DNA from: Sulfitobacter indolifex
GTDB taxonomy: Bacteria; Pseudomonadota; Alphaproteobacteria; Rhodobacterales; Rhodobacteraceae
NCBI RefSeq assembly: GCF_022788655.1
Contig: NZ_CP084952.1
Location: 198,501-262,500, forward strand
DNA length: 64,000 nucleotides
Direction: 5' to 3'
Below the pieces are notes generated by a model that did no database searches, was not told the DNA's origin, and saw nothing but the letters and a program-made list of their open reading frames with translations. Below, in pieces: positions 1-64,000 of this stretch. Both the position numbers and the translations under genes were made by a program. How positions within the stretch are numbered: the stretch's first letter is position 1; each line of letters starts with the position of its first letter.

Positions 1-671
1 TGTCCCCGATGATCCACGATCGATGCCGAAAGGACGATCTCTCCGATCAACGTTTCCTCGAGCGCGCAGGCATAGCCGTCGGTGCGGGCCTCACGGACCT
101 TCTCCATGATCGCGATGGGATCGGTAATTGTGCGTGCGGTCAGTGGTATACGATCGGACCTCTCAATCAACGTGCGGGCGCGGTCCTCATTCAAGCGGGC
201 CAGGCAGGCGCGCCCGCCCGAGGTGCAGAAGGTTGGAATACGCCGCCCGGCCAGCGTCGCATAGAATGTCTCGCGCTTACTTTGCAGCCGCATGGCGTAG
301 ATGATGGTTTCATTGTCGAACAAGCTGAGATCCACTCGTTCACGCGCGGTTGCGCGCAGTTGGGACAGCACCGGCGCGGCACGCTCGATCAGAGAGTTTG
401 TGCGCAGGTAATCGAAAGACCGGTCCAGCACAGCCTTGCCCGGCAACAACCCGGCATTGTTGGGCGCGTGCTCAAGATAGCCAAGCGCCAGAAGAGTCTG
501 CGCCACCCGTTGCGTCGCGCTTTTGTCTATGCCGGCGGCCTGTGCCAACTCGCGCAGGGACAACGGGCGGGGTTGGTCGCCGAAGACTTCAAGCACCTTA
601 AACGCACGCGCAACCGAGCGCAAAAAAAGGCGACTATCGACCTCATTAGTAGCATCTGTGTTCACGGACAT
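1..671 (-). CDS. IclR-family transcriptional regulator (C-terminus cut by window edge)
   Basis: The minus strand reads without a stop from the ATG at 671 to the window edge, giving about 223 residues. The N-terminal 75 residues form a winged helix-turn-helix (FLRSVARAFKVLEVF, then SLRELAQAAGIDKSATQRV), followed by the start of an IclR effector domain (FYATLAGRRIPTFCTSGGRA, ARLNEDRA). IclR proteins are usually about 250-270 aa, so 30-40 residues are missing. The AAGGAG Shine-Dalgarno abuts the ATG with no spacer; a GTG two codons downstream (665) has the normal six-base spacing and may be the true start. The gene diverges from the transporter operon at 840, so it probably controls that operon through the palindrome at 744-766. 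Family call is firm; effector unknown. Confidence 0.9.
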   Translation of the reverse strand, partial: MSVNTDATNEVDSRLFLRSVARAFKVLEVFGDQPRPLSLRELAQAAGIDKSATQRVAQTLLALGYLEHAPNNAGLLPGKAVLDRSFDYLRTNSLIERAAPVLSQLRATARERVDLSLFDNETIIYAMRLQSKRETFYATLAGRRIPTFCTSGGRACLARLNEDRARTLIERSDRIPLTARTITDPIAIMEKVREARTDGYACALEETLIGEIVLSASIVDHRG

Positions 672-743
672 CTCCTTATTTCGCAATCTCCCCGGCGACA
701 ATTGACGGGTGAGAAATTTAACTCTAACGTATATATCAACACG

Positions 744-766
744 ACCGTATTGCAATGCAATACGGT
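744..766. promoter_or_regulatory. 23-bp palindrome, probable IclR operator
   Basis: The sequence ACCGTATTGCA, one central base, then its exact inverse complement lies in the 170-bp space between the IclR gene and the transporter operon. The surroundings are AT-rich. A perfect dyad of this size beside an IclR gene is the expected kind of site for a dimeric regulator. Binding is inferred. Confidence 0.7.
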
Positions 767-839
767 TATAGCTTAGAAATGTGGAATTTTTCGTGATACA
801 GTCTCGGCTTTTCAAAGGCGCGGATTCACCATTGGTGGC

Positions 840-1826
840 TTGGTCGTGAGCAGGCTGCTTCTTTCAATCGTGCTGCGCCTAGCCAAGGCTGTAGCGGTGA
901 TCTTGGCCATCGTGCTGCTGAACTTCATCCTTATCCGGCTGGCGCCAGGCGATCCGGCCAGTGTCATGGCCGGGCAAGCTGGCGCCGCGGACGAAAAGTT
1001 CATGCTGCAATTACGGTCACAGTTCGGGCTGGACCAGCCGCTGCCGGTGCAGGCGTGGGACTATATTGCGGGCATCTTTCAAGGAGACCTGGGCTATTCC
1101 TATCGCCAGGGCACGGCAGTGTCCGAACTGATCCTCGATCGGTTGCCGGCGACGTTACTGCTGACTGGAACCGCCTTTGCCATCGCCTTGCTTGGCGGGA
1201 TCGCGATGGGCAGCCTCGCGGGGCTGAACGCCGGACGACCGATTGATTTCGTGATCTCAGTGGTCTCGCTAATCTTTTACGCTACGCCGCTGTTCTGGGT
1301 TGGGCTGATGTCAATCCTACTGTTCTCGGTTTATCTGGACTGGTTGCCAGCTTTCGGCATGACGCAGGTAGGGAGCCGCCTGACCAGCTGGGCCTATTTT
1401 CTTGACGTGGCCCGCCACCTGGTTCTGCCAGCAACTACGCTGGGTCTATTCTACATGGCGGTCTATGCCCGCATGACCCGCGCCTCGATTCTTGAGGTGC
1501 GCGATCAGGACTTCGTGCGCACCGCACGGGCGATGGGCTTGCCCCGCCGGCGCATAGTGCGCAGCCACATCCTGCGCAATGCGCTCTTGCCGATTATCAC
1601 GCTCGCGGGGATTCAAGCCGGGCAGTTGGTGGGTGGGGCGATATTGACCGAAACTGTGTTCGGCTGGCCCGGCATTGGGCGGCTGGCCTTTGACGCGCTT
1701 TTGCAGCGCGACTACCAGGTTCTGCTTGGGGTGTTCTTCGTCACCTCGATCATGGTCGTCGCCTTCAACATTATCACCGATCTTCTCTACCGCGTCATCG
1801 ATCCCCGGATTGGAGCCGAAGTATGA
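840..1826 (+). CDS. ABC transporter permease, DppB/OppB type
   Basis: A 328-aa inner-membrane permease of the dipeptide/oligopeptide/nickel class. It has an N-terminal membrane segment (about residues 12-33), the typical APGDPA motif near residue 38, and the EAA-loop region near RTARAMGLPRRRI (about 225-240) that contacts the ATPase. The TTG at 840 gives the longest reading; a GTG two codons on (846) is equally possible because no strong Shine-Dalgarno is visible. It is the first gene of the operon and overlaps the next gene by ATGA. With the second permease it would form the membrane channel. Substrate cannot be told from the permease. Confidence 0.93.
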   Translation: MVVSRLLLSIVLRLAKAVAVILAIVLLNFILIRLAPGDPASVMAGQAGAADEKFMLQLRSQFGLDQPLPVQAWDYIAGIFQGDLGYSYRQGTAVSELILDRLPATLLLTGTAFAIALLGGIAMGSLAGLNAGRPIDFVISVVSLIFYATPLFWVGLMSILLFSVYLDWLPAFGMTQVGSRLTSWAYFLDVARHLVLPATTLGLFYMAVYARMTRASILEVRDQDFVRTARAMGLPRRRIVRSHILRNALLPIITLAGIQAGQLVGGAILTETVFGWPGIGRLAFDALLQRDYQVLLGVFFVTSIMVVAFNIITDLLYRVIDPRIGAEV

Positions 1827-2661
1827 CCCTGACCCTGCGCCGCTTGGCAACCGACCCCAAGGCTCTGATCGGCTTTACCATTCTGTTAATGGCAACGCTG
1901 GCAGCCATCTTCGCGCCGGTGCTGTTTCCGCGCGACCCTTGGATGATGGTCACACGTCCCTTCGTTCCACCGTTCGAGAACCCGCAGGTTTGGCTGGGTA
2001 CAGATATGCTGGGACGTGACATCCTCGCGGGGCTTGCCTATGGCGCGCGGATGTCGCTGATCGTGGGGTTGTTCTCGACCGTAGCGGCGGTCAGCATCGG
2101 CGTCGTAATCGGCGCGATTTCGGGTTATTTCGCAGGCTGGGTGGATGACGTGCTGATGCGGATCACCGAGTTCTTCCAGACCATCCCGACCTTCGTCTTT
2201 GCGCTGCTGATGGTCGCGATTCTCGAGCCGTCGGTTACCTCGATCATTATAGCTATTTGCGTCGTTAGCTGGCCGCCCGTGGCCCGCTTGGTCCGTTCTG
2301 AATTTGCCAGCCTGCGCAGCCGCGACTTCGTGCGGGCGGCAACTGTACTGGGTGAAAGCCACACGCGCATCATCGTGTCGCAAATCCTGCCCAACACCCT
2401 CTCCCCGGTGATCGCGATGGCATCACTGATGGTGGCCACAGCGATCCTGACCGAGGCGGCAATCAGCTTCCTTGGTCTGGGCGCCCCCAACCGGATGAGT
2501 TGGGGCTATATGATTGGGGCTTCGCGGACAGTGATCCGCCAGGCTTGGTGGATGAGCTTCTTTCCCGGCGTCGTGATCCTGCTAGTGGTGCTGGCCCTCA
2601 ATCTCGTGGGAGAGGCGCTGAACGATGCGTTCAACCCGCGTCTGGCCCGGAAGGGACGCCA

Positions 2662-2665
<4 letters not shown>
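1823..2665 (+). CDS. ABC transporter permease, DppC/OppC type
   Basis: A 280-aa second permease of the same importer. It starts with a short cytoplasmic tail and a membrane segment (about 18-35), then the [21 protein letters not shown] motif region characteristic of DppC, and an EAA loop at [14 protein letters not shown]. The start ATG overlaps the stop of the first permease and the end overlaps the ATPase start, so all are translationally coupled. Length and motif order are standard for the family. Confidence 0.94.
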
Positions 2666-4314
<1,649 letters not shown>

Positions 4315-4318
4315 CACC

Positions 4319-5911
4319 ATGACCAGACTGACCAGACGAGGCCTGCTGCAAAGCAGTACCGCCGCAGTTGCTCTCGCCGGGCTCGTGCCCGGCGCTTTAC
4401 GTGCCCAGAGCCAGAGCGGAAAGAGCATGAACATCATCGCCTTTCCCGAACCCCCGACCCTGTTTATCGGGCTGGATCAAAACGGCTCGACCCAGACTGT
4501 GGCGGGCAAGATCTATGAAAGCCTGCTGACCTTTGATTTCGACTTCAACCCGCAGCCCGGTCTGGCCGAAAGCTGGGAAATCAGCGACGACGGCCTGATC
4601 TATACGTTCAATCTGGTCGAAAACGCCACCTGGCACGATGGCAAGCCCTTCACCGCCCGAGACGTGGTCTTCACCTGCGGCGATTTTCTAATGGAGGTGC
4701 ATCCGCGGGCCCGCGCGATCTTCGAGAATTGTGAGAGCATCAAAGCACTGGACGATCATCGCGTGCAGTTCACACTGAAACAGCCCTTTGGACCGTTTCT
4801 GATGGGCTTCGAGATGTCAACTGCGCCGATGATTCCGGCGCATCTCTATGAGGGCACCGATTACCGAACCAACCCCAATAACGAGTCCCCGATCGGCACC
4901 GGCCCCTTCAAGCTCGCCGAATGGCGGCGCGGCCAGTATATCCGGCTCGAGCGCAACCCCGACTACCACGGCGTGGGCCAGCCGCATCTGGACGAGTTGA
5001 TTTTTCCGATTCTGCCCGATGCCGGCGCGCGCGCGGTAGCGCTGGAACAGGGGCAAGTGCAGCAATCGCAATTCTTCGACATTGAGCTGTTTGACGTGCC
5101 CCGTCTTTCGCAGATGTCGCACCTCGACCTGATTTCGCGCGGGTATGAATTCTATGCGCCGGTCGCACGGATTGAGTTCAATACCCGTGTGGCCCCGTTT
5201 AACGACGTGCGGTTCCGTAAGGCAATCAACCACGCGCTCGACCGGTCGTTGTTCTCGGACGCTATTTTTTTCGGGCTGGGCAAACCGGCCACCGGGCCGA
5301 TCAGCAACCGAACCCGGTATTATACCGATGACGTCACCGTCTATGACCTGAACCTAGATCGCGCCCGCGCGCTGCTGGACGAGATGGGCCTGACGCCGGA
5401 CGACGACGGCATCCGCACTACGGTTAAGTTTCTGCGCCTGCCCTGGGGCGAGACTTGGGCCCGCTTTGCCGAGATGGTCCAGCAGCAGTTGGCCGCGATC
5501 GGCGTCCGCGTCGAAATCGAGCCCTCGGACCCGGCTTCTTGGACACAACGCTATGCCAACTGGGAGTTCCAGATGACCTCGAACTATCCCTACCAGTTTG
5601 GCGATCCGGCACTGGGGGTGGCACGTTTTTTCGTGTCCTCGAACATCCGCAAAGGCGTCGCCTATTCCAACTGCACGGGATATTCCAACCCCGAGGTAGA
5701 CGAACTCTTCGCTGAAGGCGCGCGGGGTGTCACCGACGAAGAGCGCCAAGCGGCCTATACCAAAGTGCAGCAGATCCTCACCGACGAGGTGCCGATGGCT
5801 TGGCTGGTCGAGGTTGATTTTCCGACCCTACTAGATACCCGTTATGAAGATACGGTGGTCTCGGCCATCGGCGTGAACGAGACTTATCGTAAAGCAAAGC
5901 TGGCCGACTGA
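4319..5911 (+). CDS. ABC transporter substrate-binding protein, family 5
   Basis: A 530-aa extracytoplasmic binding protein (SBP_bac_5). The N-terminus MTRLTRRGLLQSS with a following hydrophobic stretch and GALRAQ cleavage region looks like a twin-arginine signal peptide, so it may be exported folded. The family-typical LAESWEISDDGLIYTFNL and DGKPFTARDVVF segments are present near residues 80-125. AAGGAG lies seven bases before the ATG. It follows the ATPase gene by four bases. An unusual placement: the binding protein is last among the transporter genes, and a stable hairpin follows it. Ligand unknown; this family binds peptides, but also sugars, opines and other amides. Confidence 0.92.
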   Translation: MTRLTRRGLLQSSTAAVALAGLVPGALRAQSQSGKSMNIIAFPEPPTLFIGLDQNGSTQTVAGKIYESLLTFDFDFNPQPGLAESWEISDDGLIYTFNLVENATWHDGKPFTARDVVFTCGDFLMEVHPRARAIFENCESIKALDDHRVQFTLKQPFGPFLMGFEMSTAPMIPAHLYEGTDYRTNPNNESPIGTGPFKLAEWRRGQYIRLERNPDYHGVGQPHLDELIFPILPDAGARAVALEQGQVQQSQFFDIELFDVPRLSQMSHLDLISRGYEFYAPVARIEFNTRVAPFNDVRFRKAINHALDRSLFSDAIFFGLGKPATGPISNRTRYYTDDVTVYDLNLDRARALLDEMGLTPDDDGIRTTVKFLRLPWGETWARFAEMVQQQLAAIGVRVEIEPSDPASWTQRYANWEFQMTSNYPYQFGDPALGVARFFVSSNIRKGVAYSNCTGYSNPEVDELFAEGARGVTDEERQAAYTKVQQILTDEVPMAWLVEVDFPTLLDTRYEDTVVSAIGVNETYRKAKLAD

Positions 5912-5921
5912 TCGGCCCCGC

Positions 5922-5950
5922 CCTCCCTCCGAGCTAGGCACGGAGGGGGG
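5922..5950 (+). promoter_or_regulatory. Intercistronic hairpin after the binding-protein gene
   Basis: CCTCCCTCCG pairs with CGGAGGGGGG across a nine-base loop (ten pairs, one a G-U). No T-run follows, so it is probably a 3' stabilising stem or partial attenuator that raises the binding-protein level over the downstream enzyme genes, rather than a full terminator. Confidence 0.55.
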
Positions 5951-5981
5951 CAGATTGCACATACAACACAGGAGATATCAC

Positions 5982-6794
5982 ATGATATGGCCGAACGGGG
6001 CAAAAAGCGCCACCATGCTCACCTTCGATTTCGACGCCGAAACGCTGTGGCTCTCACGCGATCCGGCCAATGCGAAAAAACCTGGCGTGCTGTCCCAGGG
6101 CATCTATGGAGCGCAGCGCGGCGTGCCCGAAATCCTCAAGGTGCTCAAGGATCACGATCTTCCTGCGACCTTCTACACCCCCGGCTGGACCGCCGAGAAG
6201 TATCCCGACCGCATGCACGCCATTCTCGAGGCTGGACACGAAGTTGGGCATCACGGCTATTTGCACGAATGGATTGACCCGTCAAAACCAGAAGACGAGC
6301 GCGCGGCCTTCGAAAAGGGGTTAGAGGCGCTGAACCGGGTGGCCGGCATCACCCCCACCGGTTACCGATCGCCGGCCGGAGAGACCTCGCCCAATCTGAT
6401 CTCGCTGATCGAGGAATTTGGACTGCTTTACGACAGTTCGCTGATGACCGATGTCACGCCTTATCGGCATACCCTGGAGGACGGTCGCCCCGGCCCGGTC
6501 GAGCTGCCATGGCATTGGTCGTCTGACGACGCGCCCTACATGATCTTCGCGATCCAGACCCCGCGCCCGATCCGGAGCAACGACGAGGTGTTCCAGATTT
6601 GGCGCGACGAGTTCGACGCAATTCACGAAATGGGAGGGTTGTTTAACCTGGTAATGCACCCGCAATTCACCGGACGCCCGTCTCGGCTGCGGCTGCTGCA
6701 CCGAATGATCGAACATATTACCTCGCAAAGCGACGTGTGGATCGCTACCGGACACCAGGTCGCCAGCGCCTGGGACCAGGCAAACCCAAAATGA
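5982..6794 (+). CDS. Polysaccharide deacetylase-family hydrolase (PuuE/HpPgdA type)
   Basis: A 270-aa NodB-fold (CE4) metal hydrolase with no signal peptide, so cytoplasmic. The metal/catalytic motif is TFDFDAE at 14-20 and the second metal motif is HGYLH at 91-95; a YRSPAGE segment follows near 140. This form, with DFDAE rather than DDGP, is that of the cytoplasmic subgroup containing Helicobacter PgdA-like cyclic imidases and PuuE allantoinases. Hydrolysis of a cyclic imide, hydantoin or amide is therefore more likely than cell-wall work. ATG at 5982 follows CAGGAGA with good spacing; an upstream TTG is less likely. It sits inside an import-plus-oxidoreductase operon. Confidence 0.82.
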   Translation: MIWPNGAKSATMLTFDFDAETLWLSRDPANAKKPGVLSQGIYGAQRGVPEILKVLKDHDLPATFYTPGWTAEKYPDRMHAILEAGHEVGHHGYLHEWIDPSKPEDERAAFEKGLEALNRVAGITPTGYRSPAGETSPNLISLIEEFGLLYDSSLMTDVTPYRHTLEDGRPGPVELPWHWSSDDAPYMIFAIQTPRPIRSNDEVFQIWRDEFDAIHEMGGLFNLVMHPQFTGRPSRLRLLHRMIEHITSQSDVWIATGHQVASAWDQANPK

Positions 6795-7531
6795 CCAGCA
6801 TGGCGGGGCGGCGGATCGCCATCACCGGTGCTGCCGGAGCGTTGGGGCGTGCCGCCGCCCATCGTCTTGCGGCGGCAGGGGCGGTGCCGGTACTGTTTGA
6901 TCTCGACGGGGTAGCGGCGCGAGCGCTGGCGCAGGAAACCGGCGGCGCGGCGCAAGCGCTTGACATCACCGATAGCCAAGCCGTTGCTGCGGCTTTTGCC
7001 CGGATCGGCCCGCTGCACGGGCTGGTCAACAGTGCGGGCATCGAAGGTCCCACCGGATCGCTGGACGAGGTGGACCCCGCCTCTTTAGACCAGGTGATGG
7101 CGATCAACGTGCGCGGCTCACTCGCCTGCGCCCAGGCGGCGGTGCGCGCCATGCGTGCCACGTCCCGTGGCCATGGCGCTATCGTTAATATCGCCTCGAC
7201 CGCCGGGCTGTTGGGCTCGGCGCATCTGGGAATTTATGCCATGTCTAAGACGGCGGTGATCTCGATGACCCGCTCGCTGTCGATAGCCCTCGCGGCCGAG
7301 GGCATCCGAGTGAACGCTGTCTGTCCCGGTTCGATCGACAGCAAGATGTTTGAGCGCAGTACCGCTGGGCCTGATGCCGCGGGTCGACGAGATCGTCTGA
7401 TCGGGATGCACCCCATGTCCCGGCTCGGCCGCCCCGACGAGGTGGCCGAGGCCGTGCTCTGGCTGCTCTCAGACGCCGCGAGCTTCACCACGGGGGCTGT
7501 GCTGCCCGTTGATGGCGGACGACTGGCATGA
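6791..7531 (+). CDS. Short-chain dehydrogenase/reductase (first of two)
   Basis: A 246-aa classical SDR. The nucleotide motif TGAAGALG lies near residue 13, NSAG near 82, and the catalytic Ser with YAMSK near 140-160; the end is GAVLPVDGG. The ATG at 6791 overlaps the deacetylase stop (ATGA). It most likely oxidises an alcohol or reduces a carbonyl with NAD(P) in the same pathway as the next three genes. Substrate cannot be deduced. Confidence 0.9.
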   Translation: MTSMAGRRIAITGAAGALGRAAAHRLAAAGAVPVLFDLDGVAARALAQETGGAAQALDITDSQAVAAAFARIGPLHGLVNSAGIEGPTGSLDEVDPASLDQVMAINVRGSLACAQAAVRAMRATSRGHGAIVNIASTAGLLGSAHLGIYAMSKTAVISMTRSLSIALAAEGIRVNAVCPGSIDSKMFERSTAGPDAAGRRDRLIGMHPMSRLGRPDEVAEAVLWLLSDAASFTTGAVLPVDGGRLA

Positions 7532-8283
7532 CCCGTCCTGTCGCCATCGTCACCGGTGCGGCCATCGGAATCGGTCAGGCCGTGGCTGCGCGCCTTCTGG
7601 CAGACGGCTTCTCGCTCGTGGCCTGCGATCTCCAAGATTTCGCGGACAGCGCCGAGCATCGCCACGACGTTGTGGCCGATGTCGCGGCCGCCGAGACCCC
7701 CGAGCGTCTTTGCCGCATCGCGGACGGTCTTGGCCCGCTGGCGGTGCTGGTAAACAACGCCGGGATCGGGGGAGCCCAATCGGTAAGCGAGACTGAGGAC
7801 GACCGCTGGGCCCAGATCCTTGACGTCAATCTAGGTGCCGCCATGCGGTTGAGCCGCGCTGCCTTGCCCGCGATGATCTCCGAAGGTGAGGGCAGCATCG
7901 TGCACATGGCCTCGGTCTATGGCCAATTGGGCTTTCGCACCACTGCCGCCTATGCTGCTTCCAAGGCTGGGCTCGAAGGGCTGACTCGGCAGATGGCTGG
8001 AGATTACGGCCCGCATGGTATCCGCGTGAACGCTGTGGCGCCGGGGCTGATCAATACCGACCTGACCCGGGGTCTGCTCAAAGATCCTATCTATCGTCAA
8101 TTGATGATCCACGGCACCCCACTGCCTGGTCCGGGCTTGCCCGAGGATGTGGCAGGCGCGGTGTCCTTCCTGTGCTCATCAGATGCCCGGTTCGTCAGCG
8201 GCATCACCCTGAACGTCGATGGCGGTTGGGCCACCACGCGCACCAACCACAGCCATCCCACCAGCAGAGGTTTTCCTAGATGA
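7528..8283 (+). CDS. Short-chain dehydrogenase/reductase (second of two)
   Basis: A 251-aa classical SDR with TGAAIGIG near residue 9, NNAGIGG near 75, catalytic Ser and YAASK near 150, and the C-terminal GITLNVDGGW. It begins in an ATGA overlap with the previous SDR. The two SDRs differ clearly in sequence, which argues for two steps or two stereochemistries rather than a recent duplication. It ends in an ATGA overlap with the flavoprotein gene. Confidence 0.9.
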   Translation: MTRPVAIVTGAAIGIGQAVAARLLADGFSLVACDLQDFADSAEHRHDVVADVAAAETPERLCRIADGLGPLAVLVNNAGIGGAQSVSETEDDRWAQILDVNLGAAMRLSRAALPAMISEGEGSIVHMASVYGQLGFRTTAAYAASKAGLEGLTRQMAGDYGPHGIRVNAVAPGLINTDLTRGLLKDPIYRQLMIHGTPLPGPGLPEDVAGAVSFLCSSDARFVSGITLNVDGGWATTRTNHSHPTSRGFPR

Positions 8284-9374
8284 CCGCCACCTTGTTTTCG
8301 CCCTATCGCCTCGCCGAGACCGAGCTTGCCAATCGTATCGTCGTGGCGCCGATGTGCCAGTATAGCGCCGCTGAAGGCGTGGCGGGGGATTGGCACTCGC
8401 TGCACTGGGGGCAGATGGCGCTGTCCCGCGCCGGGCTTCTGATGGTCGAGGCTACGGGCGTTTCACCCGAGGCGCGAATCACGCTGGGCTGCTTGGGCCT
8501 TTGGAACGACGCGCAGGAGGCCGCCATTGCCGAAAGGCTGTCCAGGACGCGGGCGGTGTCGGACTTAGTGATCGGCATCCAGCTCGGTCATGCTGGGCGC
8601 AAGGGCTCGACCTTGAAGCCGTGGGAGGGCGCGGGTCATGTCGGCGCCGAACAGGGCGGCTGGGAGGTTCCGGCACCATCGGCACTTCCATTTGCCGATG
8701 GTTGGCCGACACCACGCGCAATGATCGAGGCCGAGATCGCCGATGTGGTCGATGATTTCGCCGCCTCTGCCCGCCGCGCTGTACGCTTAGGGTTCCAAGT
8801 AATCGAAATCCATGCCGCGCATGGCTACCTACTGTCCTCGTTTCTGTCACCGTTAGCCAACCGGCGCGAGGATGGTTGGGGGGGAACCCTTGAGAACCGG
8901 ATGCGGCTTCCTTTGACGGTGTTCGAAGCGGTGCGCGCGGTCGTCCCTGAAGCTATTCCCGTAGGCGTGCGCTTCAACAGTACCGACTGGACGCAAGATG
9001 GGATCACCCCGGACGAGGCGGTAGGTTTTGCACGCGCGTTGCGTGCGCGGGGCTGCGACTTCGTGGACATCTCCAGTGGGGGCAACACGATAACGAAGAT
9101 TCCGGTTGGGCCGGGTTACCAGATAGCGACGGCCGATCGTATCCGCCGCGAGATCGGAATTTCGACGATGGCGGTGGGCATGATCCGTGCACCGCTGCAC
9201 GCCGAGGCGATCATCGCCACGAAACAGGCCGACCTCGTGGCGATCGGGCGCGGCTTTCTCAACAATCCGCGCTGGCCTTGGCATGCCGCCGAGGAGCTGG
9301 GAGTCGACCTCGTCGTGGCGCCGCAATATCAATATGGCGCGACGACGGTCTATCGTCCCACCCGCGGACGCTGA
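8280..9374 (+). CDS. NADH:flavin oxidoreductase, Old Yellow Enzyme family (YqjM-like)
   Basis: A 364-aa FMN TIM-barrel ene-reductase. APMCQYSA near residue 23 carries the Cys typical of the thermophilic/YqjM-like class, HAAHGYLLSSFLSP holds the substrate-binding region near 178, and the NRREDGWGG signature follows. Such enzymes reduce activated C=C bonds, and relatives act in dimethylamine-type or morphinone oxidation. It is the last gene of the operon and is coupled by ATGA to the second SDR. Together with two SDRs and a deacetylase/imidase it suggests breakdown of an unsaturated N-containing or cyclic compound (inference). Confidence 0.9.
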   Translation: MTATLFSPYRLAETELANRIVVAPMCQYSAAEGVAGDWHSLHWGQMALSRAGLLMVEATGVSPEARITLGCLGLWNDAQEAAIAERLSRTRAVSDLVIGIQLGHAGRKGSTLKPWEGAGHVGAEQGGWEVPAPSALPFADGWPTPRAMIEAEIADVVDDFAASARRAVRLGFQVIEIHAAHGYLLSSFLSPLANRREDGWGGTLENRMRLPLTVFEAVRAVVPEAIPVGVRFNSTDWTQDGITPDEAVGFARALRARGCDFVDISSGGNTITKIPVGPGYQIATADRIRREIGISTMAVGMIRAPLHAEAIIATKQADLVAIGRGFLNNPRWPWHAAEELGVDLVVAPQYQYGATTVYRPTRGR

Positions 9375-9427
9375 CATCTGCAGTGAGGACCGCCGACCCG
9401 ATGGCGAGGCACGAGTGGATATCCCCA

Positions 9428-9486
9428 CCGGGCCGAGGGGGCCCGTGCCAACCGTAGATGCACCCTGACCCCATAGAGCTATGGGG
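9428..9486 (+). terminator. Two hairpins downstream of the operon
   Basis: CGGGCC/GGCCCG (about 9429-9445) and CCCCATAG/CTATGGGG (9469-9486) form stems within 110 bases of the last stop codon. Neither is followed by a clear T-run, so termination is possible but may be Rho-assisted. Confidence 0.4.
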
Positions 9487-9527
9487 GCCAATATCTGGTA
9501 GGCCGCACTCCAAACGTGCAGAATATT

Positions 9528-9900
9528 CTACCGCTGGTGCATCATGCCGATGTTCTTCTCGTCGGCGTGACTGGCCTCATCCGCCACAAGTTGAATAATT
9601 ACCGGTCGCCTTCTTGCGTGCAGTGTCCATGTACTAGGCCAGACGCTCATTGGCAGCCTGTACGCCCTTGTGAGTGAGTTCTTCGGCACCAGACGCATCG
9701 ACGGAAGCAACCATTTTCAGACAGATCTTCGCGGAAGTCTTTCTTGACCTGAGACAACGCCATGAATGTAGCCAGCAAATCAGTCTGTCCTGTCTGCACC
9801 TGACAGCAACCGTTTCGACCAGAGAAAAATGCCCACTTATTGTTGTCTTGCGCCACGTCCAGAGCACCGTATCGAGGACAGAGCTGCTTTTATAGCCACT
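9528..9900 (-). pseudogene. Decayed gene remnant of unknown type
   Basis: The minus strand shows protein-like stretches in different frames: one around 9734-9870 (including DLLATFMALSQVKKDFREDL) and another around 9635-9730 (SGAEELTHKGVQAANERLA, then a stop, then YMDTARKKAT). The switch of frame near 9735 and an internal stop near 9635 suggest a frameshifted helical protein; a phasin-like protein is one possibility, but I cannot confirm it. Confidence 0.3.
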
Positions 9901-9902
9901 AA

Positions 9903-10187
9903 GACAGCCGCAAAATCCGCGACCTAAGGAGCAATAACTGTGTTGGGTTGTCGTTCCAAGGTTCGGGCGGGGTGATGGGGCTTGTCGGTAAACCGGGCGC
10001 GATGGTCCACGTGCAGGGCCATGCGAGCTTGATCGACGTTCGCGCAACCTTTGAAGAGCACTGGGTGCCGGAACTCGAGTATTGGTCTAAAGAAGGGATA
10101 GACACCCCGGGGATGATCATGATCCACGTCCATGCCGACCGGAGCCATTATTGGGACGGGATGGAGGCAGGAGAGGTCAGGCCGTAA
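9903..10187 (+). pseudogene. N-terminally truncated pyridoxamine-phosphate-oxidase-like (general stress protein 26) remnant
   Basis: An open stretch of 94 codons with the C-terminal half of a split-barrel flavin/PNPOx-like protein: KIRDL near the start, GAMVHVQGHASL in the middle, FEEHWVPELEYW, then SHYWDG before the stop. Family members are about 150-165 aa and carry an N-terminal strand set missing here. A stop codon lies directly upstream in frame (9900) and no credible start or full Shine-Dalgarno precedes it. The neighbouring minus-strand debris supports a deletion or insertion scar. Confidence 0.55.
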
Positions 10188-10616
10188 GGCGCCAGCCGCC
10201 GCATTTCTTAGCCTGCATGGAGGCGTAGGGCGTGGCCTTCAAAATGGCCATTACAGGTGCTGGCAGCAGGCCCGCGCGCGAAAGATTGATGTCTCTTTGC
10301 AAAATACAGGACGCGCTAAGGGTCCCCAAGTTCATTCTTTAGCCGTACAAAAGGCTGGCATCGGGGGGCGATCTCGCTGTTGCGGAGGGGCGCGGGGTCT
10401 GACTTGCCACGCACGGCCACTTTGATGAACCCTCCTTCACCGGCAGTTTTGCGAAGACAAGAAGCACCGTCGCTCCCCCGCCTACGCCTCTGCAATGGTT
10501 GAGAAAGAAACTAATCTGAACGGGTTCTCCACAAACCGCGCGTCTCGAAGAGTTGGCAGTTATAACACCTTGGACTTTGCCCTCAAAATGATATGGTGGC
10601 GCAAAGGATTTGCTTG
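10188..10616. other. Intergenic stretch without a supported gene
   Basis: About 430 bases with no convincing coding signal. A short plus-strand stretch near 10231-10270 reads like the start of a Rossmann protein (MAITGAGS) but is not continued in frame. The last 100 bases are the leader of the gene at 10617. Confidence 0.5.
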
Positions 10617-12296
10617 ATGTCTGATGTTATTCGGTTTCCACGGTCTATTAGGTCGAGTGCTCTGGCCGTCTCTGGTCTGACTGAGGCCGAGGATGCGCCC
10701 GGCAGCTTCAAGATGTCAGACCTCTACGGCAGAGTACGAGAAGATGAGGCTATCGATGATGGCCACTCTGACGCTGACACCAACGTTTCCTTTCTCCAAC
10801 AGCCCAGCAGCCTGCCTGCACCGGTCACAGGGTGGTCCAACCAGGAGTTGGCGGATCTTTACCGCACGCAACGGATCCTGGCCCTGGCCGGTGTGACGAC
10901 CCAAGTGGATCGCGGGGTCACCGATGAAGGAGACCCGTGGTTTATCTTCATAGACAGCCAAGACGAGGTGCTGGTGCACTTCAGCCGTTTTGACGGGGCC
11001 TATATGGTCTCCAGTCAGATGCAGGACGCCCCCATCAAAGGCGACAGCTTGCAAGATCTGGTTGCTGAATTCTCACGCCGTGTGAAACCGGTGACGCAAG
11101 CCGGACAACCGGGGCAAAACGTTGTCTCGATCGCAAAGCGCAACCGCGATGTGGTCTTCATACACCCCGCAGCAGCTTTGGCAGCATTGGTGTGGTCGAT
11201 CTATCTGATGTCAGATGAGCTCATTGCAGCCACCCCTATGATTGCTGCAGGAGAGGCTGAAGGCACAGGACCCACTTCCGTGGAAAAAAACGCAGTCGGC
11301 GACATCGACCCTGCGACAGATCACGCAGATGAGCTGCCGTACGTTGCTCAAAAAACGCCCCCGCTTCCCGCGGACCAGGACCTGACAAAACAGGGGGCAA
11401 TCGCGTCCTCCAGCCGTGAAGGTTTGGCTCTTGGCTTCTCTGGACACGGCGCTAAAGTCGTAGGAGCCAGCTTGAGCCTTGTTGCTCTTGCCGCAGGCCT
11501 GCCCCTGCCTGCGAGCAATGCACTTGAAGTTGTAGATGAGAATGGCGCCTTGCAAAAGCTAAGCTTGGCAAGCCTGTCCGCAGCACTCACCCAAGTTAAA
11601 GAAAAAGAAGCTGCCCTTTTGATGGCCTCGGAGATCACCAAACTGCAGCAGCGACAGATCGATACGACGGCACCCTCTGATGAAGAAGGGCCAGCCGAGA
11701 CGCCCACTATGGAGACGACCGCAGAGACGCCTGCGGCTTTTGAGATCGTACAACCAACGCATAGCGCTGAAATTGCAATTCTTTCCACTCATGTACCGGA
11801 GGCATCCCCGAGTTCTATGGCGCGCGATGACGTTTCAGAGAGCGCCAAGAAAGTAAAAGAGGCCCCACCGGCATCTTCTGCAGATGCCGCCTCTGAGACC
11901 GCTAAAGAAATCAGTTTTTTGCAGAGCTTTGACGCAGCATTCGGGAGCTTCGAAATCACCAGCCTCGACAAAATTGCTGAAACTGAACTCACTCAATTGT
12001 GGAACCTCGAAGACGCAAAGGATGTGCCAAATCCGCTAAGCCCGATCCAAGGCGTCCAGGGCCTTGAGACTTTTGATCAAGATGCGCGGGTTTTCCTGGA
12101 TTTCTTGCTACACACCTATAGCAATATCAAAGTCGTCAACTTGGCCACAGAGATCATATTTATCCATATGGATGCCTTTGATGGAAACGACAGCGCGCAT
12201 GAAATCTACGCCAAAAGCTGGTCGTTTGATGATGGCGGCACAATTTCCACCATCGGTTTCAAAAGTGACATGGCCCAATTTGATCTTATCGCCTGA
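10617..12296 (+). CDS. Large protein of unknown function with two possible membrane segments
   Basis: A 559-aa acidic protein that I do not recognise as a named family. Residues about 75-155 form a compact region with NQELADLYRTQRIL, DEGDPWFIF and DEVLVHFSRFDG, which looks like a folded domain. Hydrophobic stretches follow at about 184-206 and 278-297. The rest, to about 460, is rich in Ala, Glu, Ser and Thr and likely disordered; the C-terminal 100 residues again look folded (FLDFLLHTYSNIKVVN). ATG at 10617 was chosen because AAAGGA lies nine bases upstream; an in-frame ATG at 10593 has no such site. The gene stands alone with a hairpin 70 bases after its stop. Position beside Tad-like and exopolysaccharide genes suggests an envelope or matrix role (inference). 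Confidence 0.75.
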   Translation: MSDVIRFPRSIRSSALAVSGLTEAEDAPGSFKMSDLYGRVREDEAIDDGHSDADTNVSFLQQPSSLPAPVTGWSNQELADLYRTQRILALAGVTTQVDRGVTDEGDPWFIFIDSQDEVLVHFSRFDGAYMVSSQMQDAPIKGDSLQDLVAEFSRRVKPVTQAGQPGQNVVSIAKRNRDVVFIHPAAALAALVWSIYLMSDELIAATPMIAAGEAEGTGPTSVEKNAVGDIDPATDHADELPYVAQKTPPLPADQDLTKQGAIASSSREGLALGFSGHGAKVVGASLSLVALAAGLPLPASNALEVVDENGALQKLSLASLSAALTQVKEKEAALLMASEITKLQQRQIDTTAPSDEEGPAETPTMETTAETPAAFEIVQPTHSAEIAILSTHVPEASPSSMARDDVSESAKKVKEAPPASSADAASETAKEISFLQSFDAAFGSFEITSLDKIAETELTQLWNLEDAKDVPNPLSPIQGVQGLETFDQDARVFLDFLLHTYSNIKVVNLATEIIFIHMDAFDGNDSAHEIYAKSWSFDDGGTISTIGFKSDMAQFDLIA

Positions 12297-12367
12297 GGGT
12301 CGCAGGTCCGCGGTTCCTGCCGAGTAAAGAGCAGGAAAGGGGCGCTGTCCCACGTTTCCGTTTCTTC

Positions 12368-12384
12368 TGGGCGGGCTCCGCCCA
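12368..12384 (+). terminator. Probable intrinsic terminator
   Basis: TGGGCGG and CCGCCCA form a perfect seven-pair stem with a three-base loop, followed by a moderately T-rich CCTTGTTT. It lies 71 bases after the stop of the 559-aa gene. Confidence 0.5.
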
Positions 12385-12730
12385 CCTTGTTTACACGCCA
12401 CCGCCCGCATCCCCTATGAGAGTGAGCAGGCGCGATGCAATCCTCTTCGGTTTAGAAATACATCGGGAAACTTAGCTCAAGGCTGCCGACACTCCGTTGT
12501 GCTGCGTGAATGCGGCTGACAGGTTCTCATCACAGTAAGTGCTTGATGTCGCCATAAAAAGGCTTCTTTTCCAGGGTCTTTTATTCATGAGATTCGATGA
12601 GTAAGGCAAAAAATGTACAGTCGCGACATATCGCCAATCCAGCTGAGAGCTTGCTCGCCGAACTATATCGAGACCGTCACACACAGCAGTTTCTTTGTAC
12701 AATTGTAACCTCCGCAGAAGAGGAAACCCC
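12385..12730 (+). other. Leader of the Tad-like genes
   Basis: About 350 AT-richer bases before the TadG-like gene. I see no gene here. A promoter for the three-gene operon should lie in it, but no site matches consensus well enough to name. Confidence 0.4.
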
Positions 12731-14422
12731 ATGGGGCGCAGTGCTATAAAAACATTGTTGGTCAAGAAACTAGATCAGTTCCGGAAGGAGGAGGACGGCG
12801 GCATGCTGGTCCTCATGATCATGCTTTTCCTAGTGATGACCGTGGGTGGCGGTCTTGCTGTCGATCTGGCCAATCACGAGCGCACACGGACCACGTTCCA
12901 GACCCATCTCGATAATGCTGTGCTTGCGGCTGCGAGCCTTTCACAGGAGTTAAACCCCGAAGATGTGGTGTACAGCTACCTGTCTGCTGCCGGTCTTGAT
13001 ACCTCGCGTGTCAGCGTAGACGCCCGCGAAGACAAGATCGGTGGCATCTTGGTTGGCCGAACGGTGGAAGCCTCAATCCTTGGCGGACTCAACACTTACT
13101 TCTTTCGGTTTTTCGACATCGAAAGGTTTAACATGGTGATCTCCTCTCAGGCGACCGAGCGGGTGGAAGATATCGAGATCTCGCTCGTGCTTGATGTATC
13201 AGGGTCTATGGCTTGGTCCGCACGGGGAGGCGGTGGCGCCAAAATTGACCTGCTTAAAGGTGCTGCAAGTGATTTCGTCGAGACGATCTTAAACGATTCC
13301 GAGGAAGATCGGGTTTCAATCTCGATCATCCCCTATTCGACAAAAGTGAATGCGGGAGAAGACTTGCTTGAGCAGTATACCGTGACCCAGGAGCATGACT
13401 ACTCGCATTGTGTCGATTTTAATGCCGATGATTATACGGACTTGGCAATCAGCCCCAGGACCGAGCTCCAGCGCACAGGCCATTTCCAGTTTCAGCAGAT
13501 GTCCACCAGCGATCCCCGCAGCGGGCAGTGGGTCTGTCGACATGATGGGGGTTTTTCGATCACACCTCTCTCCAAATCGGTTAGTGATCTTAAGAGACAG
13601 ATCGCGGCGCTTACACCTGAAGGTTCAACGTCGATTGATATGGGGGCAAAATGGGGCTTGGCTCTGCTGGACCCTTCTGCCCGAGGCCCTGTCTCGGCGC
13701 TGATTGCATCAGGTCAGGTTGATGCTTCGTTCCGTGAGCGCCCTCACCCACATGACGCCGAGAACAGCATGAAGGTCTTGGTGCTGATGACGGATGGCAA
13801 AAACGACAATGAGTATCGCCTTCAGCCTGAGTATGCGTCGGGGGATGCAAAGGTCATTCGAACGACGTCTACCGCTTCACACCTCTTCTATACCGTTGAT
13901 GCACCGGAAACGAACGGTACAAATGACGGGAGTTGGCCCAACAACGAGCGCTATTTCTACGCCACGCATCCTTTTGAAGAGGAGCGCATGTGGGATGAGC
14001 ATACATTGCGCGACAACCCGAGACTGGAGCGCTATGCAAATCAACTAGAGGAAAAGCATCTGTCTTGGCCTGAAGTCTGGGCCGAAATGTCCCCAGAATA
14101 TTATGGCTACAACCTGTATGGGCGGCAGGGCAACTCGTGGTGGTCATGGAATTCCCGTTTGCAGAGCTTCTGGCAGAACATGCATAGTACGATTGGCACA
14201 GACGAGAAGGATCGGCGCCTCCGTAACATCTGTGCTGCAGCGCAGAGAGCTGGTATTGTGATCTACGCGATCGGGATGGATGTCGACAGCCAGAACTCCC
14301 TCGACCTTCTGAAAGAATGTGCCTCTACCGAAGCTCATTACTTCGATGTCGATGGGCTGGAAATCCAAACTGCCTTTGACATGATCGCCGCGTCCATTTC
14401 CATGCTCAGGCTAACGAAATGA
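12731..14422 (+). CDS. TadG-like protein with von Willebrand factor A domain
   Basis: A 563-aa protein with one N-terminal membrane helix (about 25-45, GMLVLMIMLFLVMTVGGG) followed by the TadE/TadG-type AVDLANHERTRTTFQTHLDNA segment. The vWA domain starts near 148; its metal site is DVSGS at 155-159, and LMTDGKND appears further on, with an inserted Trp/Tyr/Asn-rich loop region before the C-terminus. ATG at 12731 has AGAGGA seven bases upstream. It heads a three-gene set with overlapping starts. In Tad systems such proteins sit in the periplasm and help anchor or initiate Flp pili. No pilin, ATPase or secretin gene is nearby. Confidence 0.85.
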   Translation: MGRSAIKTLLVKKLDQFRKEEDGGMLVLMIMLFLVMTVGGGLAVDLANHERTRTTFQTHLDNAVLAAASLSQELNPEDVVYSYLSAAGLDTSRVSVDAREDKIGGILVGRTVEASILGGLNTYFFRFFDIERFNMVISSQATERVEDIEISLVLDVSGSMAWSARGGGGAKIDLLKGAASDFVETILNDSEEDRVSISIIPYSTKVNAGEDLLEQYTVTQEHDYSHCVDFNADDYTDLAISPRTELQRTGHFQFQQMSTSDPRSGQWVCRHDGGFSITPLSKSVSDLKRQIAALTPEGSTSIDMGAKWGLALLDPSARGPVSALIASGQVDASFRERPHPHDAENSMKVLVLMTDGKNDNEYRLQPEYASGDAKVIRTTSTASHLFYTVDAPETNGTNDGSWPNNERYFYATHPFEEERMWDEHTLRDNPRLERYANQLEEKHLSWPEVWAEMSPEYYGYNLYGRQGNSWWSWNSRLQSFWQNMHSTIGTDEKDRRLRNICAAAQRAGIVIYAIGMDVDSQNSLDLLKECASTEAHYFDVDGLEIQTAFDMIAASISMLRLTK

Positions 14423-14952
14423 CCTCATTGTTCAAAAGAAGCTCCTTCCGAGCGTCTGAAGAAGGCGGTGTAACCATTGAGTTCGTCCTATTGGTGCCGC
14501 TGGTACTCTACTTCTTCTTTTTGGCGCTCGAAACGGGCCTTTGGAGCGCCCGCGAAATCATGTTGCGCCGCGCAACCAATCTGGCCGTGAGGGATGTGCG
14601 TCTGTCCACGGCCAATCCCCCAGGCTATGAAGAGATGAAATCCCTGATCTGCGAGCGGTCTTCCTTTACTGCCGGGTGCCTGGACGGCATTCGGATTGAG
14701 ATGCGTGCGCTGCCGGTGGCCGAATGGGATAACGTTTCCGGCCCGGCGCTCTGTGTTGATCGATCCGAGGATTATGACCCGGCAAACAACTTCACCGCCG
14801 GCCAGCAGAATAATATAATGCTGATGCGCGTTTGCCGTCTTTTTGAGCCTCTTCTTCCGGGCACCGGCCTGGGGCGTGAACTGCCGGCGGGCTCTGACGG
14901 CGCCTATGGCGTGCACATTACCACTGCTTTTGTAACGGAACCTCGCGGATGA
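14419..14952 (+). CDS. TadE-like pseudopilin
   Basis: A 177-aa protein with the TadE class-III-type signal: EEGGVTIEFVLLVPLV near residues 14-29, with a Glu five residues after the probable Gly processing site, and a single membrane helix. A globular domain with paired Cys residues (ICERSSFTAGC near 75-85, ALC, RVCR) follows. It starts in an ATGA overlap with the TadG-like gene and ends the same way into the next gene. Minor pilins of this class help initiate or anchor Flp/Tad pili. Confidence 0.85.
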   Translation: MTSLFKRSSFRASEEGGVTIEFVLLVPLVLYFFFLALETGLWSAREIMLRRATNLAVRDVRLSTANPPGYEEMKSLICERSSFTAGCLDGIRIEMRALPVAEWDNVSGPALCVDRSEDYDPANNFTAGQQNNIMLMRVCRLFEPLLPGTGLGRELPAGSDGAYGVHITTAFVTEPRG

Positions 14953-15533
14953 AACGTGCGAACAAAACCATGTTCTCCTTTTTCAAGGACGAGAGCGGGA
15001 GCCAGACAATTGTCTTTGTCATTCTGTTGCCCCTCCTAGTTTGGTCAATTCTTGCGATGCTGGCCTTCACGGACATGTTTCGAGTCCGGGCGATCGCCAC
15101 AGACGCAACTGCCGTCATTGCCGATAGCCTGTCGCGACAAACCATGCCCATTGATGCAGATCACCTCGAAGGCCTGCAGTCGATTGCAGGGCATCTGACG
15201 CGATATGGCGATGGTGTCTCGTTGCGAGTCACCCAGTTGCGCTGTGCGAGGAATTGCGAAAATCTCGCCCGCCGCGTGTTACGGGTTGATTTCTCGCAAG
15301 GCGTTGGAATGGCAGGTCTGCGCAACCGCGACTTTTCTGAGGGCGAGCAGCGCGCCCGTGTACCCTTGATGACTGGCGGCGACCGGGTGGTGCTGGTGGA
15401 GACGTCCTTCACCCACGAACCAATTGCAAACGTTGGGCTGAACCCCTCCGAGATCAATATGTCTCACGCCACCCGCATGCGCTTTGCACCGCAACTTTGT
15501 TGGGAAGAATGCACAATCGACAACGCCAGCTGA
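14949..15533 (+). CDS. TadE/TadF-like pseudopilin-type protein
   Basis: A 194-aa membrane-anchored protein. Its N-terminal DESGSQTIVFVILLPLLVW resembles TadE/TadF prepilin signals, but the position five residues after the Gly is Val instead of Glu. This may prevent assembly in the usual way or mark it as a TadF/TadG-type partner. The rest contains CARNCEN and a C-terminal CWEEC pair. It is the third gene of the coupled set. Confidence 0.8.
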   Translation: MKRANKTMFSFFKDESGSQTIVFVILLPLLVWSILAMLAFTDMFRVRAIATDATAVIADSLSRQTMPIDADHLEGLQSIAGHLTRYGDGVSLRVTQLRCARNCENLARRVLRVDFSQGVGMAGLRNRDFSEGEQRARVPLMTGGDRVVLVETSFTHEPIANVGLNPSEINMSHATRMRFAPQLCWEECTIDNAS

Positions 15534-16093
15534 TCCTTTCGGAGGAAGCCCTGCAGCTTCGCGCAAACTGGCCTGCCTTTATGAACTCAGGATGTTAAGC
15601 CAACTGCGACCCCTCGGCAGCGCCATAGGGCGCGACACAAAACGATGCTGCCTTAAATAGAGGGCGGGCCAAAGAACAGGGGCCAGGCGGGCCGGGCCTT
15701 CGAGGGAAAAGAAAAGCAGGACGGCGCTTACGGTTATACCGTGCACGCCCAGGCGGAACATTACAGCGTTGATATCGCTTTTCCGTTTCGGGTGCGCAGC
15801 GCATGATGTCCCTCTAAGGAGGGGCCCGCTTTTCTGAGGGCAGAGGGCATTTCGCAAGGAGAGTACCCCGTTTGCCGGGCGCCAAAGCCGCAGAAGCCGC
15901 TAGGGATGCAAGTGACGACTTATCTGAAACGCGGCGGTCGCCTCCACAATACTGCCCTTGAGCGTGCCCAAGATCAGCCTCACATTCCCATTAACGATCA
16001 TAGCGATGAAGTGCATAGACAGTGGGTTTCCATAGGAGGGGGTCACGGTTTATCAGTTTCTCTCAAAGAGATGTAGAAAAGGCGCGCCCTCGC
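15534..16093. other. Intergenic stretch without a supported gene
   Basis: About 560 bases between the Tad-like set and the UDP-glucose dehydrogenase gene. Minus-strand frames here have no recognisable motif and no start signal. The right part must hold the dehydrogenase promoter; AAAAGG lies about 15 bases before its ATG. Confidence 0.45.
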
Positions 16094-17269
16094 ATGTCCA
16101 AGACTAAAATTGCCGTGGCCGGGATTGGCTATGTAGGACTGTCCAACGCCGTTTTGCTGGCCCAGCACAATGATGTAACGGCAGTGGATCTGAACCCGGA
16201 TCGCGTAGCAGAAGTGAATGCGGGCCGTTCACCGATCGTGGATCCCGAGATTGAACGCTATCTGGCAGAAATACCCTTAAGCCTGCGCGCCACGACTGTT
16301 GCTGCAGAGGCTTACAGTGAGGCAGAGTTCGTCATCATCGCCACGCCTACGAACTACGATCCGCAGACGAACGTCTTTGATACGTCCAGTGTCGAAGCGG
16401 TGGTGCGCGAAGTCATGGTTCTCAACACGAAGGCAACCATTGTCATCAAATCCACCGTGCCGGTGGGCTATACTGCAGCCCTTTGCGCAAAGCTTCAGAC
16501 CGACCAGCTGATCTTCAGCCCCGAGTTTCTGCGCGAGGGCCGTGCTCTATATGACAACCTGCACCCGTCGCGTATCGTGGTGGGCGAAGACAGTGTTCGA
16601 GCGCGCCGTTTTGCAGCGCTTCTGGCCGAAGCAGCGCGCACTTGCGATATCCCTATACTCTTCACCGGCGCGGCCGAAGCTGAGGCAGTAAAGCTTTTCG
16701 CCAATACTTTCCTCGCCATGCGCGTCGCCTATTTTAACGAGATGGACAGCTATGCGCTGTCCAATGGGCTCGATACACGCCAGATCATCGACGGCGCTTG
16801 TCTCGATCCGCGCATTGGCCAGCAATACAATAACCCTTCTTTTGGGTATGGGGGCTATTGCCTGCCCAAAGATACAAAGCAGTTGTTGGCCAATTATTCG
16901 GATATTCCGCAAAATCTGATCCACGCGATCGTGGAGGCCAATCGCACCCGCAAAGACTTCGTTGCCGAACGGATCCTTGCGTTAAGCCCGCGCAAAGTCG
17001 GCATCTACCGGCTGGTGATGAAAACCGGATCTGATAATTTCCGTCAAAGTTCGGTGCAAGGGATCATGAAGCGACTGAAAGCCAAGGGCCTCGAGGTTAT
17101 CGTCTATGAACCAGCGCTGCAGGAAGACAGCTTCTTTGGGTCCGCCGTGATCGAAGATCTCGATGCATTCAAGATGCAGGCGGATGTGATCGTGGCAAAC
17201 CGCCGTCATACCGATCTTGAAGATGTCAGCGAGAAGGTTTTTACCCGAGATCTGTTTGGTGCCGACTGA
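16094..17269 (+). CDS. ugd: UDP-glucose 6-dehydrogenase
   Basis: A 391-aa cytoplasmic enzyme oxidising UDP-glucose to UDP-glucuronate with two NAD+. Rossmann motif [11 protein letters not shown] starts near residue 9, the substrate segment FSPEFLREG lies at 141-149, and the catalytic Cys256 sits in [14 protein letters not shown]. Length matches the short E. coli-type enzymes (about 388 aa). ATG at 16094 begins the conserved [10 protein letters not shown]; a longer upstream reading adds a non-conserved tail. It stands alone, 22 kb from the UDP-xylose synthase gene at 38595, which would use its product. Together they give UDP-glucuronate and UDP-xylose for exopolysaccharide. Confidence 0.95.
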
Positions 17270-17495
17270 TGTGCGAGGGCAGGGCGCCTTCGGATCAAAT
17301 CGCCCGCTTTAGCCATTTTTCGCAGTCTTGTAGCGTAGTAGGGTAAGGCGCGTGCTTAATTTCGACCTAAGCGACCACCAAGATCAGTGGTCGTACGCCT
17401 GCAAACCTTTTCGATCAGTCTCACCCATTGTGTTTTGCTGAGCCCCGAGCGCTGACCCTCGGGAAGTTAGACAAAGTACGTTTCAACAAATTATA

Positions 17496-17888
17496 TCAGT
17501 GCTGCATGAACGTGTGCTTTTTAACGACCCCAAAAAAGCTGCAGGTAGGGCCATTAAACTTGGAGCAATTCTGTTGAGGCATGATCTTTATCAGCCCCTG
17601 AGTTGAATCGCGTAGCACAAGCGCGCAGTGATTACCGTCTAGGTTTTGACTGAAGGTAAGTTGTCCGTCCGATAAGGGCCTCAATTCCCCTGCAACTTCG
17701 CCAGAGCACTCCTTCCCTTTAATACGCAGCACCGCCTGGCCCTGGAAAACCTTCAGCGTCCCTGTGCCGCCGTCCTGATCGGTTTCATAGCTGCCGTCGG
17801 AAAGTTCAAACGCCTGAAGGTCTTGGGGCGCGCTCAAAAATACGCAGGCTGCAGCCAGCAGCCCAATGTAGGAAGCTTTAATCTTCAT
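17496..17888 (-). CDS. Small secreted protein of unknown function
   Basis: A 130-aa protein with a clear Sec signal peptide (MKIKASYIGLLAAACVF, cleavage near LQA-FEL). The mature part is a short beta-rich domain with GSYETDQDGG near its start and four Cys (KGKECSG, GNHCALV, QQNCSKF, GPTCSFF) that could form two disulphides. AAAGGTGA lies four bases before the ATG. The 5' leader contains a perfect 12-bp inverted repeat whose centre complements this Shine-Dalgarno (17909-17934). I do not recognise the family. Confidence 0.7.
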   Translation of the reverse strand: MKIKASYIGLLAAACVFLSAPQDLQAFELSDGSYETDQDGGTGTLKVFQGQAVLRIKGKECSGEVAGELRPLSDGQLTFSQNLDGNHCALVLRDSTQGLIKIMPQQNCSKFNGPTCSFFGVVKKHTFMQH

Positions 17889-17908
17889 GGTTCACCTTTG
17901 TTTATGTC

Positions 17909-17934
17909 CATTGAAGGGGTGAACCCCTTCAATG
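17909..17934 (-). promoter_or_regulatory. Leader hairpin with anti-Shine-Dalgarno centre
   Basis: CATTGAAGGGGT, two bases, and the exact inverse complement lie 20 bases upstream of the small secreted protein gene. Read on the minus strand, the centre contains GGTTCACC, complementary to the GGTGAACC that makes up the ribosome site just before the ATG. The RNA could switch between a closed hairpin and pairing with the ribosome site, or the repeat may be a protein operator. Confidence 0.55.
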
Positions 17935-18193
17935 AATATCCTGCTGCTCTTTTATTAGGTGAGCGGCCTGCTAGGTCGTATCGGCCGCTTCACGGTTGGC
18001 CCCCATGTGGGTTTCAGGATGGTGGACAGGCCCGCGCTCTGACAAGCCCTACATAAACAAAATTTCCAAATGATCCGTTGAGCGAAGCGCCGAGGACACA
18101 GTTTTATCTTTCAAATTTTCAAGTTTTTCGCCCAGCATACGATCAAAAAATTCTTAGATTGGACCGAGATTTCGCATCTAAATTCAATGCGCT

Positions 18194-18227
18194 GTCGAGA
18201 TGCCAGCGCTCAACCTGCCATCTCGAC
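18194..18227 (-). terminator. Possible terminator of the DUF4214 gene
   Basis: GTCGAGATG and CATCTCGAC pair perfectly (nine pairs) around a 16-base loop, ten bases after the stop of the minus-strand gene at 18237. There is no T-run, so this could also be a 3' stabilising stem. Confidence 0.4.
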
Positions 18228-18236
18228 TAATTGGCT

Positions 18237-19085
18237 TTAGACGAAAACACCGTCAGAATAGGTGGTTCCGACCAACCCTGCGAACTCATCCGACTGCATC
18301 ATATAGGCAAGGGCCTCATCGACCGTATCGGCAACCCCGTTTACATCGAGGTATTCTTTCCAGAATGTCAGACCTGCTGCATCCGCTTCTCGATCAAATA
18401 GGTTATTGTAGATAGATTGAACCAAGGCCTCAGCATTATTCAGCACTGCGCCATATTGTTGAGCAAAAGCATCTGTTTGCGTGAATGCATTTGTCAGAGC
18501 AAAGGTGTCGATTGCGCCTCCCTCATAGAGATTGAGCCAAAAGTCGAAACCAGCAGCATCCGGTTGGCTGTTGCCAAGCAGAGCATCATAGGCAGCTTTA
18601 ACCAAGCCTGCGCCATCCTCGATATCCAAGAACAACGTGCCATCGGTAAACTCAAGGCGCTCCAAGCCTACAAGTTTCTGAGGCGCTTCACCCGGTAAGG
18701 TGATTGTGACACCGTCATCCTCAACCGATATTTGTGTCCCACTAAAGGGCAGTTTGAACGTTTGGATGTCATTTCCATTTTGATCTTGCGTGACTCCGAC
18801 GCCATCGCCAGGTTCTGCCGTTCCAAACCCTTCGACGTCACTCAGCAAAGTTTCGTCCGGCAAGTTCTCAATTGCGCTCCGAAGTTCTTCAACTCCTGCC
18901 GAAACGAGAACCGGGTTGGCCTCAATCAAAGTCAGGGACTCATCAAGCTCTGGGGTAATTGTCACTCCAAGACTAATAAGAATTTCCCGCAGTTGAGAAG
19001 CAATGCCTTCAGAGTCGTCTAATAGGGGGCTGTTCGCCGCGAGCGTAAGTAGGGGGCGGATGTCCCCAACCGTAAGTTGGTCCAT
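18237..19085 (-). CDS. DUF4214-containing protein, probable extracellular
   Basis: A 282-aa protein without a Sec signal. The N-terminal half (MDQLTVGDIRPLL) is acidic and contains a short FTDGTLFLDIEDG segment. The C-terminal half has two DUF4214 units: VKAAYDALLGNSQPDAAGFD at about 175 and VQSIYNNLFDREADAAGLTF at about 232. DUF4214 is often found in type I secreted calcium-binding surface proteins, and the acidic C-terminal tail TYSDGVFV fits a type I signal. The T1SS genes at 28825-32470 could export it. ATG at 19085 has TTTAGGAG seven bases upstream; a TTG 12 codons earlier is rejected. Confidence 0.8.
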   Translation of the reverse strand: MDQLTVGDIRPLLTLAANSPLLDDSEGIASQLREILISLGVTITPELDESLTLIEANPVLVSAGVEELRSAIENLPDETLLSDVEGFGTAEPGDGVGVTQDQNGNDIQTFKLPFSGTQISVEDDGVTITLPGEAPQKLVGLERLEFTDGTLFLDIEDGAGLVKAAYDALLGNSQPDAAGFDFWLNLYEGGAIDTFALTNAFTQTDAFAQQYGAVLNNAEALVQSIYNNLFDREADAAGLTFWKEYLDVNGVADTVDEALAYMMQSDEFAGLVGTTYSDGVFV

Positions 19086-19410
19086 GTTGAAACTCCTAAA
19101 TAGAATAACCTTATCAGGCAATTCTCGTGCAACCCACGCGGGAGAATCGCCACGTAATCAAAAGGATATGCCGGTAAAACAAAACTGGCTATAAAAATGA
19201 CAACAATATGGCAACTCAGGGTTGGATCGCCCACTGGAATGCGGGGTCTGTAGCTTTCGGATCAACAAAGCAGCGTATGAAGCAGTTGTCGCCTAAAAGT
19301 GCGAGTGCCTTTGTCACTTCTCGCCAAAGAGCCTTAGCCCTATCCAGAAAGGTTGCTGACATCCGGTACGTTCATTTCGGGTCTGGAAACTGATATCGAT
19401 TTATATGTTC

Positions 19411-19474
19411 CCGATCGGTACCATTTGCTCGCAAACCCAAGCGAGAACACTCCTAAGTAACCGATCGGGACCAT
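19411..19474. promoter_or_regulatory. Pair of CCGATCGG palindromic sites upstream of the hipB remnant
   Basis: CCGATCGGTACCAT (19411-19424) and CCGATCGGGACCAT (19461-19474) differ at one base, are exactly 50 bp apart, and each holds the palindrome CCGATCGG. Between them, CTCGC and GCGAG can form a small stem. Two copies on about the same helix face upstream of a HipB-type antitoxin gene look like operators. Confidence 0.45.
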
Positions 19475-19554
19475 CTCCTTTAAGGGCCGCCGATCATGCG
19501 GAGTTGCAGTGAGCAGCCGGCCCCCCAACGTCAAAACTTTTGGTCCCGGAGCTT

Positions 19555-19830
19555 ATGGGGGTCGAGGAGGCCCGCCTTTATGGCGAAATGGTTCGTAGCC
19601 AACGCAAGGCGCTAGGTTTACGTTAGGAAGGTGTGGTTAACAGCACCGGAGTTTGTCGACGCTATGTCATCGAGACGGAAGGCGGCAAGCCCACCCTTCG
19701 GATCGGACCCGCGCTGAGGATTGCGCGCTTTCTGGGTATCGAACCTGTTATTGTGCAGGCGCAAAGCATAACGCCGAAAGAAGAACTCCCTGAAATAAAT
19801 CCCGACGACCTTCCACCGTTGGAGGATTGA
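19555..19830 (+). pseudogene. hipB: HipB-type antitoxin gene with an internal amber codon
   Basis: From ATG 19555 the frame reads a Cro/C1-type helix-turn-helix protein of 91 codons: RSQRKALGLR, then TAG at 19624-19626, then a section with RYVIETEGGKPTLRIG and RIARFLGIEP. Intact homologues have Gln at the stop position (the R-Q-E-E turn before the recognition region), so a single CAG to TAG change explains it. Re-initiation at GTG 19633 would omit the first helix. The HipA remnant follows directly, as in intact hipBA operons. Confidence 0.75.
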
Positions 19831-19834
19831 AGTG

Positions 19835-20229
19835 ATGATCTTCTACGAGAGCCGGGAAGTGGCCGAAATCAAGCCAGATGAGACTGGAGCGACCCTGACC
19901 TATGCTAACGACTGGCAAAACCTCCGGGGCTTGCGGCGGGATGGGACGGGGATCATGTCAAAGGCCGGCATTGGCAGCGCGAAGCTGCGCTTGTCGGGCT
20001 AAATCCTAGCTTGATCCTCCGGCGGGTAGTGAAGCTTTGCCGAACGGCTCTCGCTCTGCTGCCTCAAGCCGCTGAAGAAATCATGGCGATGGATGACGGT
20101 GCGAAGCATTACATCCAAGACATGGAAAAATATATCGCAGAGCGCGCCAACTTTTTACTCAACGGCCTTGCCGAACAAGATCCAGATGCGATCAAGTGGG
20201 CGCGGGTGCGTGTCGACGCCGTCCCTTGA
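19835..20229 (+). pseudogene. hipA: HipA kinase gene with internal deletion and frameshift
   Basis: The start (MIFYESREVAEIKPDE, then LTYANDWQNLRG) matches the HipA N-terminus, including the YxxxW region. At about 19931-19941 the reading jumps one frame and continues to 20229 with WDGDHVKGRHWQREAAL, LNPSLILRRV and ERANFLLNGL, which resembles the last part of HipA. About 300 residues, including the ATP-binding and catalytic core, are missing (HipA is about 440 aa). The toxin cannot be active. Confidence 0.75.
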
Positions 20230-20299
20230 ACAAGCTTTTGTCTACTTGTTCAGGAAACAGGGTCCAAGCCTGAAAATATGGCTAGTAAAGGGATGAAGA

Positions 20300-20317
20300 C
20301 CCTCGCAGTCGCGAGGG
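20300..20317 (-). terminator. Terminator-like hairpin between hipA remnant and H-NS gene
   Basis: CCCTCGC and GCGAGGG form a perfect seven-pair stem with a four-base loop, 12 bases after the stop of the minus-strand H-NS gene. Outer GAAG/CTTC can extend it. The following minus-strand sequence TCTTCATCCCTTT is T-rich but interrupted. Confidence 0.5.
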
Positions 20318-20328
20318 CCAAAGCTTCA

Positions 20329-20685
20329 TTAGTCTGCAATGCGCATTGTCTCAGGCGCGGTTCCTGCGGTAATCTGATCGCGGTACCAGTTGGGCTGCCG
20401 TCCTTTTCCAGTCCAAGTTTGCGTCTTATCGGCAGGATTGGAAAAGACGGGTTTCGACGGCTTTTTAGCAGCTTTTGCTTTGCGCTTTGTCTTCGCGGGC
20501 ACCGGGCTTGCGAGTTCTGCAATTTCACCTAGCGAAAAGCCAAACTCAGCAGCTGCTTTGGAAGCAGCCTTCTTTGCCTCACGATGATCCTTCGCTATTG
20601 CAGATGCTAACGCTTTTTGGACATCATTCAAAAGCTTTTCGAGCTCTTTGCGAGACATTGTCTTCAGTTCACTTTTATCGATCAT
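20329..20685 (-). CDS. H-NS family nucleoid protein
   Basis: A 118-aa DNA-binding protein. The N-terminal 45 residues (SELKTMSRKELEKLLNDV) are helical and would oligomerise; a Lys/Ala-rich linker (about 64-80) follows. The C-terminal AT-hook-like DNA-binding domain carries TWTGKGRQPNW at 90-100, the signature of alphaproteobacterial HvrA/H-NS proteins. Such proteins silence AT-rich, horizontally gained genes. Its place beside AT-richer envelope genes makes local silencing plausible. The Shine-Dalgarno is weak (GGAAACC). Confidence 0.9.
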   Translation of the reverse strand: MIDKSELKTMSRKELEKLLNDVQKALASAIAKDHREAKKAASKAAAEFGFSLGEIAELASPVPAKTKRKAKAAKKPSKPVFSNPADKTQTWTGKGRQPNWYRDQITAGTAPETMRIAD

Positions 20686-20966
20686 ATATGGTTTCCATTT
20701 TTCTTTCGAGCTGAGCCTCTAATGGAGTTTAATATGCATGCGATATCATCTGTTCAAGTTATGTTAGTAGATTTAATGCTTTAGGTATCGCGTTTGTGAT
20801 TTTCACAAGTACTGAAAGGGCAGGGCTTATGCTCGTTTTCAGTTCGCTAAGCACGCATCATATGCAAGATTGTTCGGGCAAAAAGCCTGAGGGATAAATA
20901 TTGACATGAGACCATAAATCCGCTGAGCATAGCATTTACGGTTCCTTCTGTGGAAAGGGTTCTCCC

Positions 20967-21449
20967 ATGTTTGGTCGAAGATCTTGGCTTGCTTGTTGTC
21001 TCATCGCGGCTCTTCCGGTCGGCGCGATGGCCGATCCTTTGCCTTACAAGGCACAGACCCCCGCACCCAGCCAAGTCATTGCAGCTTATATTGGCAAAAC
21101 CGAACAATGGGACGCAGACTGTGACGGCGGCATTTATTTTGGTCCGAACAATCAAGCTCGGGCCTGGTGCGCGCAGAGCAGCGACAGCCTGGGCGCGGGC
21201 ACATGGACCGTCGATAGCTACGGGCGCATGTGTCACAACCTTACATGGTACTGGCCCAATAACGGTCGCGCCGGCAGCTCTCCGGGAGAAAAAAGCTGCA
21301 TCCAGCATGTGGTTGACCGTTTTGACCGCGTCTGGCGCAGCTATCCAGGACAGTCAGAATGGTGGCCCGTTAAGGGGGACGCAAGCTTAACCCGCGGCTA
21401 CATATACCAAGATGAAGTCGCCGGGCTCAAAAAGAAGCTTGGAATATAA
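20967..21449 (+). CDS. DUF995 family secreted protein
   Basis: A 160-aa protein with an N-terminal signal peptide (RRSWLACCLIAALPVGAMA, cleavage before DPL). The mature part matches the DUF995 pattern: VIAAYIGKTEQW, then YFGPNNQARAWC, GAGTWTVDSYGRMC, and a late SCIQHVV. Conserved Cys and Trp residues suggest a small periplasmic fold. DUF995 proteins are found beside exopolysaccharide genes in rhizobia and relatives; the exact role is unknown. The deacetylase/GT2 gene at 22152 lies downstream. Confidence 0.8.
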   Translation: MFGRRSWLACCLIAALPVGAMADPLPYKAQTPAPSQVIAAYIGKTEQWDADCDGGIYFGPNNQARAWCAQSSDSLGAGTWTVDSYGRMCHNLTWYWPNNGRAGSSPGEKSCIQHVVDRFDRVWRSYPGQSEWWPVKGDASLTRGYIYQDEVAGLKKKLGI

Positions 21450-21603
21450 GGCCTCGGTGAGCGGTAGTCTTCTACTGTCGTCTTCGCGGGAAAAACTCGG
21501 GCACGGCTGGTGCAAGCGGGTTTGAAGTAATCCACATCGAGACCTAAAAAATTCAAGGCAGATCATTGTGGGCCCTGAAAAAGAGCGCCTACCTGAAAGA
21601 AAT

Positions 21604-21636
21604 AAAAAAACGGCTACAACCGAAGTTGCAGCCGTT
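21604..21636 (-). terminator. Strong intrinsic terminator, minus strand
   Basis: Read leftward, AACGGCTGCAAC, a TTCG tetraloop closed by C-G, and GTTGTAGCCGTT are followed by seven T. The single non-Watson-Crick pair is G-U on the minus-strand RNA but A-C on the plus strand, which supports leftward use. It ends the candidate small RNA. Confidence 0.8.
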
Positions 21637-21670
21637 ACTGGGCAACCGTGTGCTGTAGGGAACACGATTG
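21604..21670 (-). ncRNA. Candidate small RNA, about 65 nt
   Basis: On the minus strand a possible promoter (TTGACG, 17 bases, CAACAT) is followed by two hairpins: CGTGT/ACACG (21647-21666) with loop TCCCTACAGC, then a strong terminator (21609-21636) and T-run. No minus-strand gene lies upstream that the terminator could serve. The transcript would start near 21670 and end near 21604. The pyrimidine-containing loop could pair with ribosome sites. Sequence evidence only. Confidence 0.5.
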
Positions 21671-21675
21671 ATCCT

Positions 21676-21704
21676 ATGTTGTTTCAAGAGGGTATTGTCG
21701 TCAA
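21676..21704 (-). promoter_or_regulatory. Possible sigma-70 promoter for the small RNA
   Basis: TTGACG (21699-21704) and CAACAT (21676-21681) on the minus strand are spaced by exactly 17 bases. The -35 box is good and the -10 box weak. Confidence 0.4.
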
Positions 21705-22151
21705 GGATTCTTAAATCTTGTGGCCAAAAATGAGCGGTCATCTGCCATAGGGAGGTGCGAATCGCCTGACTGCTAAACTTTTGGCTGGCCTACTTTTTAG
21801 TCTTCAAATGACCAATCCGGCTTTCTTTGCGTCAGCGTTCAATAAAGAGAAACAATAGATCAACCCAAGATTGCAAAATGGGCATAAATTGGGCAATGAG
21901 ATGACATACTTCTGCCTTCATTTATAATCGACGCAGTATAGGCTTTGCAGCCACATAAAGTATTTGGATTTCGAACGGGTTCGTGCGCGCCGATGATATA
22001 TAGGTGAGCGCAAGTTAATCAGGATAGCGCCTAACTCGGTTGTGCTTCTTTAACTTTTACACTCTGACCCGCCCGCTCCTGCTTTAGCGCCGGACTTCAG
22101 TGCTACGCCGCAAACGCTCCTATACGACAGGTTGTAGATGCGAAGGCGTAA
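21705..22151. other. Intergenic stretch without a supported gene
   Basis: About 450 AT-rich bases. I see no open frame with family features. It should contain the promoter of the large fusion gene at 22152. Confidence 0.45.
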
Positions 22152-25100
22152 ATGCGTAATATTGGGCGGCCAAAGAAAAGCGCTGACAAAACAGCGGGGG
22201 GTGAGCGGGGGTACCATGCGCCTCGCACCAGCCGTGGGCTGTCAGATCGCGTCTTTCTGGACCCTAGCCGCCGAAGGAAAACGCGTGTTCTTTTATCTGT
22301 CGGGACTGTCGCCCTTGGCGCTATTGTTTGGCTGATGCTTTTTGCCATGACGGTGGGCTCGGATGGCGGCTTGGAAGCGGCACTGCCTGAACCTATCAGC
22401 GTGTTAAAAGAGCAAAGCATGCGGTCTAATCCGCGACGTCTCCCCATGCAGGAGGGCAATGAACTGCCAAACCTTGCAGCGATAGAGCTTTATGCGCGGC
22501 AAGAAGGTCTGAGATACCAATGTTTGACAGGTGATGCCCCGGCGCAAAGGCAAAAGGTTTATGCGGTTGTCCCTGCCAAGCTCCCTTGGGCGGCAAAATC
22601 TCTCCGACAAAGCTGTGATACCCTTCATGTGGTCTTGCCCACCTGGTTTCATATCACGGTGGCCGAGGGGGAGGCACAAGTTGTTGGCGTAAGCTCAGGC
22701 ACCCGTGATCCGCTGCTGGAGTATGTTGAAAAGAGCCCCAGAGTGGGCATCATGCCTCTGCTTCAGCTGGACGCCACCGCAACAAGGTTTTTGACGGCCC
22801 CGAACGGGTCCACGCAAGTGGCAACGGTTCTGTCAGATTTCTTTGACCGCCCCTCTCAAGATGATGCCGTGACGGGGTATTGCCTAGACGCAAGCCCTTT
22901 GGTCCCTTTGACTATCGAAACCTTCAGCACCTTAGGTCGACAAGTAGCGACTGCATTAAGCACGCAGGGCCTTACATCTTGCGTGAAGCTTCCAAGCAGC
23001 ACCCCGAACAGTCTTTTGGTCCTAGCGAACCGGTTCTTTGATACGGTCATCGTCAATGGCTACCAGGAGTATTGGATCGGCTCCGCACCTCAGCCACTGG
23101 CAGATAAGAAGTGGTTTGAAGCGCATGTGACGTCCCTCCAAGAGCATGTAGCACCTGAGAAGCTGGTCATTGAGTTGGGGACCCACACCGTCGATTGGGT
23201 CTCAGGCCAACCTCGGCCGGAAATCCAGTCCTTTGCGCAAACCATGTCTGCGCTCGCGGAAGAGGGAGGGAATACAGAGTTTACCCCTCAGGCCGGAAAC
23301 ACCCGGGCAAGCTATATAGATGCCAAGGGAATGCAGCACCGGGTTTGGATGCTTGACGCCGCTTCAACGCAAAATCAAATTCTCACGTTGCAAAATAAAG
23401 GTATTGCCGCAATCGGTCTCAGTGGGCTCGGGTATGAAGACCCAGGAATTTGGGCGGTTCTCGACCAGACCACGCGCGACACGGCACTCTCCGGCGAAAG
23501 CCTCAAAAACATCGTTCTATCAGACTACGTTGAGCTTTTCGGGGAAGGCCCCTTTGTCGCGCCGATTTCCATGCCACGTGTAGGCAAACGTACCGTGCTG
23601 ATTGACCCCACCACCCATGAAGTCACTTCTGTAAGTTATAGCGAGTTGCCGCGGGCAGGGGCCGTGCGGCTTTACGGCGCTGGCGCGCTTAATAAGGTGG
23701 TTCTGACCTTTGATGATGGCCCCCATCCTCAGCACACCCCTGCCGCTTTGGATATTTTGCGCGAAACCCAAACGCCCGGCGCATTTTTTGTTTTGGGCAA
23801 CAGCGCGATCGCCGCCCCGGATTTAATAAAACGCATTCTTGCGGAAGGCCATGAGCTGGGCTCGCATACCTATTCACACCCAAATATGGGAGAGGTCTCC
23901 GCCTCCCGGGCCCGGGTTGAAGTCAACTCTACGCAGTTGTTAATCAACGGCATAACTGGCAAAAACATGCGGCTCTATCGCGAACCCTATATGCGCAGCG
24001 GCGGCCCTATCACATCCAAGGAAGTCGCATCTCTTCTTCCCCTTGAGGATGCGGGATACATCATTGCCGGGATGGACGTCGTGCCGCGCGACTGGATCAC
24101 TCAAACCGCCGATGAGCTGGCAGATGAGATCATCAGGCAGGTAGAGCTCAATGCCGGGGGCGTCGTGCTGCTCCATGATGGGGGCGGGGATCAGAGCCAG
24201 ACCGTTGCGGCTCTCCCGCGGGTGATCTCTGAATTGCGGCTCAAAGGCTACACCTTTACCACCCTTGCTGACCTTCTAGGGGTTTCACCAGACATGCTGA
24301 TGCCAGATGGAGATCGCGTGACATCCACCTTCGGCAGCATGTCCTTTCTGGCCGTGGGCAACAGCTGGTCTCTTCTCCAGATTGCTTTCTGGACCGTGTT
24401 CGCAATCGGCATTTGCCGCTCAATCAGTCTTCTTTTCTGGGCGGCAAGGCGCCGGCGCCATGCACCGCCCCTTTCAAAGCACGAGCCCTCGGTCACAATC
24501 GTGATCCCTGCCTACAATGAGGCGCGCGTGATTGAAAAATGCATCCGCAAAGCCCTCTACTCTGAGTATGGAGATTTTGATATCATCGTGGTGGACGACG
24601 GATCGACCGATGACACCTACGAGAAAGCGATCAGCTTTGCGTATCACCCGCTGGTGACCGTCCTCAGACAGCCCAACCGCGGCAAGGCTGCGGCGCTCAA
24701 TGCCGCACTTGATGAAGCACAAAGTGAAATCTTGATCTGCATTGATGCAGATTCCCAAATTGCTCCTGACGCCGTGAGCCTGCTGGCCGCGCACTTCAAA
24801 GACCCCAAAGTAGGGGCCGTGGCCGGTCGGGTGGTTGTGGGCAATCGAGACAACCTTCTCACCCGCCTCCAAGCGCTTGAATATATCACGGCCCAAGCTG
24901 TTGAGCGCCGGGCCAAAGAATATCTTAATGCCATCACCGTTGTACCCGGAGCGATTGGGGCGTGGCGCACGACAGCTCTAATGGAAGCGGGCATTTTCTC
25001 CACTGAAACGCTTACAGAAGACGCCGACATGACGATGGCGATGATACGGTCAGACTATCAGGTAATCTATGAAGATCGCGCGGTTGCAACAACCGAAACG

Positions 25101-25601
25101 CCAAGGTCTCTCAGTGCATTGATGACGCAGCGGCTGCGCTGGTCGCTCGGTATGATGCAAGCTGGCTGGAAACATCTCGGTGCGACGGTTGAGCGTCGCA
25201 ACTTAGGTCTCGTAGCCTTACCGGATTTGGTGGTTTTTGGGTATTTGATGCCGCTTATCGCGCCCTTGGCAGACCTGTTTCTGGTGCTCCTGGTGATAGA
25301 GTTTTTTACAAACATTGGCGCGACGGATCAGGATTTCGCAAGCGTCATAACCAATCCTTTAATCATCGCCTATCTGGCCCTGCCGGCATTGGAAATCGCG
25401 AGTGCCGTCATCGCCTTTCGATTGGACCCTACAGAGGATCGGCGCTTGTTGCTTTTGCTTCCGGTGCAGCGGATCTTCTACCGTCAGGTCTTGTATGTTT
25501 CAGTCATCCGGGCGCTCTGGCGGGCAGTAACGGGATCTTTGACCAATTGGGGGCGGATGACGCGCGTGGGCTTTCACTTTGATCAAGCAAAGCTGACATG
25601 A
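22152..25601 (+). CDS. Membrane fusion protein: glycoside-hydrolase-like barrel, NodB deacetylase and GT2 glycosyltransferase
   Basis: A 1149-aa three-part enzyme. A membrane helix (about 47-68) precedes an outer region (about 105-440) resembling a GH18-type barrel, but the expected catalytic strand reads YCLDAS (243-248) and lacks the acid Glu, so it may only bind sugar. A polysaccharide deacetylase follows with TFDDGP (519-524) and HTYSH (572-576). After a second helix (about 735-765) comes a processive GT2 domain with VIPAYNE (784-790), DAD (865-867), TEDAD (955-959) and QRLRW (993-997), then C-terminal helices. The parts match the PgaB/PgaC logic: a hexosamine polymer would be made, passed out and deacetylated by one polypeptide. 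It is coupled by ATGA to the DUF3131 gene. Confidence 0.88.
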   Translation: MRNIGRPKKSADKTAGGERGYHAPRTSRGLSDRVFLDPSRRRKTRVLLSVGTVALGAIVWLMLFAMTVGSDGGLEAALPEPISVLKEQSMRSNPRRLPMQEGNELPNLAAIELYARQEGLRYQCLTGDAPAQRQKVYAVVPAKLPWAAKSLRQSCDTLHVVLPTWFHITVAEGEAQVVGVSSGTRDPLLEYVEKSPRVGIMPLLQLDATATRFLTAPNGSTQVATVLSDFFDRPSQDDAVTGYCLDASPLVPLTIETFSTLGRQVATALSTQGLTSCVKLPSSTPNSLLVLANRFFDTVIVNGYQEYWIGSAPQPLADKKWFEAHVTSLQEHVAPEKLVIELGTHTVDWVSGQPRPEIQSFAQTMSALAEEGGNTEFTPQAGNTRASYIDAKGMQHRVWMLDAASTQNQILTLQNKGIAAIGLSGLGYEDPGIWAVLDQTTRDTALSGESLKNIVLSDYVELFGEGPFVAPISMPRVGKRTVLIDPTTHEVTSVSYSELPRAGAVRLYGAGALNKVVLTFDDGPHPQHTPAALDILRETQTPGAFFVLGNSAIAAPDLIKRILAEGHELGSHTYSHPNMGEVSASRARVEVNSTQLLINGITGKNMRLYREPYMRSGGPITSKEVASLLPLEDAGYIIAGMDVVPRDWITQTADELADEIIRQVELNAGGVVLLHDGGGDQSQTVAALPRVISELRLKGYTFTTLADLLGVSPDMLMPDGDRVTSTFGSMSFLAVGNSWSLLQIAFWTVFAIGICRSISLLFWAARRRRHAPPLSKHEPSVTIVIPAYNEARVIEKCIRKALYSEYGDFDIIVVDDGSTDDTYEKAISFAYHPLVTVLRQPNRGKAAALNAALDEAQSEILICIDADSQIAPDAVSLLAAHFKDPKVGAVAGRVVVGNRDNLLTRLQALEYITAQAVERRAKEYLNAITVVPGAIGAWRTTALMEAGIFSTETLTEDADMTMAMIRSDYQVIYEDRAVATTETPRSLSALMTQRLRWSLGMMQAGWKHLGATVERRNLGLVALPDLVVFGYLMPLIAPLADLFLVLLVIEFFTNIGATDQDFASVITNPLIIAYLALPALEIASAVIAFRLDPTEDRRLLLLLPVQRIFYRQVLYVSVIRALWRAVTGSLTNWGRMTRVGFHFDQAKLT

Positions 25602-28135
25602 TCGAGCGCCGAACTTTTTTAAGGTGGGGCACCGCAGCACCGCTTTTGCTTGCGCATCCGTCCCTAGGTCGTGGCGCGGCCGCCACCCCTCAAAACACCC
25701 TCGTCATAATCGACAATGTGGATACCACCACCGATCCTGAGCGCATCGCGATTGTTCTGGATGCCTTTGCCCGCAAAGGGTTGCCTGTGAGTTGTCTGGT
25801 TGACCTAGCCCCCCTCAACGCAGGGCCCTTGGAGCCAGGCAGTGCGCTTTCGCAAGCTCTAAGAACACGGCTGCAAAGAACACCCGGTTTGCTTCAGATC
25901 GTGCCCATGGTGAAAAACCTTGCGGGCATGACCCCCTATTTCCAAGCGCGTGCGGTTCACGACACGCGCCGCGCTTTGCACGCCGCTGTGTGGGGCACCA
26001 CGGAACACCCCCCCTATGCAGACGAAAGCCAAACCATCGCCTGCGATATGATGCCCACAACTGTGGCTCCCTCGGGCGTTCGGGCTTCTGGCATTCGTAA
26101 TGTCTTGATGCGCCCTCAGGTGAGCCGTGAAGTCAGGCCTGAGGCTTGGGATGACGGTGTTGTCAGACTGGTCGGTGGTCAGCGCGTACAACTGCAGCCT
26201 GCGCGGAAAGCCTATAGTTTCCCCCAGCCCCGGGCGGTGGAACGCGTCCTCTACCTTTCTGCGCAAGACTTCTTGACCATCCCCCTAGCAGGGCTTGGGT
26301 CCGCAGCCTCTGCATTTGCTGCCCACGTTTTGGCCCAGACGGGCGACCACTGGGTCAGCCCCATCCTTGCTTCCGATCTCCAGTTTCGGGACGCCTATGC
26401 CTATAAAAGACATGTAGCGCTGCATTTTGTCGTGGGGCGGAATGCGACAGCAGAAGACCAAGCCGCCTTAGCTAATTTCCAGCGCGAACTGGAGGCTGAA
26501 GGACTGCCCTCAAGCTCTGGGCCCGACGCAGCCTCAGACGCCGCTTTGGGGTACTGGATTTCTTTGAAGGAGGGAAAACCTTCCTCTGGATCCTTGGATG
26601 CTGTCGCGCTCTTCGACAAAGGGCAGCATTTGTCCTCTCAGGCTCCCGCCGATGACGGCTATGGAATCGCAGCTGAACTTACCGAGAAAACCAAGGCAGG
26701 GCTAAACTCAAAGAACATCTTGGGCCTGCCGACAGTGCGCCTTCAAGATGTCGGATCAGCAAAGGAAACCTTGGAAAGGTCCCTTGGAACGACGGACTGT
26801 GTCCTCGCTGTTTCCACGGAGCTTTTGCAGAATCAATCCTACAGGCGTGTTTTCAAAAACGCTCTATACGCGATCGAGAATGACGGCATTTCCCGGATCG
26901 TATCACTGCCAGACTATGTAAAGCGCCTCGTTCCCACGGGTCCCTACATCACGCATTTTCGCAGAGCGCAGACCTATCAGGCGCAACTATCAAAAACGCC
27001 CGTTGATCCAAGTGCCGAAAACCGCACCCAATTGCTGGCGGATGCCAAGGTTGCCTGGTCGTATTTCGACCGATGGACCAATCCGAAAACAGGCCTTTGC
27101 CCCGCCACCGTGAACTTTGCTGCTGGCCACCAAAGGTTGCATGAAACCGTGACAATGTGGGATGTGGGCAGCCATATCTTTGCACTCATAGCGGCGGTAG
27201 ACCTTGAACTCATCTCGCCCCAGAAGTTCCAAAGGGCGATCGGGCGTATTTTGCCCAACATTGCTGGCCGACGCTCCCAAGGGCGGCTGTTGCCCCAAGG
27301 ATGGATTGCAACTGACAAGTTCAAATGGGGCAACCGAAACTTTGATGGCTGTGATGCCGGACGGCTGCTGGCGGCTTTGTACAACCTCGATCTGCACCCT
27401 TTGGTAAAAGATCGCGCGGCGCCCACCGTGGCAAGTTGGGACCTGAAAGACATCGTTCAGAATGGAGTCGTCTACTCCGTAGAGGACGGCATACTCGAAA
27501 CGACCTTTAGGTCACATTGCGCACATTATGCCGCCTGGGCCTTTCGGACCTGGGGGATTGAAGTGAAATCACCCTACGAAGTGTTCCAAGGCAAAAGCAG
27601 CCCTGATGGTCAGATGGCCTTGCTGGAAGTCTGCGGGCGCATTGGGCCTCTTGGGGCGGAACCTCTGCTGATGGAAGCGCTAGAGTTCGGCATGTCTCCT
27701 GAATCAGCGTATCTCGCTGATGTCTTGTTGGCCGCTCAAATCGAAGAGCATGAGGAAACCGGAAGGCTCATCTGCGTCTCAGAAGGGCCTATCAACAACG
27801 CACCCTGGTTCTTGTACCAAGGGTTGCAATTTGATGCGCAGGGGCGCGCTTGGGCCACTGACACAGTGGCAGGCTTAGACGCTCATCGCACGAAGGCCTT
27901 CCGTGATGAGCATCTCTCGATCAGCTCAAAAGCGGCCTACTTGTGGTCCGCGTATAAGGACCATCCGTTTTGCGACAGGCTGCTCACCGTCGTAAGAGAC
28001 AAGGCCAAGACCTCTAATGGCTTTGCATCCAGCATCAACCAAAGGACCGGAGAGCCAAGCAAAACCTATAGCGATATCAATACAAACGCAGTCATCCTTC
28101 AATCTATCGCGCATATGCTGAAAGAGGATGACTGA
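25598..28135 (+). CDS. DUF3131-domain exported protein
   Basis: An 845-aa protein with a twin-arginine-type signal (MIERRTFLRWG, hydrophobic stretch to about 22). Residues 33-300 are divided into a segment with a divergent deacetylase-like look (TLVIIDNVDTTTDPERIA) and a middle region of unknown fold. The C-terminal DUF3131 domain covers about 480-835, with VAWSYFDRWTNP, TMWDVGSH, and WGNRNFDGCDAGRLLAAL, a likely alpha-alpha barrel of glycoside-hydrolase type. It overlaps the fusion gene by ATGA. DUF3131 proteins are often adjacent to such polysaccharide synthesis genes, so it probably trims or binds the polymer in the periplasm. Confidence 0.82.
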   Translation: MIERRTFLRWGTAAPLLLAHPSLGRGAAATPQNTLVIIDNVDTTTDPERIAIVLDAFARKGLPVSCLVDLAPLNAGPLEPGSALSQALRTRLQRTPGLLQIVPMVKNLAGMTPYFQARAVHDTRRALHAAVWGTTEHPPYADESQTIACDMMPTTVAPSGVRASGIRNVLMRPQVSREVRPEAWDDGVVRLVGGQRVQLQPARKAYSFPQPRAVERVLYLSAQDFLTIPLAGLGSAASAFAAHVLAQTGDHWVSPILASDLQFRDAYAYKRHVALHFVVGRNATAEDQAALANFQRELEAEGLPSSSGPDAASDAALGYWISLKEGKPSSGSLDAVALFDKGQHLSSQAPADDGYGIAAELTEKTKAGLNSKNILGLPTVRLQDVGSAKETLERSLGTTDCVLAVSTELLQNQSYRRVFKNALYAIENDGISRIVSLPDYVKRLVPTGPYITHFRRAQTYQAQLSKTPVDPSAENRTQLLADAKVAWSYFDRWTNPKTGLCPATVNFAAGHQRLHETVTMWDVGSHIFALIAAVDLELISPQKFQRAIGRILPNIAGRRSQGRLLPQGWIATDKFKWGNRNFDGCDAGRLLAALYNLDLHPLVKDRAAPTVASWDLKDIVQNGVVYSVEDGILETTFRSHCAHYAAWAFRTWGIEVKSPYEVFQGKSSPDGQMALLEVCGRIGPLGAEPLLMEALEFGMSPESAYLADVLLAAQIEEHEETGRLICVSEGPINNAPWFLYQGLQFDAQGRAWATDTVAGLDAHRTKAFRDEHLSISSKAAYLWSAYKDHPFCDRLLTVVRDKAKTSNGFASSINQRTGEPSKTYSDINTNAVILQSIAHMLKEDD

Positions 28136-28266
28136 CCCGCATATGTCGCAAAGCGCAGTCCGCTTGTGCAAAGCTCTCCACCAGTTTGAGCGACGCATTC
28201 CGTGCAGTGGAAGACTTGAGCACACGGTTTCGCTGTGTTGTTTAGCAGATTTCTACATGGTAGCGC

Positions 28267-28407
28267 TCAATGTTTTTGCTCAGATGCCGCCACTTTTCCG
28301 TCTGCATTGCGTATGTAATACTCACGCGCTTCATCTATAAACCCGTATAGCTCAACATATTTTATCAGTGCTTTCTCAAGCAGCTTTATCCGTTCAGGAT
28401 CGCTCAT
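28267..28407 (-). CDS. Small protein of unknown function (46 aa)
   Basis: Begins MSDPERIKLLEKAL and ends in KVAASEQKH. The core KYVELYGFIDEAREYY is a strongly amphipathic helix, so a small helical protein is plausible. AAAGG lies close to the ATG with a short spacer. The frame extends upstream of this ATG without coding character. It is convergent with the DUF3131 gene. Not recognised; small size limits certainty. Confidence 0.45.
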   Translation of the reverse strand: MSDPERIKLLEKALIKYVELYGFIDEAREYYIRNADGKVAASEQKH

Positions 28408-28824
28408 AGTCCTTTGCCTTTCTGTTCGCGTCCGTTCTTTTATCGTTACTAGGAATGGCATGTTTGGATAGAGCGCGCATAGCTGCGAATGCAAAGAAGC
28501 CCTTCTTTTGGAAGGACCACCTCACCGGTCTGCTTCCGCCGGCGCGCGCGCTGGCTTCGAAGCTTTGCTCCCGGTCACTGAGGCGGCCCGTCTTGAGGAT
28601 CTCAACACGCCGGTGAGGCAACAGCGGCCCGTACTGCAGAGGTTTGTGACCGTGGCCCACCACCTTCACATCGCGATTACCTTCAACCAGACGATGTCCG
28701 CTCTGTAGTGCAGATCGGGGGACAGCGGCGTTTCATCCGGTCAGACAGCGCCGGTCCCAGCAACACCCAAGACACCGAGACACTCTCCGTGACTGGTTTT
28801 GCGCGCGCTTTGCGCGTTGCACGG
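28408..28824. other. Intergenic stretch without a supported gene
   Basis: About 417 bases after the HlyD-type gene. A minus-strand frame up to 28669 is open but has no motif and no ribosome site. I see nothing else. Confidence 0.45.
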
Positions 28825-30165
28825 TCACTGTTCGCGAAAGGCGCGGATCATACTGTCAGTAACAGGCTTCATGAGATACTGGATAAAGGTACGATCTTGC
28901 GTGGTGATCATGATCTCGGCCGGCATGCCTGGCGTCGGGGTAAAACCCCGAACACGGTCGAGCTCTCTGGGCGGCACCGACACACGCGCGACATAGATTT
29001 CTTGGGGAACGTCATTTGCCCGATCCAAGATAGCGTCGGCCGAGACATAGTAGACCTGACCTTCCAAGATCGGTGTGGTGCGTTGGTTTAGCGCTGTTAG
29101 ACGCACTGTTGCCTCTTGGCCTTTGCGTACGACATCAATCTCAGCCCGCGGGATCTGAACTTCGATGATCAGCGGCTCGCCGGTCGGGAGGATCTCTAAT
29201 ATTGCCTTCCCGCTTTCAATAACGCCCCCAGCCGTATGATAGTGCATGCGCACCACGGTGCCCGACACGGGTGCCACTATTTCAGCCCGGTGCAGAATAC
29301 CTTGAGCCTTGCGCGTTTGCTCTCGAATACTTTCCAGCTCTGATTGCACCACCTGAAGCTCATCGAGAGCCGCCGCTTGCCGCTCATCAATGGTCTGTTC
29401 TATTTGAGATTCATAGCGCATGGAAAGCGCTTGAGTTTCCTTGATTTCAGATTCGAGCCGCCCGATTTGGCCTGTGGCTTCCGCCATAGCACGTCGCAAT
29501 GTGTTGTACTCCGTGCGCCGGATGAGGCCTTTATTCAAAAGGATCTCTTTAGCTTCAGAATCCTCGATCAGGATCTCAAGCTGTATCTTCGTCGCATTGA
29601 GCTGTTGCTCGTAGCCCTGCGCGCGTTCTTTCAGGCCATTTATGCTCTGTTGAAGCAGATTGACGTCATTTTGCAGCTGACGTGTGGCCGCATCAAATAC
29701 AATTTCCTGTCCGTCAAGCATCGAGGCGATGTTGAAATCGCTCCGGAGTTTCTCGAGATGCAGAGGGTAGGCTAGCACGTCCTTTTGACTGTATTCAGCA
29801 AGAATGCGCGCTTCCATCGCCTCAAGCCGCACCTGGCGCAAAAACAGCTCTCTTTCCGTAGCCAAGGCAGACGTTTCATCCAAAAGCAGAAGGGGTTGGC
29901 CTGCTTCGACATCTTGACCTTCCTCAACGAGGATCTCCTTAATGATGCCCCCCTCCAAGTGCTGCACGATCTTGTTGCTTCCGGTAGCAACAAAGCTGCC
30001 TTGGGAAATAACAGCGGCCGCCAAAGGCGCCTTGAAGGCCCAGAGCCCAAATCCTCCGAAGGCAAAGACAAGCAGGCTAATCCCAAAGATTACCTGTCGC
30101 GTAATGGAGCGTGGTACCTCATCATACCATGCGGGTGGCTCTGAATAGACTACCAATTCACCCAT
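28825..30165 (-). CDS. Type I secretion membrane fusion protein, HlyD family
   Basis: A 446-aa periplasmic adaptor. A cytoplasmic N-terminus is followed by one helix (about 22-42, ITRQVIFGISLLVFAFGGFG), a lipoyl half-motif (FVATGSNKIVQHLEGGIIKEI), a long coiled coil (about 110-290), the second lipoyl half (GTVVRMHYHTAGGVI) and a beta-barrel end. This order is standard for PrtE/HlyD adaptors. ATG at 30165 follows GGGAGGA with seven bases spacing and overlaps the end of the ATPase gene by eight bases. No TolC-type outer-membrane gene is present in this window, so a shared one elsewhere must be used. Confidence 0.93.
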   Translation of the reverse strand: MGELVVYSEPPAWYDEVPRSITRQVIFGISLLVFAFGGFGLWAFKAPLAAAVISQGSFVATGSNKIVQHLEGGIIKEILVEEGQDVEAGQPLLLLDETSALATERELFLRQVRLEAMEARILAEYSQKDVLAYPLHLEKLRSDFNIASMLDGQEIVFDAATRQLQNDVNLLQQSINGLKERAQGYEQQLNATKIQLEILIEDSEAKEILLNKGLIRRTEYNTLRRAMAEATGQIGRLESEIKETQALSMRYESQIEQTIDERQAAALDELQVVQSELESIREQTRKAQGILHRAEIVAPVSGTVVRMHYHTAGGVIESGKAILEILPTGEPLIIEVQIPRAEIDVVRKGQEATVRLTALNQRTTPILEGQVYYVSADAILDRANDVPQEIYVARVSVPPRELDRVRGFTPTPGMPAEIMITTQDRTFIQYLMKPVTDSMIRAFREQ

Positions 30166-32470
30166 TGTTCGGTCCTCCCTGATGGGGTGCTGGGGGATTG
30201 CCGTTGTTGCTCCGCTGGGACAGTTGCTGGAGCACCTGCTGGCGCTCGCCGAAAAGTGCAATATTGCCGTCAGCCAAAAGCATGATCTTGTCGACCACAC
30301 TCAGCAAAGACGGCTTTTGCGTAATGACCACCACCGTAATACCTGCCTCGCCGGCGCGATGAATGGCATTGGCCAGTGCGCGGTCACCAGCAGTGTCGAG
30401 GTTGGAGTTGGGCTCATCCAGCACCAGAAAGCGTGGGTTCCCGTAGAAGGCACGCGCAAGAGCAATGCGTTGCTTTTGGCCTCCAGAGAGCGGAGAACCA
30501 TCTGCTGCGACCATCGTCTCATAGCCGTGGGGAAGGGAAGCGATCATGTCATGCACATCTGCCAAGACGGCGGCGCGGTGGATGTCCTCGTCGCGCGCAT
30601 CAGACCGCATCCGCGCAATGTTGTTTTTGATGGTGCCGGGAAACAGCTGCACGTCTTGGGGAAGGTATCCGAGGTTCTCGCCGAGCTGGCGGGTATCCCA
30701 GTTGCGCAGATCCATAAGGTCGAGCCGCACATTCCCAGATGTCGGCAAGATTGATCCAACCAACATCTTGCCCAAAGTAGTCTTGCCTGCCCCGGAGTTA
30801 CCGATCACCGCCAGCGAGTCCCCAGGCTGCAAAGAAAAGGTAAGGCCATTAAGGACGACTTGCTTTGTGCCTGTAGGCACATAGAGCAGGCGCTCCACAT
30901 TCAACCGGCCTTCCGGCTGCGGCAGGCGTAACTTTTCAAACTTCTGAACGGCCGTCATCATCAGGTTCTCCACCCGCTGATATGCAGAGCGTGATTGGGA
31001 AAAACCGTTCCACCCTTCAATGGAGCCTTCGATCGGTGAGAGCGCGCGCCCCGCGATGATGGAGGCCGCAATGACCATGCCCCCGGTAATTTCACCTTGA
31101 ATGGCAAGGAAAGCGCCCCAACCCAGCATTGCGATCTGAGTAAGCAAGCGAGCCCCGCGGGACACTGCAGCCCACATGATATTGCGGTCCTGAGCGATAA
31201 CCTGAGACCGAAGAGAGGTAGCCGTATCACGTCCCCAGAGCGTGACAGCCTCAGGAACCATGGCAAGGGCGTTAATAATCTGGCTGTTGCGGGACATGGA
31301 ATCGAGATGCATGTTGGCGCGCGCTTGAGCCATATTGGCTTCAGCAAAAGGTTTGGATGTCGCCTTTTGGTTGATCAACGCGATCACCATCAAGACCATG
31401 GCCGTTGCCACCACGATCATACCTAGATGTGGGTGCACAAGAAAAATTGCGGCGATGAACAAAGGGGCAAAAGGAACGTCGAGAAACGAGATCAGCGTGC
31501 CGGAAACAAGAAAGCTGCGCAGCAATTGGAGATCCCCAAGGGTCTGATACTGCCGCCCATTATCATGCAGCGACGAATGGGCCGCGGCACTCAATACCGG
31601 CCCACCGAGACGTACCGCAACCTCTACGGCTGTGCGCATTAAAATGAAGCGACGTACCGCATCAAAAATAGACTGCAAAATCACGGCACCGGCGATGACC
31701 ACCGTGAGCATGATTAAAGTATCAATAGAGCGGCTGGTCAGCACGCGGTCAGATATCTGAAACAGATAAATGGGGATCGACAGGACCAAGACGTTGGTCG
31801 CGCAAGTCAAGATCATCACGAAGCCCATATTGCGCCGGACGATCTGTTTGCCTTTGCTTAGTTGTGCGGCAAATTGATCGGGTGCGCCACGCTTGTGAAA
31901 AGTGGGCTTGCCCCCATTTCCGCCGCCGCCACCACCACCCCCGGTCCCACGGGGCGGCTTATTGCCATCACCGGACTTTAAGATCGGGCCGGTATCCCCT
32001 TCGATTTGGATGCCACCAAGTGTGGTTTTGCTTGGCTCTGCATGTTTGGCTTTTGCTTCGGTTGGCTGTTCGGGGGCAGCCTTTGCCTCCGTACTCTGCG
32101 TCTCTTGCTGAGACGCCCTGGGATGACTTTGGCTATGGTTTTGCGCGGAGCTTTGGCCGGCGGCGTCTTTTACGGGCGGGGCGTTTCCAGAACTCTGCAA
32201 AGCGTCGGGGAGGGCCTCCACCTGTGGTGCAGGCGAAGGAACTTCTGTTTTTGTCTGCGCGCCCGTCTGTTCCGGCGTGTCTTGCGCGCCTGCATGCGTC
32301 CTTTTGGCAGGCTCCGGCAGGGGACCCGCACATCGCATCCAAGGTGTCAAAAGAAATGCATTTCTGAACTCTTGCCCTGCAGGAAGTGCAGCCGAATAGC
32401 GCGAACGACTATTTGTTTTTAAAGTTTTGGAAGAGAAGGGGAGGACTGGAAAAGGATTGCGGTAATTCAT
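30158..32470 (-). CDS. Type I secretion ABC transporter (permease/ATPase) with long disordered N-terminus
   Basis: A 770-aa inner-membrane exporter. Residues 1-205 are an unusual extension rich in Pro, Gln, Glu, Ala and Thr, ending in a run of eight Gly (177-184). The transmembrane domain spans about 213-500. The ATPase has Walker A GNSGAGKTT at 557-565, LSGGQKQRIALARA from 661, and FLVLDEPNS from 681. PrtD-type exporters are normally about 570-600 aa, so the extension is real excess. It lies 15 bases after the 702-aa repeat protein gene and overlaps the HlyD gene, so cargo and exporter are probably one operon. The start is uncertain because no Shine-Dalgarno is clear before 32470. Confidence 0.9.
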   Translation of the reverse strand: MNYRNPFPVLPFSSKTLKTNSRSRYSAALPAGQEFRNAFLLTPWMRCAGPLPEPAKRTHAGAQDTPEQTGAQTKTEVPSPAPQVEALPDALQSSGNAPPVKDAAGQSSAQNHSQSHPRASQQETQSTEAKAAPEQPTEAKAKHAEPSKTTLGGIQIEGDTGPILKSGDGNKPPRGTGGGGGGGGNGGKPTFHKRGAPDQFAAQLSKGKQIVRRNMGFVMILTCATNVLVLSIPIYLFQISDRVLTSRSIDTLIMLTVVIAGAVILQSIFDAVRRFILMRTAVEVAVRLGGPVLSAAAHSSLHDNGRQYQTLGDLQLLRSFLVSGTLISFLDVPFAPLFIAAIFLVHPHLGMIVVATAMVLMVIALINQKATSKPFAEANMAQARANMHLDSMSRNSQIINALAMVPEAVTLWGRDTATSLRSQVIAQDRNIMWAAVSRGARLLTQIAMLGWGAFLAIQGEITGGMVIAASIIAGRALSPIEGSIEGWNGFSQSRSAYQRVENLMMTAVQKFEKLRLPQPEGRLNVERLLYVPTGTKQVVLNGLTFSLQPGDSLAVIGNSGAGKTTLGKMLVGSILPTSGNVRLDLMDLRNWDTRQLGENLGYLPQDVQLFPGTIKNNIARMRSDARDEDIHRAAVLADVHDMIASLPHGYETMVAADGSPLSGGQKQRIALARAFYGNPRFLVLDEPNSNLDTAGDRALANAIHRAGEAGITVVVITQKPSLLSVVDKIMLLADGNIALFGERQQVLQQLSQRSNNGNPPAPHQGGPNNG

Positions 32471-32485
32471 ATGCGCTCTGCTCTA

Positions 32486-34594
32486 TCAGGCCAGCATTGT
32501 TTGCATCAGATCGGAGGATGCCATGCTTTCCGGTGAGGTTGGGACGATGCCGGGATCGTCCGATGAATGAGAGGGGTTGGTGATCATACCATCGGCGAGA
32601 AATAGGACCGCTTCATTTGCCAACGCCGGCATGTAGACCCCAGTGGGGTTAGAAGTCGTATCAATAAATTCTGCCTGATAGAGCAAGGCGTCGCTGTAAA
32701 CATCACCCTGCACGCGCACTTCGGAATCAGCACCATAGACGTTTATCGCGGCAGAGTTGATTTCGGCATTCGACCCTGTGTGGAGTTTTGCCAGCATGCC
32801 AGTCTTCGCCGTAAAGGCATCAAGGGCCAGATGAACCTGATCACTGTCGCCCATAATATTGGTCTGCTCGACCCAGTTGATGGTTTTGAAATCACCAGCA
32901 ATATAAAGCACGGTCAGCAGGTCATCGCCGGCAAATACACCGTCGTGGGCGACATCACGGTCAATGGTCTGCGCACCATTTGCAAAAGCCTTGCCCGCGG
33001 CCGCGAAGTTTTCGGTCATCGCCCCGTAAGTATTGATGCCCACCGTGGAGATAGAGGCGCCATTAAACAGCAAGTTACCACTTACTGAGATCCCGAACGG
33101 GGTGGCGCCTGCAGCGGTGATGCTGTCATAATCCAACATCACGTTCATCTGACTGATCTGGTTGACCGTAATCAGATTGCCGCCGATCATGATGAGATCA
33201 TAGCCGTATCCGATCTCCGCAAGACTGGCCAAGTTGACGATGAGGTTCTCGCCCAGACTGATGTAGGTATTGGCGCCAGAAATCTGCACGTCCGCGCGAT
33301 CATTGTCTGTCATGAAGCTGTATTGCTGCACCCAGTTTACAGTCAGCACATCGCCTTCAATTCGCGTAATCGCCCAGTTCTTGGGCAATTCAGTGTAGAT
33401 GTCATCGTTGTTTTCACCTGCATTTTCGGACGCACCTTCGGAGGTCTCGGCGCCAGCAAACTGGGAGGTGTAGGACATCATCGCGATGTTGAATGTGGCT
33501 GAAAGACTGTCCTGTATCACACCGTTAAAAGTGGCATGTTCCGCGAGCACATTGACCTGGCTGATCAAGTTCAACTCTACAACATCTCCCATGACAGATA
33601 TAACGGGAGCATCGAGCCAAGAGACATTCATGACCACTTCATTGAGCATCATATTGCCGCCGGTCACCACTTGGTGGCCGTCGTCGAGGCCAAAGAATTC
33701 AGCTTCACCGGAGGGTGCATTTAAACCCTCAAACGGGTCTTTATCTTGAATCCGCTCGCCATCATCTGGCGCTTGCGTATTCACTTCTGGGGGCAGATCG
33801 AGATCGCTTGTGCGAACATTCGATGAGGTACCGCTATCTTCATCCTCGGCATCATCATCGGCCTGTAAAAGCTCAGGCATAACGTCTTCCAGCAAAGGCA
33901 GGGCGTCGACGGGCTCCCCCCCGACGAACATGCCGTAGGCCTCCGATCCATGCAGCACCACCACTTTTTCCCCAAGGCGAGACGTGTCGTCCGTCTGCGC
34001 CATAAGACCATGCAATGTTATAAAGGACGCAGCGTCGCTGCCATTGAAATCCAAGGTCGCTTCTACTGTTAAAACACCCAAGAACTGTGCAGCTTCCTGA
34101 AGACCAGCCAAAGCGGCAATGTATACCGACGGATCTTTGAACTCGGCATAGACACTGTTCATCCGAAGAAGATCATTATCTTCCATCCAAGCGCTTTGCA
34201 CGCTCACCGTGACCACGCTTCCTGGGGGCTCAAGGACCAGTAAAGGGCGTGCTGCGGGGAAGAAGGAAGAGTACCCCTGTTCGATATAGAGCTCAGGAAA
34301 GGCGTTCATCTGCCCGGCAACATACGGATCTTGCAGATTGATCGGGTCCGCATTTGCCTGCCAGATCTTGAACGGGGTTTCATAAGAAGGTGGAGTGTAT
34401 TTTAACTCAGGATCAAAGTCCTTGAGCGTGTAGCGCAAATCAAAATGGATAGGTGAAGCCTCAAGGTCATCCAGTTCAGAGTGAAGCTGTTGATACTTAA
34501 AGTCTTCATAAGCGTCGCGCAATCTTTCCGCTTCGACAGTGGTATGGAAGATACCAATCAGATGAGAAATAATTTCGGTGAATTTGTCTAACAT
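32486..34594 (-). CDS. Repeat protein of unknown function, probable type I secretion cargo or partner
   Basis: A 702-aa acidic protein without a Sec signal. Residues 1-230 form an unknown domain beginning MLDKFTEIISHLIGIFHTT. Residues 240-300 are acidic and disordered. From 335 on there are five imperfect copies of a motif G-[DN]-x4-[hydrophobic]-N-x-[IV]-x-Q-x-[NS]: VELNLISQVNVL (about 339), LTVNWVQQYSFM (417), ITVNQISQMNVM (476), KTINWVEQTNIM (570), and a decayed YSDALLYQAEFI (633). Such strand-like repeats suggest a beta-solenoid. It sits immediately before the T1SS ATPase, so it is probably secreted by it. Not recognised as a named family. Confidence 0.78.
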   Translation of the reverse strand: MLDKFTEIISHLIGIFHTTVEAERLRDAYEDFKYQQLHSELDDLEASPIHFDLRYTLKDFDPELKYTPPSYETPFKIWQANADPINLQDPYVAGQMNAFPELYIEQGYSSFFPAARPLLVLEPPGSVVTVSVQSAWMEDNDLLRMNSVYAEFKDPSVYIAALAGLQEAAQFLGVLTVEATLDFNGSDAASFITLHGLMAQTDDTSRLGEKVVVLHGSEAYGMFVGGEPVDALPLLEDVMPELLQADDDAEDEDSGTSSNVRTSDLDLPPEVNTQAPDDGERIQDKDPFEGLNAPSGEAEFFGLDDGHQVVTGGNMMLNEVVMNVSWLDAPVISVMGDVVELNLISQVNVLAEHATFNGVIQDSLSATFNIAMMSYTSQFAGAETSEGASENAGENNDDIYTELPKNWAITRIEGDVLTVNWVQQYSFMTDNDRADVQISGANTYISLGENLIVNLASLAEIGYGYDLIMIGGNLITVNQISQMNVMLDYDSITAAGATPFGISVSGNLLFNGASISTVGINTYGAMTENFAAAGKAFANGAQTIDRDVAHDGVFAGDDLLTVLYIAGDFKTINWVEQTNIMGDSDQVHLALDAFTAKTGMLAKLHTGSNAEINSAAINVYGADSEVRVQGDVYSDALLYQAEFIDTTSNPTGVYMPALANEAVLFLADGMITNPSHSSDDPGIVPTSPESMASSDLMQTMLA

Positions 34595-34690
34595 CCTGCC
34601 AGTTCCATTTCTGCCATGTAAACAGTTGCGACACTGGGTTCCTTGCTAGCGTGGCAAGATGACGGAATGCGCAGCCACCATCTTGAGATT

Positions 34691-34724
34691 AAAAAACCGG
34701 GGCCCAGCGAACGCTGAGCCCCGG
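34691..34724 (-). terminator. Strong intrinsic terminator after the glycine-rich protein gene
   Basis: On the minus strand CCGGGGCTCAGCG and the GC-rich inverse form a stem of about 12 pairs (34697-34724) closed by a small loop, followed by six T (34691-34696). It is 16 bases after the stop at 34740, between that gene and the repeat-protein/T1SS genes, so the glycine-rich gene is likely made at a separate, higher level. Confidence 0.85.
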
Positions 34725-34739
34725 AACCGTTATTTAAAC

Positions 34740-36449
34740 CTATGCCCCATCGCCATCGTCGCCGATGTAGCTGGAGCTGAAGCCGCCGCCGACAACGGTC
34801 ATATCGACAGTGTTGCCAAGCACGTTGGCACCCTGAACGATCGACATGTTGAAGGCTGTGGTGTCGATCTGCGAGGCAGCCGAGGCGAAGGATTCACCGC
34901 TGACGAAACCGTCGTCACCGTTACCTGAACCCCATTGGCCTGCGTTGCCACCAGCACCACCAGCACCGCTGTACGCGTTACCGCCAGCACCACCGGTGCC
35001 GCCACCGGCTTGAACGCCACCGACGATTGCTTGACCACCGAAGGCATCACCAGTGTCGCCACCCCAGGAGTGGCCACCGTAGCCATCACCGCCGTCACCG
35101 GCTCCCGCAATGTTCATGCCGCCATTGCCTTGAGCATTGTTCAATGCCGCAGACCATGCGCCTGCGTCACCACCGTCACCACCGTTGGCATTCCCACCGG
35201 CACCGTTACCGGTACCTTCACCGTTGGCGAGGCCTATTGAACCGGCGTCGCCGCCGTCCCCGCTATGACCAACGCCTAGACCAATGCCGCCTCCGAATGC
35301 ATCCGCATCCGAATCTCCAGTGCTACCGCCACCGGCAATGGGAATACCAAAGAGGCTTCCGGCGGAGCCGCCATCAGCATCGCTGGAATCTGCACCAGCG
35401 CCTCCTAGGCCGACGCCAACGCCAATGCCGCCTGCATCACCGGAGTCACCTCCGTCAGCATCGGAGCCAGCACCAGCCAATCCAAGACCGAGGCCCGCGC
35501 CAATCGAGGTTGCAGCATCGCCGTCGCCGCCGTCAGCGTCAGCGTCTGAATCTGCACCACCCAGTCCCAGTCCGAGACCAACAGCTGCAGCATCACCACC
35601 ATCGGCACCCGCACCACCGGCTGCGGAAGACGCACCGCCGGCTCCGCCTTGACCACCACCGGCAGTCGCCGCGCCTCCGATACCGAGACCACCCAGGGCT
35701 CCAGCGCCGTTTGCTGCGCCACCTTGACCACTATTGCCACCAGCAGCCCCTGCATCAATACCGTCGGCAGAAGTTGCTGTGCCGCCGGCTGAGTCATTGT
35801 CTTGGTTGATCGTACCGCTGTTGCTAACGTTGCTCAAAGTGTCGTTGTCATTGAGGTTGTTAGACTGGGCATTGACCGTACCCGCGTCATTCCCCGCACC
35901 ATTCAGGGCGTCATTGAGAATATCATCTAGGTCAAGATCATTGCCTGGATTGTAGTCAATATCTCCCTTGGCCATGATGAAATCATTCGCCGACGCATCT
36001 TTCAGGTCGATGTCAGCAAAGTCGTCATCGTTGGGCATATACCCTTCCATGTTCATGCCAACCTCGACCCCAACAGTTGTATTGCTGTTGTTGGTCATAC
36101 CAGTGTTATTGGTTGTCGCGCTATTGTTACTGGTCGAGCTATTGTTATTGGTATTGCTGGTGTTGCTCGTGTCGCTGTCGTTCGTCATCTTGTTGTCGGA
36201 ATGATTACCATTGTGGTTTCCGTTCAGACCGAGATTGGCGTTTAGGTTGCCATTCCCATTCCCATTGCCATTCCAGTTCTCAGATGTCTGATCCTGCGTT
36301 GAAGTTTGATCTTGTTCCTGATCGGAATGCTGGCCTTGACCTTGTGCTTGTAGCTCAAGTTGCGCCTGACCTTGACCCTGGAATTGATCCTGGTCCTGTT
36401 CTTGATCACCATTTCCGAAGTGAAAAATCGGTGTGCGAGATGATGGCAT
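34740..36449 (-). CDS. Extreme low-complexity protein (Gln/Asp, Asn/Ser/Thr, Gly/Ala/Asp zones), probable secreted matrix protein
   Basis: A 569-aa protein in zones. Residues 14-55 are almost only Gln, Asp, Glu and Gly (QEQDQDQ, QGQGQAQ). Residues 58-125 are Asn with Ser, Thr and Gly. Residues 126-215 are acidic and more ordered, including DLDLDDILND. Residues 220-510 are Gly/Ala/Asp repeats such as GLGLGLGGADSDADADGG. The last 45 residues are hydrophobic-rich (MSIVQGANVLGNTVDM) and could carry the type I export signal. GGAGAAATACA precedes the ATG at 36449. No Cys is seen. It resembles secreted matrix or adhesin proteins in style but matches no family I know. T1SS genes are on the same strand just downstream, and a regulator gene diverges from it. 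Confidence 0.8.
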   Translation of the reverse strand: MPSSRTPIFHFGNGDQEQDQDQFQGQGQAQLELQAQGQGQHSDQEQDQTSTQDQTSENWNGNGNGNGNLNANLGLNGNHNGNHSDNKMTNDSDTSNTSNTNNNSSTSNNSATTNNTGMTNNSNTTVGVEVGMNMEGYMPNDDDFADIDLKDASANDFIMAKGDIDYNPGNDLDLDDILNDALNGAGNDAGTVNAQSNNLNDNDTLSNVSNSGTINQDNDSAGGTATSADGIDAGAAGGNSGQGGAANGAGALGGLGIGGAATAGGGQGGAGGASSAAGGAGADGGDAAAVGLGLGLGGADSDADADGGDGDAATSIGAGLGLGLAGAGSDADGGDSGDAGGIGVGVGLGGAGADSSDADGGSAGSLFGIPIAGGGSTGDSDADAFGGGIGLGVGHSGDGGDAGSIGLANGEGTGNGAGGNANGGDGGDAGAWSAALNNAQGNGGMNIAGAGDGGDGYGGHSWGGDTGDAFGGQAIVGGVQAGGGTGGAGGNAYSGAGGAGGNAGQWGSGNGDDGFVSGESFASAASQIDTTAFNMSIVQGANVLGNTVDMTVVGGGFSSSYIGDDGDGA

Positions 36450-37124
36450 TGTATTTCTCCTATGGGGCACATGCCGGATCGCTGCTCATTTCAAAAGCGA
36501 CCATAAGGCTGTGCGTTTCTGTTGGATTGAAGTTTGAAGCGCGCAAAACACCCAAACAGGGGTTGTTAGAGCGCAGTTTTCTTTTGAGTTTTATTGATAA
36601 TAGCGCCTCCCTTATTTGCTTTGATTACAAAATGACGGGAACGAGAGAAGCTCCAGAAGAGGAACTCCAGACCTTCAGAACCGCCAACGCACTCCGGCTG
36701 CAGAGCACGCCATCACGACAAGGTGACAAGCCTGAATATCTCGAAAATTGGCAGAAAAACCTATCTGACCATTAGGGCTAGGTAGCGCCAAAGACACTTA
36801 ACTTATTGAAATGTATAGAAAATTAAAAACTCGAAAGTCAAAATAGGAAGACCTGCGTTATTTTTTGATCTATAGGTCTACACCTTTCGATCTAAGAAAG
36901 TAAAAAAATACCACCTAAAGTTGAAAGAGCGAGCTCTTGATAATATTATGGCAAAAAATGGGCCGTTTGTGTTATTATCTAGTCATAAAGGCGTAGAATC
37001 TCTACCCGTTAAAAACATCTTTTGTTAACAAAACAAATAAAAATTGCTGACTTATCACAGCACGAAATATACGCGATGAGGCAGACAGGCATAGAACGTT
37101 GTAGCCAAAGTTAGGGACAATGCT
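36450..37124. other. AT-rich divergent regulatory region
   Basis: About 675 bases between two divergent genes. The part 36780-37110 is markedly AT-rich compared with the rest of the window, with many A and T runs. No gene is supported. It should carry the promoters of both the low-complexity matrix protein and the LuxR-type regulator, and would be a natural H-NS target. Confidence 0.5.
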
Positions 37125-37889
37125 ATGCACAAATATGAACATTTTAGCTCTGATAAAGTCTCCTGTTTTTTTGTAGGAAACTCTCATGACTTCTCGGACA
37201 CATTGCTTAAATTGGCTCAAACGAGCTTTGAAAATATAGCCTTTTGTCGTTTGCCTTCTGTCGAATCCCTTCTCGATTTAACAGTCTGTCGCCCCGATAG
37301 AGTTCGAAGCATCATTTTAAATCAGTCTATGGCTGTTGGCTTAAAAACTGCGCTTCCGGTCTTGCTTGAGCAATTTTCCAATGCCACCGTAGCTTTATCT
37401 TACCGACAGCCGAAGCTGGTCCGAGATATCCTGAACGATATGAGGGCAACCCAACCCCCACTCAACTTAGCTTTCCTGCCAATGAACCGAGACGTAGATC
37501 GTTGGCTGACCCTCCTGCAGCTTTTGATCTGCGGGGAAAACTACATTCCCTCAGAGCTTTACACCTCTGCAGACACCCAAATACCAGAAACGATAGAGAT
37601 TTGCGCTAAGCCAAAATCTTTGCTCGACCCCGCTGTGCAAGCTTCCTTAAGCTTGCATGATCCCGCCCTTAAAGTTGCCAAAGACGAGCTAACAAACCGA
37701 GAGATGCAGGTACTGACCTGTGTCGCTGAAGGTAAGCAGAACAAGGTTATTGCCAATAGCCTGGGCCTCTCTGAGCATACTGTAAAGCTGCACATCCACC
37801 ACGTAATATCTAAGCTTGGCGTTAATAACCGTACAGAAGCAGCCGTTTGGTTTTTGGAAAAATCCAGAACAGAGATGAGGTCAGTATGA
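37125..37889 (+). CDS. LuxR-family regulator, CsgD/VpsT-like
   Basis: A 254-aa protein with a C-terminal LuxR helix-turn-helix (about 188-245: LTNREMQVLTCVAEG, ANSLGLSEHTVKLHIHHV). The N-terminal 150 residues look like a receiver fold (VSCFFVGNS, LPVLLEQFSNATVALS) but without a clear phospho-Asp. CsgD/VpsT proteins bind c-di-GMP through a W-[FLM]-[ST]-R motif; here the equivalent is WLTL (127-130), so the Arg is missing. The position between matrix protein and exopolysaccharide genes suggests control of both. It is coupled by ATGA to the next gene. Confidence 0.82.
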   Translation: MHKYEHFSSDKVSCFFVGNSHDFSDTLLKLAQTSFENIAFCRLPSVESLLDLTVCRPDRVRSIILNQSMAVGLKTALPVLLEQFSNATVALSYRQPKLVRDILNDMRATQPPLNLAFLPMNRDVDRWLTLLQLLICGENYIPSELYTSADTQIPETIEICAKPKSLLDPAVQASLSLHDPALKVAKDELTNREMQVLTCVAEGKQNKVIANSLGLSEHTVKLHIHHVISKLGVNNRTEAAVWFLEKSRTEMRSV

Positions 37890-38389
37890 ATGAGAATGCT
37901 GGCCGGCATCTGCAGTTTGATGATTTTCTCCTGCTCGTAGGCAAGCTCAACTATACCTGGACCAACACCGAAAGCCTGTTAATCCATTTCATTGCTGGCT
38001 TATCAGAAGTGGACAAAGAGACGGCAACTGTCATCTTCTTGACCTTAAACACCACGCGCGCACGGATCGACCTTGTTGAACGTCTGGCAAAGCTCGACAG
38101 GGTCCCATCAGATCAAAGAACCGCGATTCTCGACATCACAGGCCGCATTTTGGGACAAGCCAAGCTACGCAACCGCTACAATCACTGCATCTATGCTTTT
38201 GATGCGGATGGCGACAATCCCCGCACCATTCTGATGCGGATCGCCGACCGCAAGGACACGCTGAAGATGGGGCAATCGCACCCCCTCAACGATGCTGCGG
38301 CCGAAGATATTGAAGCAGCCATCAAAGCGTTGGCCCTTATCAACCATGCGATCTGGAAAATTATTCAGCAGTTCGACTTCCCGCGCTGA
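37886..38389 (+). CDS. Helical cytoplasmic protein of unknown function
   Basis: A 167-aa protein with no signal or membrane segment, predominantly helical by eye (LVGKLNYTWTNTESLLIHFIAG, ARIDLVERLAKLD). It starts in an ATGA overlap with the regulator, so the two are made together. It could be a partner or sensor for the regulator. I do not recognise the family; a HEPN-like helical bundle is one guess. Confidence 0.65.
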   Translation: MNENAGRHLQFDDFLLLVGKLNYTWTNTESLLIHFIAGLSEVDKETATVIFLTLNTTRARIDLVERLAKLDRVPSDQRTAILDITGRILGQAKLRNRYNHCIYAFDADGDNPRTILMRIADRKDTLKMGQSHPLNDAAAEDIEAAIKALALINHAIWKIIQQFDFPR

Positions 38390-38594
38390 CCGGCTCAAAG
38401 CTTAAGCTTGGTCAGGCTAACCCTATTGTTAGCTTCACAGGTAAGATTTTGATTTTAAACTAGTATCACAGACACATAGTCGGCGCTGAATTGTCGCGAG
38501 CTACACATTCGTCCCAGCACAGTTGGGACGCAGCCTCGATCGACATCCTTCGTTTCGCAGCCCGAGCTAATAGTCTGATACTGGAGGAAATCCT

Positions 38595-39626
38595 ATGAAT
38601 TTGCACATACCCAAATTGCACTCAGATCGGGCCAGCACATCTAGAAATACCGATGCTCGCCGCCGCATTTTGGTTGCAGGCGGCGCTGGCTTTCTCGGGA
38701 GCCATTTGTGCCATACGCTTTTGCATGACGAACATATCGTCATTTGCATGGATAACTTTGAAACTGGCAGGATGTCCAATATTGGGATCTTGCTCAGTGA
38801 TCCCAATTTCATCTTGATGCGGCATGACATCATCAATCCCCTACCAGACATTGGCCCTGTCGATGAAATCTACAATCTTGCCTGCGCAGCCTCACCACAA
38901 AAGTACCAAATCGATCCCATTCATACACTCAAGAGCAACATGTGGGGCGCCCTAAACCTTCTGGAACTTGCGGTTTCTTGTGATGCGAAAATTTTGCAAT
39001 CGTCCACCTCAGAGGTCTACGGCGATCCCGAAACTTCCCCTCAATCGGAAGACTACAGGGGCTGTGTGAATACGATGGGCCCTCGGGCCTGTTACGATGA
39101 AGGCAAGCGCGCCGCCGAAACCCTGTTTTACGACTACTATAAGACAAAGGGGGCTCGGATACGGGTCGCACGGATCTTTAACACTTATGGCCCTGCGATG
39201 TGCCCGGCCGATGGGCGGGTCATCTCAAACTTCATGGTGCAAGCCCTGTCCGGCGCGCCCCTTACGATCTACGGAGATGGCCGCCAAACCCGGTCATTTT
39301 GCTATGCTACCGACATGATCGCAGGTCTTATGGCTTTGATGGCGGCACCAGACAGCGCGGTTGGCCCCTACAACCTCGGCAACCCAGAAGAATTCACCAT
39401 AGGTGCCCTTGCCCATAGCATCCTTGAGATCCTCGGCCTTCCTCCCATCATACACTATTTGGACCTGCCACAAGACGATCCCAGACAACGTTGCCCCAAC
39501 ATTACAAAAGCCAACAGGGACCTGAACTGGATGCCGTGCATTTCTTTGGCTGAAGGGCTGCGCCACACAATGCCCTATTTTGAGACTGAGCTGCGACAGA
39601 TGAAACCTGCGCTGATCGCGGAATGA
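38595..39626 (+). CDS. UDP-glucuronate decarboxylase (UDP-xylose synthase)
   Basis: A 343-aa extended SDR. GGAGFLGSH (29-37) binds NAD, the substrate segment STSEVYGDP follows at 138-146, and the catalytic pair is Tyr167-x3-Lys171 (YDEGK). ARIFNTYGP and a late RSFCYATDM are typical of the UXS subgroup rather than GalE. It turns UDP-glucuronate, from the Ugd reaction, into UDP-xylose. A good Shine-Dalgarno (TGGAGGAA) precedes the ATG. It heads a four-gene coupled operon. The closest alternative would be another UDP-glucuronate-type decarboxylase or epimerase. Confidence 0.88.
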   Translation: MNLHIPKLHSDRASTSRNTDARRRILVAGGAGFLGSHLCHTLLHDEHIVICMDNFETGRMSNIGILLSDPNFILMRHDIINPLPDIGPVDEIYNLACAASPQKYQIDPIHTLKSNMWGALNLLELAVSCDAKILQSSTSEVYGDPETSPQSEDYRGCVNTMGPRACYDEGKRAAETLFYDYYKTKGARIRVARIFNTYGPAMCPADGRVISNFMVQALSGAPLTIYGDGRQTRSFCYATDMIAGLMALMAAPDSAVGPYNLGNPEEFTIGALAHSILEILGLPPIIHYLDLPQDDPRQRCPNITKANRDLNWMPCISLAEGLRHTMPYFETELRQMKPALIAE

Positions 39627-40627
39627 GCGCCTCGACTGGCATATGCGTGACAGGCGGCGCAGGCTATATCGGCAGCCACGCTTGCTATGCTCTTGGCGTT
39701 GAGGGGCGCCCCCCATTGGTTGTCGACAACTTGGTAACCGGTCATCGCGCCGCCGTTCGATGGGGGCCGCTTGCCCATATAGATCTGCGCGATACGACAC
39801 AGCTCACACACGCGCTATGGCAGCATAAAACCAGAACTGTTCTGCATTTTGCCGCTTCAGCCTATGTGGGGGACTCGATGCAGGACCCGATCAGCTACTA
39901 CGACAACAACGTCTGCGGGATGATTTCTCTGCTTCAGGCCTGCTTAGCTGCCGGCGTGCGCCACTTCATCCTATCCAGCAGCTGTGCCACCTATGGCATC
40001 CCACAAACCATTCCTATTACGGAAACAACCTCGCAACGTCCGATCAGCCCCTATGGACAGAGCAAGTTGATCTGCGAAAACATACTGCGCGATGCCGCAG
40101 GGCAGGCGGGCATGGACTTTGCAATACTGCGGTATTTTAACGCTGCCGGAGCGGACCCAAGCGGCGCTCTGTGCGAGGAACACTCCCCCGAAACCCATCT
40201 TATACCGCGGGCCCTCGCTGCCACGTGCCCGCAGGGGGAACCGCTGGCTCTGTTCGGGACAGATTACGACACAGCCGACGGCACCTGTGTGCGCGATTAC
40301 ATCCATGTGAGCGATCTGGTGCGTGGGCATCTTATGGCATTGGCACATTTGGAAAAATTCGGCGGCAGCTTGGTGTTGAACCTTGGCAGTGGAAGAGGCG
40401 TGTCGAACATGCAGATTATTCAGGTGGTCGAGGAGGTGACAGGCGCCGAAGTAAAGGTGCGTAAAGCGCCTCGGCGCCAGGGGGATCCGCCCAGTTTGAT
40501 CGCCGACATCAACCAAGCCCGGGAAATTCTAGGCTTTGAGCCAAACCACTCCGACATCCATACCATCATAGCGGATGCGGCGCGCAGTTTTGGCCTATTG
40601 AAGGTACAAAATGCAAAATCTGCCTGA
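39623..40627 (+). CDS. galE: UDP-glucose 4-epimerase
   Basis: A 334-aa extended SDR with CVTGGAGYIGSHACYAL at the start, FAASAYVGDS, SSSCATYG near 115, and SPYGQSK with the catalytic Tyr and Lys near 143. RYFNAAGADPSG is typical of GalE. It starts in an ATGA overlap with the UDP-xylose synthase gene. It interconverts UDP-glucose and UDP-galactose; in this setting UDP-xylose to UDP-arabinose is an alternative. The end overlaps the GT2 gene by 17 bases. Confidence 0.9.
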   Translation: MSASTGICVTGGAGYIGSHACYALGVEGRPPLVVDNLVTGHRAAVRWGPLAHIDLRDTTQLTHALWQHKTRTVLHFAASAYVGDSMQDPISYYDNNVCGMISLLQACLAAGVRHFILSSSCATYGIPQTIPITETTSQRPISPYGQSKLICENILRDAAGQAGMDFAILRYFNAAGADPSGALCEEHSPETHLIPRALAATCPQGEPLALFGTDYDTADGTCVRDYIHVSDLVRGHLMALAHLEKFGGSLVLNLGSGRGVSNMQIIQVVEEVTGAEVKVRKAPRRQGDPPSLIADINQAREILGFEPNHSDIHTIIADAARSFGLLKVQNAKSA

Positions 40628-42461
40628 TCACAAGCCGAAGCTTTTCCGCCAGCCTCTCCTGAAAGGGAAGGTGAAAAGGCGCTATGTTCTGTTGGCCAGC
40701 CTATGGCTGCTCACCGTCGCCTTCTTTTGGCACTGGTGGTTGCAGTCAGAGCACGCCACCGCTTGGTACCTCTATGTCCCGGTCACGCTTTGTGTCGCTT
40801 GGGTCTTTTTTGTCCAAGCCTATTTTCTTAACCTTTTCTTGCGGTCACATCATACGACCGGCACACTTGCTGAGCTGGGTCCATGCCGGGTCGCCATGGT
40901 GGTTACGAAAGCGCCGGCAGAACCCTTTGAAGTCGTTAAGGCAACGCTTAAGGCCATGCTGGCCCAAACAGTGGCCCATGATACTTGGCTGGCTGACGAA
41001 GACCCTGACCGTGAGACCCTAGACTGGTGCCACGCGCATGATGTTCATGTCTCCACGCGCAAAGGGGTCGCAGCATATCACAACAAAAGCTGGCCCCGCC
41101 GGACGCGGTGTAAAGAAGGTAACCTCGCCTATTTTTACGACCACTACGGCTATGAGCACTATGACATCGTGTCCCAGCTTGACGCTGACCATGTGCCCGA
41201 GCCCGACTATTTGCACGAGATGCTTCGCCCCTTCGCAGATCCGGATGTCGGCTATGTCACAGCACCAAGCATCTGTTCGCGCAACGCGCCCAACAGTTGG
41301 GCCGCAAGGAGCCGGCTGCATACAGAAGCCGTCTTTCACGGCGTCGTACAGGCGGGATATGCAAACGGCTGGGCGCCCATGTGTATTGGCTCCCATTATG
41401 CCGTACGAACGAAGGCGCTGCATGCCGTCGGAGGGCTCGGACCTGAGCTGGCCGAAGACCATTCAACCTCCATGATCCTCAACGCGGGAGGGTGGAAAGG
41501 TATGCATGCAATCGATGCTATTGCTGAGGGAGAAGGCCCCCCCACGGTGGCAGATCTGATCGTGCAGGAGTTTCAGTGGTCGCGAAGCCTAATGACCATT
41601 CTGCTCCAGCATACGCCGCGCTATCTTGCCGGTCTGTCACCAGGCCGTAAGTTGCAGTTTGTTTTCTGCCAATTATGGTATCCACTGCTGGCCGGCTTCA
41701 TGGCCCTGATGTTCATATTGCCCATCGCCGCACTCATTTTCGACGTGCGCTATGCTAACCTTACCTTCCCCGCATTTCTGCTTCATGTTTGGCCCTCCAT
41801 CGCTGTCATGATCATCCTTGTCTTATGTATGCGGACAGATGGGTTCTTCCGACCCCATGATGCCAAGGTGCTGGGATGGGAAAAAATGCTCTTTGCACTG
41901 GTGCAGTGGCCATGGGTGATCTTGGGAAGCCTCATGGCAGTGCGAGATACGCTCACAGGAAACTTTGTCGACTTTCGCGTGACGCCAAAAGGCCAACGGG
42001 ACGTGCAGATGCTGGGATGGAAGGTCCTATCCCCCTACCTAGTCTTGGCGCTTTTTTCCCTCTTCCCAGTGCTATGGGTGGAACGGGCAGAGCAAGCTGC
42101 TGGTTTTTACATCTTCGCTCTCGTTAACGCTACACTCTACATTACGGTCTTCGTAGTTATTGTTGTCAAACATCTGAGCGAAAACCAATTGGGCGCTGCA
42201 GTATGGAAACCACGAACCGTCGCGCAATTTGCTTGTGTGGGATTATCGGCAGCCTGCATTGTTATCGCAGCAGGAGAGCGGGGCCATGCAGGCCTAGTCG
42301 CGCTTACCGAAACACGCAGCACAGTCCGCATCTTCATACCTACCTATGTTGTGACAGGCGCAGGGCAGGGCGGTGAAAGCTCCCCTTATGTCATGGTCTA
42401 TAACCCCCACTGGTGGTCGCAGTGGCTCAATGCAGCCCCCCTGAAAGGAGGCACAAAATGA
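40611..42461 (+). CDS. Cellulose-synthase-like processive glycosyltransferase (GT2)
   Basis: A 616-aa membrane enzyme. Two N-terminal helices (about 26-45, 52-76), a GT2 domain (about 90-330), then further helices to about 560. The nucleotide-sugar motifs are LDADH (190-194) and AEDHS (281-285). The processivity motif, normally Q-x-x-R-W, reads QEFQW (319-323), so Gln replaces Arg. The protein lacks a PilZ domain of BcsA size. It overlaps galE, with AAGG before its ATG. It likely polymerises a beta-linked sugar from the nucleotide sugars made by its neighbours and moves it across the membrane. The exact sugar is unknown. Confidence 0.88.
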   Translation: MQNLPDHKPKLFRQPLLKGKVKRRYVLLASLWLLTVAFFWHWWLQSEHATAWYLYVPVTLCVAWVFFVQAYFLNLFLRSHHTTGTLAELGPCRVAMVVTKAPAEPFEVVKATLKAMLAQTVAHDTWLADEDPDRETLDWCHAHDVHVSTRKGVAAYHNKSWPRRTRCKEGNLAYFYDHYGYEHYDIVSQLDADHVPEPDYLHEMLRPFADPDVGYVTAPSICSRNAPNSWAARSRLHTEAVFHGVVQAGYANGWAPMCIGSHYAVRTKALHAVGGLGPELAEDHSTSMILNAGGWKGMHAIDAIAEGEGPPTVADLIVQEFQWSRSLMTILLQHTPRYLAGLSPGRKLQFVFCQLWYPLLAGFMALMFILPIAALIFDVRYANLTFPAFLLHVWPSIAVMIILVLCMRTDGFFRPHDAKVLGWEKMLFALVQWPWVILGSLMAVRDTLTGNFVDFRVTPKGQRDVQMLGWKVLSPYLVLALFSLFPVLWVERAEQAAGFYIFALVNATLYITVFVVIVVKHLSENQLGAAVWKPRTVAQFACVGLSAACIVIAAGERGHAGLVALTETRSTVRIFIPTYVVTGAGQGGESSPYVMVYNPHWWSQWLNAAPLKGGTK

Positions 42462-43381
42462 AACCCCTTCATATGTTCACCCCCAAGCGGACATTTGCGC
42501 CTGGAGCCGTATCGCTTCTTTGCGCTCTTGCCTTGGGAACTACATTGTCCGCACAATCCGTCCCTCCGGGGGACCTCCCGTTTGGCGTCTATGACCCAAA
42601 TGGCGACTTTTCGGATTTGAAGGGGGTGTCGATTGAACATCTGTTCCTTCCTTGGGAAGATGTGCTGCTGCCCAGTTTGTTCGAGGCAGAAACCTACGCA
42701 AAAGAACGCAACCGGACTCTGTTGGTCACAATTGAGCCTTGGACATGGTCGCGCGACGACCGCAACAGCCCGACAGTTCTGCGCGAAGGCATCCAAAATG
42801 GTACCTACGATGCCACCATGCAGAACGTCTGCTCTGCCTTAGGTCAGCTTGATATCCCGATGACAATCCGTTGGGCACAGGAAATGGAAGACCCCAGTGG
42901 TCAGTTCATTTGGTCTAATTGGCGCCCGGAAGACTATATTTCCGCGTTCCGCCGGATGAACGCCATTTGCCGCAACAATGCGCCAACCGCACGCTACATG
43001 TGGTCCCCGCTCGGATATGAAAACCTCGCAGACTATTATCCCGGTGACGATGTCGTGGATGTCGTAGGGCTCTCCGTGTTCAGCTTCGAGCCCTGGGAAG
43101 AGGCAATACTCGACCAAGCACAGACCTTTGAGGGAATCTTCGGTCCTCGGTATGAGCGTGCTGTGACCTTTAACAAACCTATCGTGGTCGCAGAGCTTGG
43201 ATTTTCGGGTGATGCTGAGCATGTCGCCCAGTGGAACGCCGATATCCGAACGATGAGTGCCTCTTATCCCGAACTCGAAGCGGTGGTCTATTTTGCGCAA
43301 AAGGAAGTTTATCCATGGCCAGACGGCTTTGGATATCCGAACTGGCGGCAAACCGCCCATGTTCTGCCTGATGCTCGCTAA
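42458..43381 (+). CDS. GH26-like glycoside hydrolase, secreted
   Basis: A 307-aa protein with a signal peptide (about 1-32, ending LSAQS) and a TIM-barrel domain. RWAQEMED with Glu142 as probable acid/base and VVAELGFS with Glu246 as probable nucleophile fit clan GH-A, GH26 in particular. IWSNWRPEDY and MWSPLGYENL resemble the GH26 middle. AAAGGAGG precedes the ATG and the start overlaps the GT2 stop by ATGA. A hydrolase directly coupled to a synthase is typical (as BcsZ for cellulose): it would release, trim or proof-read polymer in the periplasm. Polymer specificity (mannan, xylan or mixed) is open. Confidence 0.85.
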   Translation: MKPLHMFTPKRTFAPGAVSLLCALALGTTLSAQSVPPGDLPFGVYDPNGDFSDLKGVSIEHLFLPWEDVLLPSLFEAETYAKERNRTLLVTIEPWTWSRDDRNSPTVLREGIQNGTYDATMQNVCSALGQLDIPMTIRWAQEMEDPSGQFIWSNWRPEDYISAFRRMNAICRNNAPTARYMWSPLGYENLADYYPGDDVVDVVGLSVFSFEPWEEAILDQAQTFEGIFGPRYERAVTFNKPIVVAELGFSGDAEHVAQWNADIRTMSASYPELEAVVYFAQKEVYPWPDGFGYPNWRQTAHVLPDAR

Positions 43382-43609
43382 GTGATTCAGGAAACACCCT
43401 TCTTATAGAGACTTGGTGGCATTTTCCGTGAAAGCCTAAGCCACCTGAAAGCTCATCTGGCACCCGTAAAATGGCCCACCTCAAGTATTTGAGGGATGGA
43501 CTAGACGCACGGGTGCCTTGACCGTAAACGCCGTATTCGCATAGTTGCTCCACTGTCATCGAGGCAAGCCAACATCAGAAAGGCTTGCCCGAGTTTGAGG
43601 AGAGCAGTT

Positions 43610-43807
43610 GTGAACAAGAACCTGGCACGCCGGTCCCGGCGCGGTATTTTTGCATTTTCAGCGATGTTAACGGTCATCTTCGGCTTTGGTTTTGCCGAGC
43701 AGACAATGGCGCAGACAACCAAAACTGCGTCCGCTGGATCCGGTACGGGTGGCTATATTTGCACCCCTGCAGGTTTCGGTCAAAAATCGAAATGCTATCG
43801 CCGCTAG
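43610..43807 (+). CDS. Small secreted Cys-containing protein (65 aa)
   Basis: Signal peptide of about 40 residues with a basic start (NKNLARRSRRG), hydrophobic core (FSAMLTVIFGFGF), and cleavage near TMAQ. The mature part is only about 25 residues with TGGYICTPAGFGQKSKCY, so two Cys could form a disulphide. GTG at 43610 follows GAGGAG with seven bases spacing. I recognise the YICTPAGFG style from other small alphaproteobacterial secreted proteins but know no function. Confidence 0.65.
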   Translation: MNKNLARRSRRGIFAFSAMLTVIFGFGFAEQTMAQTTKTASAGSGTGGYICTPAGFGQKSKCYRR

Positions 43808-43855
43808 ACGCTCCTGGATCAGGATACGCGGCTGATTAAACAAGGGCGCTGACCC

Positions 43856-44794
43856 TCATTTCTGAGGAGCGCTTAAGCTTTTTAGACTCTCCGCGTTTCT
43901 TCGCCGCAGTTGGCGGATTTTCCAATTGGCAAAGCCCTTGGGCAAGCCTGCGATGGCCTGTTCTACCAACCGGTAATGCCCCTTGGCGCTCGCACGCTCC
44001 ATGAGACGGAACACATAAACGGGTGTGCTCATCCTCACACGCATCAGCTCATGGAACCGTTTATGGGTCATCGTTGCAGTCAATGTTTCTTTGGCTACAG
44101 GTCCCAAAATGCCTAACCGCCTTAGGGTCGGAGGGACCTTATGTGTCAGACCTGGCCAAGTCAGCTGAGAGACCTGCGGCCCAGTGAGGCGCTGCGCATG
44201 CATGAGATCCTCAGGTATGGTGGGATCATAAATCAAATAGGCTTTGCCTGCAGCTTTTATCCCCTGTGCTGCATCGCGCCACTCAGTTGAGTTCCAATCA
44301 TAATTACGGCGCGCAAAACGATAGCGCTTTTCAAATGGCGCATCCTCAGCAGAAAGCGATGACTGGGGAGCGAATGCGACGACAGTACATCCTGGAGCGA
44401 GAGGAGCAAATAAGCAGGCTGCATATCCCCCCATGGAAGCTCCGTACATGGAAACTGCAGGGTAGCTTTCAAATAAACCCTGCGCACGTAACTCTGAGAG
44501 GTAGTTGGTGAGTTCTGTTGAACGGAACCAATCATTTTTCTTGGTCATCACCCCAAGCGACCCCCATCCATTCTTCTGGGCGATGTCCTGCCCCCAAGGC
44601 TTTCGAGGATGCTTTGATTTTAAGGAGGCCAGATTGTCAAAACTAACAAGAAGCCGCCGCTTTCCTGGGGTATAGGAGATAACGTGATGCTCAGTCTCGT
44701 GATAAAAACCACCTCCTTCGTTGACCTCTCGCTCGATCCTTTCAAAGTTCAAATTGTTTGGAATTACCGATTTGTCAGGGCGGGACTTCGACAT
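43856..44794 (-). CDS. Alpha/beta-hydrolase-fold protein
   Basis: A 312-aa cytoplasmic-looking protein. The nucleophile elbow is YGASMGGYAA (G-x-S-x-G), and a likely acid/His end follows LTWPGLTHKV. KRRLLVSFDNLAS near the start is typical of the first strand. ATG at 44794 is preferred over an upstream ATG that lacks coding character. It may act as an esterase or acyltransferase on the neighbouring polysaccharide (inference). A specific family cannot be given. Confidence 0.7.
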   Translation of the reverse strand: MSKSRPDKSVIPNNLNFERIEREVNEGGGFYHETEHHVISYTPGKRRLLVSFDNLASLKSKHPRKPWGQDIAQKNGWGSLGVMTKKNDWFRSTELTNYLSELRAQGLFESYPAVSMYGASMGGYAACLFAPLAPGCTVVAFAPQSSLSAEDAPFEKRYRFARRNYDWNSTEWRDAAQGIKAAGKAYLIYDPTIPEDLMHAQRLTGPQVSQLTWPGLTHKVPPTLRRLGILGPVAKETLTATMTHKRFHELMRVRMSTPVYVFRLMERASAKGHYRLVEQAIAGLPKGFANWKIRQLRRRNAESLKSLSAPQK

Positions 44795-45068
44795 GGTTCG
44801 CAAAAATTCCTTGTATCTAGTATGGGTCTCAGCCCCTCTAGGCCACACTCTGCGCGCGCCTCGCTGGTCTGTGCTCCAGCCTAAAAGCTGTTTTTTTGAT
44901 AGGCTCTTTTAGACATTCGCGAATGTTCGCGCGCTGCTTTACTTATTTGACCTGACGCACCGGCCAGAAGGCTTTCGGTCATGCGTGAATGTATGAGGGC
45001 ACCTAAAAACCATAGACACAAACCAAGTGGGAAGTTTCATCGAGTCTTGATCACCAGAAACTACAAGA

Positions 45069-45093
45069 CGCGGGCCTGAGAAGGAAGCCCGCG
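45069..45093 (-). terminator. Possible terminator
   Basis: CGCGGGC and GCCCGCG form a seven-pair stem with an 11-base loop in the 367-base space between the hydrolase-fold gene and the gene ending at 45162. The minus-strand follow-on TCTTGTAGTTTC is moderately T-rich. I see no gene in the rest of this space (44795-45161). Confidence 0.45.
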
Positions 45094-45161
45094 CCATCTT
45101 TATTACTCGATTACTCGACGTGTGATCGGAGAGCAAACGAAAGAGTAATCAATGACCGAGT

Positions 45162-45689
45162 TTACGGATCAATTTTATTTCCAGAGGTATTTACGTTGGC
45201 CAAATTCTCAACCACGACATCTGCGAAAGTCGTTACCATTGCGGTATAAAAATCAGTTTCTGTAGGCAGCATGTTGATAAACCCTTCCGGAGGAATTGTA
45301 TCTCCGGCGTAGGCCGATATTTTCACAGGAAAGCTCAATCCTGCATTTTCCCCCGACGGGCTAGTGATATCAACAACACCCTCTAGCTCATTGAATTCTC
45401 TGCTTTCGGGTAGCATAGTAGAACCATTCAGAGAAATCTTGCGAATGTCGATCCTAATTTCTGGATCAGCGCTATCGCTACTTAAAGGCACACGCTGAGC
45501 CAATTCTTCGCGCAGATCTTCCTCAATGTCGGGATAAAAATCCAACGCGTTGCTATCGGAGGCTGCATCAACAGATGCTTCAACATCGATCTTAGAAATA
45601 CGAAGATCCTCTGAGGCATATGCCACCGCACTCAGTGCGAGAGTGCTAACGCTAGCTGCAAAGACAATCTTCTTAAGCTGGACAAACAT
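45162..45689 (-). CDS. Secreted/periplasmic protein of unknown function
   Basis: A 175-aa protein with a clear signal peptide (MFVQLKKIVFAASVSTLALSAVAYA, cleaved before SEDL). The mature part is acidic and beta-rich, with DFYPDIEEDLREELAQRV near 45 and the regular IRIDIRKISLNGS; this style resembles small periplasmic proteins of the DUF-type found in Rhodobacterales. No Cys. GAGGAG precedes the ATG at 45689. Not recognised further. Confidence 0.7.
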   Translation of the reverse strand: MFVQLKKIVFAASVSTLALSAVAYASEDLRISKIDVEASVDAASDSNALDFYPDIEEDLREELAQRVPLSSDSADPEIRIDIRKISLNGSTMLPESREFNELEGVVDITSPSGENAGLSFPVKISAYAGDTIPPEGFINMLPTETDFYTAMVTTFADVVVENLANVNTSGNKIDP

Positions 45690-46340
45690 GTTGTACTCCT
45701 CAGTCAGTATACTGCAGCAAGCCATTCTTGCGGCAATAGGTACTACTCTGAGAACCCCCTGACCCGTATGTAGTTCCCCTCAAGTGGCCCAAGACCTTCG
45801 TCCGTAGTCTGTTTATCTTGCCGAAGCTGTAGTTAACGAGAAGAGTTTTAGGTCAAATTCACCCAAAAGACGCCTTATCCCCGTCACCTATTTTTCTACC
45901 TCTAAGAAACCTATCGGACGTCGGTCTCTAGGCGCTGTCGGTGGGTAACCCAAAATGCTATCGGCTTGGCCGCGTTGTCGTGGCGGTGCCGCCCTTCGAA
46001 CGGAAGGCAGCGAGCCAATCAATCCCAACCGGTCCGGCAATGGTATACTCGCCCGAGAGTCGCAAGCCGCCCTCCAGCAATTCTCGCGCCAACATCCTGT
46101 CAGGATTTTCCGGGAAACTGGCTATTGCAGCCTGATGAGCTGAGAGCATCAGTGGTTAATCTCCCAGACTATTGAGAAAACCGCAATTGAGGTAGTTTGA
46201 AAGGTCGAACTATCGAACCAGAGCGCAGTCATACTTTAGGAGCGGTCAAATTTCTAGACGGTCAAAATTGGTTTGCGCTCGTGCCAAACGGAGGCTTGTC
46301 ATCAGGTGTTCAGCTCTCTCGTAATAATGGTTGTTTGTCC
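45690..46340. other. Intergenic stretch, possibly with gene debris
   Basis: About 650 bases. Around 45958-46149 both strands are open. The minus strand reads ARELLEGGLRLSGEYTIAG, which could be a fragment of an enzyme, but it has no start signal. The region lies toward the IS30 element and is probably rearranged. Confidence 0.4.
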
Positions 46341-46964
46341 TCATCCAGGTTCGCCTAGATAGAGATCAAGCGAGGATCGGGGGAAGCGAACCATTCCACC
46401 ATCAGAGGTACGCTGTCGGGTGAACCCGTGTCGATTGTAAAAAGCTTCTAGGTCGTCCATCCGCAGGCCTTCGTTGCCGAACGGCTCGTGGACAAGCTCG
46501 ACGCTCAGGTCCACAGCATCCGAAGCTTTTACAAGTGCCCGCAGGATGGTGTGTGCTATTCCCTTCTCTCGATGGTGTGGCGCCACCCAAATACCGCCGA
46601 GAAAGAACCGTCTGTTTCTGAACGAATGCTCGATATAGGCGACATTGTCTTGCGCATTGCGGTAATAGGTGCGGTCTTCGGTATGGCCGGTCTCTCCTTG
46701 AAGGCCTGGAACCTGGTTTATCCGTGCGAGAACATCTGCATATTTCTTCCGTGCCCCAACTTGCGATTTATCCTGGGATGATCTGATATCGGCTGTGAGC
46801 ACCGGGTGTCTGGTTTCACAATAGTCCTGCAAGCCGTGCTGCAGCGCCACTGAGACGAACGCGCGCAACTCGTGGTTCAGTCGTTCGTTTTCAGCTTGAA
46901 GGAATTCTGCTGCCTCCAATGTCATAGGCTCGGTGGGGCAACTGCTGCTCTGCTTTCCAATCAT
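46341..46964 (-). CDS. GNAT-family N-acetyltransferase
   Basis: A 207-aa protein. The acetyl-CoA motif is IWVAPHHREKGIAHTIL (about 127-143), followed by EAFYNRHGF near the end, as in GNAT enzymes. The N-terminal 60 residues are helical (FLQAENERLNHELRAF) and not part of the GNAT core. The true start is unsure (46964 or the Met 13 codons on), since neither has a good Shine-Dalgarno. It lies next to the IS30 element; substrate unknown. Confidence 0.75.
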   Translation of the reverse strand: MIGKQSSSCPTEPMTLEAAEFLQAENERLNHELRAFVSVALQHGLQDYCETRHPVLTADIRSSQDKSQVGARKKYADVLARINQVPGLQGETGHTEDRTYYRNAQDNVAYIEHSFRNRRFFLGGIWVAPHHREKGIAHTILRALVKASDAVDLSVELVHEPFGNEGLRMDDLEAFYNRHGFTRQRTSDGGMVRFPRSSLDLYLGEPG

Positions 46965-47116
46965 ACTCGGAATTCCAATAGCGGTTCACATAGTGACGGA
47001 CATGCTCGTCCGAATTCGTTTTTCGTTCAAGGGCCTTGATCGATGGGCCAACCCCGGTGTGAGCATAAACTACTGTTTTCTAACAAGAGTCGCACTTGAG
47101 GGTAGCGCGCGCCGCT

Positions 47117-48223
47117 GTGAACTCACGTTGAAGCGCAATTTCTGTTTGATCAGTTTATCAGGGTGACGTCACCCTTTCCATCAGGTTCAATCGGAAGACT
47201 TCAGCGGGCGTTTGATACCCCAGACACTTGCGCGGCGTATTGTTGAGACGGTCGCAGATCGACCTTAAATATCGATCTGTGAACACCGTGGGATCAGCCT
47301 TTCGCGGAAGGTAGCGGCGTAGACGGTTGTTGGTGTTTTCGACCGTACCCTTCTGCCAAGGCGATTTGGGGTCGCAGAACCAAGCGTCGACACCAAGCCC
47401 AGCTTTCAAATGCCGCCAGGCAGTGAACTCTGTGCCGCGATCAAATGTGATGCTGCGACGGGCTTCAGCGGGCAGGGGAGATAAGCTATCAATCAGGCCT
47501 TCCATTACCGGCTTTGACTGACGATCTGGGTTCTTTAAAACGACAGCGAACCGGCTCACGCGTTCGACCAACGAAGTCACATTCGCTTTCCCAAACTCCT
47601 TGCGGAACATCACCAGATCGCACTCCCAATGCCCGAACTGGCTACGTTCGGCTATCGCTTCGGGACGATGGGCTATGGCAAATTCATCAAGAAATCTGCG
47701 CCCATGATGCCTGCGGGTTCCGCGTGGCCTGCGGCGTCGGCGATGCTCTGGTAAATGGCGATAGAACTTCTCAGAACGGCCATCTTTGGAGTAAGCATAA
47801 CGATAGATCGTCTCATGGCTGACGCGCATGGGATGGCACTCTTGCCGCATGCGTCCCGCGATCTGCTCAGGCGACCAACCCGCATCAAGTCCGTCGCGGA
47901 CTGCCGCCATGATGTCAGGATATCGAATCAACTTACGATGCACCGCGCGGCGTTGTTCGTATCTGTCCTGCGCGTTCACTGCGTGGTAGCCGTTCAGCTG
48001 TGGCAGTTCTTCGTCATGATAGAAGTTCCGCCTGATCTCGCGGTAGATTGTTGAGGGCGCGCGACGCAAATTGTCGGCGATCTCTTTGATTGGTATCTTC
48101 GCATCAAGCCATTTGGCCAGCTTGCGGCGTTCTTCGAGGTTCAGGTGAGGGTAGCAGCGTCCCATTGATCAACTCCATGCAAGGTTCTGTTTTGATACAG
48201 AATTCGCACTTCATTTGTGAATC
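47117..48223 (-). mobile_element. IS30-family insertion sequence
   Basis: An intact transposase with imperfect terminal inverted repeats: around 47122-47145 (TCACG, TTGAAGCGCAATTTCTGT) and the inverse at about 48197-48221 (TTCACAAATGAAG, then ATTCTGT). Outer limits are uncertain by a few bases and I could not identify a clear target duplication. Confidence 0.75.
47158..48165 (-). CDS. IS30-family transposase
   Basis: A 335-aa protein with the IS30 layout. N-terminal helix-turn-helix (LNLEERRKLAKWL, IADNLRRAPSTIYREI), a middle with SPEQIAGRMRQE, and a DDE catalytic core: WECDLV (first Asp), FDRGTEFT (second Asp), and PWQKGTVENTNNRLRRY (Glu). The end PRKCLGYQTPAEVF is typical. Frame is intact, so the element may be active. 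Confidence 0.93.
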   Translation of the reverse strand: MGRCYPHLNLEERRKLAKWLDAKIPIKEIADNLRRAPSTIYREIRRNFYHDEELPQLNGYHAVNAQDRYEQRRAVHRKLIRYPDIMAAVRDGLDAGWSPEQIAGRMRQECHPMRVSHETIYRYAYSKDGRSEKFYRHLPEHRRRRRPRGTRRHHGRRFLDEFAIAHRPEAIAERSQFGHWECDLVMFRKEFGKANVTSLVERVSRFAVVLKNPDRQSKPVMEGLIDSLSPLPAEARRSITFDRGTEFTAWRHLKAGLGVDAWFCDPKSPWQKGTVENTNNRLRRYLPRKADPTVFTDRYLRSICDRLNNTPRKCLGYQTPAEVFRLNLMERVTSP

Positions 48224-48622
48224 CACCCGCTACAAAGAGGTTTAGCCGATAATCAGTCTTATGGTATATTAACTATCGCCACAAAGCCGCACAACAAACC
48301 CCAACGAGCCCACAACACCGCCATATCCGCCATCCCCGCGCGGGGATCAGCGCCCGAAACGCCGCCCCTGCGCAGACCAAAGGCCCGCTTCATTGCGCCT
48401 CGATCTCCGCTCAATAACCCAACCAGGTCAGCGAACGCCGACCCAGGCACCGCCATCAATTCCCGAACCCTGACAAGGCACCTTCAAGACCAACCGTGCG
48501 CGTAAAATCCATAGAAGTCTCGACTATGCTACATCAGGAAGCATATAGGAGCCCACCGCTGTGCTAAGCACGAATGCGGTATTAAATATGATGTTAATTG
48601 TTACGCTGAGAAAGTCTTTCGT
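48224..48622. other. Intergenic stretch, likely scar DNA
   Basis: About 400 bases beyond the IS30 end. A minus-strand frame to 48459 shows no recognisable motif but ends in a hydrophobic segment (WARWGLLCGFVAIV), possibly the end of a lost membrane gene. The last 60 bases must hold the promoter of the PagL-like gene. Confidence 0.4.
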
Positions 48623-49120
48623 ATGGTCCTAAGACCCCTATGTTTTGCATGTTTCACATCTCTCGGGAGCACCCACGCGGTGGCCGCCGACGAATGGGTA
48701 TTCGGCCTTGGCGGCGCAGACCTGCTGGACAATGTCCGCAAAGAAGCCGTGGCCGTATTGCTCGAGTATCACTCCGACCCGTTTCATACGCAAAACTGGA
48801 GCCAGTTTTCTTGGATGGCAACTGCCAAGCTCGATACAACCGACAATCATTTTATCGGCTTTGGGGTGCACGCACTTGCACCATTAAACAACAAAAAAGC
48901 CTTCTTGGAAGCCAGCTTTGCGGTCGGCGGATACCACCAAGGGACGTTCCTTGGCAAAAAAGCTGACCCTGTCCTCTTTCGGTCCAGCCTCGGAGGTGGC
49001 GTCACGCTCAAGAACGGCAACCGCATTTCCTTAACAATAGATCACCTTCTCGATAGCGATCTGAAAAATGAGCGCCCCGGCAAAGAATCTATCATGCTCC
49101 GTTATGCGCGGAGCTTCTAA
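48623..49120 (+). CDS. PagL-like (acyloxyacyl hydrolase family) outer-membrane protein lacking the catalytic Ser
   Basis: A 165-aa outer-membrane beta-barrel protein with an N-terminal signal (cleavage near HAVA-ADE). EYHSDPF, FGVHALAPLN, FLEASFAVGGY and the last-strand SIMLRYARSF fit the lipid A 3-O-deacylase family. The active-site triad is His-x-Ser and Glu in PagL; here His141 and Glu155 (LKNERPGKES) are aligned but the Ser position is Leu143. Activity is therefore doubtful. Family call rests on motif order and size. Confidence 0.72.
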   Translation: MVLRPLCFACFTSLGSTHAVAADEWVFGLGGADLLDNVRKEAVAVLLEYHSDPFHTQNWSQFSWMATAKLDTTDNHFIGFGVHALAPLNNKKAFLEASFAVGGYHQGTFLGKKADPVLFRSSLGGGVTLKNGNRISLTIDHLLDSDLKNERPGKESIMLRYARSF

Positions 49121-49198
49121 AGGACGCGAGAGTGCCCCAACAGGACGGTCGAGATCTATCTGGAACGATGCGATGTCATTCAGGGCAGATTGAGCCGA

Positions 49199-49294
49199 TC
49201 GCCCCAACGTATTCATGCATATCCTGTTGATCCGCTGGTCGAGAGCTTCATCCGGTGTTTTGCGCCCCAGAGTTTGACGTCGTCGCGCCTTCAA
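49199..49294 (-). pseudogene. Fragment of an integrase-core transposase C-terminus
   Basis: A minus-strand stretch reads ARRRQTLGRKTPDEALDQRI, very like the ends of IS30/IS3-type transposases (as in PRKCLGYQTPAEVF of the intact IS30 nearby). No upstream domain is present, so this is a scar. Confidence 0.45.
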
Positions 49295-49341
49295 GGCGCG
49301 GGCAACAGCGGTCAGCGCGCCAACGCCGTGTTGGTCAATAA

Positions 49342-49392
49342 GGTTCGTGAATCATGACGGCAAACAAGCATTTAATGGGTCCTGAACCTAGA
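49342..49392. repeat. Solo end of an IS5-type element (left copy)
   Basis: Starts GGTTCGTGAATCATGACGGC and ends TCCTGAACCTAGA. The same bases, with nine extra in the middle, form the end of the IS5-type remnant at 59567-59626, in the same orientation. Here the body of the element is absent. Confidence 0.75.
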
Positions 49393-49426
49393 ACAACCAA
49401 CAATGACCTCAAGCCGCGCAAATCAA

Positions 49427-50350
49427 TCACCCATCCTCATGCTCAGGCACTTTTGTAAGCATCGTGCCATCGCGCTGGTGCTGGATGATATTGTCCACAG
49501 CAAGTTGCCCCATCGCCAAACGCGTCTCTACGGTCGCGCTGCCGACATGGGGCAGCAATACTGTGTTCGACAGGTTTTTCAATGCCTGTGGAATGGCAGG
49601 CTCAGTCTCAAAAACATCCAAACCGGCCCAACCCAGCTTACCCGTCTCCAGGGCCTCGATAAGGGCCGCTTCATCCACAACTGAACCGCGACTGACGTTC
49701 ACCAAGGTGCCTTGAGGGCCCAAAGCCGCGAGGACATCGGTATTCACGATGCCTTTGGTTCCTGCGCCACCGGGGGTTACACATATCAGGACATCACAAT
49801 CCGCAGCCATTTCCACCACATCACGATAATAGGTGTAGGCAACGTCTTTTTCGTTGCGTGAGTGATAGACGATAGTTGGGCTCCACGGGGCGAGCTTATC
49901 AGCGATCGCCTGGCCGATCCGTCCTAATCCTAGGATACCGATGGTCTGATTGTCAGGAGAACGCGTCAGTGGCGCTGCACCCAAAGTCTCCCAATCTCCC
50001 GAACGTGCCCATGCATCATCGCGCAAGGCCTCTCGGTAACACATCAACATCAGCATGACGGCGGTTGTCGCCACGTCTGAATTCAGGACATTAGGTGTGT
50101 GCGATACCATAACGCCTTGCGCGATCGCAGCTTCGATGTCGATGGAGTCGTATCCCACGCCATAATTGCCGATCGCCTTGAGATTAGGCAACGTCTCCAT
50201 CGTTGCACGTGGAATACCGACGCTACCACTGGTGAGAACGTGCGTGATCTTTTCCGCTGGATAGTCATCAGCCTTATGAATGGTAAATACCTGCGCAAGC
50301 TGTTCGCGGATATCGTCTGTAACGTTCGTGAGCAGGAGAAGATCAGACAT
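49427..50350 (-). CDS. D-2-hydroxyacid dehydrogenase (glyoxylate/hydroxypyruvate reductase type)
   Basis: A 307-aa NAD(P)-dependent enzyme. GILGLGRIGQAIADKL near 140-155 is the Rossmann loop, VNVSRGSVVDEAAL follows near 225, and LLPHVGSATVETR near 277 holds the catalytic His. The family reduces 2-oxo acids such as glyoxylate, hydroxypyruvate or keto-gluconate. It is the last gene of the TRAP/IlvD operon, 23 bases after the SDR. Role: final reduction step or redox balance in acid breakdown (inference). Confidence 0.9.
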   Translation of the reverse strand: MSDLLLLTNVTDDIREQLAQVFTIHKADDYPAEKITHVLTSGSVGIPRATMETLPNLKAIGNYGVGYDSIDIEAAIAQGVMVSHTPNVLNSDVATTAVMLMLMCYREALRDDAWARSGDWETLGAAPLTRSPDNQTIGILGLGRIGQAIADKLAPWSPTIVYHSRNEKDVAYTYYRDVVEMAADCDVLICVTPGGAGTKGIVNTDVLAALGPQGTLVNVSRGSVVDEAALIEALETGKLGWAGLDVFETEPAIPQALKNLSNTVLLPHVGSATVETRLAMGQLAVDNIIQHQRDGTMLTKVPEHEDG

Positions 50351-50373
50351 AATGTTCCTTACGGTTTTGGGAC

Positions 50374-51141
50374 TTAACTATCGCCATTCAAATGCAGCCC
50401 ACTGTCGAGCGACAACACAGAGCCGGTCATCAGCCGCGCACCGGTAGACAGCCAGAACACATCTGCGGCTACATCTTCAGGCTGGCCAACCATCCGCAAA
50501 GGTGCCCGCGCCTCTTGCAACTCGACCCGCGCGTCAAACACCTGCTTGTCCATGCGTTCAACAAATCCGCCAGCAATCAACGCCGGGCAAACGGCATTTA
50601 CCCTGACCTTAGGCGCCAACACCCGTGCCAAGGACATGGTCAACGTGTTGGTTGCCCCTTTTGATGCTGCATAGGCAATCGAGGATCCGGTGCCCCAAAT
50701 CGCACCGTAGGACGAGACGATGACCACGCTACCCCCCTCCCCCGCTTTAAGCGCTTCCGCACAGGCCCGCACGATCTGAAATGGACCCGCTGTATTCACC
50801 GCTGTGGTCTTCATGAAGTCATCCATCGTCAGCGCATCAAGGTCACCATGCGGAACCAATCGTGTCGTCCCAGCCGAGGAGACGAGGGCGTCGATCCGGC
50901 CAAAGGTCTTTGTGGCAAGTGCAGCCAGTTCTCTGCAATCATCGTCTTTGGTAACGTCCGATTGCAACGAGATTGCTTGAACGTTTCCTTCTTTGGCCTC
51001 TTCGGCCAAGGCATCAGCGGCGGCTTTCTCACTGTCGAGAAGGTAGCTGAGGACAACGTTCCAACCTTGCTGCATGAAGTACTGAGAGCAGGCGCGCCCA
51101 ATCCCCGAAGCGCCCCCCGTGATCACAACTGTTTTCGTCAT
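50374..51141 (-). CDS. Short-chain dehydrogenase/reductase
   Basis: A 255-aa classical SDR with TGGASGIGRA near residue 8, SSAGTT near 89, catalytic Ser and YAASK near 155, and a final GSVLSLDSGLHL. AAGGAG precedes the ATG, which overlaps the stop of the upstream dehydrogenase. It probably oxidises a sugar, sugar acid or hydroxyacid in the same pathway. Confidence 0.9.
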   Translation of the reverse strand: MTKTVVITGGASGIGRACSQYFMQQGWNVVLSYLLDSEKAAADALAEEAKEGNVQAISLQSDVTKDDDCRELAALATKTFGRIDALVSSAGTTRLVPHGDLDALTMDDFMKTTAVNTAGPFQIVRACAEALKAGEGGSVVIVSSYGAIWGTGSSIAYAASKGATNTLTMSLARVLAPKVRVNAVCPALIAGGFVERMDKQVFDARVELQEARAPLRMVGQPEDVAADVFWLSTGARLMTGSVLSLDSGLHLNGDS

Positions 51142-52043
51142 TTTGGCTCTCCTTCGTCGGAATGGACAATCGCGTCTTCATAGAGACAGACTAACGCAGA
51201 GAGATCGGCCTCTAGCGACACGGAAAGATGTTCGCCTGCCCGGTCATATACGGCACGCGCTGCGTCGGTCAGCGGTACGTCGGCGCCTATTTCTGCCGCC
51301 AATGCTTGTGCGAGCCCCACATCCTTGCGCATCAACTCGATTGCGCCCAGCCGAGGCGTAAAAGTTCGAGTTGCCATGCGAGGGCCGAAAATACGCAAAG
51401 GAGCAGAATCCGCGAAACCATCTGCGAGCGCCGGAGCAAGAGCAGTAACGTCTACGCCTGCCTTACGCGCGAAGGCTGTCGTTTCAGCGATGGCGATGAC
51501 ATTTGCGGCGACGATCATTTGGTTGCAGATCTTTGTTACCTGCCCGCTACCCGACGCGCCCATATGTGTCACCCTCGCCGAAACTGCGTCCAATAGAGAC
51601 CCAAGTGTGTTGATACCTGCTGCCGTTCCGCCAGCGAAAACGATCAACTCGCCCTTTTGCGCGGCCTCGACACCGCCGCTCACCGGGGCGTCGACCCACG
51701 CGACACCCAACTTGGCTGCGCGCTCGGCAAAGGTCCGCGATGCATCTGCCGCGCCGGTTGAGAAGTCGGCAATCGCACGCGCTTTGATTGTAGGTGCTGA
51801 AAACAGACCATCGGCCCCAAAGGCGATGGTTTCCACAACGTCATGGGAAGAAACGCAAATCCCGATAATATCCGCTTTCTCCATAACCTCAGCGGGCGAC
51901 GCAGCGCCGATTGCGCCTTTCGCGGCTAATGTAGCCAACGGCGTTGGAGATCTATTCCAAGCGACGACATTGTGACCTGCTGCCAAAAGGCACTGGGCCA
52001 TCGGCAGCCCCATGTCACCCAACCCTACAAAGCCGATCTTCAT
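51138..52043 (-). CDS. 3-hydroxyisobutyrate dehydrogenase-like beta-hydroxyacid dehydrogenase
   Basis: A 301-aa enzyme of the HIBADH/tartronate semialdehyde reductase family. [14 protein letters not shown] at residues 4-17 is the NAD motif, [12 protein letters not shown] near 115 is the substrate signature, and [12 protein letters not shown] near 165 carries the catalytic Lys. The start chosen, 52043, overlaps the IlvD stop by ATGA; a longer reading has no ribosome site. Tartronate semialdehyde, or a similar 3-hydroxy acid, is a plausible substrate. Confidence 0.9.
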
Positions 52044-53752
52044 CCAATCGGATCCTTCTCCCACACGACATTGCCACTATGGGTGACTGCTCCTTTATCG
52101 GCAGGCCCAACCGTGGCTGCGTATTTCTCAAGCAATCCGCCTTTTGCAATTGTTGGACGCTCAACGCGCTCCTTTCGGCGTTGGGCAAGGGTTTCATCAT
52201 CCACCTGCATGGCAAGGGTACAAACCCCCGCGTTCGCGTCGATGTCGATGATGTCTCCGTCTTTTAGCAGCCCCACGGGGCCATCGCTTGCCGCCTCTGG
52301 GCAGACATAGCCGATGCACATCCCGCGCGTCGCTCCCGAGAAGCGACCATCAGTGATCAATGCGACTTTTTCACCGTTGCCCTGCCCATAAATCAACGCG
52401 GTAATGCCCAGCATCTCGCGCATGCCCGGCCCACCGCGCGGCCCTTCGTTGCGGATCACGATCACGTCGCCTTCGGCGTAATCCAGCGTTCGGATCGCTT
52501 TCAAACAGTCTTCTTCGCACTCGAATACCCGCGCCGGGCCGCTGTGGACGAGCTTTTTCAGGCCAGCGACTTTCAGCAATGCACCATCTGGTGCCAGATT
52601 ACCCTTGAGCACAACAACCCCGCCAGTCGGCGCAATGGCTTTTACGGTGGGGCGAACAACTTCGCCATCAGGCTCCGGCGTTTCGCAAAGCTCTTCGGCG
52701 ATGGTCTTGCCTGTGATCGACAGGCAGTCACCATGCAAAAACCCGCCATCCAACAGGGACTTAAAGATCGCAGGCGCGCCACCGGCATAGAATACGTCCC
52801 GCGCCAGAAAGCGACCGCCCGGCTTGAGGTCCGCGATCAGCGGCGTGCGGGCGAATACCTCGGCAACATCATCAAGGTGAAACGCAATGCCCGCCTCATG
52901 CGCGATCGCAGGGATATGCAGCGCGGCGTTGGTTGACCCGCCTGTCGCCGCAACCACGGCGCAGGCGTTCTCGAGCGATTTGCGGGTGACCAGATCACGC
53001 GGCAGAGGCGCGTCGCCCTTCACGGCCTGCATCAACACTTTACCCGCACGGCGGGCCAGTGGCGCACGCGCGGCATAGACCGCAGGGACCATAGATGAGC
53101 CCATCAGTGCAAAGCCCAATATCTCTGAAACCATACCCATCGTATTCGCGGTAAACTGCCCCGCGCATGCGCCTGAGGTGGGCAGACAACTGCGGGTCAT
53201 CTGATCCAGTTCTTCTTCGGTCGCCTCGCCTGCCAGAACTTTGCCAATCGTCTCATAGGTATCGACGATATTGACATCTTTGCCGCCTATTTGACCGGGC
53301 AGTGACGACCCGCCATACAAAAACAACGAAGGCACGTTGCAGCGCGTCATTCCCATCATCAGGCCTGGCATGTTCTTATCACAGCCGCCAATGCCAAAAA
53401 TGCCATCCCACTGGTGACCGCGCACCGTTGCCTCAACACTGTCGGCGATCAGATCGCGCGAGATGAGCGAGAACCGCATTCCGGAATGCGCTACGCTAAG
53501 GCCATCCGACACCGAAACCACCGGACATTCATGCGGCGTGCCCCCCGCTGCGAACACACCGGTCTTCGCGTGCTGTGCCTGATCGCGCAAACTGGTGTTG
53601 CACGGGCTCATATCGCCACCGGTATGGATCACCGCTACATGCGGATTCGAGATATCCTCATCGTCCAAACCAAGCGCATAGAGAAAGCTGCGTGTGGTGC
53701 TGCGGATGATGCCATCACGGATGGTTTCTGAGCGAAAGCGCGGCGTTTTCAT
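52040..53752 (-). CDS. IlvD/Edd-family dehydratase
   Basis: A 570-aa Fe-S dehydratase. Cluster cysteines are in SPCNTSL (about 51), GGCDKNMPG (about 123) and [13 protein letters not shown] (about 195). This pattern fits IlvD-type dihydroxyacid or sugar-acid dehydratases with a [2Fe-2S] cluster. Given the TRAP transporter and dehydrogenases, an aldonic or other sugar acid is the more likely substrate than the branched-chain biosynthetic intermediate. The start is 53752 with AGGACAACG upstream. Confidence 0.88.
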
Positions 53753-53800
53753 GAACGTTGTCCTAGGAAATTAGAGTGTTTGGAAGAGATGGCGGAGCGA

Positions 53801-55426
53801 TCAACTCGTCAAAAGCGCAGGCAGCCATGTGGCCAAATCGCTCCACCAAAGGACCACAGCCAAAATGATGATCTGGATGACGACAAAGGGAATGATGCCG
53901 CGATAGATATCTCCGGTGGTCACCTCTTTGGGGGCGACAGCGCGCAGATAGAACAGTGCAAATCCGAACGGCGGTGTCAGGAACGATGTCTGCAAGTTCA
54001 GCCCCATTACGACGGCAATCCAGACCGGATGAAACAGAACCGACCCATCGGCCCCACTGAAGGAGAAAAGCACTGGTGCCATAATCGGGGTGACGACGAA
54101 AACGATCTCTAGGAAGTCGAGGAAGAACCCCAACAGGAACATGATCAACAGCATGCTGCCCAATGCAATCCACGGCCCTCCGGGGAGGCCTGTGAAGAAC
54201 TCATTAACCGTTTCCTCACCGCCCAGACCGCGGAACGCGAGGTTGAAGACCTGCGCGCCGATATAGATGGCAAAAACCATGACCGACATATGCAACGAGG
54301 CGCGCAGAATAGACGTGAGGACAGATGGCTCATCCGCTGCCTTCGACAGCCAGATCCGCCAAAGGCTTACAGCACTGCCCCAAGTGAAGGCAATCAAGCC
54401 AAGAGAGACAATAGCGATGTTGATCTTATCGCCTGAGGTAATTGTAGATTTTGCGACGCGCAGATCAAAGTTCAACACAAAGTAGACAACGATGATCGCG
54501 CCGAGCACGGCCACCAACTGCGGCAGCGAAGATCGATCCGACAGGCGTTGCCCCGCCAGCAGGATCGCACCAATTGATCCGATTGAGGCAGCCTCGGTCG
54601 GGGTGGCGACACCGAAAAGGATGGAGCCCAACACAGCAACGATCAGCAAAAGCGGCGGGGCAAGCAACAGCAAGACAGGACCAAGCGATACCTTTTCCCC
54701 CTCGGCCACCACACTTGGCGCGCGGTGCGGAGCGAAAAGAGCCATGCAAAGGATATAGAGCACATAAGCACCGACAAGGATCAGCCCGGGCAAAAGGGCA
54801 CCCGCAAAGATATCGCCGACCGAAACCGGATCAGGTGCCCAATCCCCGACATTGCGGCGCGCGGTGATATAGGAGTTCGACAGCACATCGCCGAGAATGA
54901 TCAAAACCAGCGATGGGGGAATGATCTGCCCCAGCGTGCCAGATGCAGCGATAATGCCTGTTGATAGGCGTTTGTCGTAATTGGCTTTCAGCATGGTGGG
55001 CAGTGAAATCAGGCCCATCGTGACGACGGTCGCGCCCACGATACCGGTGGAGGCCGCCAGCAACATCCCGACAATGGCGACAGAGATACCAAGGCCACCG
55101 GGCAAGCGGCCAAAGATTTTGGCCATTGAGCTCAGCAAATCTGCGGCGACGCCGCTACGCTCCAATGTCACGCCCATGAACACAAACAGCGGAACCGCAA
55201 CGAGGACTTCGTTTGTTTCATCCATCAGCCCGAAGATGCGGCCGAACAGGGCCCGAAGGAAGGAAAGGTCGCCCCCTGCAAAAAAGCCAACCTGAAAAAC
55301 AGCGCCCAGCACTGAAAAGAGCAAACCAACACCGGCTAGCGTAAAGGCGACTGGAAAACCACGAAGGAGCAAGACAATCGCCACCGGGAACATCAACAGG
55401 TCAAGATGTGCTATTAATCCGCTCAC
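53801..55426 (-). CDS. TRAP transporter large permease (DctM family)
   Basis: A 541-aa membrane protein with about 12-14 hydrophobic segments. FPVAFTLAGVGLLF (about residue 25), GIVGATVVTMGLISLPTML, and FFLDFLEIVFVVTPIMAP are family-typical. It is longer than classical DctM (about 430 aa) and belongs to the large-subunit group with an insert in the middle. GTG at 55426 is the start (GTGA overlap with the small permease stop). It forms the Na+-driven channel. Confidence 0.92.
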   Translation of the reverse strand: MSGLIAHLDLLMFPVAIVLLLRGFPVAFTLAGVGLLFSVLGAVFQVGFFAGGDLSFLRALFGRIFGLMDETNEVLVAVPLFVFMGVTLERSGVAADLLSSMAKIFGRLPGGLGISVAIVGMLLAASTGIVGATVVTMGLISLPTMLKANYDKRLSTGIIAASGTLGQIIPPSLVLIILGDVLSNSYITARRNVGDWAPDPVSVGDIFAGALLPGLILVGAYVLYILCMALFAPHRAPSVVAEGEKVSLGPVLLLLAPPLLLIVAVLGSILFGVATPTEAASIGSIGAILLAGQRLSDRSSLPQLVAVLGAIIVVYFVLNFDLRVAKSTITSGDKINIAIVSLGLIAFTWGSAVSLWRIWLSKAADEPSVLTSILRASLHMSVMVFAIYIGAQVFNLAFRGLGGEETVNEFFTGLPGGPWIALGSMLLIMFLLGFFLDFLEIVFVVTPIMAPVLFSFSGADGSVLFHPVWIAVVMGLNLQTSFLTPPFGFALFYLRAVAPKEVTTGDIYRGIIPFVVIQIIILAVVLWWSDLATWLPALLTS

Positions 55427-55974
55427 AGTTCATCACTCACTTCATAAATCGGGTCACTTGAGCGCCCTGTCAGACGCAAGAATGCTTTGATCATCGTCGA
55501 GAGGGCTTGCGCGGAAACGAGCACGCAGAAAACGAGCGATAACGCCTTGAGGACATAGCGGAACGGAATGCCATTGGGTTCGAGCGACCCTTCTTTGACC
55601 GCCCAAGCGCCAACAACATTCGGGAGCGCAGACCAGCCAATCACCAAGCAAAGCGGCAACACGAACAACAGGCTGCCGAAAAATTCGGTTATATCCTGCA
55701 CACGTGGGCTGGCTTTGTCATACAGAATATCAACGCGGACGTTCTTGTTCCAAAGCATCGCATATGCGGTGCCCAGCAGAATGGTCATACCATGCAGGTA
55801 GACCACCCCCTCCTGAAACCACACTGCGGGAATGCCAAACAGCGTCGACGTCGAGAAAACGTAGCGGGCGATGACGACGGCAAACTGCAAGATCACCATC
55901 AACAAAATGCCCCAGCAAATCACGCGCCCGGTAAGGTCGTTCACCGCATCAATCGCGGCGGCAATCTGTTTCAT
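55423..55974 (-). CDS. TRAP transporter small permease (DctQ family)
   Basis: A 183-aa protein with four hydrophobic helices (about 17-38, 57-80, 95-118, 140-160). WFQEGVVYLHGMTILLG and RVDILYD in the middle are the DctQ hallmark. AAAGGACA precedes ATG 55974. It is coupled to the large permease and lies 64 bases after the binding-protein gene. Confidence 0.92.
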   Translation of the reverse strand: MKQIAAAIDAVNDLTGRVICWGILLMVILQFAVVIARYVFSTSTLFGIPAVWFQEGVVYLHGMTILLGTAYAMLWNKNVRVDILYDKASPRVQDITEFFGSLLFVLPLCLVIGWSALPNVVGAWAVKEGSLEPNGIPFRYVLKALSLVFCVLVSAQALSTMIKAFLRLTGRSSDPIYEVSDEL

Positions 55975-56037
55975 GAGGTTGTCCTTTTCGCCACGAAGGC
56001 GGGCCACAATTGCGCCCCGCCGATGCGTTTCTGAAGA

Positions 56038-57117
56038 TTAGATGCCCCAGGCGCGGGCACGGTCAGAGTACATCTGGCCTTCCAGCAGCTTGCCGCAGAA
56101 CACAGCCTGCTTGAGGTACTCGACATATGGCGCGTGAATCTTTTCGGACATCTCATCACCATCTGGGTAGGCTTCCATCACCTCGACCGAAGCCTTGCCC
56201 AATGCGTCAACGACGTCAGCGGGGAATACCGAAGGAGTTACCCCTTCTGCTATTAACTGCTGCAGGGCGACGACGTTGTTATAGGCAAAGGCCGAAGTCG
56301 TCTCATCCGCGACAGCAGAAATGACCGATTCAACAATGACCTTCTGCGCAGGTGTAAATTCTTCCCAAACGTCCTGACGAACGATGCATTCCAGACCCGC
56401 GCCCGTTTCGTGGGGGGCCGGCATATAATAATGTGGGGCAACCTTGGCCAATCCAAGAGCCTTGTCGTTCCAAGGCCCAACAAACTCCGCCGCGTCGACG
56501 ACGCCGGATTGCAAAGCAGGAAAGATTTCCCCTGCGGGCAAGTTGACCGAGGAAACCCCGATTTTTTGCATGATCGCACCTCCCAATCCGGCGATGCGCA
56601 TCTTCAAACCTTGCATATCATCAAGCGAAGTGATCGGCTTTTTAAACCACCCACCGGCCTGGGCCATAGAGCTGCCCGCCCAGAATGGCTTGAGGTTAAA
56701 TGGCGCATAAGCCTCATCCCACAGCTCCTGCCCCCCGCCATAGCGGATCCACCCCGCGAGCTCGCCCGCCGAAAGGCCGTAGGGCATGTTGGTATAATAC
56801 ATCGATGACTTGATCTTACCGGCTGCGAAATAGGGCGACGTATGGCCCATCTCTGCGGCACCGGTAGATACTGCGTCATTCACGCCGTAAGGAGGCACCA
56901 GTTCACCACCGCCAAAATACTCAACCGTCAGCGCGCCGTCCGTTGCGGCGGTAACCTGCTTGGCTATGTTTTCAGCAGCATGTCCAAGCCCGGGAAACCC
57001 GCGCGGGAATGTCCCGACCAACTTTAGGATACGTTTGTTTTGCGCCACGGCTGGCGCGGCAAGCGTTAAAGCAGCCGCGCCAAAGGCGGCGCCAGACAAT
57101 ATGGTTCTGCGTTTCAT
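56038..57117 (-). CDS. TRAP transporter substrate-binding protein (TakP-like DctP)
   Basis: A 359-aa periplasmic protein with a twin-arginine-containing signal (MKRRTILSGAAFG, cleavage at AVAQ). NMPYGLSAGELAGWIRYGGG and AGGWFKKPITSLDDMQGLKMRI resemble TakP-type 2-oxo-acid binding proteins; the Arg in KMRI usually contacts the carboxylate. GGGAGGA lies about 11 bases upstream. It is the first gene of the seven-gene operon, so substrate is probably a 2-oxo acid or sugar acid. Confidence 0.9.
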   Translation of the reverse strand: MKRRTILSGAAFGAAALTLAAPAVAQNKRILKLVGTFPRGFPGLGHAAENIAKQVTAATDGALTVEYFGGGELVPPYGVNDAVSTGAAEMGHTSPYFAAGKIKSSMYYTNMPYGLSAGELAGWIRYGGGQELWDEAYAPFNLKPFWAGSSMAQAGGWFKKPITSLDDMQGLKMRIAGLGGAIMQKIGVSSVNLPAGEIFPALQSGVVDAAEFVGPWNDKALGLAKVAPHYYMPAPHETGAGLECIVRQDVWEEFTPAQKVIVESVISAVADETTSAFAYNNVVALQQLIAEGVTPSVFPADVVDALGKASVEVMEAYPDGDEMSEKIHAPYVEYLKQAVFCGKLLEGQMYSDRARAWGI

Positions 57118-57317
57118 TGGTGATCATCCTCCCTGATGTGAACAAGGGAGATACGCTCGCGCACCAACCTCGTTGCACTCACCATAGGTCGAACTGATTT
57201 GGTTCCGCAATACGCAATGTTCACTAATATTCAGTTTCACTTTTCGCAATCATTAGGGCACAGATATAACCTCTAGGCTGCGACCTCCTTGCGGCTTTTG
57301 TTAGATGAGGCCTTCGC
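57118..57317. promoter_or_regulatory. Divergent control region of the TRAP operon and LysR gene
   Basis: A 200-base AT-rich space between dctP and the divergent LysR gene. Promoters of both should be here. I see several T-N11-A-like possibilities (for example around 57220-57245) but none that stands out. Confidence 0.4.
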
Positions 57318-58247
57318 ATGGTAACGTTAAAGCAGTTGGAAGCGCTGTATTGGATCGGTCGCTTAGGAAGTTTTGAGGCGGCCGCCCGGCACTTGCAGAC
57401 ATCGCAGTCAACCATTACCCGGCGTATCCAAGACTTCGAACAGGTGACCGGAGCTGCGTTGTTTGACCGAACCACCCGTGTTCCAACACTGTCCCGCCAA
57501 GGCCAAGAAGCCTGCCTACAAGCCGCGGGCATTCTGGAAAGCACCGATCAGTTAGTCGCTGGTTTGTCCTCCCCCGAGATGATCGCGCGGCGTGTCTCCA
57601 TTGGCGTGACCGAACTCTCCTCCTTCAGTTGGGCCCCCGACTTCATGCGGAAGGTTCACGCCACTTTTCCAAGGCTCGAGCTAGACCTGCGGGTGGGGTC
57701 TGCATTCAAGTTGCGCCAGATGCTCGTCGAAAACGAGCTTGATTTGGTGGTGGTTCCTTCCGCGCTTTACCCGCCGGGGTTCACTGTTGAGAAGGTTGGC
57801 ACCCTAACGACATCATTCTGCGCGGCGCGAGGTGAGTTCCCGCCTGACACCCCGTTAAACTCGGAGCTACTAACCGGAACGCCGCTAATCGCGCAGGAAA
57901 ATACGCTTTTTGATCAGGTCGTTGCAAGCGCACCTCGAGAAAACAGCCCTGACCTAGGCGGCGTGATTGTCGCGGACGGCCTCTTGGCGATGATTGCTCT
58001 GGTGACTTCAAACTATGGCATCTCTGTACTGCCGGACTTCATCCTTGATACGGCCCCATTTTCTAACGCAGTTAGCCGCATTTCGCCAAATCTAAAACCT
58101 GACCCACTAGCGTATGTTGTTGTGCATTCTGAAAACACCCGCAGTCCCGCTGTGTTGGCTTTGATCAAAATGATCCAAGAGACGTGCCGATTTGACCAGT
58201 TTTTTGCGGGTATCAAACCGGGCGAACCGCAGGGCCATGGCTCATAG
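57318..58247 (+). CDS. LysR-family transcriptional regulator
   Basis: A 309-aa protein. The N-terminal winged helix (LKQLEALYWIGRLGSFEAAARHL, SQSTITRRIQDFE) is at residues 4-60, and an effector domain begins near 90 (RRVSIGVTELSS). It is divergent from the TRAP/IlvD operon and very probably controls it, responding to the imported acid or a pathway product. Confidence 0.92.
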   Translation: MVTLKQLEALYWIGRLGSFEAAARHLQTSQSTITRRIQDFEQVTGAALFDRTTRVPTLSRQGQEACLQAAGILESTDQLVAGLSSPEMIARRVSIGVTELSSFSWAPDFMRKVHATFPRLELDLRVGSAFKLRQMLVENELDLVVVPSALYPPGFTVEKVGTLTTSFCAARGEFPPDTPLNSELLTGTPLIAQENTLFDQVVASAPRENSPDLGGVIVADGLLAMIALVTSNYGISVLPDFILDTAPFSNAVSRISPNLKPDPLAYVVVHSENTRSPAVLALIKMIQETCRFDQFFAGIKPGEPQGHGS

Positions 58248-58754
58248 GCAAGCGATCACGGGTACGGCAAGTGTAATGGTGGCCAGAAACAGCTTTGGAA
58301 GACTTCGTTTAAGAAAGAAAGCAACTGTTACTTGGTTCTGTCACACAACTGGCGAACGGACATCGGTCACTAATAGCCCCTTCCTGATAAAGTTTGCCGT
58401 TTCGATACCGTCCAAAGTCGCCGCTGCTGATCGAAGTGACTTTATCCCCGTCTTAGGCCTGCTGGGGCACTACCCACGATCGCGTCAGGGCAACTGGGAT
58501 ATAGCCAAGTTTGTAGTGCGCGCGATGGATTCTGCCCGATCTTTGGATCGCGTTACATGATCCATTCATCGAATGGCTTTCAGGTTATTAATCGAATTGC
58601 TTGGCACGTTGAAAGATCCGTAACCACGTGAGCGGAAGTACACCGCAACCCGCTACCGTAATGATTGCAAAGAACCTGGAAACGCTTTCGTCTATCTTAA
58701 TAGCGATAGGGAGATCGCGGTGAATCAGAACGAATTTCGGCACCGCGAAGGTCA
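58248..58754. other. Intergenic stretch without a supported gene
   Basis: About 500 bases between the LysR gene and the IS5-type remnant. The plus strand is open for a while after 58248, but the reading lacks family features. The far end of the IS5 element should be here but no second terminal repeat is visible, so the element is truncated. Confidence 0.4.
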
Positions 58755-59547
58755 ATGATGTCGAACCATTCGCATACCTCTAAGCGACCCTTGAAGCGAT
58801 TGCGTCAGGTCATCCTGCCAATCGCATCGACGGCCTTCTTCCTTGAAACTTCCAGCCGTTATGCTGATCCATAGTGCTGGGTAGACACCGCTTACAAAGC
58901 TGCCGAACATTTTCTCGATGCGGTTGTGGCGTTTGTAACGACACTTGTCGTATCTAACGGCCTGCTTGCGTGACTTACGACTAGGGATGCAGGGCTTTGT
59001 GCCTCTGTCTGACAAGGCTTTGCGAAACCAATCTGCACCATAGTCTCGATCCGCGCGCAAAATACTGCATTAGGCAAACTGCTCAGCAACGCCATGGCAC
59101 CGGTGTAGTCGCTGACTTGACCGGCGGTGATGATGAAACGTATGGGGCGACCGCTGGTATCAGTGACCGCGTGCAATTTGGTGTTCATGAAACCCTTTGT
59201 CTGACCGATCAGGCGTCCAGGCCTCCGTTTTAAGCCCCAAGCTTGAGGCCGTAGGGTCCGCTTTAAGGTAGGTCGCATAAATCGAGATTGTTTTATTGTC
59301 GGATGCTTCAGCCGCCAATCCAGTCATCATCCGAGCGAAAACACCCATATCGCTCCAGCGATCGTGTAGCGTCTTGGGTGGCCCATACTCCGCAGGCGCA
59401 TCACACCAGCACTGCCCATTGCGATTGATGAAGATAATGCCGCTTAGAACACCTCTTTCATTAACGCGTGATTTATCTCGGCTCACTGGAAAAAAACGGC
59501 CGCAACCGCTTCATCCTTTCTTCGGTTATCCAGGAAAGATTGCTCAT
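58755..59547 (-). pseudogene. Frameshifted IS5-family transposase
   Basis: The minus strand begins at ATG 59547 with SNLSWITEERMKRLRPFF, then shifts frame at about 59485, continuing with SGIIFINRNGQCWCDAP and LHDRWSDMGVFARM. Another shift near 59200-59260 leads to GFMNTKLHAVTDTSGRPIRF, and another near 59040-59060 gives RADRDYGADWFRKAL, IPSRKSRK, YKRHNRIEKMFG. All parts are in the right order for an IS5/IS1031-type transposase, but at least three shifts destroy it. Confidence 0.85.
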
Positions 59548-59566
59548 CGCACCCCCAAATCAATGG

Positions 59567-59626
59567 GGTTCGTGAATCATGACGGCAAACCAGCATCAAA
59601 CCATTTAATGGGGTCCTGAACCTAGA
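59567..59626. repeat. IS5-type terminal sequence (right copy)
   Basis: GGTTCGTGAATCATGACGGC at its start and TCCTGAACCTAGA at its end match the solo copy at 49342-49392 in the same direction; about nine bases more lie in the middle. Confidence 0.8.
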
Positions 59627-59628
59627 GA

Positions 59629-61059
59629 TCACTCAAACGCTGCGCGATAGACCCCGAGGCTGTTGGCATAGGAGTCCATGAGCGCGGCATTGGGTACAAT
59701 AGTTTTGCTGGTCTTCGGCGTTTCAATCACCCCTGTCCCGACCCCATCGCCACTGCCTATCACTGCCAACCGTGCCGCCCCAAGCGCGGCCCCTTGTGCG
59801 CCGCTTTCCGGCACGTCAAGGGTCAGGCCGGTGATATCCGCGATCATTTGCAACCATGTTTCAGACTGGCTGCCACCCCCCGCCACGCAAACCCGTTCGG
59901 GGAGCGAGCCGCATTGTTCAAGCGCACGACAGCAATCGGCGAAAGCGAACCCGACCCCCTCCATCACCGCTTGGACCATATCGGGCAACTCATGCTCGCG
60001 GCGGAGTCCTTGGAACGCACTGGTGGCATTAGGCGCGTTGTGGGGGGTTCGTTCGCCCGAAAGATAGGGCAGAAAGGTAATAGGCGAGGGCTGGGTGACG
60101 TCCTTGACCATTCTCGCCAATGTCGCAGGGCTTTGACCGGCAATCTGGCCCAACCAAGCCAAAGCATCCGTCGCCGACAAGATCACGCCCATCTGATGCC
60201 ACGTCTCCGGCACCGCGTGGCAGAAACTATGCACCGCACTTTCGATATTACTAGCGAAACGGTCGGTGACCGAGAAGAGCACGCCCGATGTACCGAGCGA
60301 CAAAAACCCCTGCCCCGGTTGCACCAGCCCCAGCCCTACAGCCGTGGCCGCGTTGTCACCCGCGCCGCCTGCAATGGTAACGTTACTGACGCCCCATTCT
60401 GCTGCAAGCTCTGAGCGGAGCCCTCCGGCCCGCGCGCTGCCTTCGATCAAACGCGGCATGTGATCTCGGGTCAGGTCTGTGGCGGTAAGCAGCTCGTCCG
60501 ACCAGTCGCGCTTTGCCACATCCAGCCAAAGTGTGCCCGCTGCGTCTGACATCTCAGATACATGCTCGCCTGTCAGCCAAAGACCCACGTAGTCCTTGGG
60601 CAGCAGCACCTTGCGCAGCTGTGCAAAAATCTCAGGCTCGTGCTTTTGCACCCACCGAAGCTTGGGGGCCGTGAAACCTGCCATGACGATATTACCGCCG
60701 ATGCCCCGGAAATCAGCTCGCGCTTCCAGCTCGGCGCATTCGGCATGAGACCGTCCATCGTTCCATAGGATCGCGGGGCGTAGGGGTTGGTCGCTTGCAT
60801 CAAGCAGCGTGGCCCCATGCATCTGTCCTGAAACAGAGATGCCGCGCAGCGCGGCGAACTCGGCCGGGGCGGCGGCACGGACCTGCGCAATCGCAGCCTC
60901 GCAGGCCGCGATCCATGATTGCGGGTCTTGCTCGCTCCACAACGGATGCGGTCGCTGAACCTGCAAAGGTGCATGACCCTCGGCTAGGGCATTCTGGCCC
61001 ACGTCGATCAAAAGAGCTTTGACGCCGGAGGTGCCTAGGTCCAAGCCAAGATAGGTCAT
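59629..61059 (-). CDS. xylB: Xylulokinase
   Basis: A 476-aa FGGY sugar kinase. GLDLGTSGVKALLID at the start is the ATP-site signature, SGQMHGATLLD (about 77-87) is the xylulokinase-typical substrate segment, and GAGDNAATAVGLG near 232 and AGGGSQSETWLQM near 395 are the other family motifs. It phosphorylates D-xylulose to enter the pentose-phosphate path. It is the last gene of the sugar ABC operon; a hairpin separates it from the binding-protein gene. An IS5 end is directly after its stop, so downstream genes (such as xylA) may have been lost or lie elsewhere. Confidence 0.9.
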   Translation of the reverse strand: MTYLGLDLGTSGVKALLIDVGQNALAEGHAPLQVQRPHPLWSEQDPQSWIAACEAAIAQVRAAAPAEFAALRGISVSGQMHGATLLDASDQPLRPAILWNDGRSHAECAELEARADFRGIGGNIVMAGFTAPKLRWVQKHEPEIFAQLRKVLLPKDYVGLWLTGEHVSEMSDAAGTLWLDVAKRDWSDELLTATDLTRDHMPRLIEGSARAGGLRSELAAEWGVSNVTIAGGAGDNAATAVGLGLVQPGQGFLSLGTSGVLFSVTDRFASNIESAVHSFCHAVPETWHQMGVILSATDALAWLGQIAGQSPATLARMVKDVTQPSPITFLPYLSGERTPHNAPNATSAFQGLRREHELPDMVQAVMEGVGFAFADCCRALEQCGSLPERVCVAGGGSQSETWLQMIADITGLTLDVPESGAQGAALGAARLAVIGSGDGVGTGVIETPKTSKTIVPNAALMDSYANSLGVYRAAFE

Positions 61060-61090
61060 ACAGTACTCGTTACTTCACAAAGGGAGAAAG

Positions 61091-61113
61091 GCCACCGGCA
61101 GAGTGCCGGTGGC
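61091..61113 (-). promoter_or_regulatory. Intercistronic hairpin between binding protein and xylB
   Basis: GCCACCGGCA and TGCCGGTGGC form a perfect ten-pair stem with a three-base loop, nine bases after the binding-protein stop. On the minus strand CTTTCTCCCTTTG follows, so this may be an attenuator or 3' stabiliser that keeps the binding protein in excess over the kinase. Confidence 0.65.
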
Positions 61114-61121
61114 GGCATTTA

Positions 61122-62069
61122 TCAGAACGGGCTGTCAGGATAGTAGAAATCCATCGCGTTCTCTTGGGTCACCAGAACCGAGCCGATCACAAAAGTGCCC
61201 GAGACCGGCGCGTTGGAGGTTAGGCCCACGGCGGTCAGCTCAATCGCGGTGGCGATCATCGACGGCGGATAGGTGACGTTGGCCGGGATCATCGCATCGC
61301 CATCGGCTGTGCGCTTGATCATCTCTTTCATGCCGGCACCGCCAAGTACGAAATTAACATCGTCACGGCCTGCGGCCTCAATCGCGGCCAGAACGCCAAT
61401 TGCCATGTCATCGTCAGAGGCCCAGACCGCGTCGATGTTGGGATATTTCGACAAAAAATCCTGCATCACGGTAAAGCTGTCGTCGCGGTTCCAGTTGCCG
61501 TGCTCCATATCAAGCACGGTGATACCGGAGCCTTCAATCGCCGCATTGAACCCATCGACACGCTCATTGTCGATGGTGGTGGGGATCCCGCGCAGCACGA
61601 CGATGTCGCCGCCATCGGGCATCTGCTGGGCCATGAACTCACCCGAGACTTTGCCGAAGCCGCTGTTGTCACCCGCGACATAGAGGTCTTGGATACCTTC
61701 AACCGACAGGCCACGGTCGACAACCGTCACCCATGCGCCGCTGTCTGCCACGGCTTGCACCGGCGGGGTGAGCGGATCGGATTCGAACGGCAGCACGACC
61801 AGTGCGTCAATGTTGCGCGTGGCGACCATGTCTTCGATGTCGTTCACCTGTTTGCCGGGGTCCGAGGCGGTGGCAAGAACGAAGTCAAGGTCGGGATAGA
61901 CCTCTTCCAGACGCTCGACGGTTTCCTTGGCGTGGAAGTTCATGCCCCCCGCCCAGCCGTGGGTCGCCGCCGGGATCGAGACGCCGATAACCTTGGTCTC
62001 TTGGGCAAAGGCGCCCGTACCGACGGCCGTGGCCAGCGCTGTGGCAATGAATGTTTTGGTAAATGTCAT
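61122..62069 (-). CDS. Sugar ABC transporter substrate-binding protein (ribose/xylose type)
   Basis: A 315-aa periplasmic protein with a signal peptide (MTFTKTFIATALATAVGTGAFA, then QET). VIGVSIPAATHGWAGGMNFHA is the type-1 binding-protein start, DALVVLPFESDPLTPPVQAV and AVWASDDDMAIGVLAAIE are typical RbsB/XylF family parts. GGGAGGA precedes ATG 62069. With xylB in the same operon, xylose, xylitol or another pentose/polyol is likely. Confidence 0.9.
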   Translation of the reverse strand: MTFTKTFIATALATAVGTGAFAQETKVIGVSIPAATHGWAGGMNFHAKETVERLEEVYPDLDFVLATASDPGKQVNDIEDMVATRNIDALVVLPFESDPLTPPVQAVADSGAWVTVVDRGLSVEGIQDLYVAGDNSGFGKVSGEFMAQQMPDGGDIVVLRGIPTTIDNERVDGFNAAIEGSGITVLDMEHGNWNRDDSFTVMQDFLSKYPNIDAVWASDDDMAIGVLAAIEAAGRDDVNFVLGGAGMKEMIKRTADGDAMIPANVTYPPSMIATAIELTAVGLTSNAPVSGTFVIGSVLVTQENAMDFYYPDSPF

Positions 62070-62102
62070 TTTTGCTCCTCCCATGAAGCGTTCAACAACG
62101 GC

Positions 62103-63101
62103 TTAAAGCGCCGTCTTCCTTTCGCGCTGTAGGATCACAGCGAGAATGATGATAATCCCTTGGATCGCCCCATTTAGATATGGCGACACGAAATCTGTAA
62201 GGTTCAGGATGTTGCCGATCAGGCTTAGGATTAGCACGCCGATCACCGTGCCCCAGACCCGGCCAAACCCACCTTTCAACACCGTGCCGCCGATGATTAC
62301 TGCGGCGATGGCCTCGAGTTCCCACAGCACGCCGGTCGAGGCCGAAGCAGAGCCGAGCCGGGGCACATACATGATCGTCGCAACGCCGACCAAAATGCCC
62401 AGGGCCGCATAAGAGATAAGCCGCGTGCGTTTCACGTTCACATTTGAATAATGCGCGACATTCTCGTTCGATCCGGTGGCCGCACAATGGCGGCCGTAGA
62501 CAGACCGCGACATGATGATCTCACCGATAATCACGACCAGCGCAAAGACGATGATCGGCCAACTGATCCCGAGGATACCGTCGAAGTAGACGGGCCGGTA
62601 AAAGGTCCGCAGACCAAAGTCGAGCGACAGCGTGCCCCCATCGGCAAGCCATGTCACCAACGACCGATAAATCCCCATCGACCCCAGCGTGACGATAAAG
62701 GCTTCTATCCCGAGAGTGGTGATCAAAAAGCCGTTCAACAGCCCCGCCAACAGCCCGGCGACGATGGCGGTCAGCATCCCCAGCAGAATAATAGGCACGC
62801 CGATGCCCAGACTGGGCAACGCCGCATTCATCACCAAAATCATCAGCCCCGCGATAAAGGCCGCCATTGAGCCAACCGAAAGGTCGAGCCCCCCCGCCGT
62901 GATCACAAATGTCATGCCCACCGCGATGATCCCGATAAAGGCCGACCGCGCTAAGACGTTGGTGATGTTCGCCGCGCTCAGAAAGTTTGAGTTCATTAGC
63001 GCGCCGATCAGCAACAAAACGACCAAGGCGATGATCGGCCCGAGGACGGACATCGACGGGATCCGAAGGCTTTTGGTGTGAGGTGTGGTTACATCTGTCA
63101 T
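62103..63101 (-). CDS. Sugar ABC transporter permease (RbsC/XylH type)
   Basis: A 332-aa membrane protein with 8-10 hydrophobic helices. GMTFVITAGGLDLSVGSMAA near 62 is the family hallmark and SVYGRHCAATGSNENVA near 205 the ATPase-contact loop. LGSASASTGVLWELEAIAAVIIGG follows. Partner of the adjacent ATPase and binding protein. Confidence 0.93.
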   Translation of the reverse strand: MTDVTTPHTKSLRIPSMSVLGPIIALVVLLLIGALMNSNFLSAANITNVLARSAFIGIIAVGMTFVITAGGLDLSVGSMAAFIAGLMILVMNAALPSLGIGVPIILLGMLTAIVAGLLAGLLNGFLITTLGIEAFIVTLGSMGIYRSLVTWLADGGTLSLDFGLRTFYRPVYFDGILGISWPIIVFALVVIIGEIIMSRSVYGRHCAATGSNENVAHYSNVNVKRTRLISYAALGILVGVATIMYVPRLGSASASTGVLWELEAIAAVIIGGTVLKGGFGRVWGTVIGVLILSLIGNILNLTDFVSPYLNGAIQGIIIILAVILQRERKTAL

Positions 63102-63112
63102 CTTCGGTTTCC

Positions 63113-64000
63113 TTAGGCCGTCATCGGCATTTGTTCGGCGCGGAGCCCCATCGAGAGGCGGACAATCGCGTCTTCTGCGATCTCATGCGGCGCTAGCGTG
63201 CCGCTCACTTCGCCAAGGCGCATGACCATCACTCGGTCAGCAAGGCCGATAAGTTCGGGCATTTCAGAGGTGATCACGATGATTGCGTGGCCCTGATCAG
63301 CCAAGTTACGCAGGAAGGCATAGATTTGCTGTTTGGTGCCGATATCGATGCCGCGCGTCGGCTCATCGACGATCAGGATGCGCGGTTCAGACAGCATGAT
63401 CTTGGCCAGCAGTAGCTTTTGCTGGTTGCCGCCTGACATATTGCCGACACGCACATCCCGACTGCCCGCGCGAATGTCGAATTCGCTGATCGCATGGGTC
63501 AGCGTAGTCTCCTCGGCACCCCGGTCGATCATAAAGCCGCCGAATTTATGCAAGTTTTGCAGCGTCAGGTTTTCACGCATGCCGCGTTCCAACAGCAGCC
63601 CCCGCAGCTTGCGGTCTTCGGTGAGGTAGCAAAGCCCGGCCCGCTGCGCGTCACTGGGTTGTTTGAAATGAACTTGCTCGCCAAAGAGTGTCACGCGATC
63701 GACGCGCGCCGCCCGCAGGCCCGCCAGCCCCTCCATCAATTCCGTTCGGCCGGAGCCGATCAGCCCGCCAATCCCAAGTATCTCGCCTTGCCGAAGCGAA
63801 AAGGATACGTTGCTGGCGTAGCCGGGCACGCTGAGGTTTTCGACTGAAAGCACCACCGGCGCGTCAGCGGGAACGCCGGGTTTTTGTGGGTAAAGGTCAG
63901 ATACATCGCGGCCCACCATGGCGGTCGCCATCTCATCTTCGGTAATCTCTGCCGTGGGGCTGGATTGCACCACTTCGCCATCGCGCATGATGGTGACATG
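63113..64000 (-). CDS. Sugar ABC transporter ATPase (RbsA/XylG type), 5' end beyond the window
   Basis: The visible 295 residues are the C-terminal part of a two-domain ATPase of about 500 aa. They begin near the end of domain 1 (VTIMRDGEVV) and include all of domain 2: GLIGSGRTEL (the altered Walker A typical of this second domain), MSGGNQQKLLLAK and LIVDEPTRGIDIG. The frame remains open at 64000. It is the first gene visible in this operon. Confidence 0.93.
   Translation of the reverse strand, partial: HVTIMRDGEVVQSSPTAEITEDEMATAMVGRDVSDLYPQKPGVPADAPVVLSVENLSVPGYASNVSFSLRQGEILGIGGLIGSGRTELMEGLAGLRAARVDRVTLFGEQVHFKQPSDAQRAGLCYLTEDRKLRGLLLERGMRENLTLQNLHKFGGFMIDRGAEETTLTHAISEFDIRAGSRDVRVGNMSGGNQQKLLLAKIMLSEPRILIVDEPTRGIDIGTKQQIYAFLRNLADQGHAIIVITSEMPELIGLADRVMVMRLGEVSGTLAPHEIAEDAIVRLSMGLRAEQMPMTA

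Follow-up and report, generated by a model that had tools for sequence, protein, structure and literature searches.

In curli, some 750 bp separate the structural genes csgBAC from the divergent csgDEFG, which includes a LuxR-type regulator gene. In the locus that we describe here, putative structural genes and a LuxR-type regulator gene likewise diverge from a region of similar length, but the locus carries a type I exporter, whereas curli use the CsgG export route. In Vibrio vulnificus, cabABC places a type I exporter beside its own matrix protein CabA, a functional partner of the brp exopolysaccharide, and BrpT is a VpsT-type LuxR regulator (PMC6978666). Our locus resembles this system, as described there, in having a type I exporter next to a substrate-like protein, a LuxR-type regulator and a putative partnership with a polysaccharide locus. 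However, CabA is presented in that text as a calcium-binding matrix protein, whereas our locus encodes two substrate-like proteins without known domains, LC and p702, of which LC is likened to CabA by description, and it adds a small protein, h167, and a leader RNA (PMC6978666). BapA of the alphaproteobacterium Paracoccus denitrificans, a biofilm protein with a reported link to type I secretion (PMC5588039), offers a further likeness by description. In the literature searched, judged by titles and the beginnings of abstracts and mostly without subscription papers, we recognised no publication on an LC/p702/h167 cassette.

A conserved type I exporter cassette

The window, a 64,000-nucleotide stretch of Sulfitobacter indolifex DNA, was originally predicted to hold a single regulated 35-kb matrix locus. 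Gene content was checked by Pfam and NCBIfam scans, which found the predicted genes in their places (Table 1), with some corrections of detail. The predicted 569-aa protein is taken to be LC, the ORF of which extends to 576 aa when its start is placed at a GTG further upstream; of three proposed Tad-like pseudopilins, Tad/VWA and TadE proteins were recovered and the third ORF was left without a Pfam match; and the GH18 domain ascribed to the fusion protein was not found at E 0.05.

Table 1. Features of the window, with positions counted from its first nucleotide
Feature	Position	Strand	Remarks
Tad/VWA	12695-14422		Pfam/NCBIfam
TadE	14419-14952		Pfam/NCBIfam
Third pseudopilin-like ORF	14949-15533		no Pfam match
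Ugd	16094-17269
H-NS	20329-20685
Deacetylase-GT2 fusion synthase (second polysaccharide)	22152-25601	+	accessory; polysaccharide deacetylase and GT2 domains
DUF3131 protein	25598-28135	+	next to fusion synthase; DUF3131 (Pfam)
HlyD-family periplasmic adaptor	28825-30165	-	TIGR01843
PrtD-type ABC permease/ATPase of type I secretion	30158-32470	-	TIGR01842; ORF as listed, true start may be downstream
p702, 702 aa	32486-34594	-	acidic, beta-rich; conserved C-terminal tail
LC, low-complexity protein, 569 aa	34740-36449	-	Q-rich and N-rich parts, a conserved middle, a G/A/D-rich part and a conserved C-terminus of 70 aa
LC leader RNA hairpin	36477-36502	-	stem of 6 bp with a possible 7th pair; loop conserved
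LuxR/NarL-type regulator, 254 aa	37125-37889	+	GerE HTH E 5.9e-21; N-terminal domain without assignment; divergent from LC
h167, 167-aa helical protein	37886-38389	+	RNxxxH motif; overlaps regulator's end
UDP-glucuronate decarboxylase-like SDR (uxs1-like)	38595-39626	+	56-57% identity to S. meliloti pSymB block; facultative partner
GalE-like epimerase (uxe-like)	39623-40627	+	54% identity to S. meliloti pSymB block; facultative partner
GT2 polysaccharide synthase (apsS-like)	40611-42461	+	53% identity to S. meliloti; facultative partner
GH26-like predicted secreted hydrolase	42458-43381	+	47-48% identity to S. meliloti block; facultative partner

Homologues of p702 numbered 100 among 8000 scored candidates; from 189 confirmed relatives 80 were kept, 56 of them with more than 9 kb on both sides (full-flank loci), and genes were scored as near p702 within 10-kb flanks. 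The conserved core is a 10-kb cassette (28825-38389) in which the regulator and h167 genes are divergent from those for LC, p702 and the PrtD/HlyD type I exporter. Genes for h167, the ABC protein and HlyD each lie near p702 in 56/56 full-flank loci, a regulator match is present in 48 and directly adjoins h167 in 44, and an LC-type ORF precedes p702 in 83 of 86 loci, some of which end at contig ends. In a co-occurrence sample of 292 order-level genomes, the LC C-terminal profile and h167 mark an identical set of 48, and p702 occurs in those 48 and two more (50/292; p702/h167 co-occurrence, Fisher 4e-53 with kinship ignored). Both the LC C-terminus and h167 are found once per genome, except for two copies in the genome of the window. 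The genes for the exporter, LC, p702, h167 and the regulator make up a genuine conserved unit, and to this extent the predicted conserved neighbourhood is borne out. The cassette is self-contained and patchily distributed, with relatives spanning Rhodobacterales and Rhizobiales, including plant-associated rhizobia; the roseobacter Tritonibacter mobilis is among its carriers.

The exporter is a type I secretion system of the PrtD/HlyD type, its ABC exporter (692.7 bits against a cut-off of 510) and membrane-fusion protein (369 against 208.7) both exceeding curated NCBIfam cut-offs. No convincing Pfam or NCBIfam match was obtained for LC, p702 or h167. A 60-aa window with at least 35% Q+N is present in 76 of 83 LC proteins, none of the 83 has a hydrophobic N-terminal stretch, and the 70-aa C-terminus has 68% mean identity (39 sequences). 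Median pI is 4.05 for LC and p702, about the floor of the program, and 7.8 for h167; LC is very acidic and Asp-rich. Cysteine is absent from 81/83 LC and 59/77 p702 proteins. Arrays of RTX-type GGxGxDxUx repeats are absent: p702 lacks the motif altogether, as does the LC of the window, and the 83 LC proteins hold 33 single motifs (twice the shuffled mean of 15), with at most 2 per protein. The AF2 model of p702 (mean pLDDT 70.7) had no significant PDB match, CsgA appearing in its fold list as an insignificant entry only. Judging from acidic composition, the general lack of Cys and conserved C-termini, LC and p702 are likely exported by the cassette exporter. A matrix or fibre role for them is likely too. 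Two further ideas were dropped. For an apparent LC-p702 fusion in Rhodobacter CZR27 (locus L020), the LC C-terminal motif and the annotated ORF of 1517 aa, which continues into p702, proved to lie in different frames. A relation of the LC C-terminus to p702 repeats, as for a nucleator and its subunit, received an hhalign probability of 6%, and there is therefore no evidence for it.

Regulator and h167

VpsT and CsgD carry the c-di-GMP motif W[FLM][TS]R. The regulator had been called CsgD-like; its LuxR-type HTH agrees with this resemblance to VpsT/CsgD, which lies in the HTH only, and the motif is found in just 1 of 59 regulator sequences. PADLOC, run on seven proteins, matched only the HTH region of the regulator, and a defence role was set aside on this result.

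The original prediction included neither the LC leader RNA nor h167, a strongly conserved member of the core. HEPN proteins have a strictly conserved Rx4-6H motif, and the RNxxxH of h167, kept in 65/65 sequences, is of this form. Searches with Pfam and NCBIfam and against PDB sequences and folds returned no HEPN match; the fold list had no HEPN rows, an absence that is uninformative either way. The AF2 model of h167 (pLDDT 86.9) is mostly helical and without a significant PDB match. Its best Pfam result, obtained with 14 of 70 members, is a weak resemblance to HTH_30.

A covarying hairpin in the LC leader

A conserved word in the LC leader scores 47.6 by its PWM, with the next best site in the window at 12.3. 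We considered a short upstream peptide at this word, but its reading frames stop at different places and are not in phase with LC. It is therefore probably not coding, and its exclusion led the search to a hairpin. In the window the stem begins about 53-54 nt upstream of the LC start. All six stem pairs covary (6/6), double-change cells number 48 against 15.2 in shuffles, and pairing is 93.4% compared with at most 60.9% for slid positions.

A covariance model made from this hairpin matches the window at 36470-36508 (34.9 bits). Run on 86 sequences, the model yielded 66 matches at E<1, of which 66/66 are at LC genes, 15 of them (besides locus L089) outside the seed loci, and one revealed an overlooked second LC gene; 12 matches at E 1-10, five at LC leaders and seven elsewhere, were left out of the support. 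Across the 292 whole genomes, 15/15 matches fall within a cassette, in the interval from h167 to LC, and the whole genome of the window has two, at both LC copies, with the next at E 0.73. Rfam had no match at gathering thresholds anywhere in the window, and permissive scans of the intergenic region in the window and in one relative found nothing at the hairpin. The LC leader contains a new covarying hairpin without an Rfam match. Of 39 leaders, 16 can pair their ribosome-binding site into a further stem, compared with 3.9 in shuffles; by the test used, the window and 22 others do not, which makes this no more than a clade-level hint.

Polysaccharide neighbours

By sequence and gene order, the UXS-GalE-GT2-GH26 block is homologous to the Sinorhizobium arabinose-polysaccharide operon: its uxs1-, uxe-, apsS- and GH26-like genes share their order with an S. 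meliloti pSymB block, to which they are 47-57% identical, that block being equated with the published operon by gene order. The GH26 assignment is just over the Pfam cut-off (E 2e-4). Unlike the S. meliloti operon, the block in the window has neither an AraC-type CuxR gene nor internal DUF995 genes, and it adjoins a LuxR gene. It is a facultative neighbour of the core, with the apsS-like synthase near p702 in 11/56 full-flank loci, at either of two positions. At genome level the apsS-like synthase is found together with p702 more often than expected (14 genomes against 6.3; Fisher p 0.001), but 23 of the 37 genomes (among 292) with this synthase lack p702.

The best NCBIfam match of the fusion synthase is PgaC/IcaA (192 bits, below its 422 cut-off). 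In the window, its gene and the neighbouring DUF3131 gene are 4-10 kb away from p702, yet they are near p702 in 0/56 full-flank relatives, contrary to the neighbourhood predicted for them. Six plasmid records of Sulfitobacter carry the synthase, and four of these lack a p702 match; DUF3131 is beside it in three of four plasmids inspected, the fourth having no DUF3131 annotation.

Interpretation

We favour, with a probability of roughly 0.6, a self-contained export cassette that makes or scaffolds an extracellular matrix or fibre under LuxR and leader-RNA control. Probably joined by a TolC from another locus, the PrtD/HlyD exporter would secrete LC and probably p702 by means of their conserved C-terminal ends, and the disordered-looking, Q/N- and G-rich acidic LC and the beta-rich p702 would form or scaffold the matrix or fibre. 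The divergent LuxR-type regulator may switch the cassette across the long intergenic region, and a second control of LC synthesis may act at the mRNA leader through the hairpin, with h167 as candidate partner. In some roseobacters the cassette would have gained the arabinose/xylose polysaccharide operon as a neighbour, a possible source of matrix carbohydrate. A tentative elaboration, itself unlikely, is a new secreted-fibre system in which a prion-like LC and a beta-repeat p702 (nucleator or anchor) have dedicated type I export, while the leader hairpin holds the LC mRNA and is read by a HEPN-like, RNA-binding or -cleaving h167, tying fibre synthesis to secretion or surface state.

The original reading of one dedicated 35-kb locus, with both polysaccharide systems, Ugd, Tad-like, H-NS and secreted proteins under a single programme, now seems improbable. 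Two other Sulfitobacter plasmids do keep the order GH26 block, core, fusion/DUF3131, DUF995, H-NS at 65-96% protein identity. The H-NS, DUF995, Ugd, Tad-like and 567-aa genes are near-absent from the 10-kb flanks of the 56 loci (Ugd 1/56, the others 0/56), which is a weak test because their home positions, 11-22 kb from p702 in the window, exceed those flanks. However, the frequencies of the fusion/DUF3131 genes and of the arabinose-type synthase in full-flank relatives speak against it, both polysaccharide systems occur elsewhere without p702, and an element common to the LC leader and both polysaccharide operons, as a shared regulon would have it, was not recovered, PWM and RNA model marking LC only. 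Unlikely, too, is that LC and p702 are exported for a non-structural purpose, as a competition factor, a surface-tension or ice-active protein, or a metal- or nutrient-binding polymer. The acidity of LC, the lack of a domain of known function in either protein and a patchiness (48/292 genomes) like that of ecological accessory traits would suit such roles; against them, no catalytic or toxin-like domain was found, PADLOC gave only the HTH-region matches, and the linkage of the cassette to an operon akin to one for a Congo-red-binding polysaccharide suggests a surface trait.

The covarying element might alternatively be a DNA operator, a dyad for the LuxR regulator, since inverted-repeat arms lie in an intergenic region adjoining the regulator gene, single leaders do not fold with unusual stability, and the passage of the LC transcript through the element is itself presumed. 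Its asymmetric centre is conserved and its arms co-change, however, the reverse of a typical dimer site; pairs of G-U type make up 29 of 285 paired cells; and in 53/64 loci the stem begins 47-59 nt upstream of the LC start as listed, despite intergenic regions of 610 to 1210 bp (30 loci). We consider an operator decidedly unlikely and retain an RNA hairpin as the preferred reading.

Significance

The high specificity of this Rfam-unmatched leader RNA for LC makes the system easy to find and test, and LC, p702 and h167 are bound into one unit in 48 of the 292 sampled genomes of the order. If the matrix role is true, marine surface colonisers and rhizobia would share an uncharacterised matrix protein, and a secreted low-complexity chain would be under RNA-level control.

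Gene content and replicon context

Pfam and NCBIfam scans recovered in the window the genes listed in the original prediction (see table). GC content drops from ~0.64 to 0.50–0.56 around position 10 kb. The window is 198501-262500 of contig C2 (313,826 bases), which has at least 129 kb in common, at 99.94% identity, with contig C3 (307,297 bases) of the same genome; the shared part takes in window positions 1-49336 (no mismatches in the first 45.7 kb), so that the core cassette is present twice. This identity points to a recent duplication of the replicon or, alternatively, to an assembly that contains one plasmid in two versions. Near the right edge of the C2/C3 identity, and that of similarity to Sulfitobacter W074, lies a transposase with HTH_38 and rve domains, which we take to be of IS30 type. 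The 567-aa protein, for which no Pfam match was found, is 75-86% conserved in S. faviae and Sulfitobacter W074, where its homologues adjoin DUF4214 genes and, in W074, also a further type I exporter.

Coordinates of features in the window
Feature	Position	Strand
567-aa protein	10593-12296	
DUF995 gene	20967-21449	
Fusion synthase	22152-25601	
DUF3131 gene	25598-28135	
Core cassette	28825-38389	
p702 (702 aa)	32486-34594	-
LC (569-aa low-complexity protein)	34740-36449	-
LC-regulator gap	36450-37124	
Leader hairpin of LC	36477-36502	-
h167 (167 aa)	37886-38389	+
Arabinose-type block (UXS-GalE-GT2 synthase-GH26)	38595-43381	
Transposase	47158-48165	
Part shared with C3	1-49336	

A conserved six-gene core

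On annotated plasmids a six-gene order recurs, in which a LuxR-type regulator and the 167-aa gene are divergent from LC, p702, the ABC transporter and HlyD. Scanning the genome collection with a profile gave 189 confirmed stretches; the best 80, together with six plasmid loci, were searched by tblastn with 20 window proteins, and neighbours were counted in those 56 of the 80 whose flanks exceed 9 kb on each side. h167, ABC and HlyD were each found in 56/56, and the regulator in 48, directly adjoining h167 in 44 and located elsewhere in four (Ensifer/Sinorhizobium, at about half coverage); tblastn did not detect it in the remaining eight, all Rhizobiales. In two loci (L086, L098) h167 sits downstream of the exporter. 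An LC-type ORF precedes p702 in 83 of 86 loci, the exceptions being two contigs that start inside p702 and one frameshifted record. Sulfitobacter W074 carries cassette copies on two plasmids (L017, L018), and in the copy on its 72-kb plasmid LC appears frameshifted within the conserved C-terminus.

Among 292 order-level genomes, p702 was found in 50, and h167 and the LC C-terminal profile in an identical set of 48; the two p702-only genomes (G262, G283) hold partial matches. Cassette genomes span 26 of 112 genera, although Fisher's test for co-occurrence (4e-53) overstates independence because one genus supplies many of the 48. At class level h167 occurs in 3 of 385 genomes, including the window's own, the other two belonging to one family and one being partial.

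Complete LC proteins range from ~320 to ~1500 aa. They comprise a Q-rich, an N-rich, a conserved middle and a G/A/D-rich part, the last of which is mostly missing from the short ones; across 39 sequences, 20 of the final 70 residues are invariant. Homologues of p702 reach 97% identity (83-90% in named Sulfitobacter), which marks the genome as Sulfitobacter-like. Structure prediction gives p702 a helix at the N-terminus and, from ~305 to 645, a beta-rich part; a fold search gave no significant match. Several homologues are publicly named 'type I secretion protein ATPase', likely a misannotation; the 100 p702 matches listed are all without a precomputed Pfam domain, and a Pfam scan found none in the window's p702. 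Both LC and p702 are acidic and in most cases contain no Cys, as expected for type I substrates.

Mean column identity is 62% for h167 (65 sequences), against 41% for p702 and 35% for the regulator. All 65 h167 sequences carry RNxxxH, a type of motif that occurs in HEPN RNases; profile and fold searches of h167 gave no support for HEPN. Among 8000 scored sequences, 2,225 homologues fall below E 0.001, and every one of the best 120 listed that has a protein name is labelled hypothetical or uncharacterised.

A hairpin in the LC leader

LC and the regulator are separated by a long gap in 30/30 loci measured (610-1210 bp, median 756), which suggests several control sites. About one third of these 30 loci share a conserved word before LC, which is unlikely to be coding; in many more leaders its arms vary yet match each other. 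In 52 aligned leaders 6/6 pairs change on both sides, with 48 double-change cells versus 15.2 shuffled, a signal lost on sliding, and RNAalifold on the same alignment gave the same stem plus one pair.

As seed leaders were chosen partly by pairing, unselected leaders and a covariance-model scan served as controls. At least five Watson-Crick pairs form in 46/77 unselected leaders (18.4 shuffled; 20-28 in four neighbouring windows), at least six in 20/77 (6.0 shuffled; 2-6 in neighbouring windows) and at least seven in 3/77 (1.7 shuffled). Over 86 sequences (1.75 Mb) the model gave 66 matches at E <1, 65 of them between -60 and +130 nt relative to a listed LC start (15 at loci outside the seed). 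The 66th lies in the leader of an additional, tandem 489-aa LC gene (L089:8398-9865) directly before p702, which the hairpin revealed. Besides the window, 20 of 85 loci had no match at E <1; eight of these are truncated by a contig end, in the leader or close to it, and another five have matches at E 1-10. The 292 whole genomes gave 15 hits at E <=0.01 in 14 genomes, some of which may be seed organisms, and each of the 15 sits in a cassette, between its h167 and LC genes; in 34 other cassette genomes the hairpin was uncalled under the stricter whole-genome filters. Rfam scans gave no match at the hairpin. In minimum-energy folds of six single leaders the stem was whole in two, partial in one and missing in three. 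A second stem, containing the ribosome-binding site, was present in 16/39 leaders versus 3.9 shuffled, suggesting translational control in one subset.

Polysaccharide genes and the extent of the locus

The arabinose-type block is homologous, in the same order, to four genes of a Sinorhizobium meliloti pSymB block, which differs in having an AraC-type gene in front and two DUF995 genes inside; the window's DUF995 gene lies near the fusion synthase. By gene order we equated the pSymB block with the operon uxs1-uxe-apsS-apsH1-apsE-apsH2, whose polysaccharide, according to PMC7902896, contains arabinose, binds Congo red and is enhanced by c-di-GMP via CuxR (also treated in PMC8546604).

The original prediction is partly supported: the core is a conserved unit, but the data do not support a single 35-kb locus. 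In relatives, tblastn found the fusion synthase and DUF3131 in 0/56 full-flank loci, the GT2 synthase in 11, UXS and GalE in 14 each, GH26 in 12 and Ugd in one. The UXS/GalE counts include L063 and L073, at 24-26% identity, which are likely unrelated SDR genes, and L044, matched without GT2 synthase. H-NS, DUF995, Tad-G-like and the 567-aa protein, as well as four further flanking genes, gave 0/56; the ~10-kb flanks test only the arabinose-type block and fusion/DUF3131 at window distances, with H-NS, DUF995, Ugd, Tad, the 567-aa protein and others, at least 10.6 kb from p702, outside. In the stretch inspected of Paracoccus and Rhodobacter records, the window's polysaccharide operons are absent around the cassette. 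On Sulfitobacter plasmids without a p702 match, the fusion synthase, DUF995 and H-NS are again found together. The GT2 synthase was found in 37/292 genomes, 14 also with p702 versus 6.3 expected (p 0.001); in 4 of these 14 its coordinates place it no more than 10 kb from p702.

We infer that, once the regulator is on, LC and p702 would be produced and exported, with LC output adjusted at its leader, and that the secreted proteins probably build a matrix in which the arabinose-type polymer would be optional. The functional parallel found is CabABC/BrpT of V. vulnificus (PMC6978666). The most plausible view of the 35-kb stretch is that separable parts are locally assembled around a genuinely conserved core, whose families, together with the leader RNA, merit follow-up.
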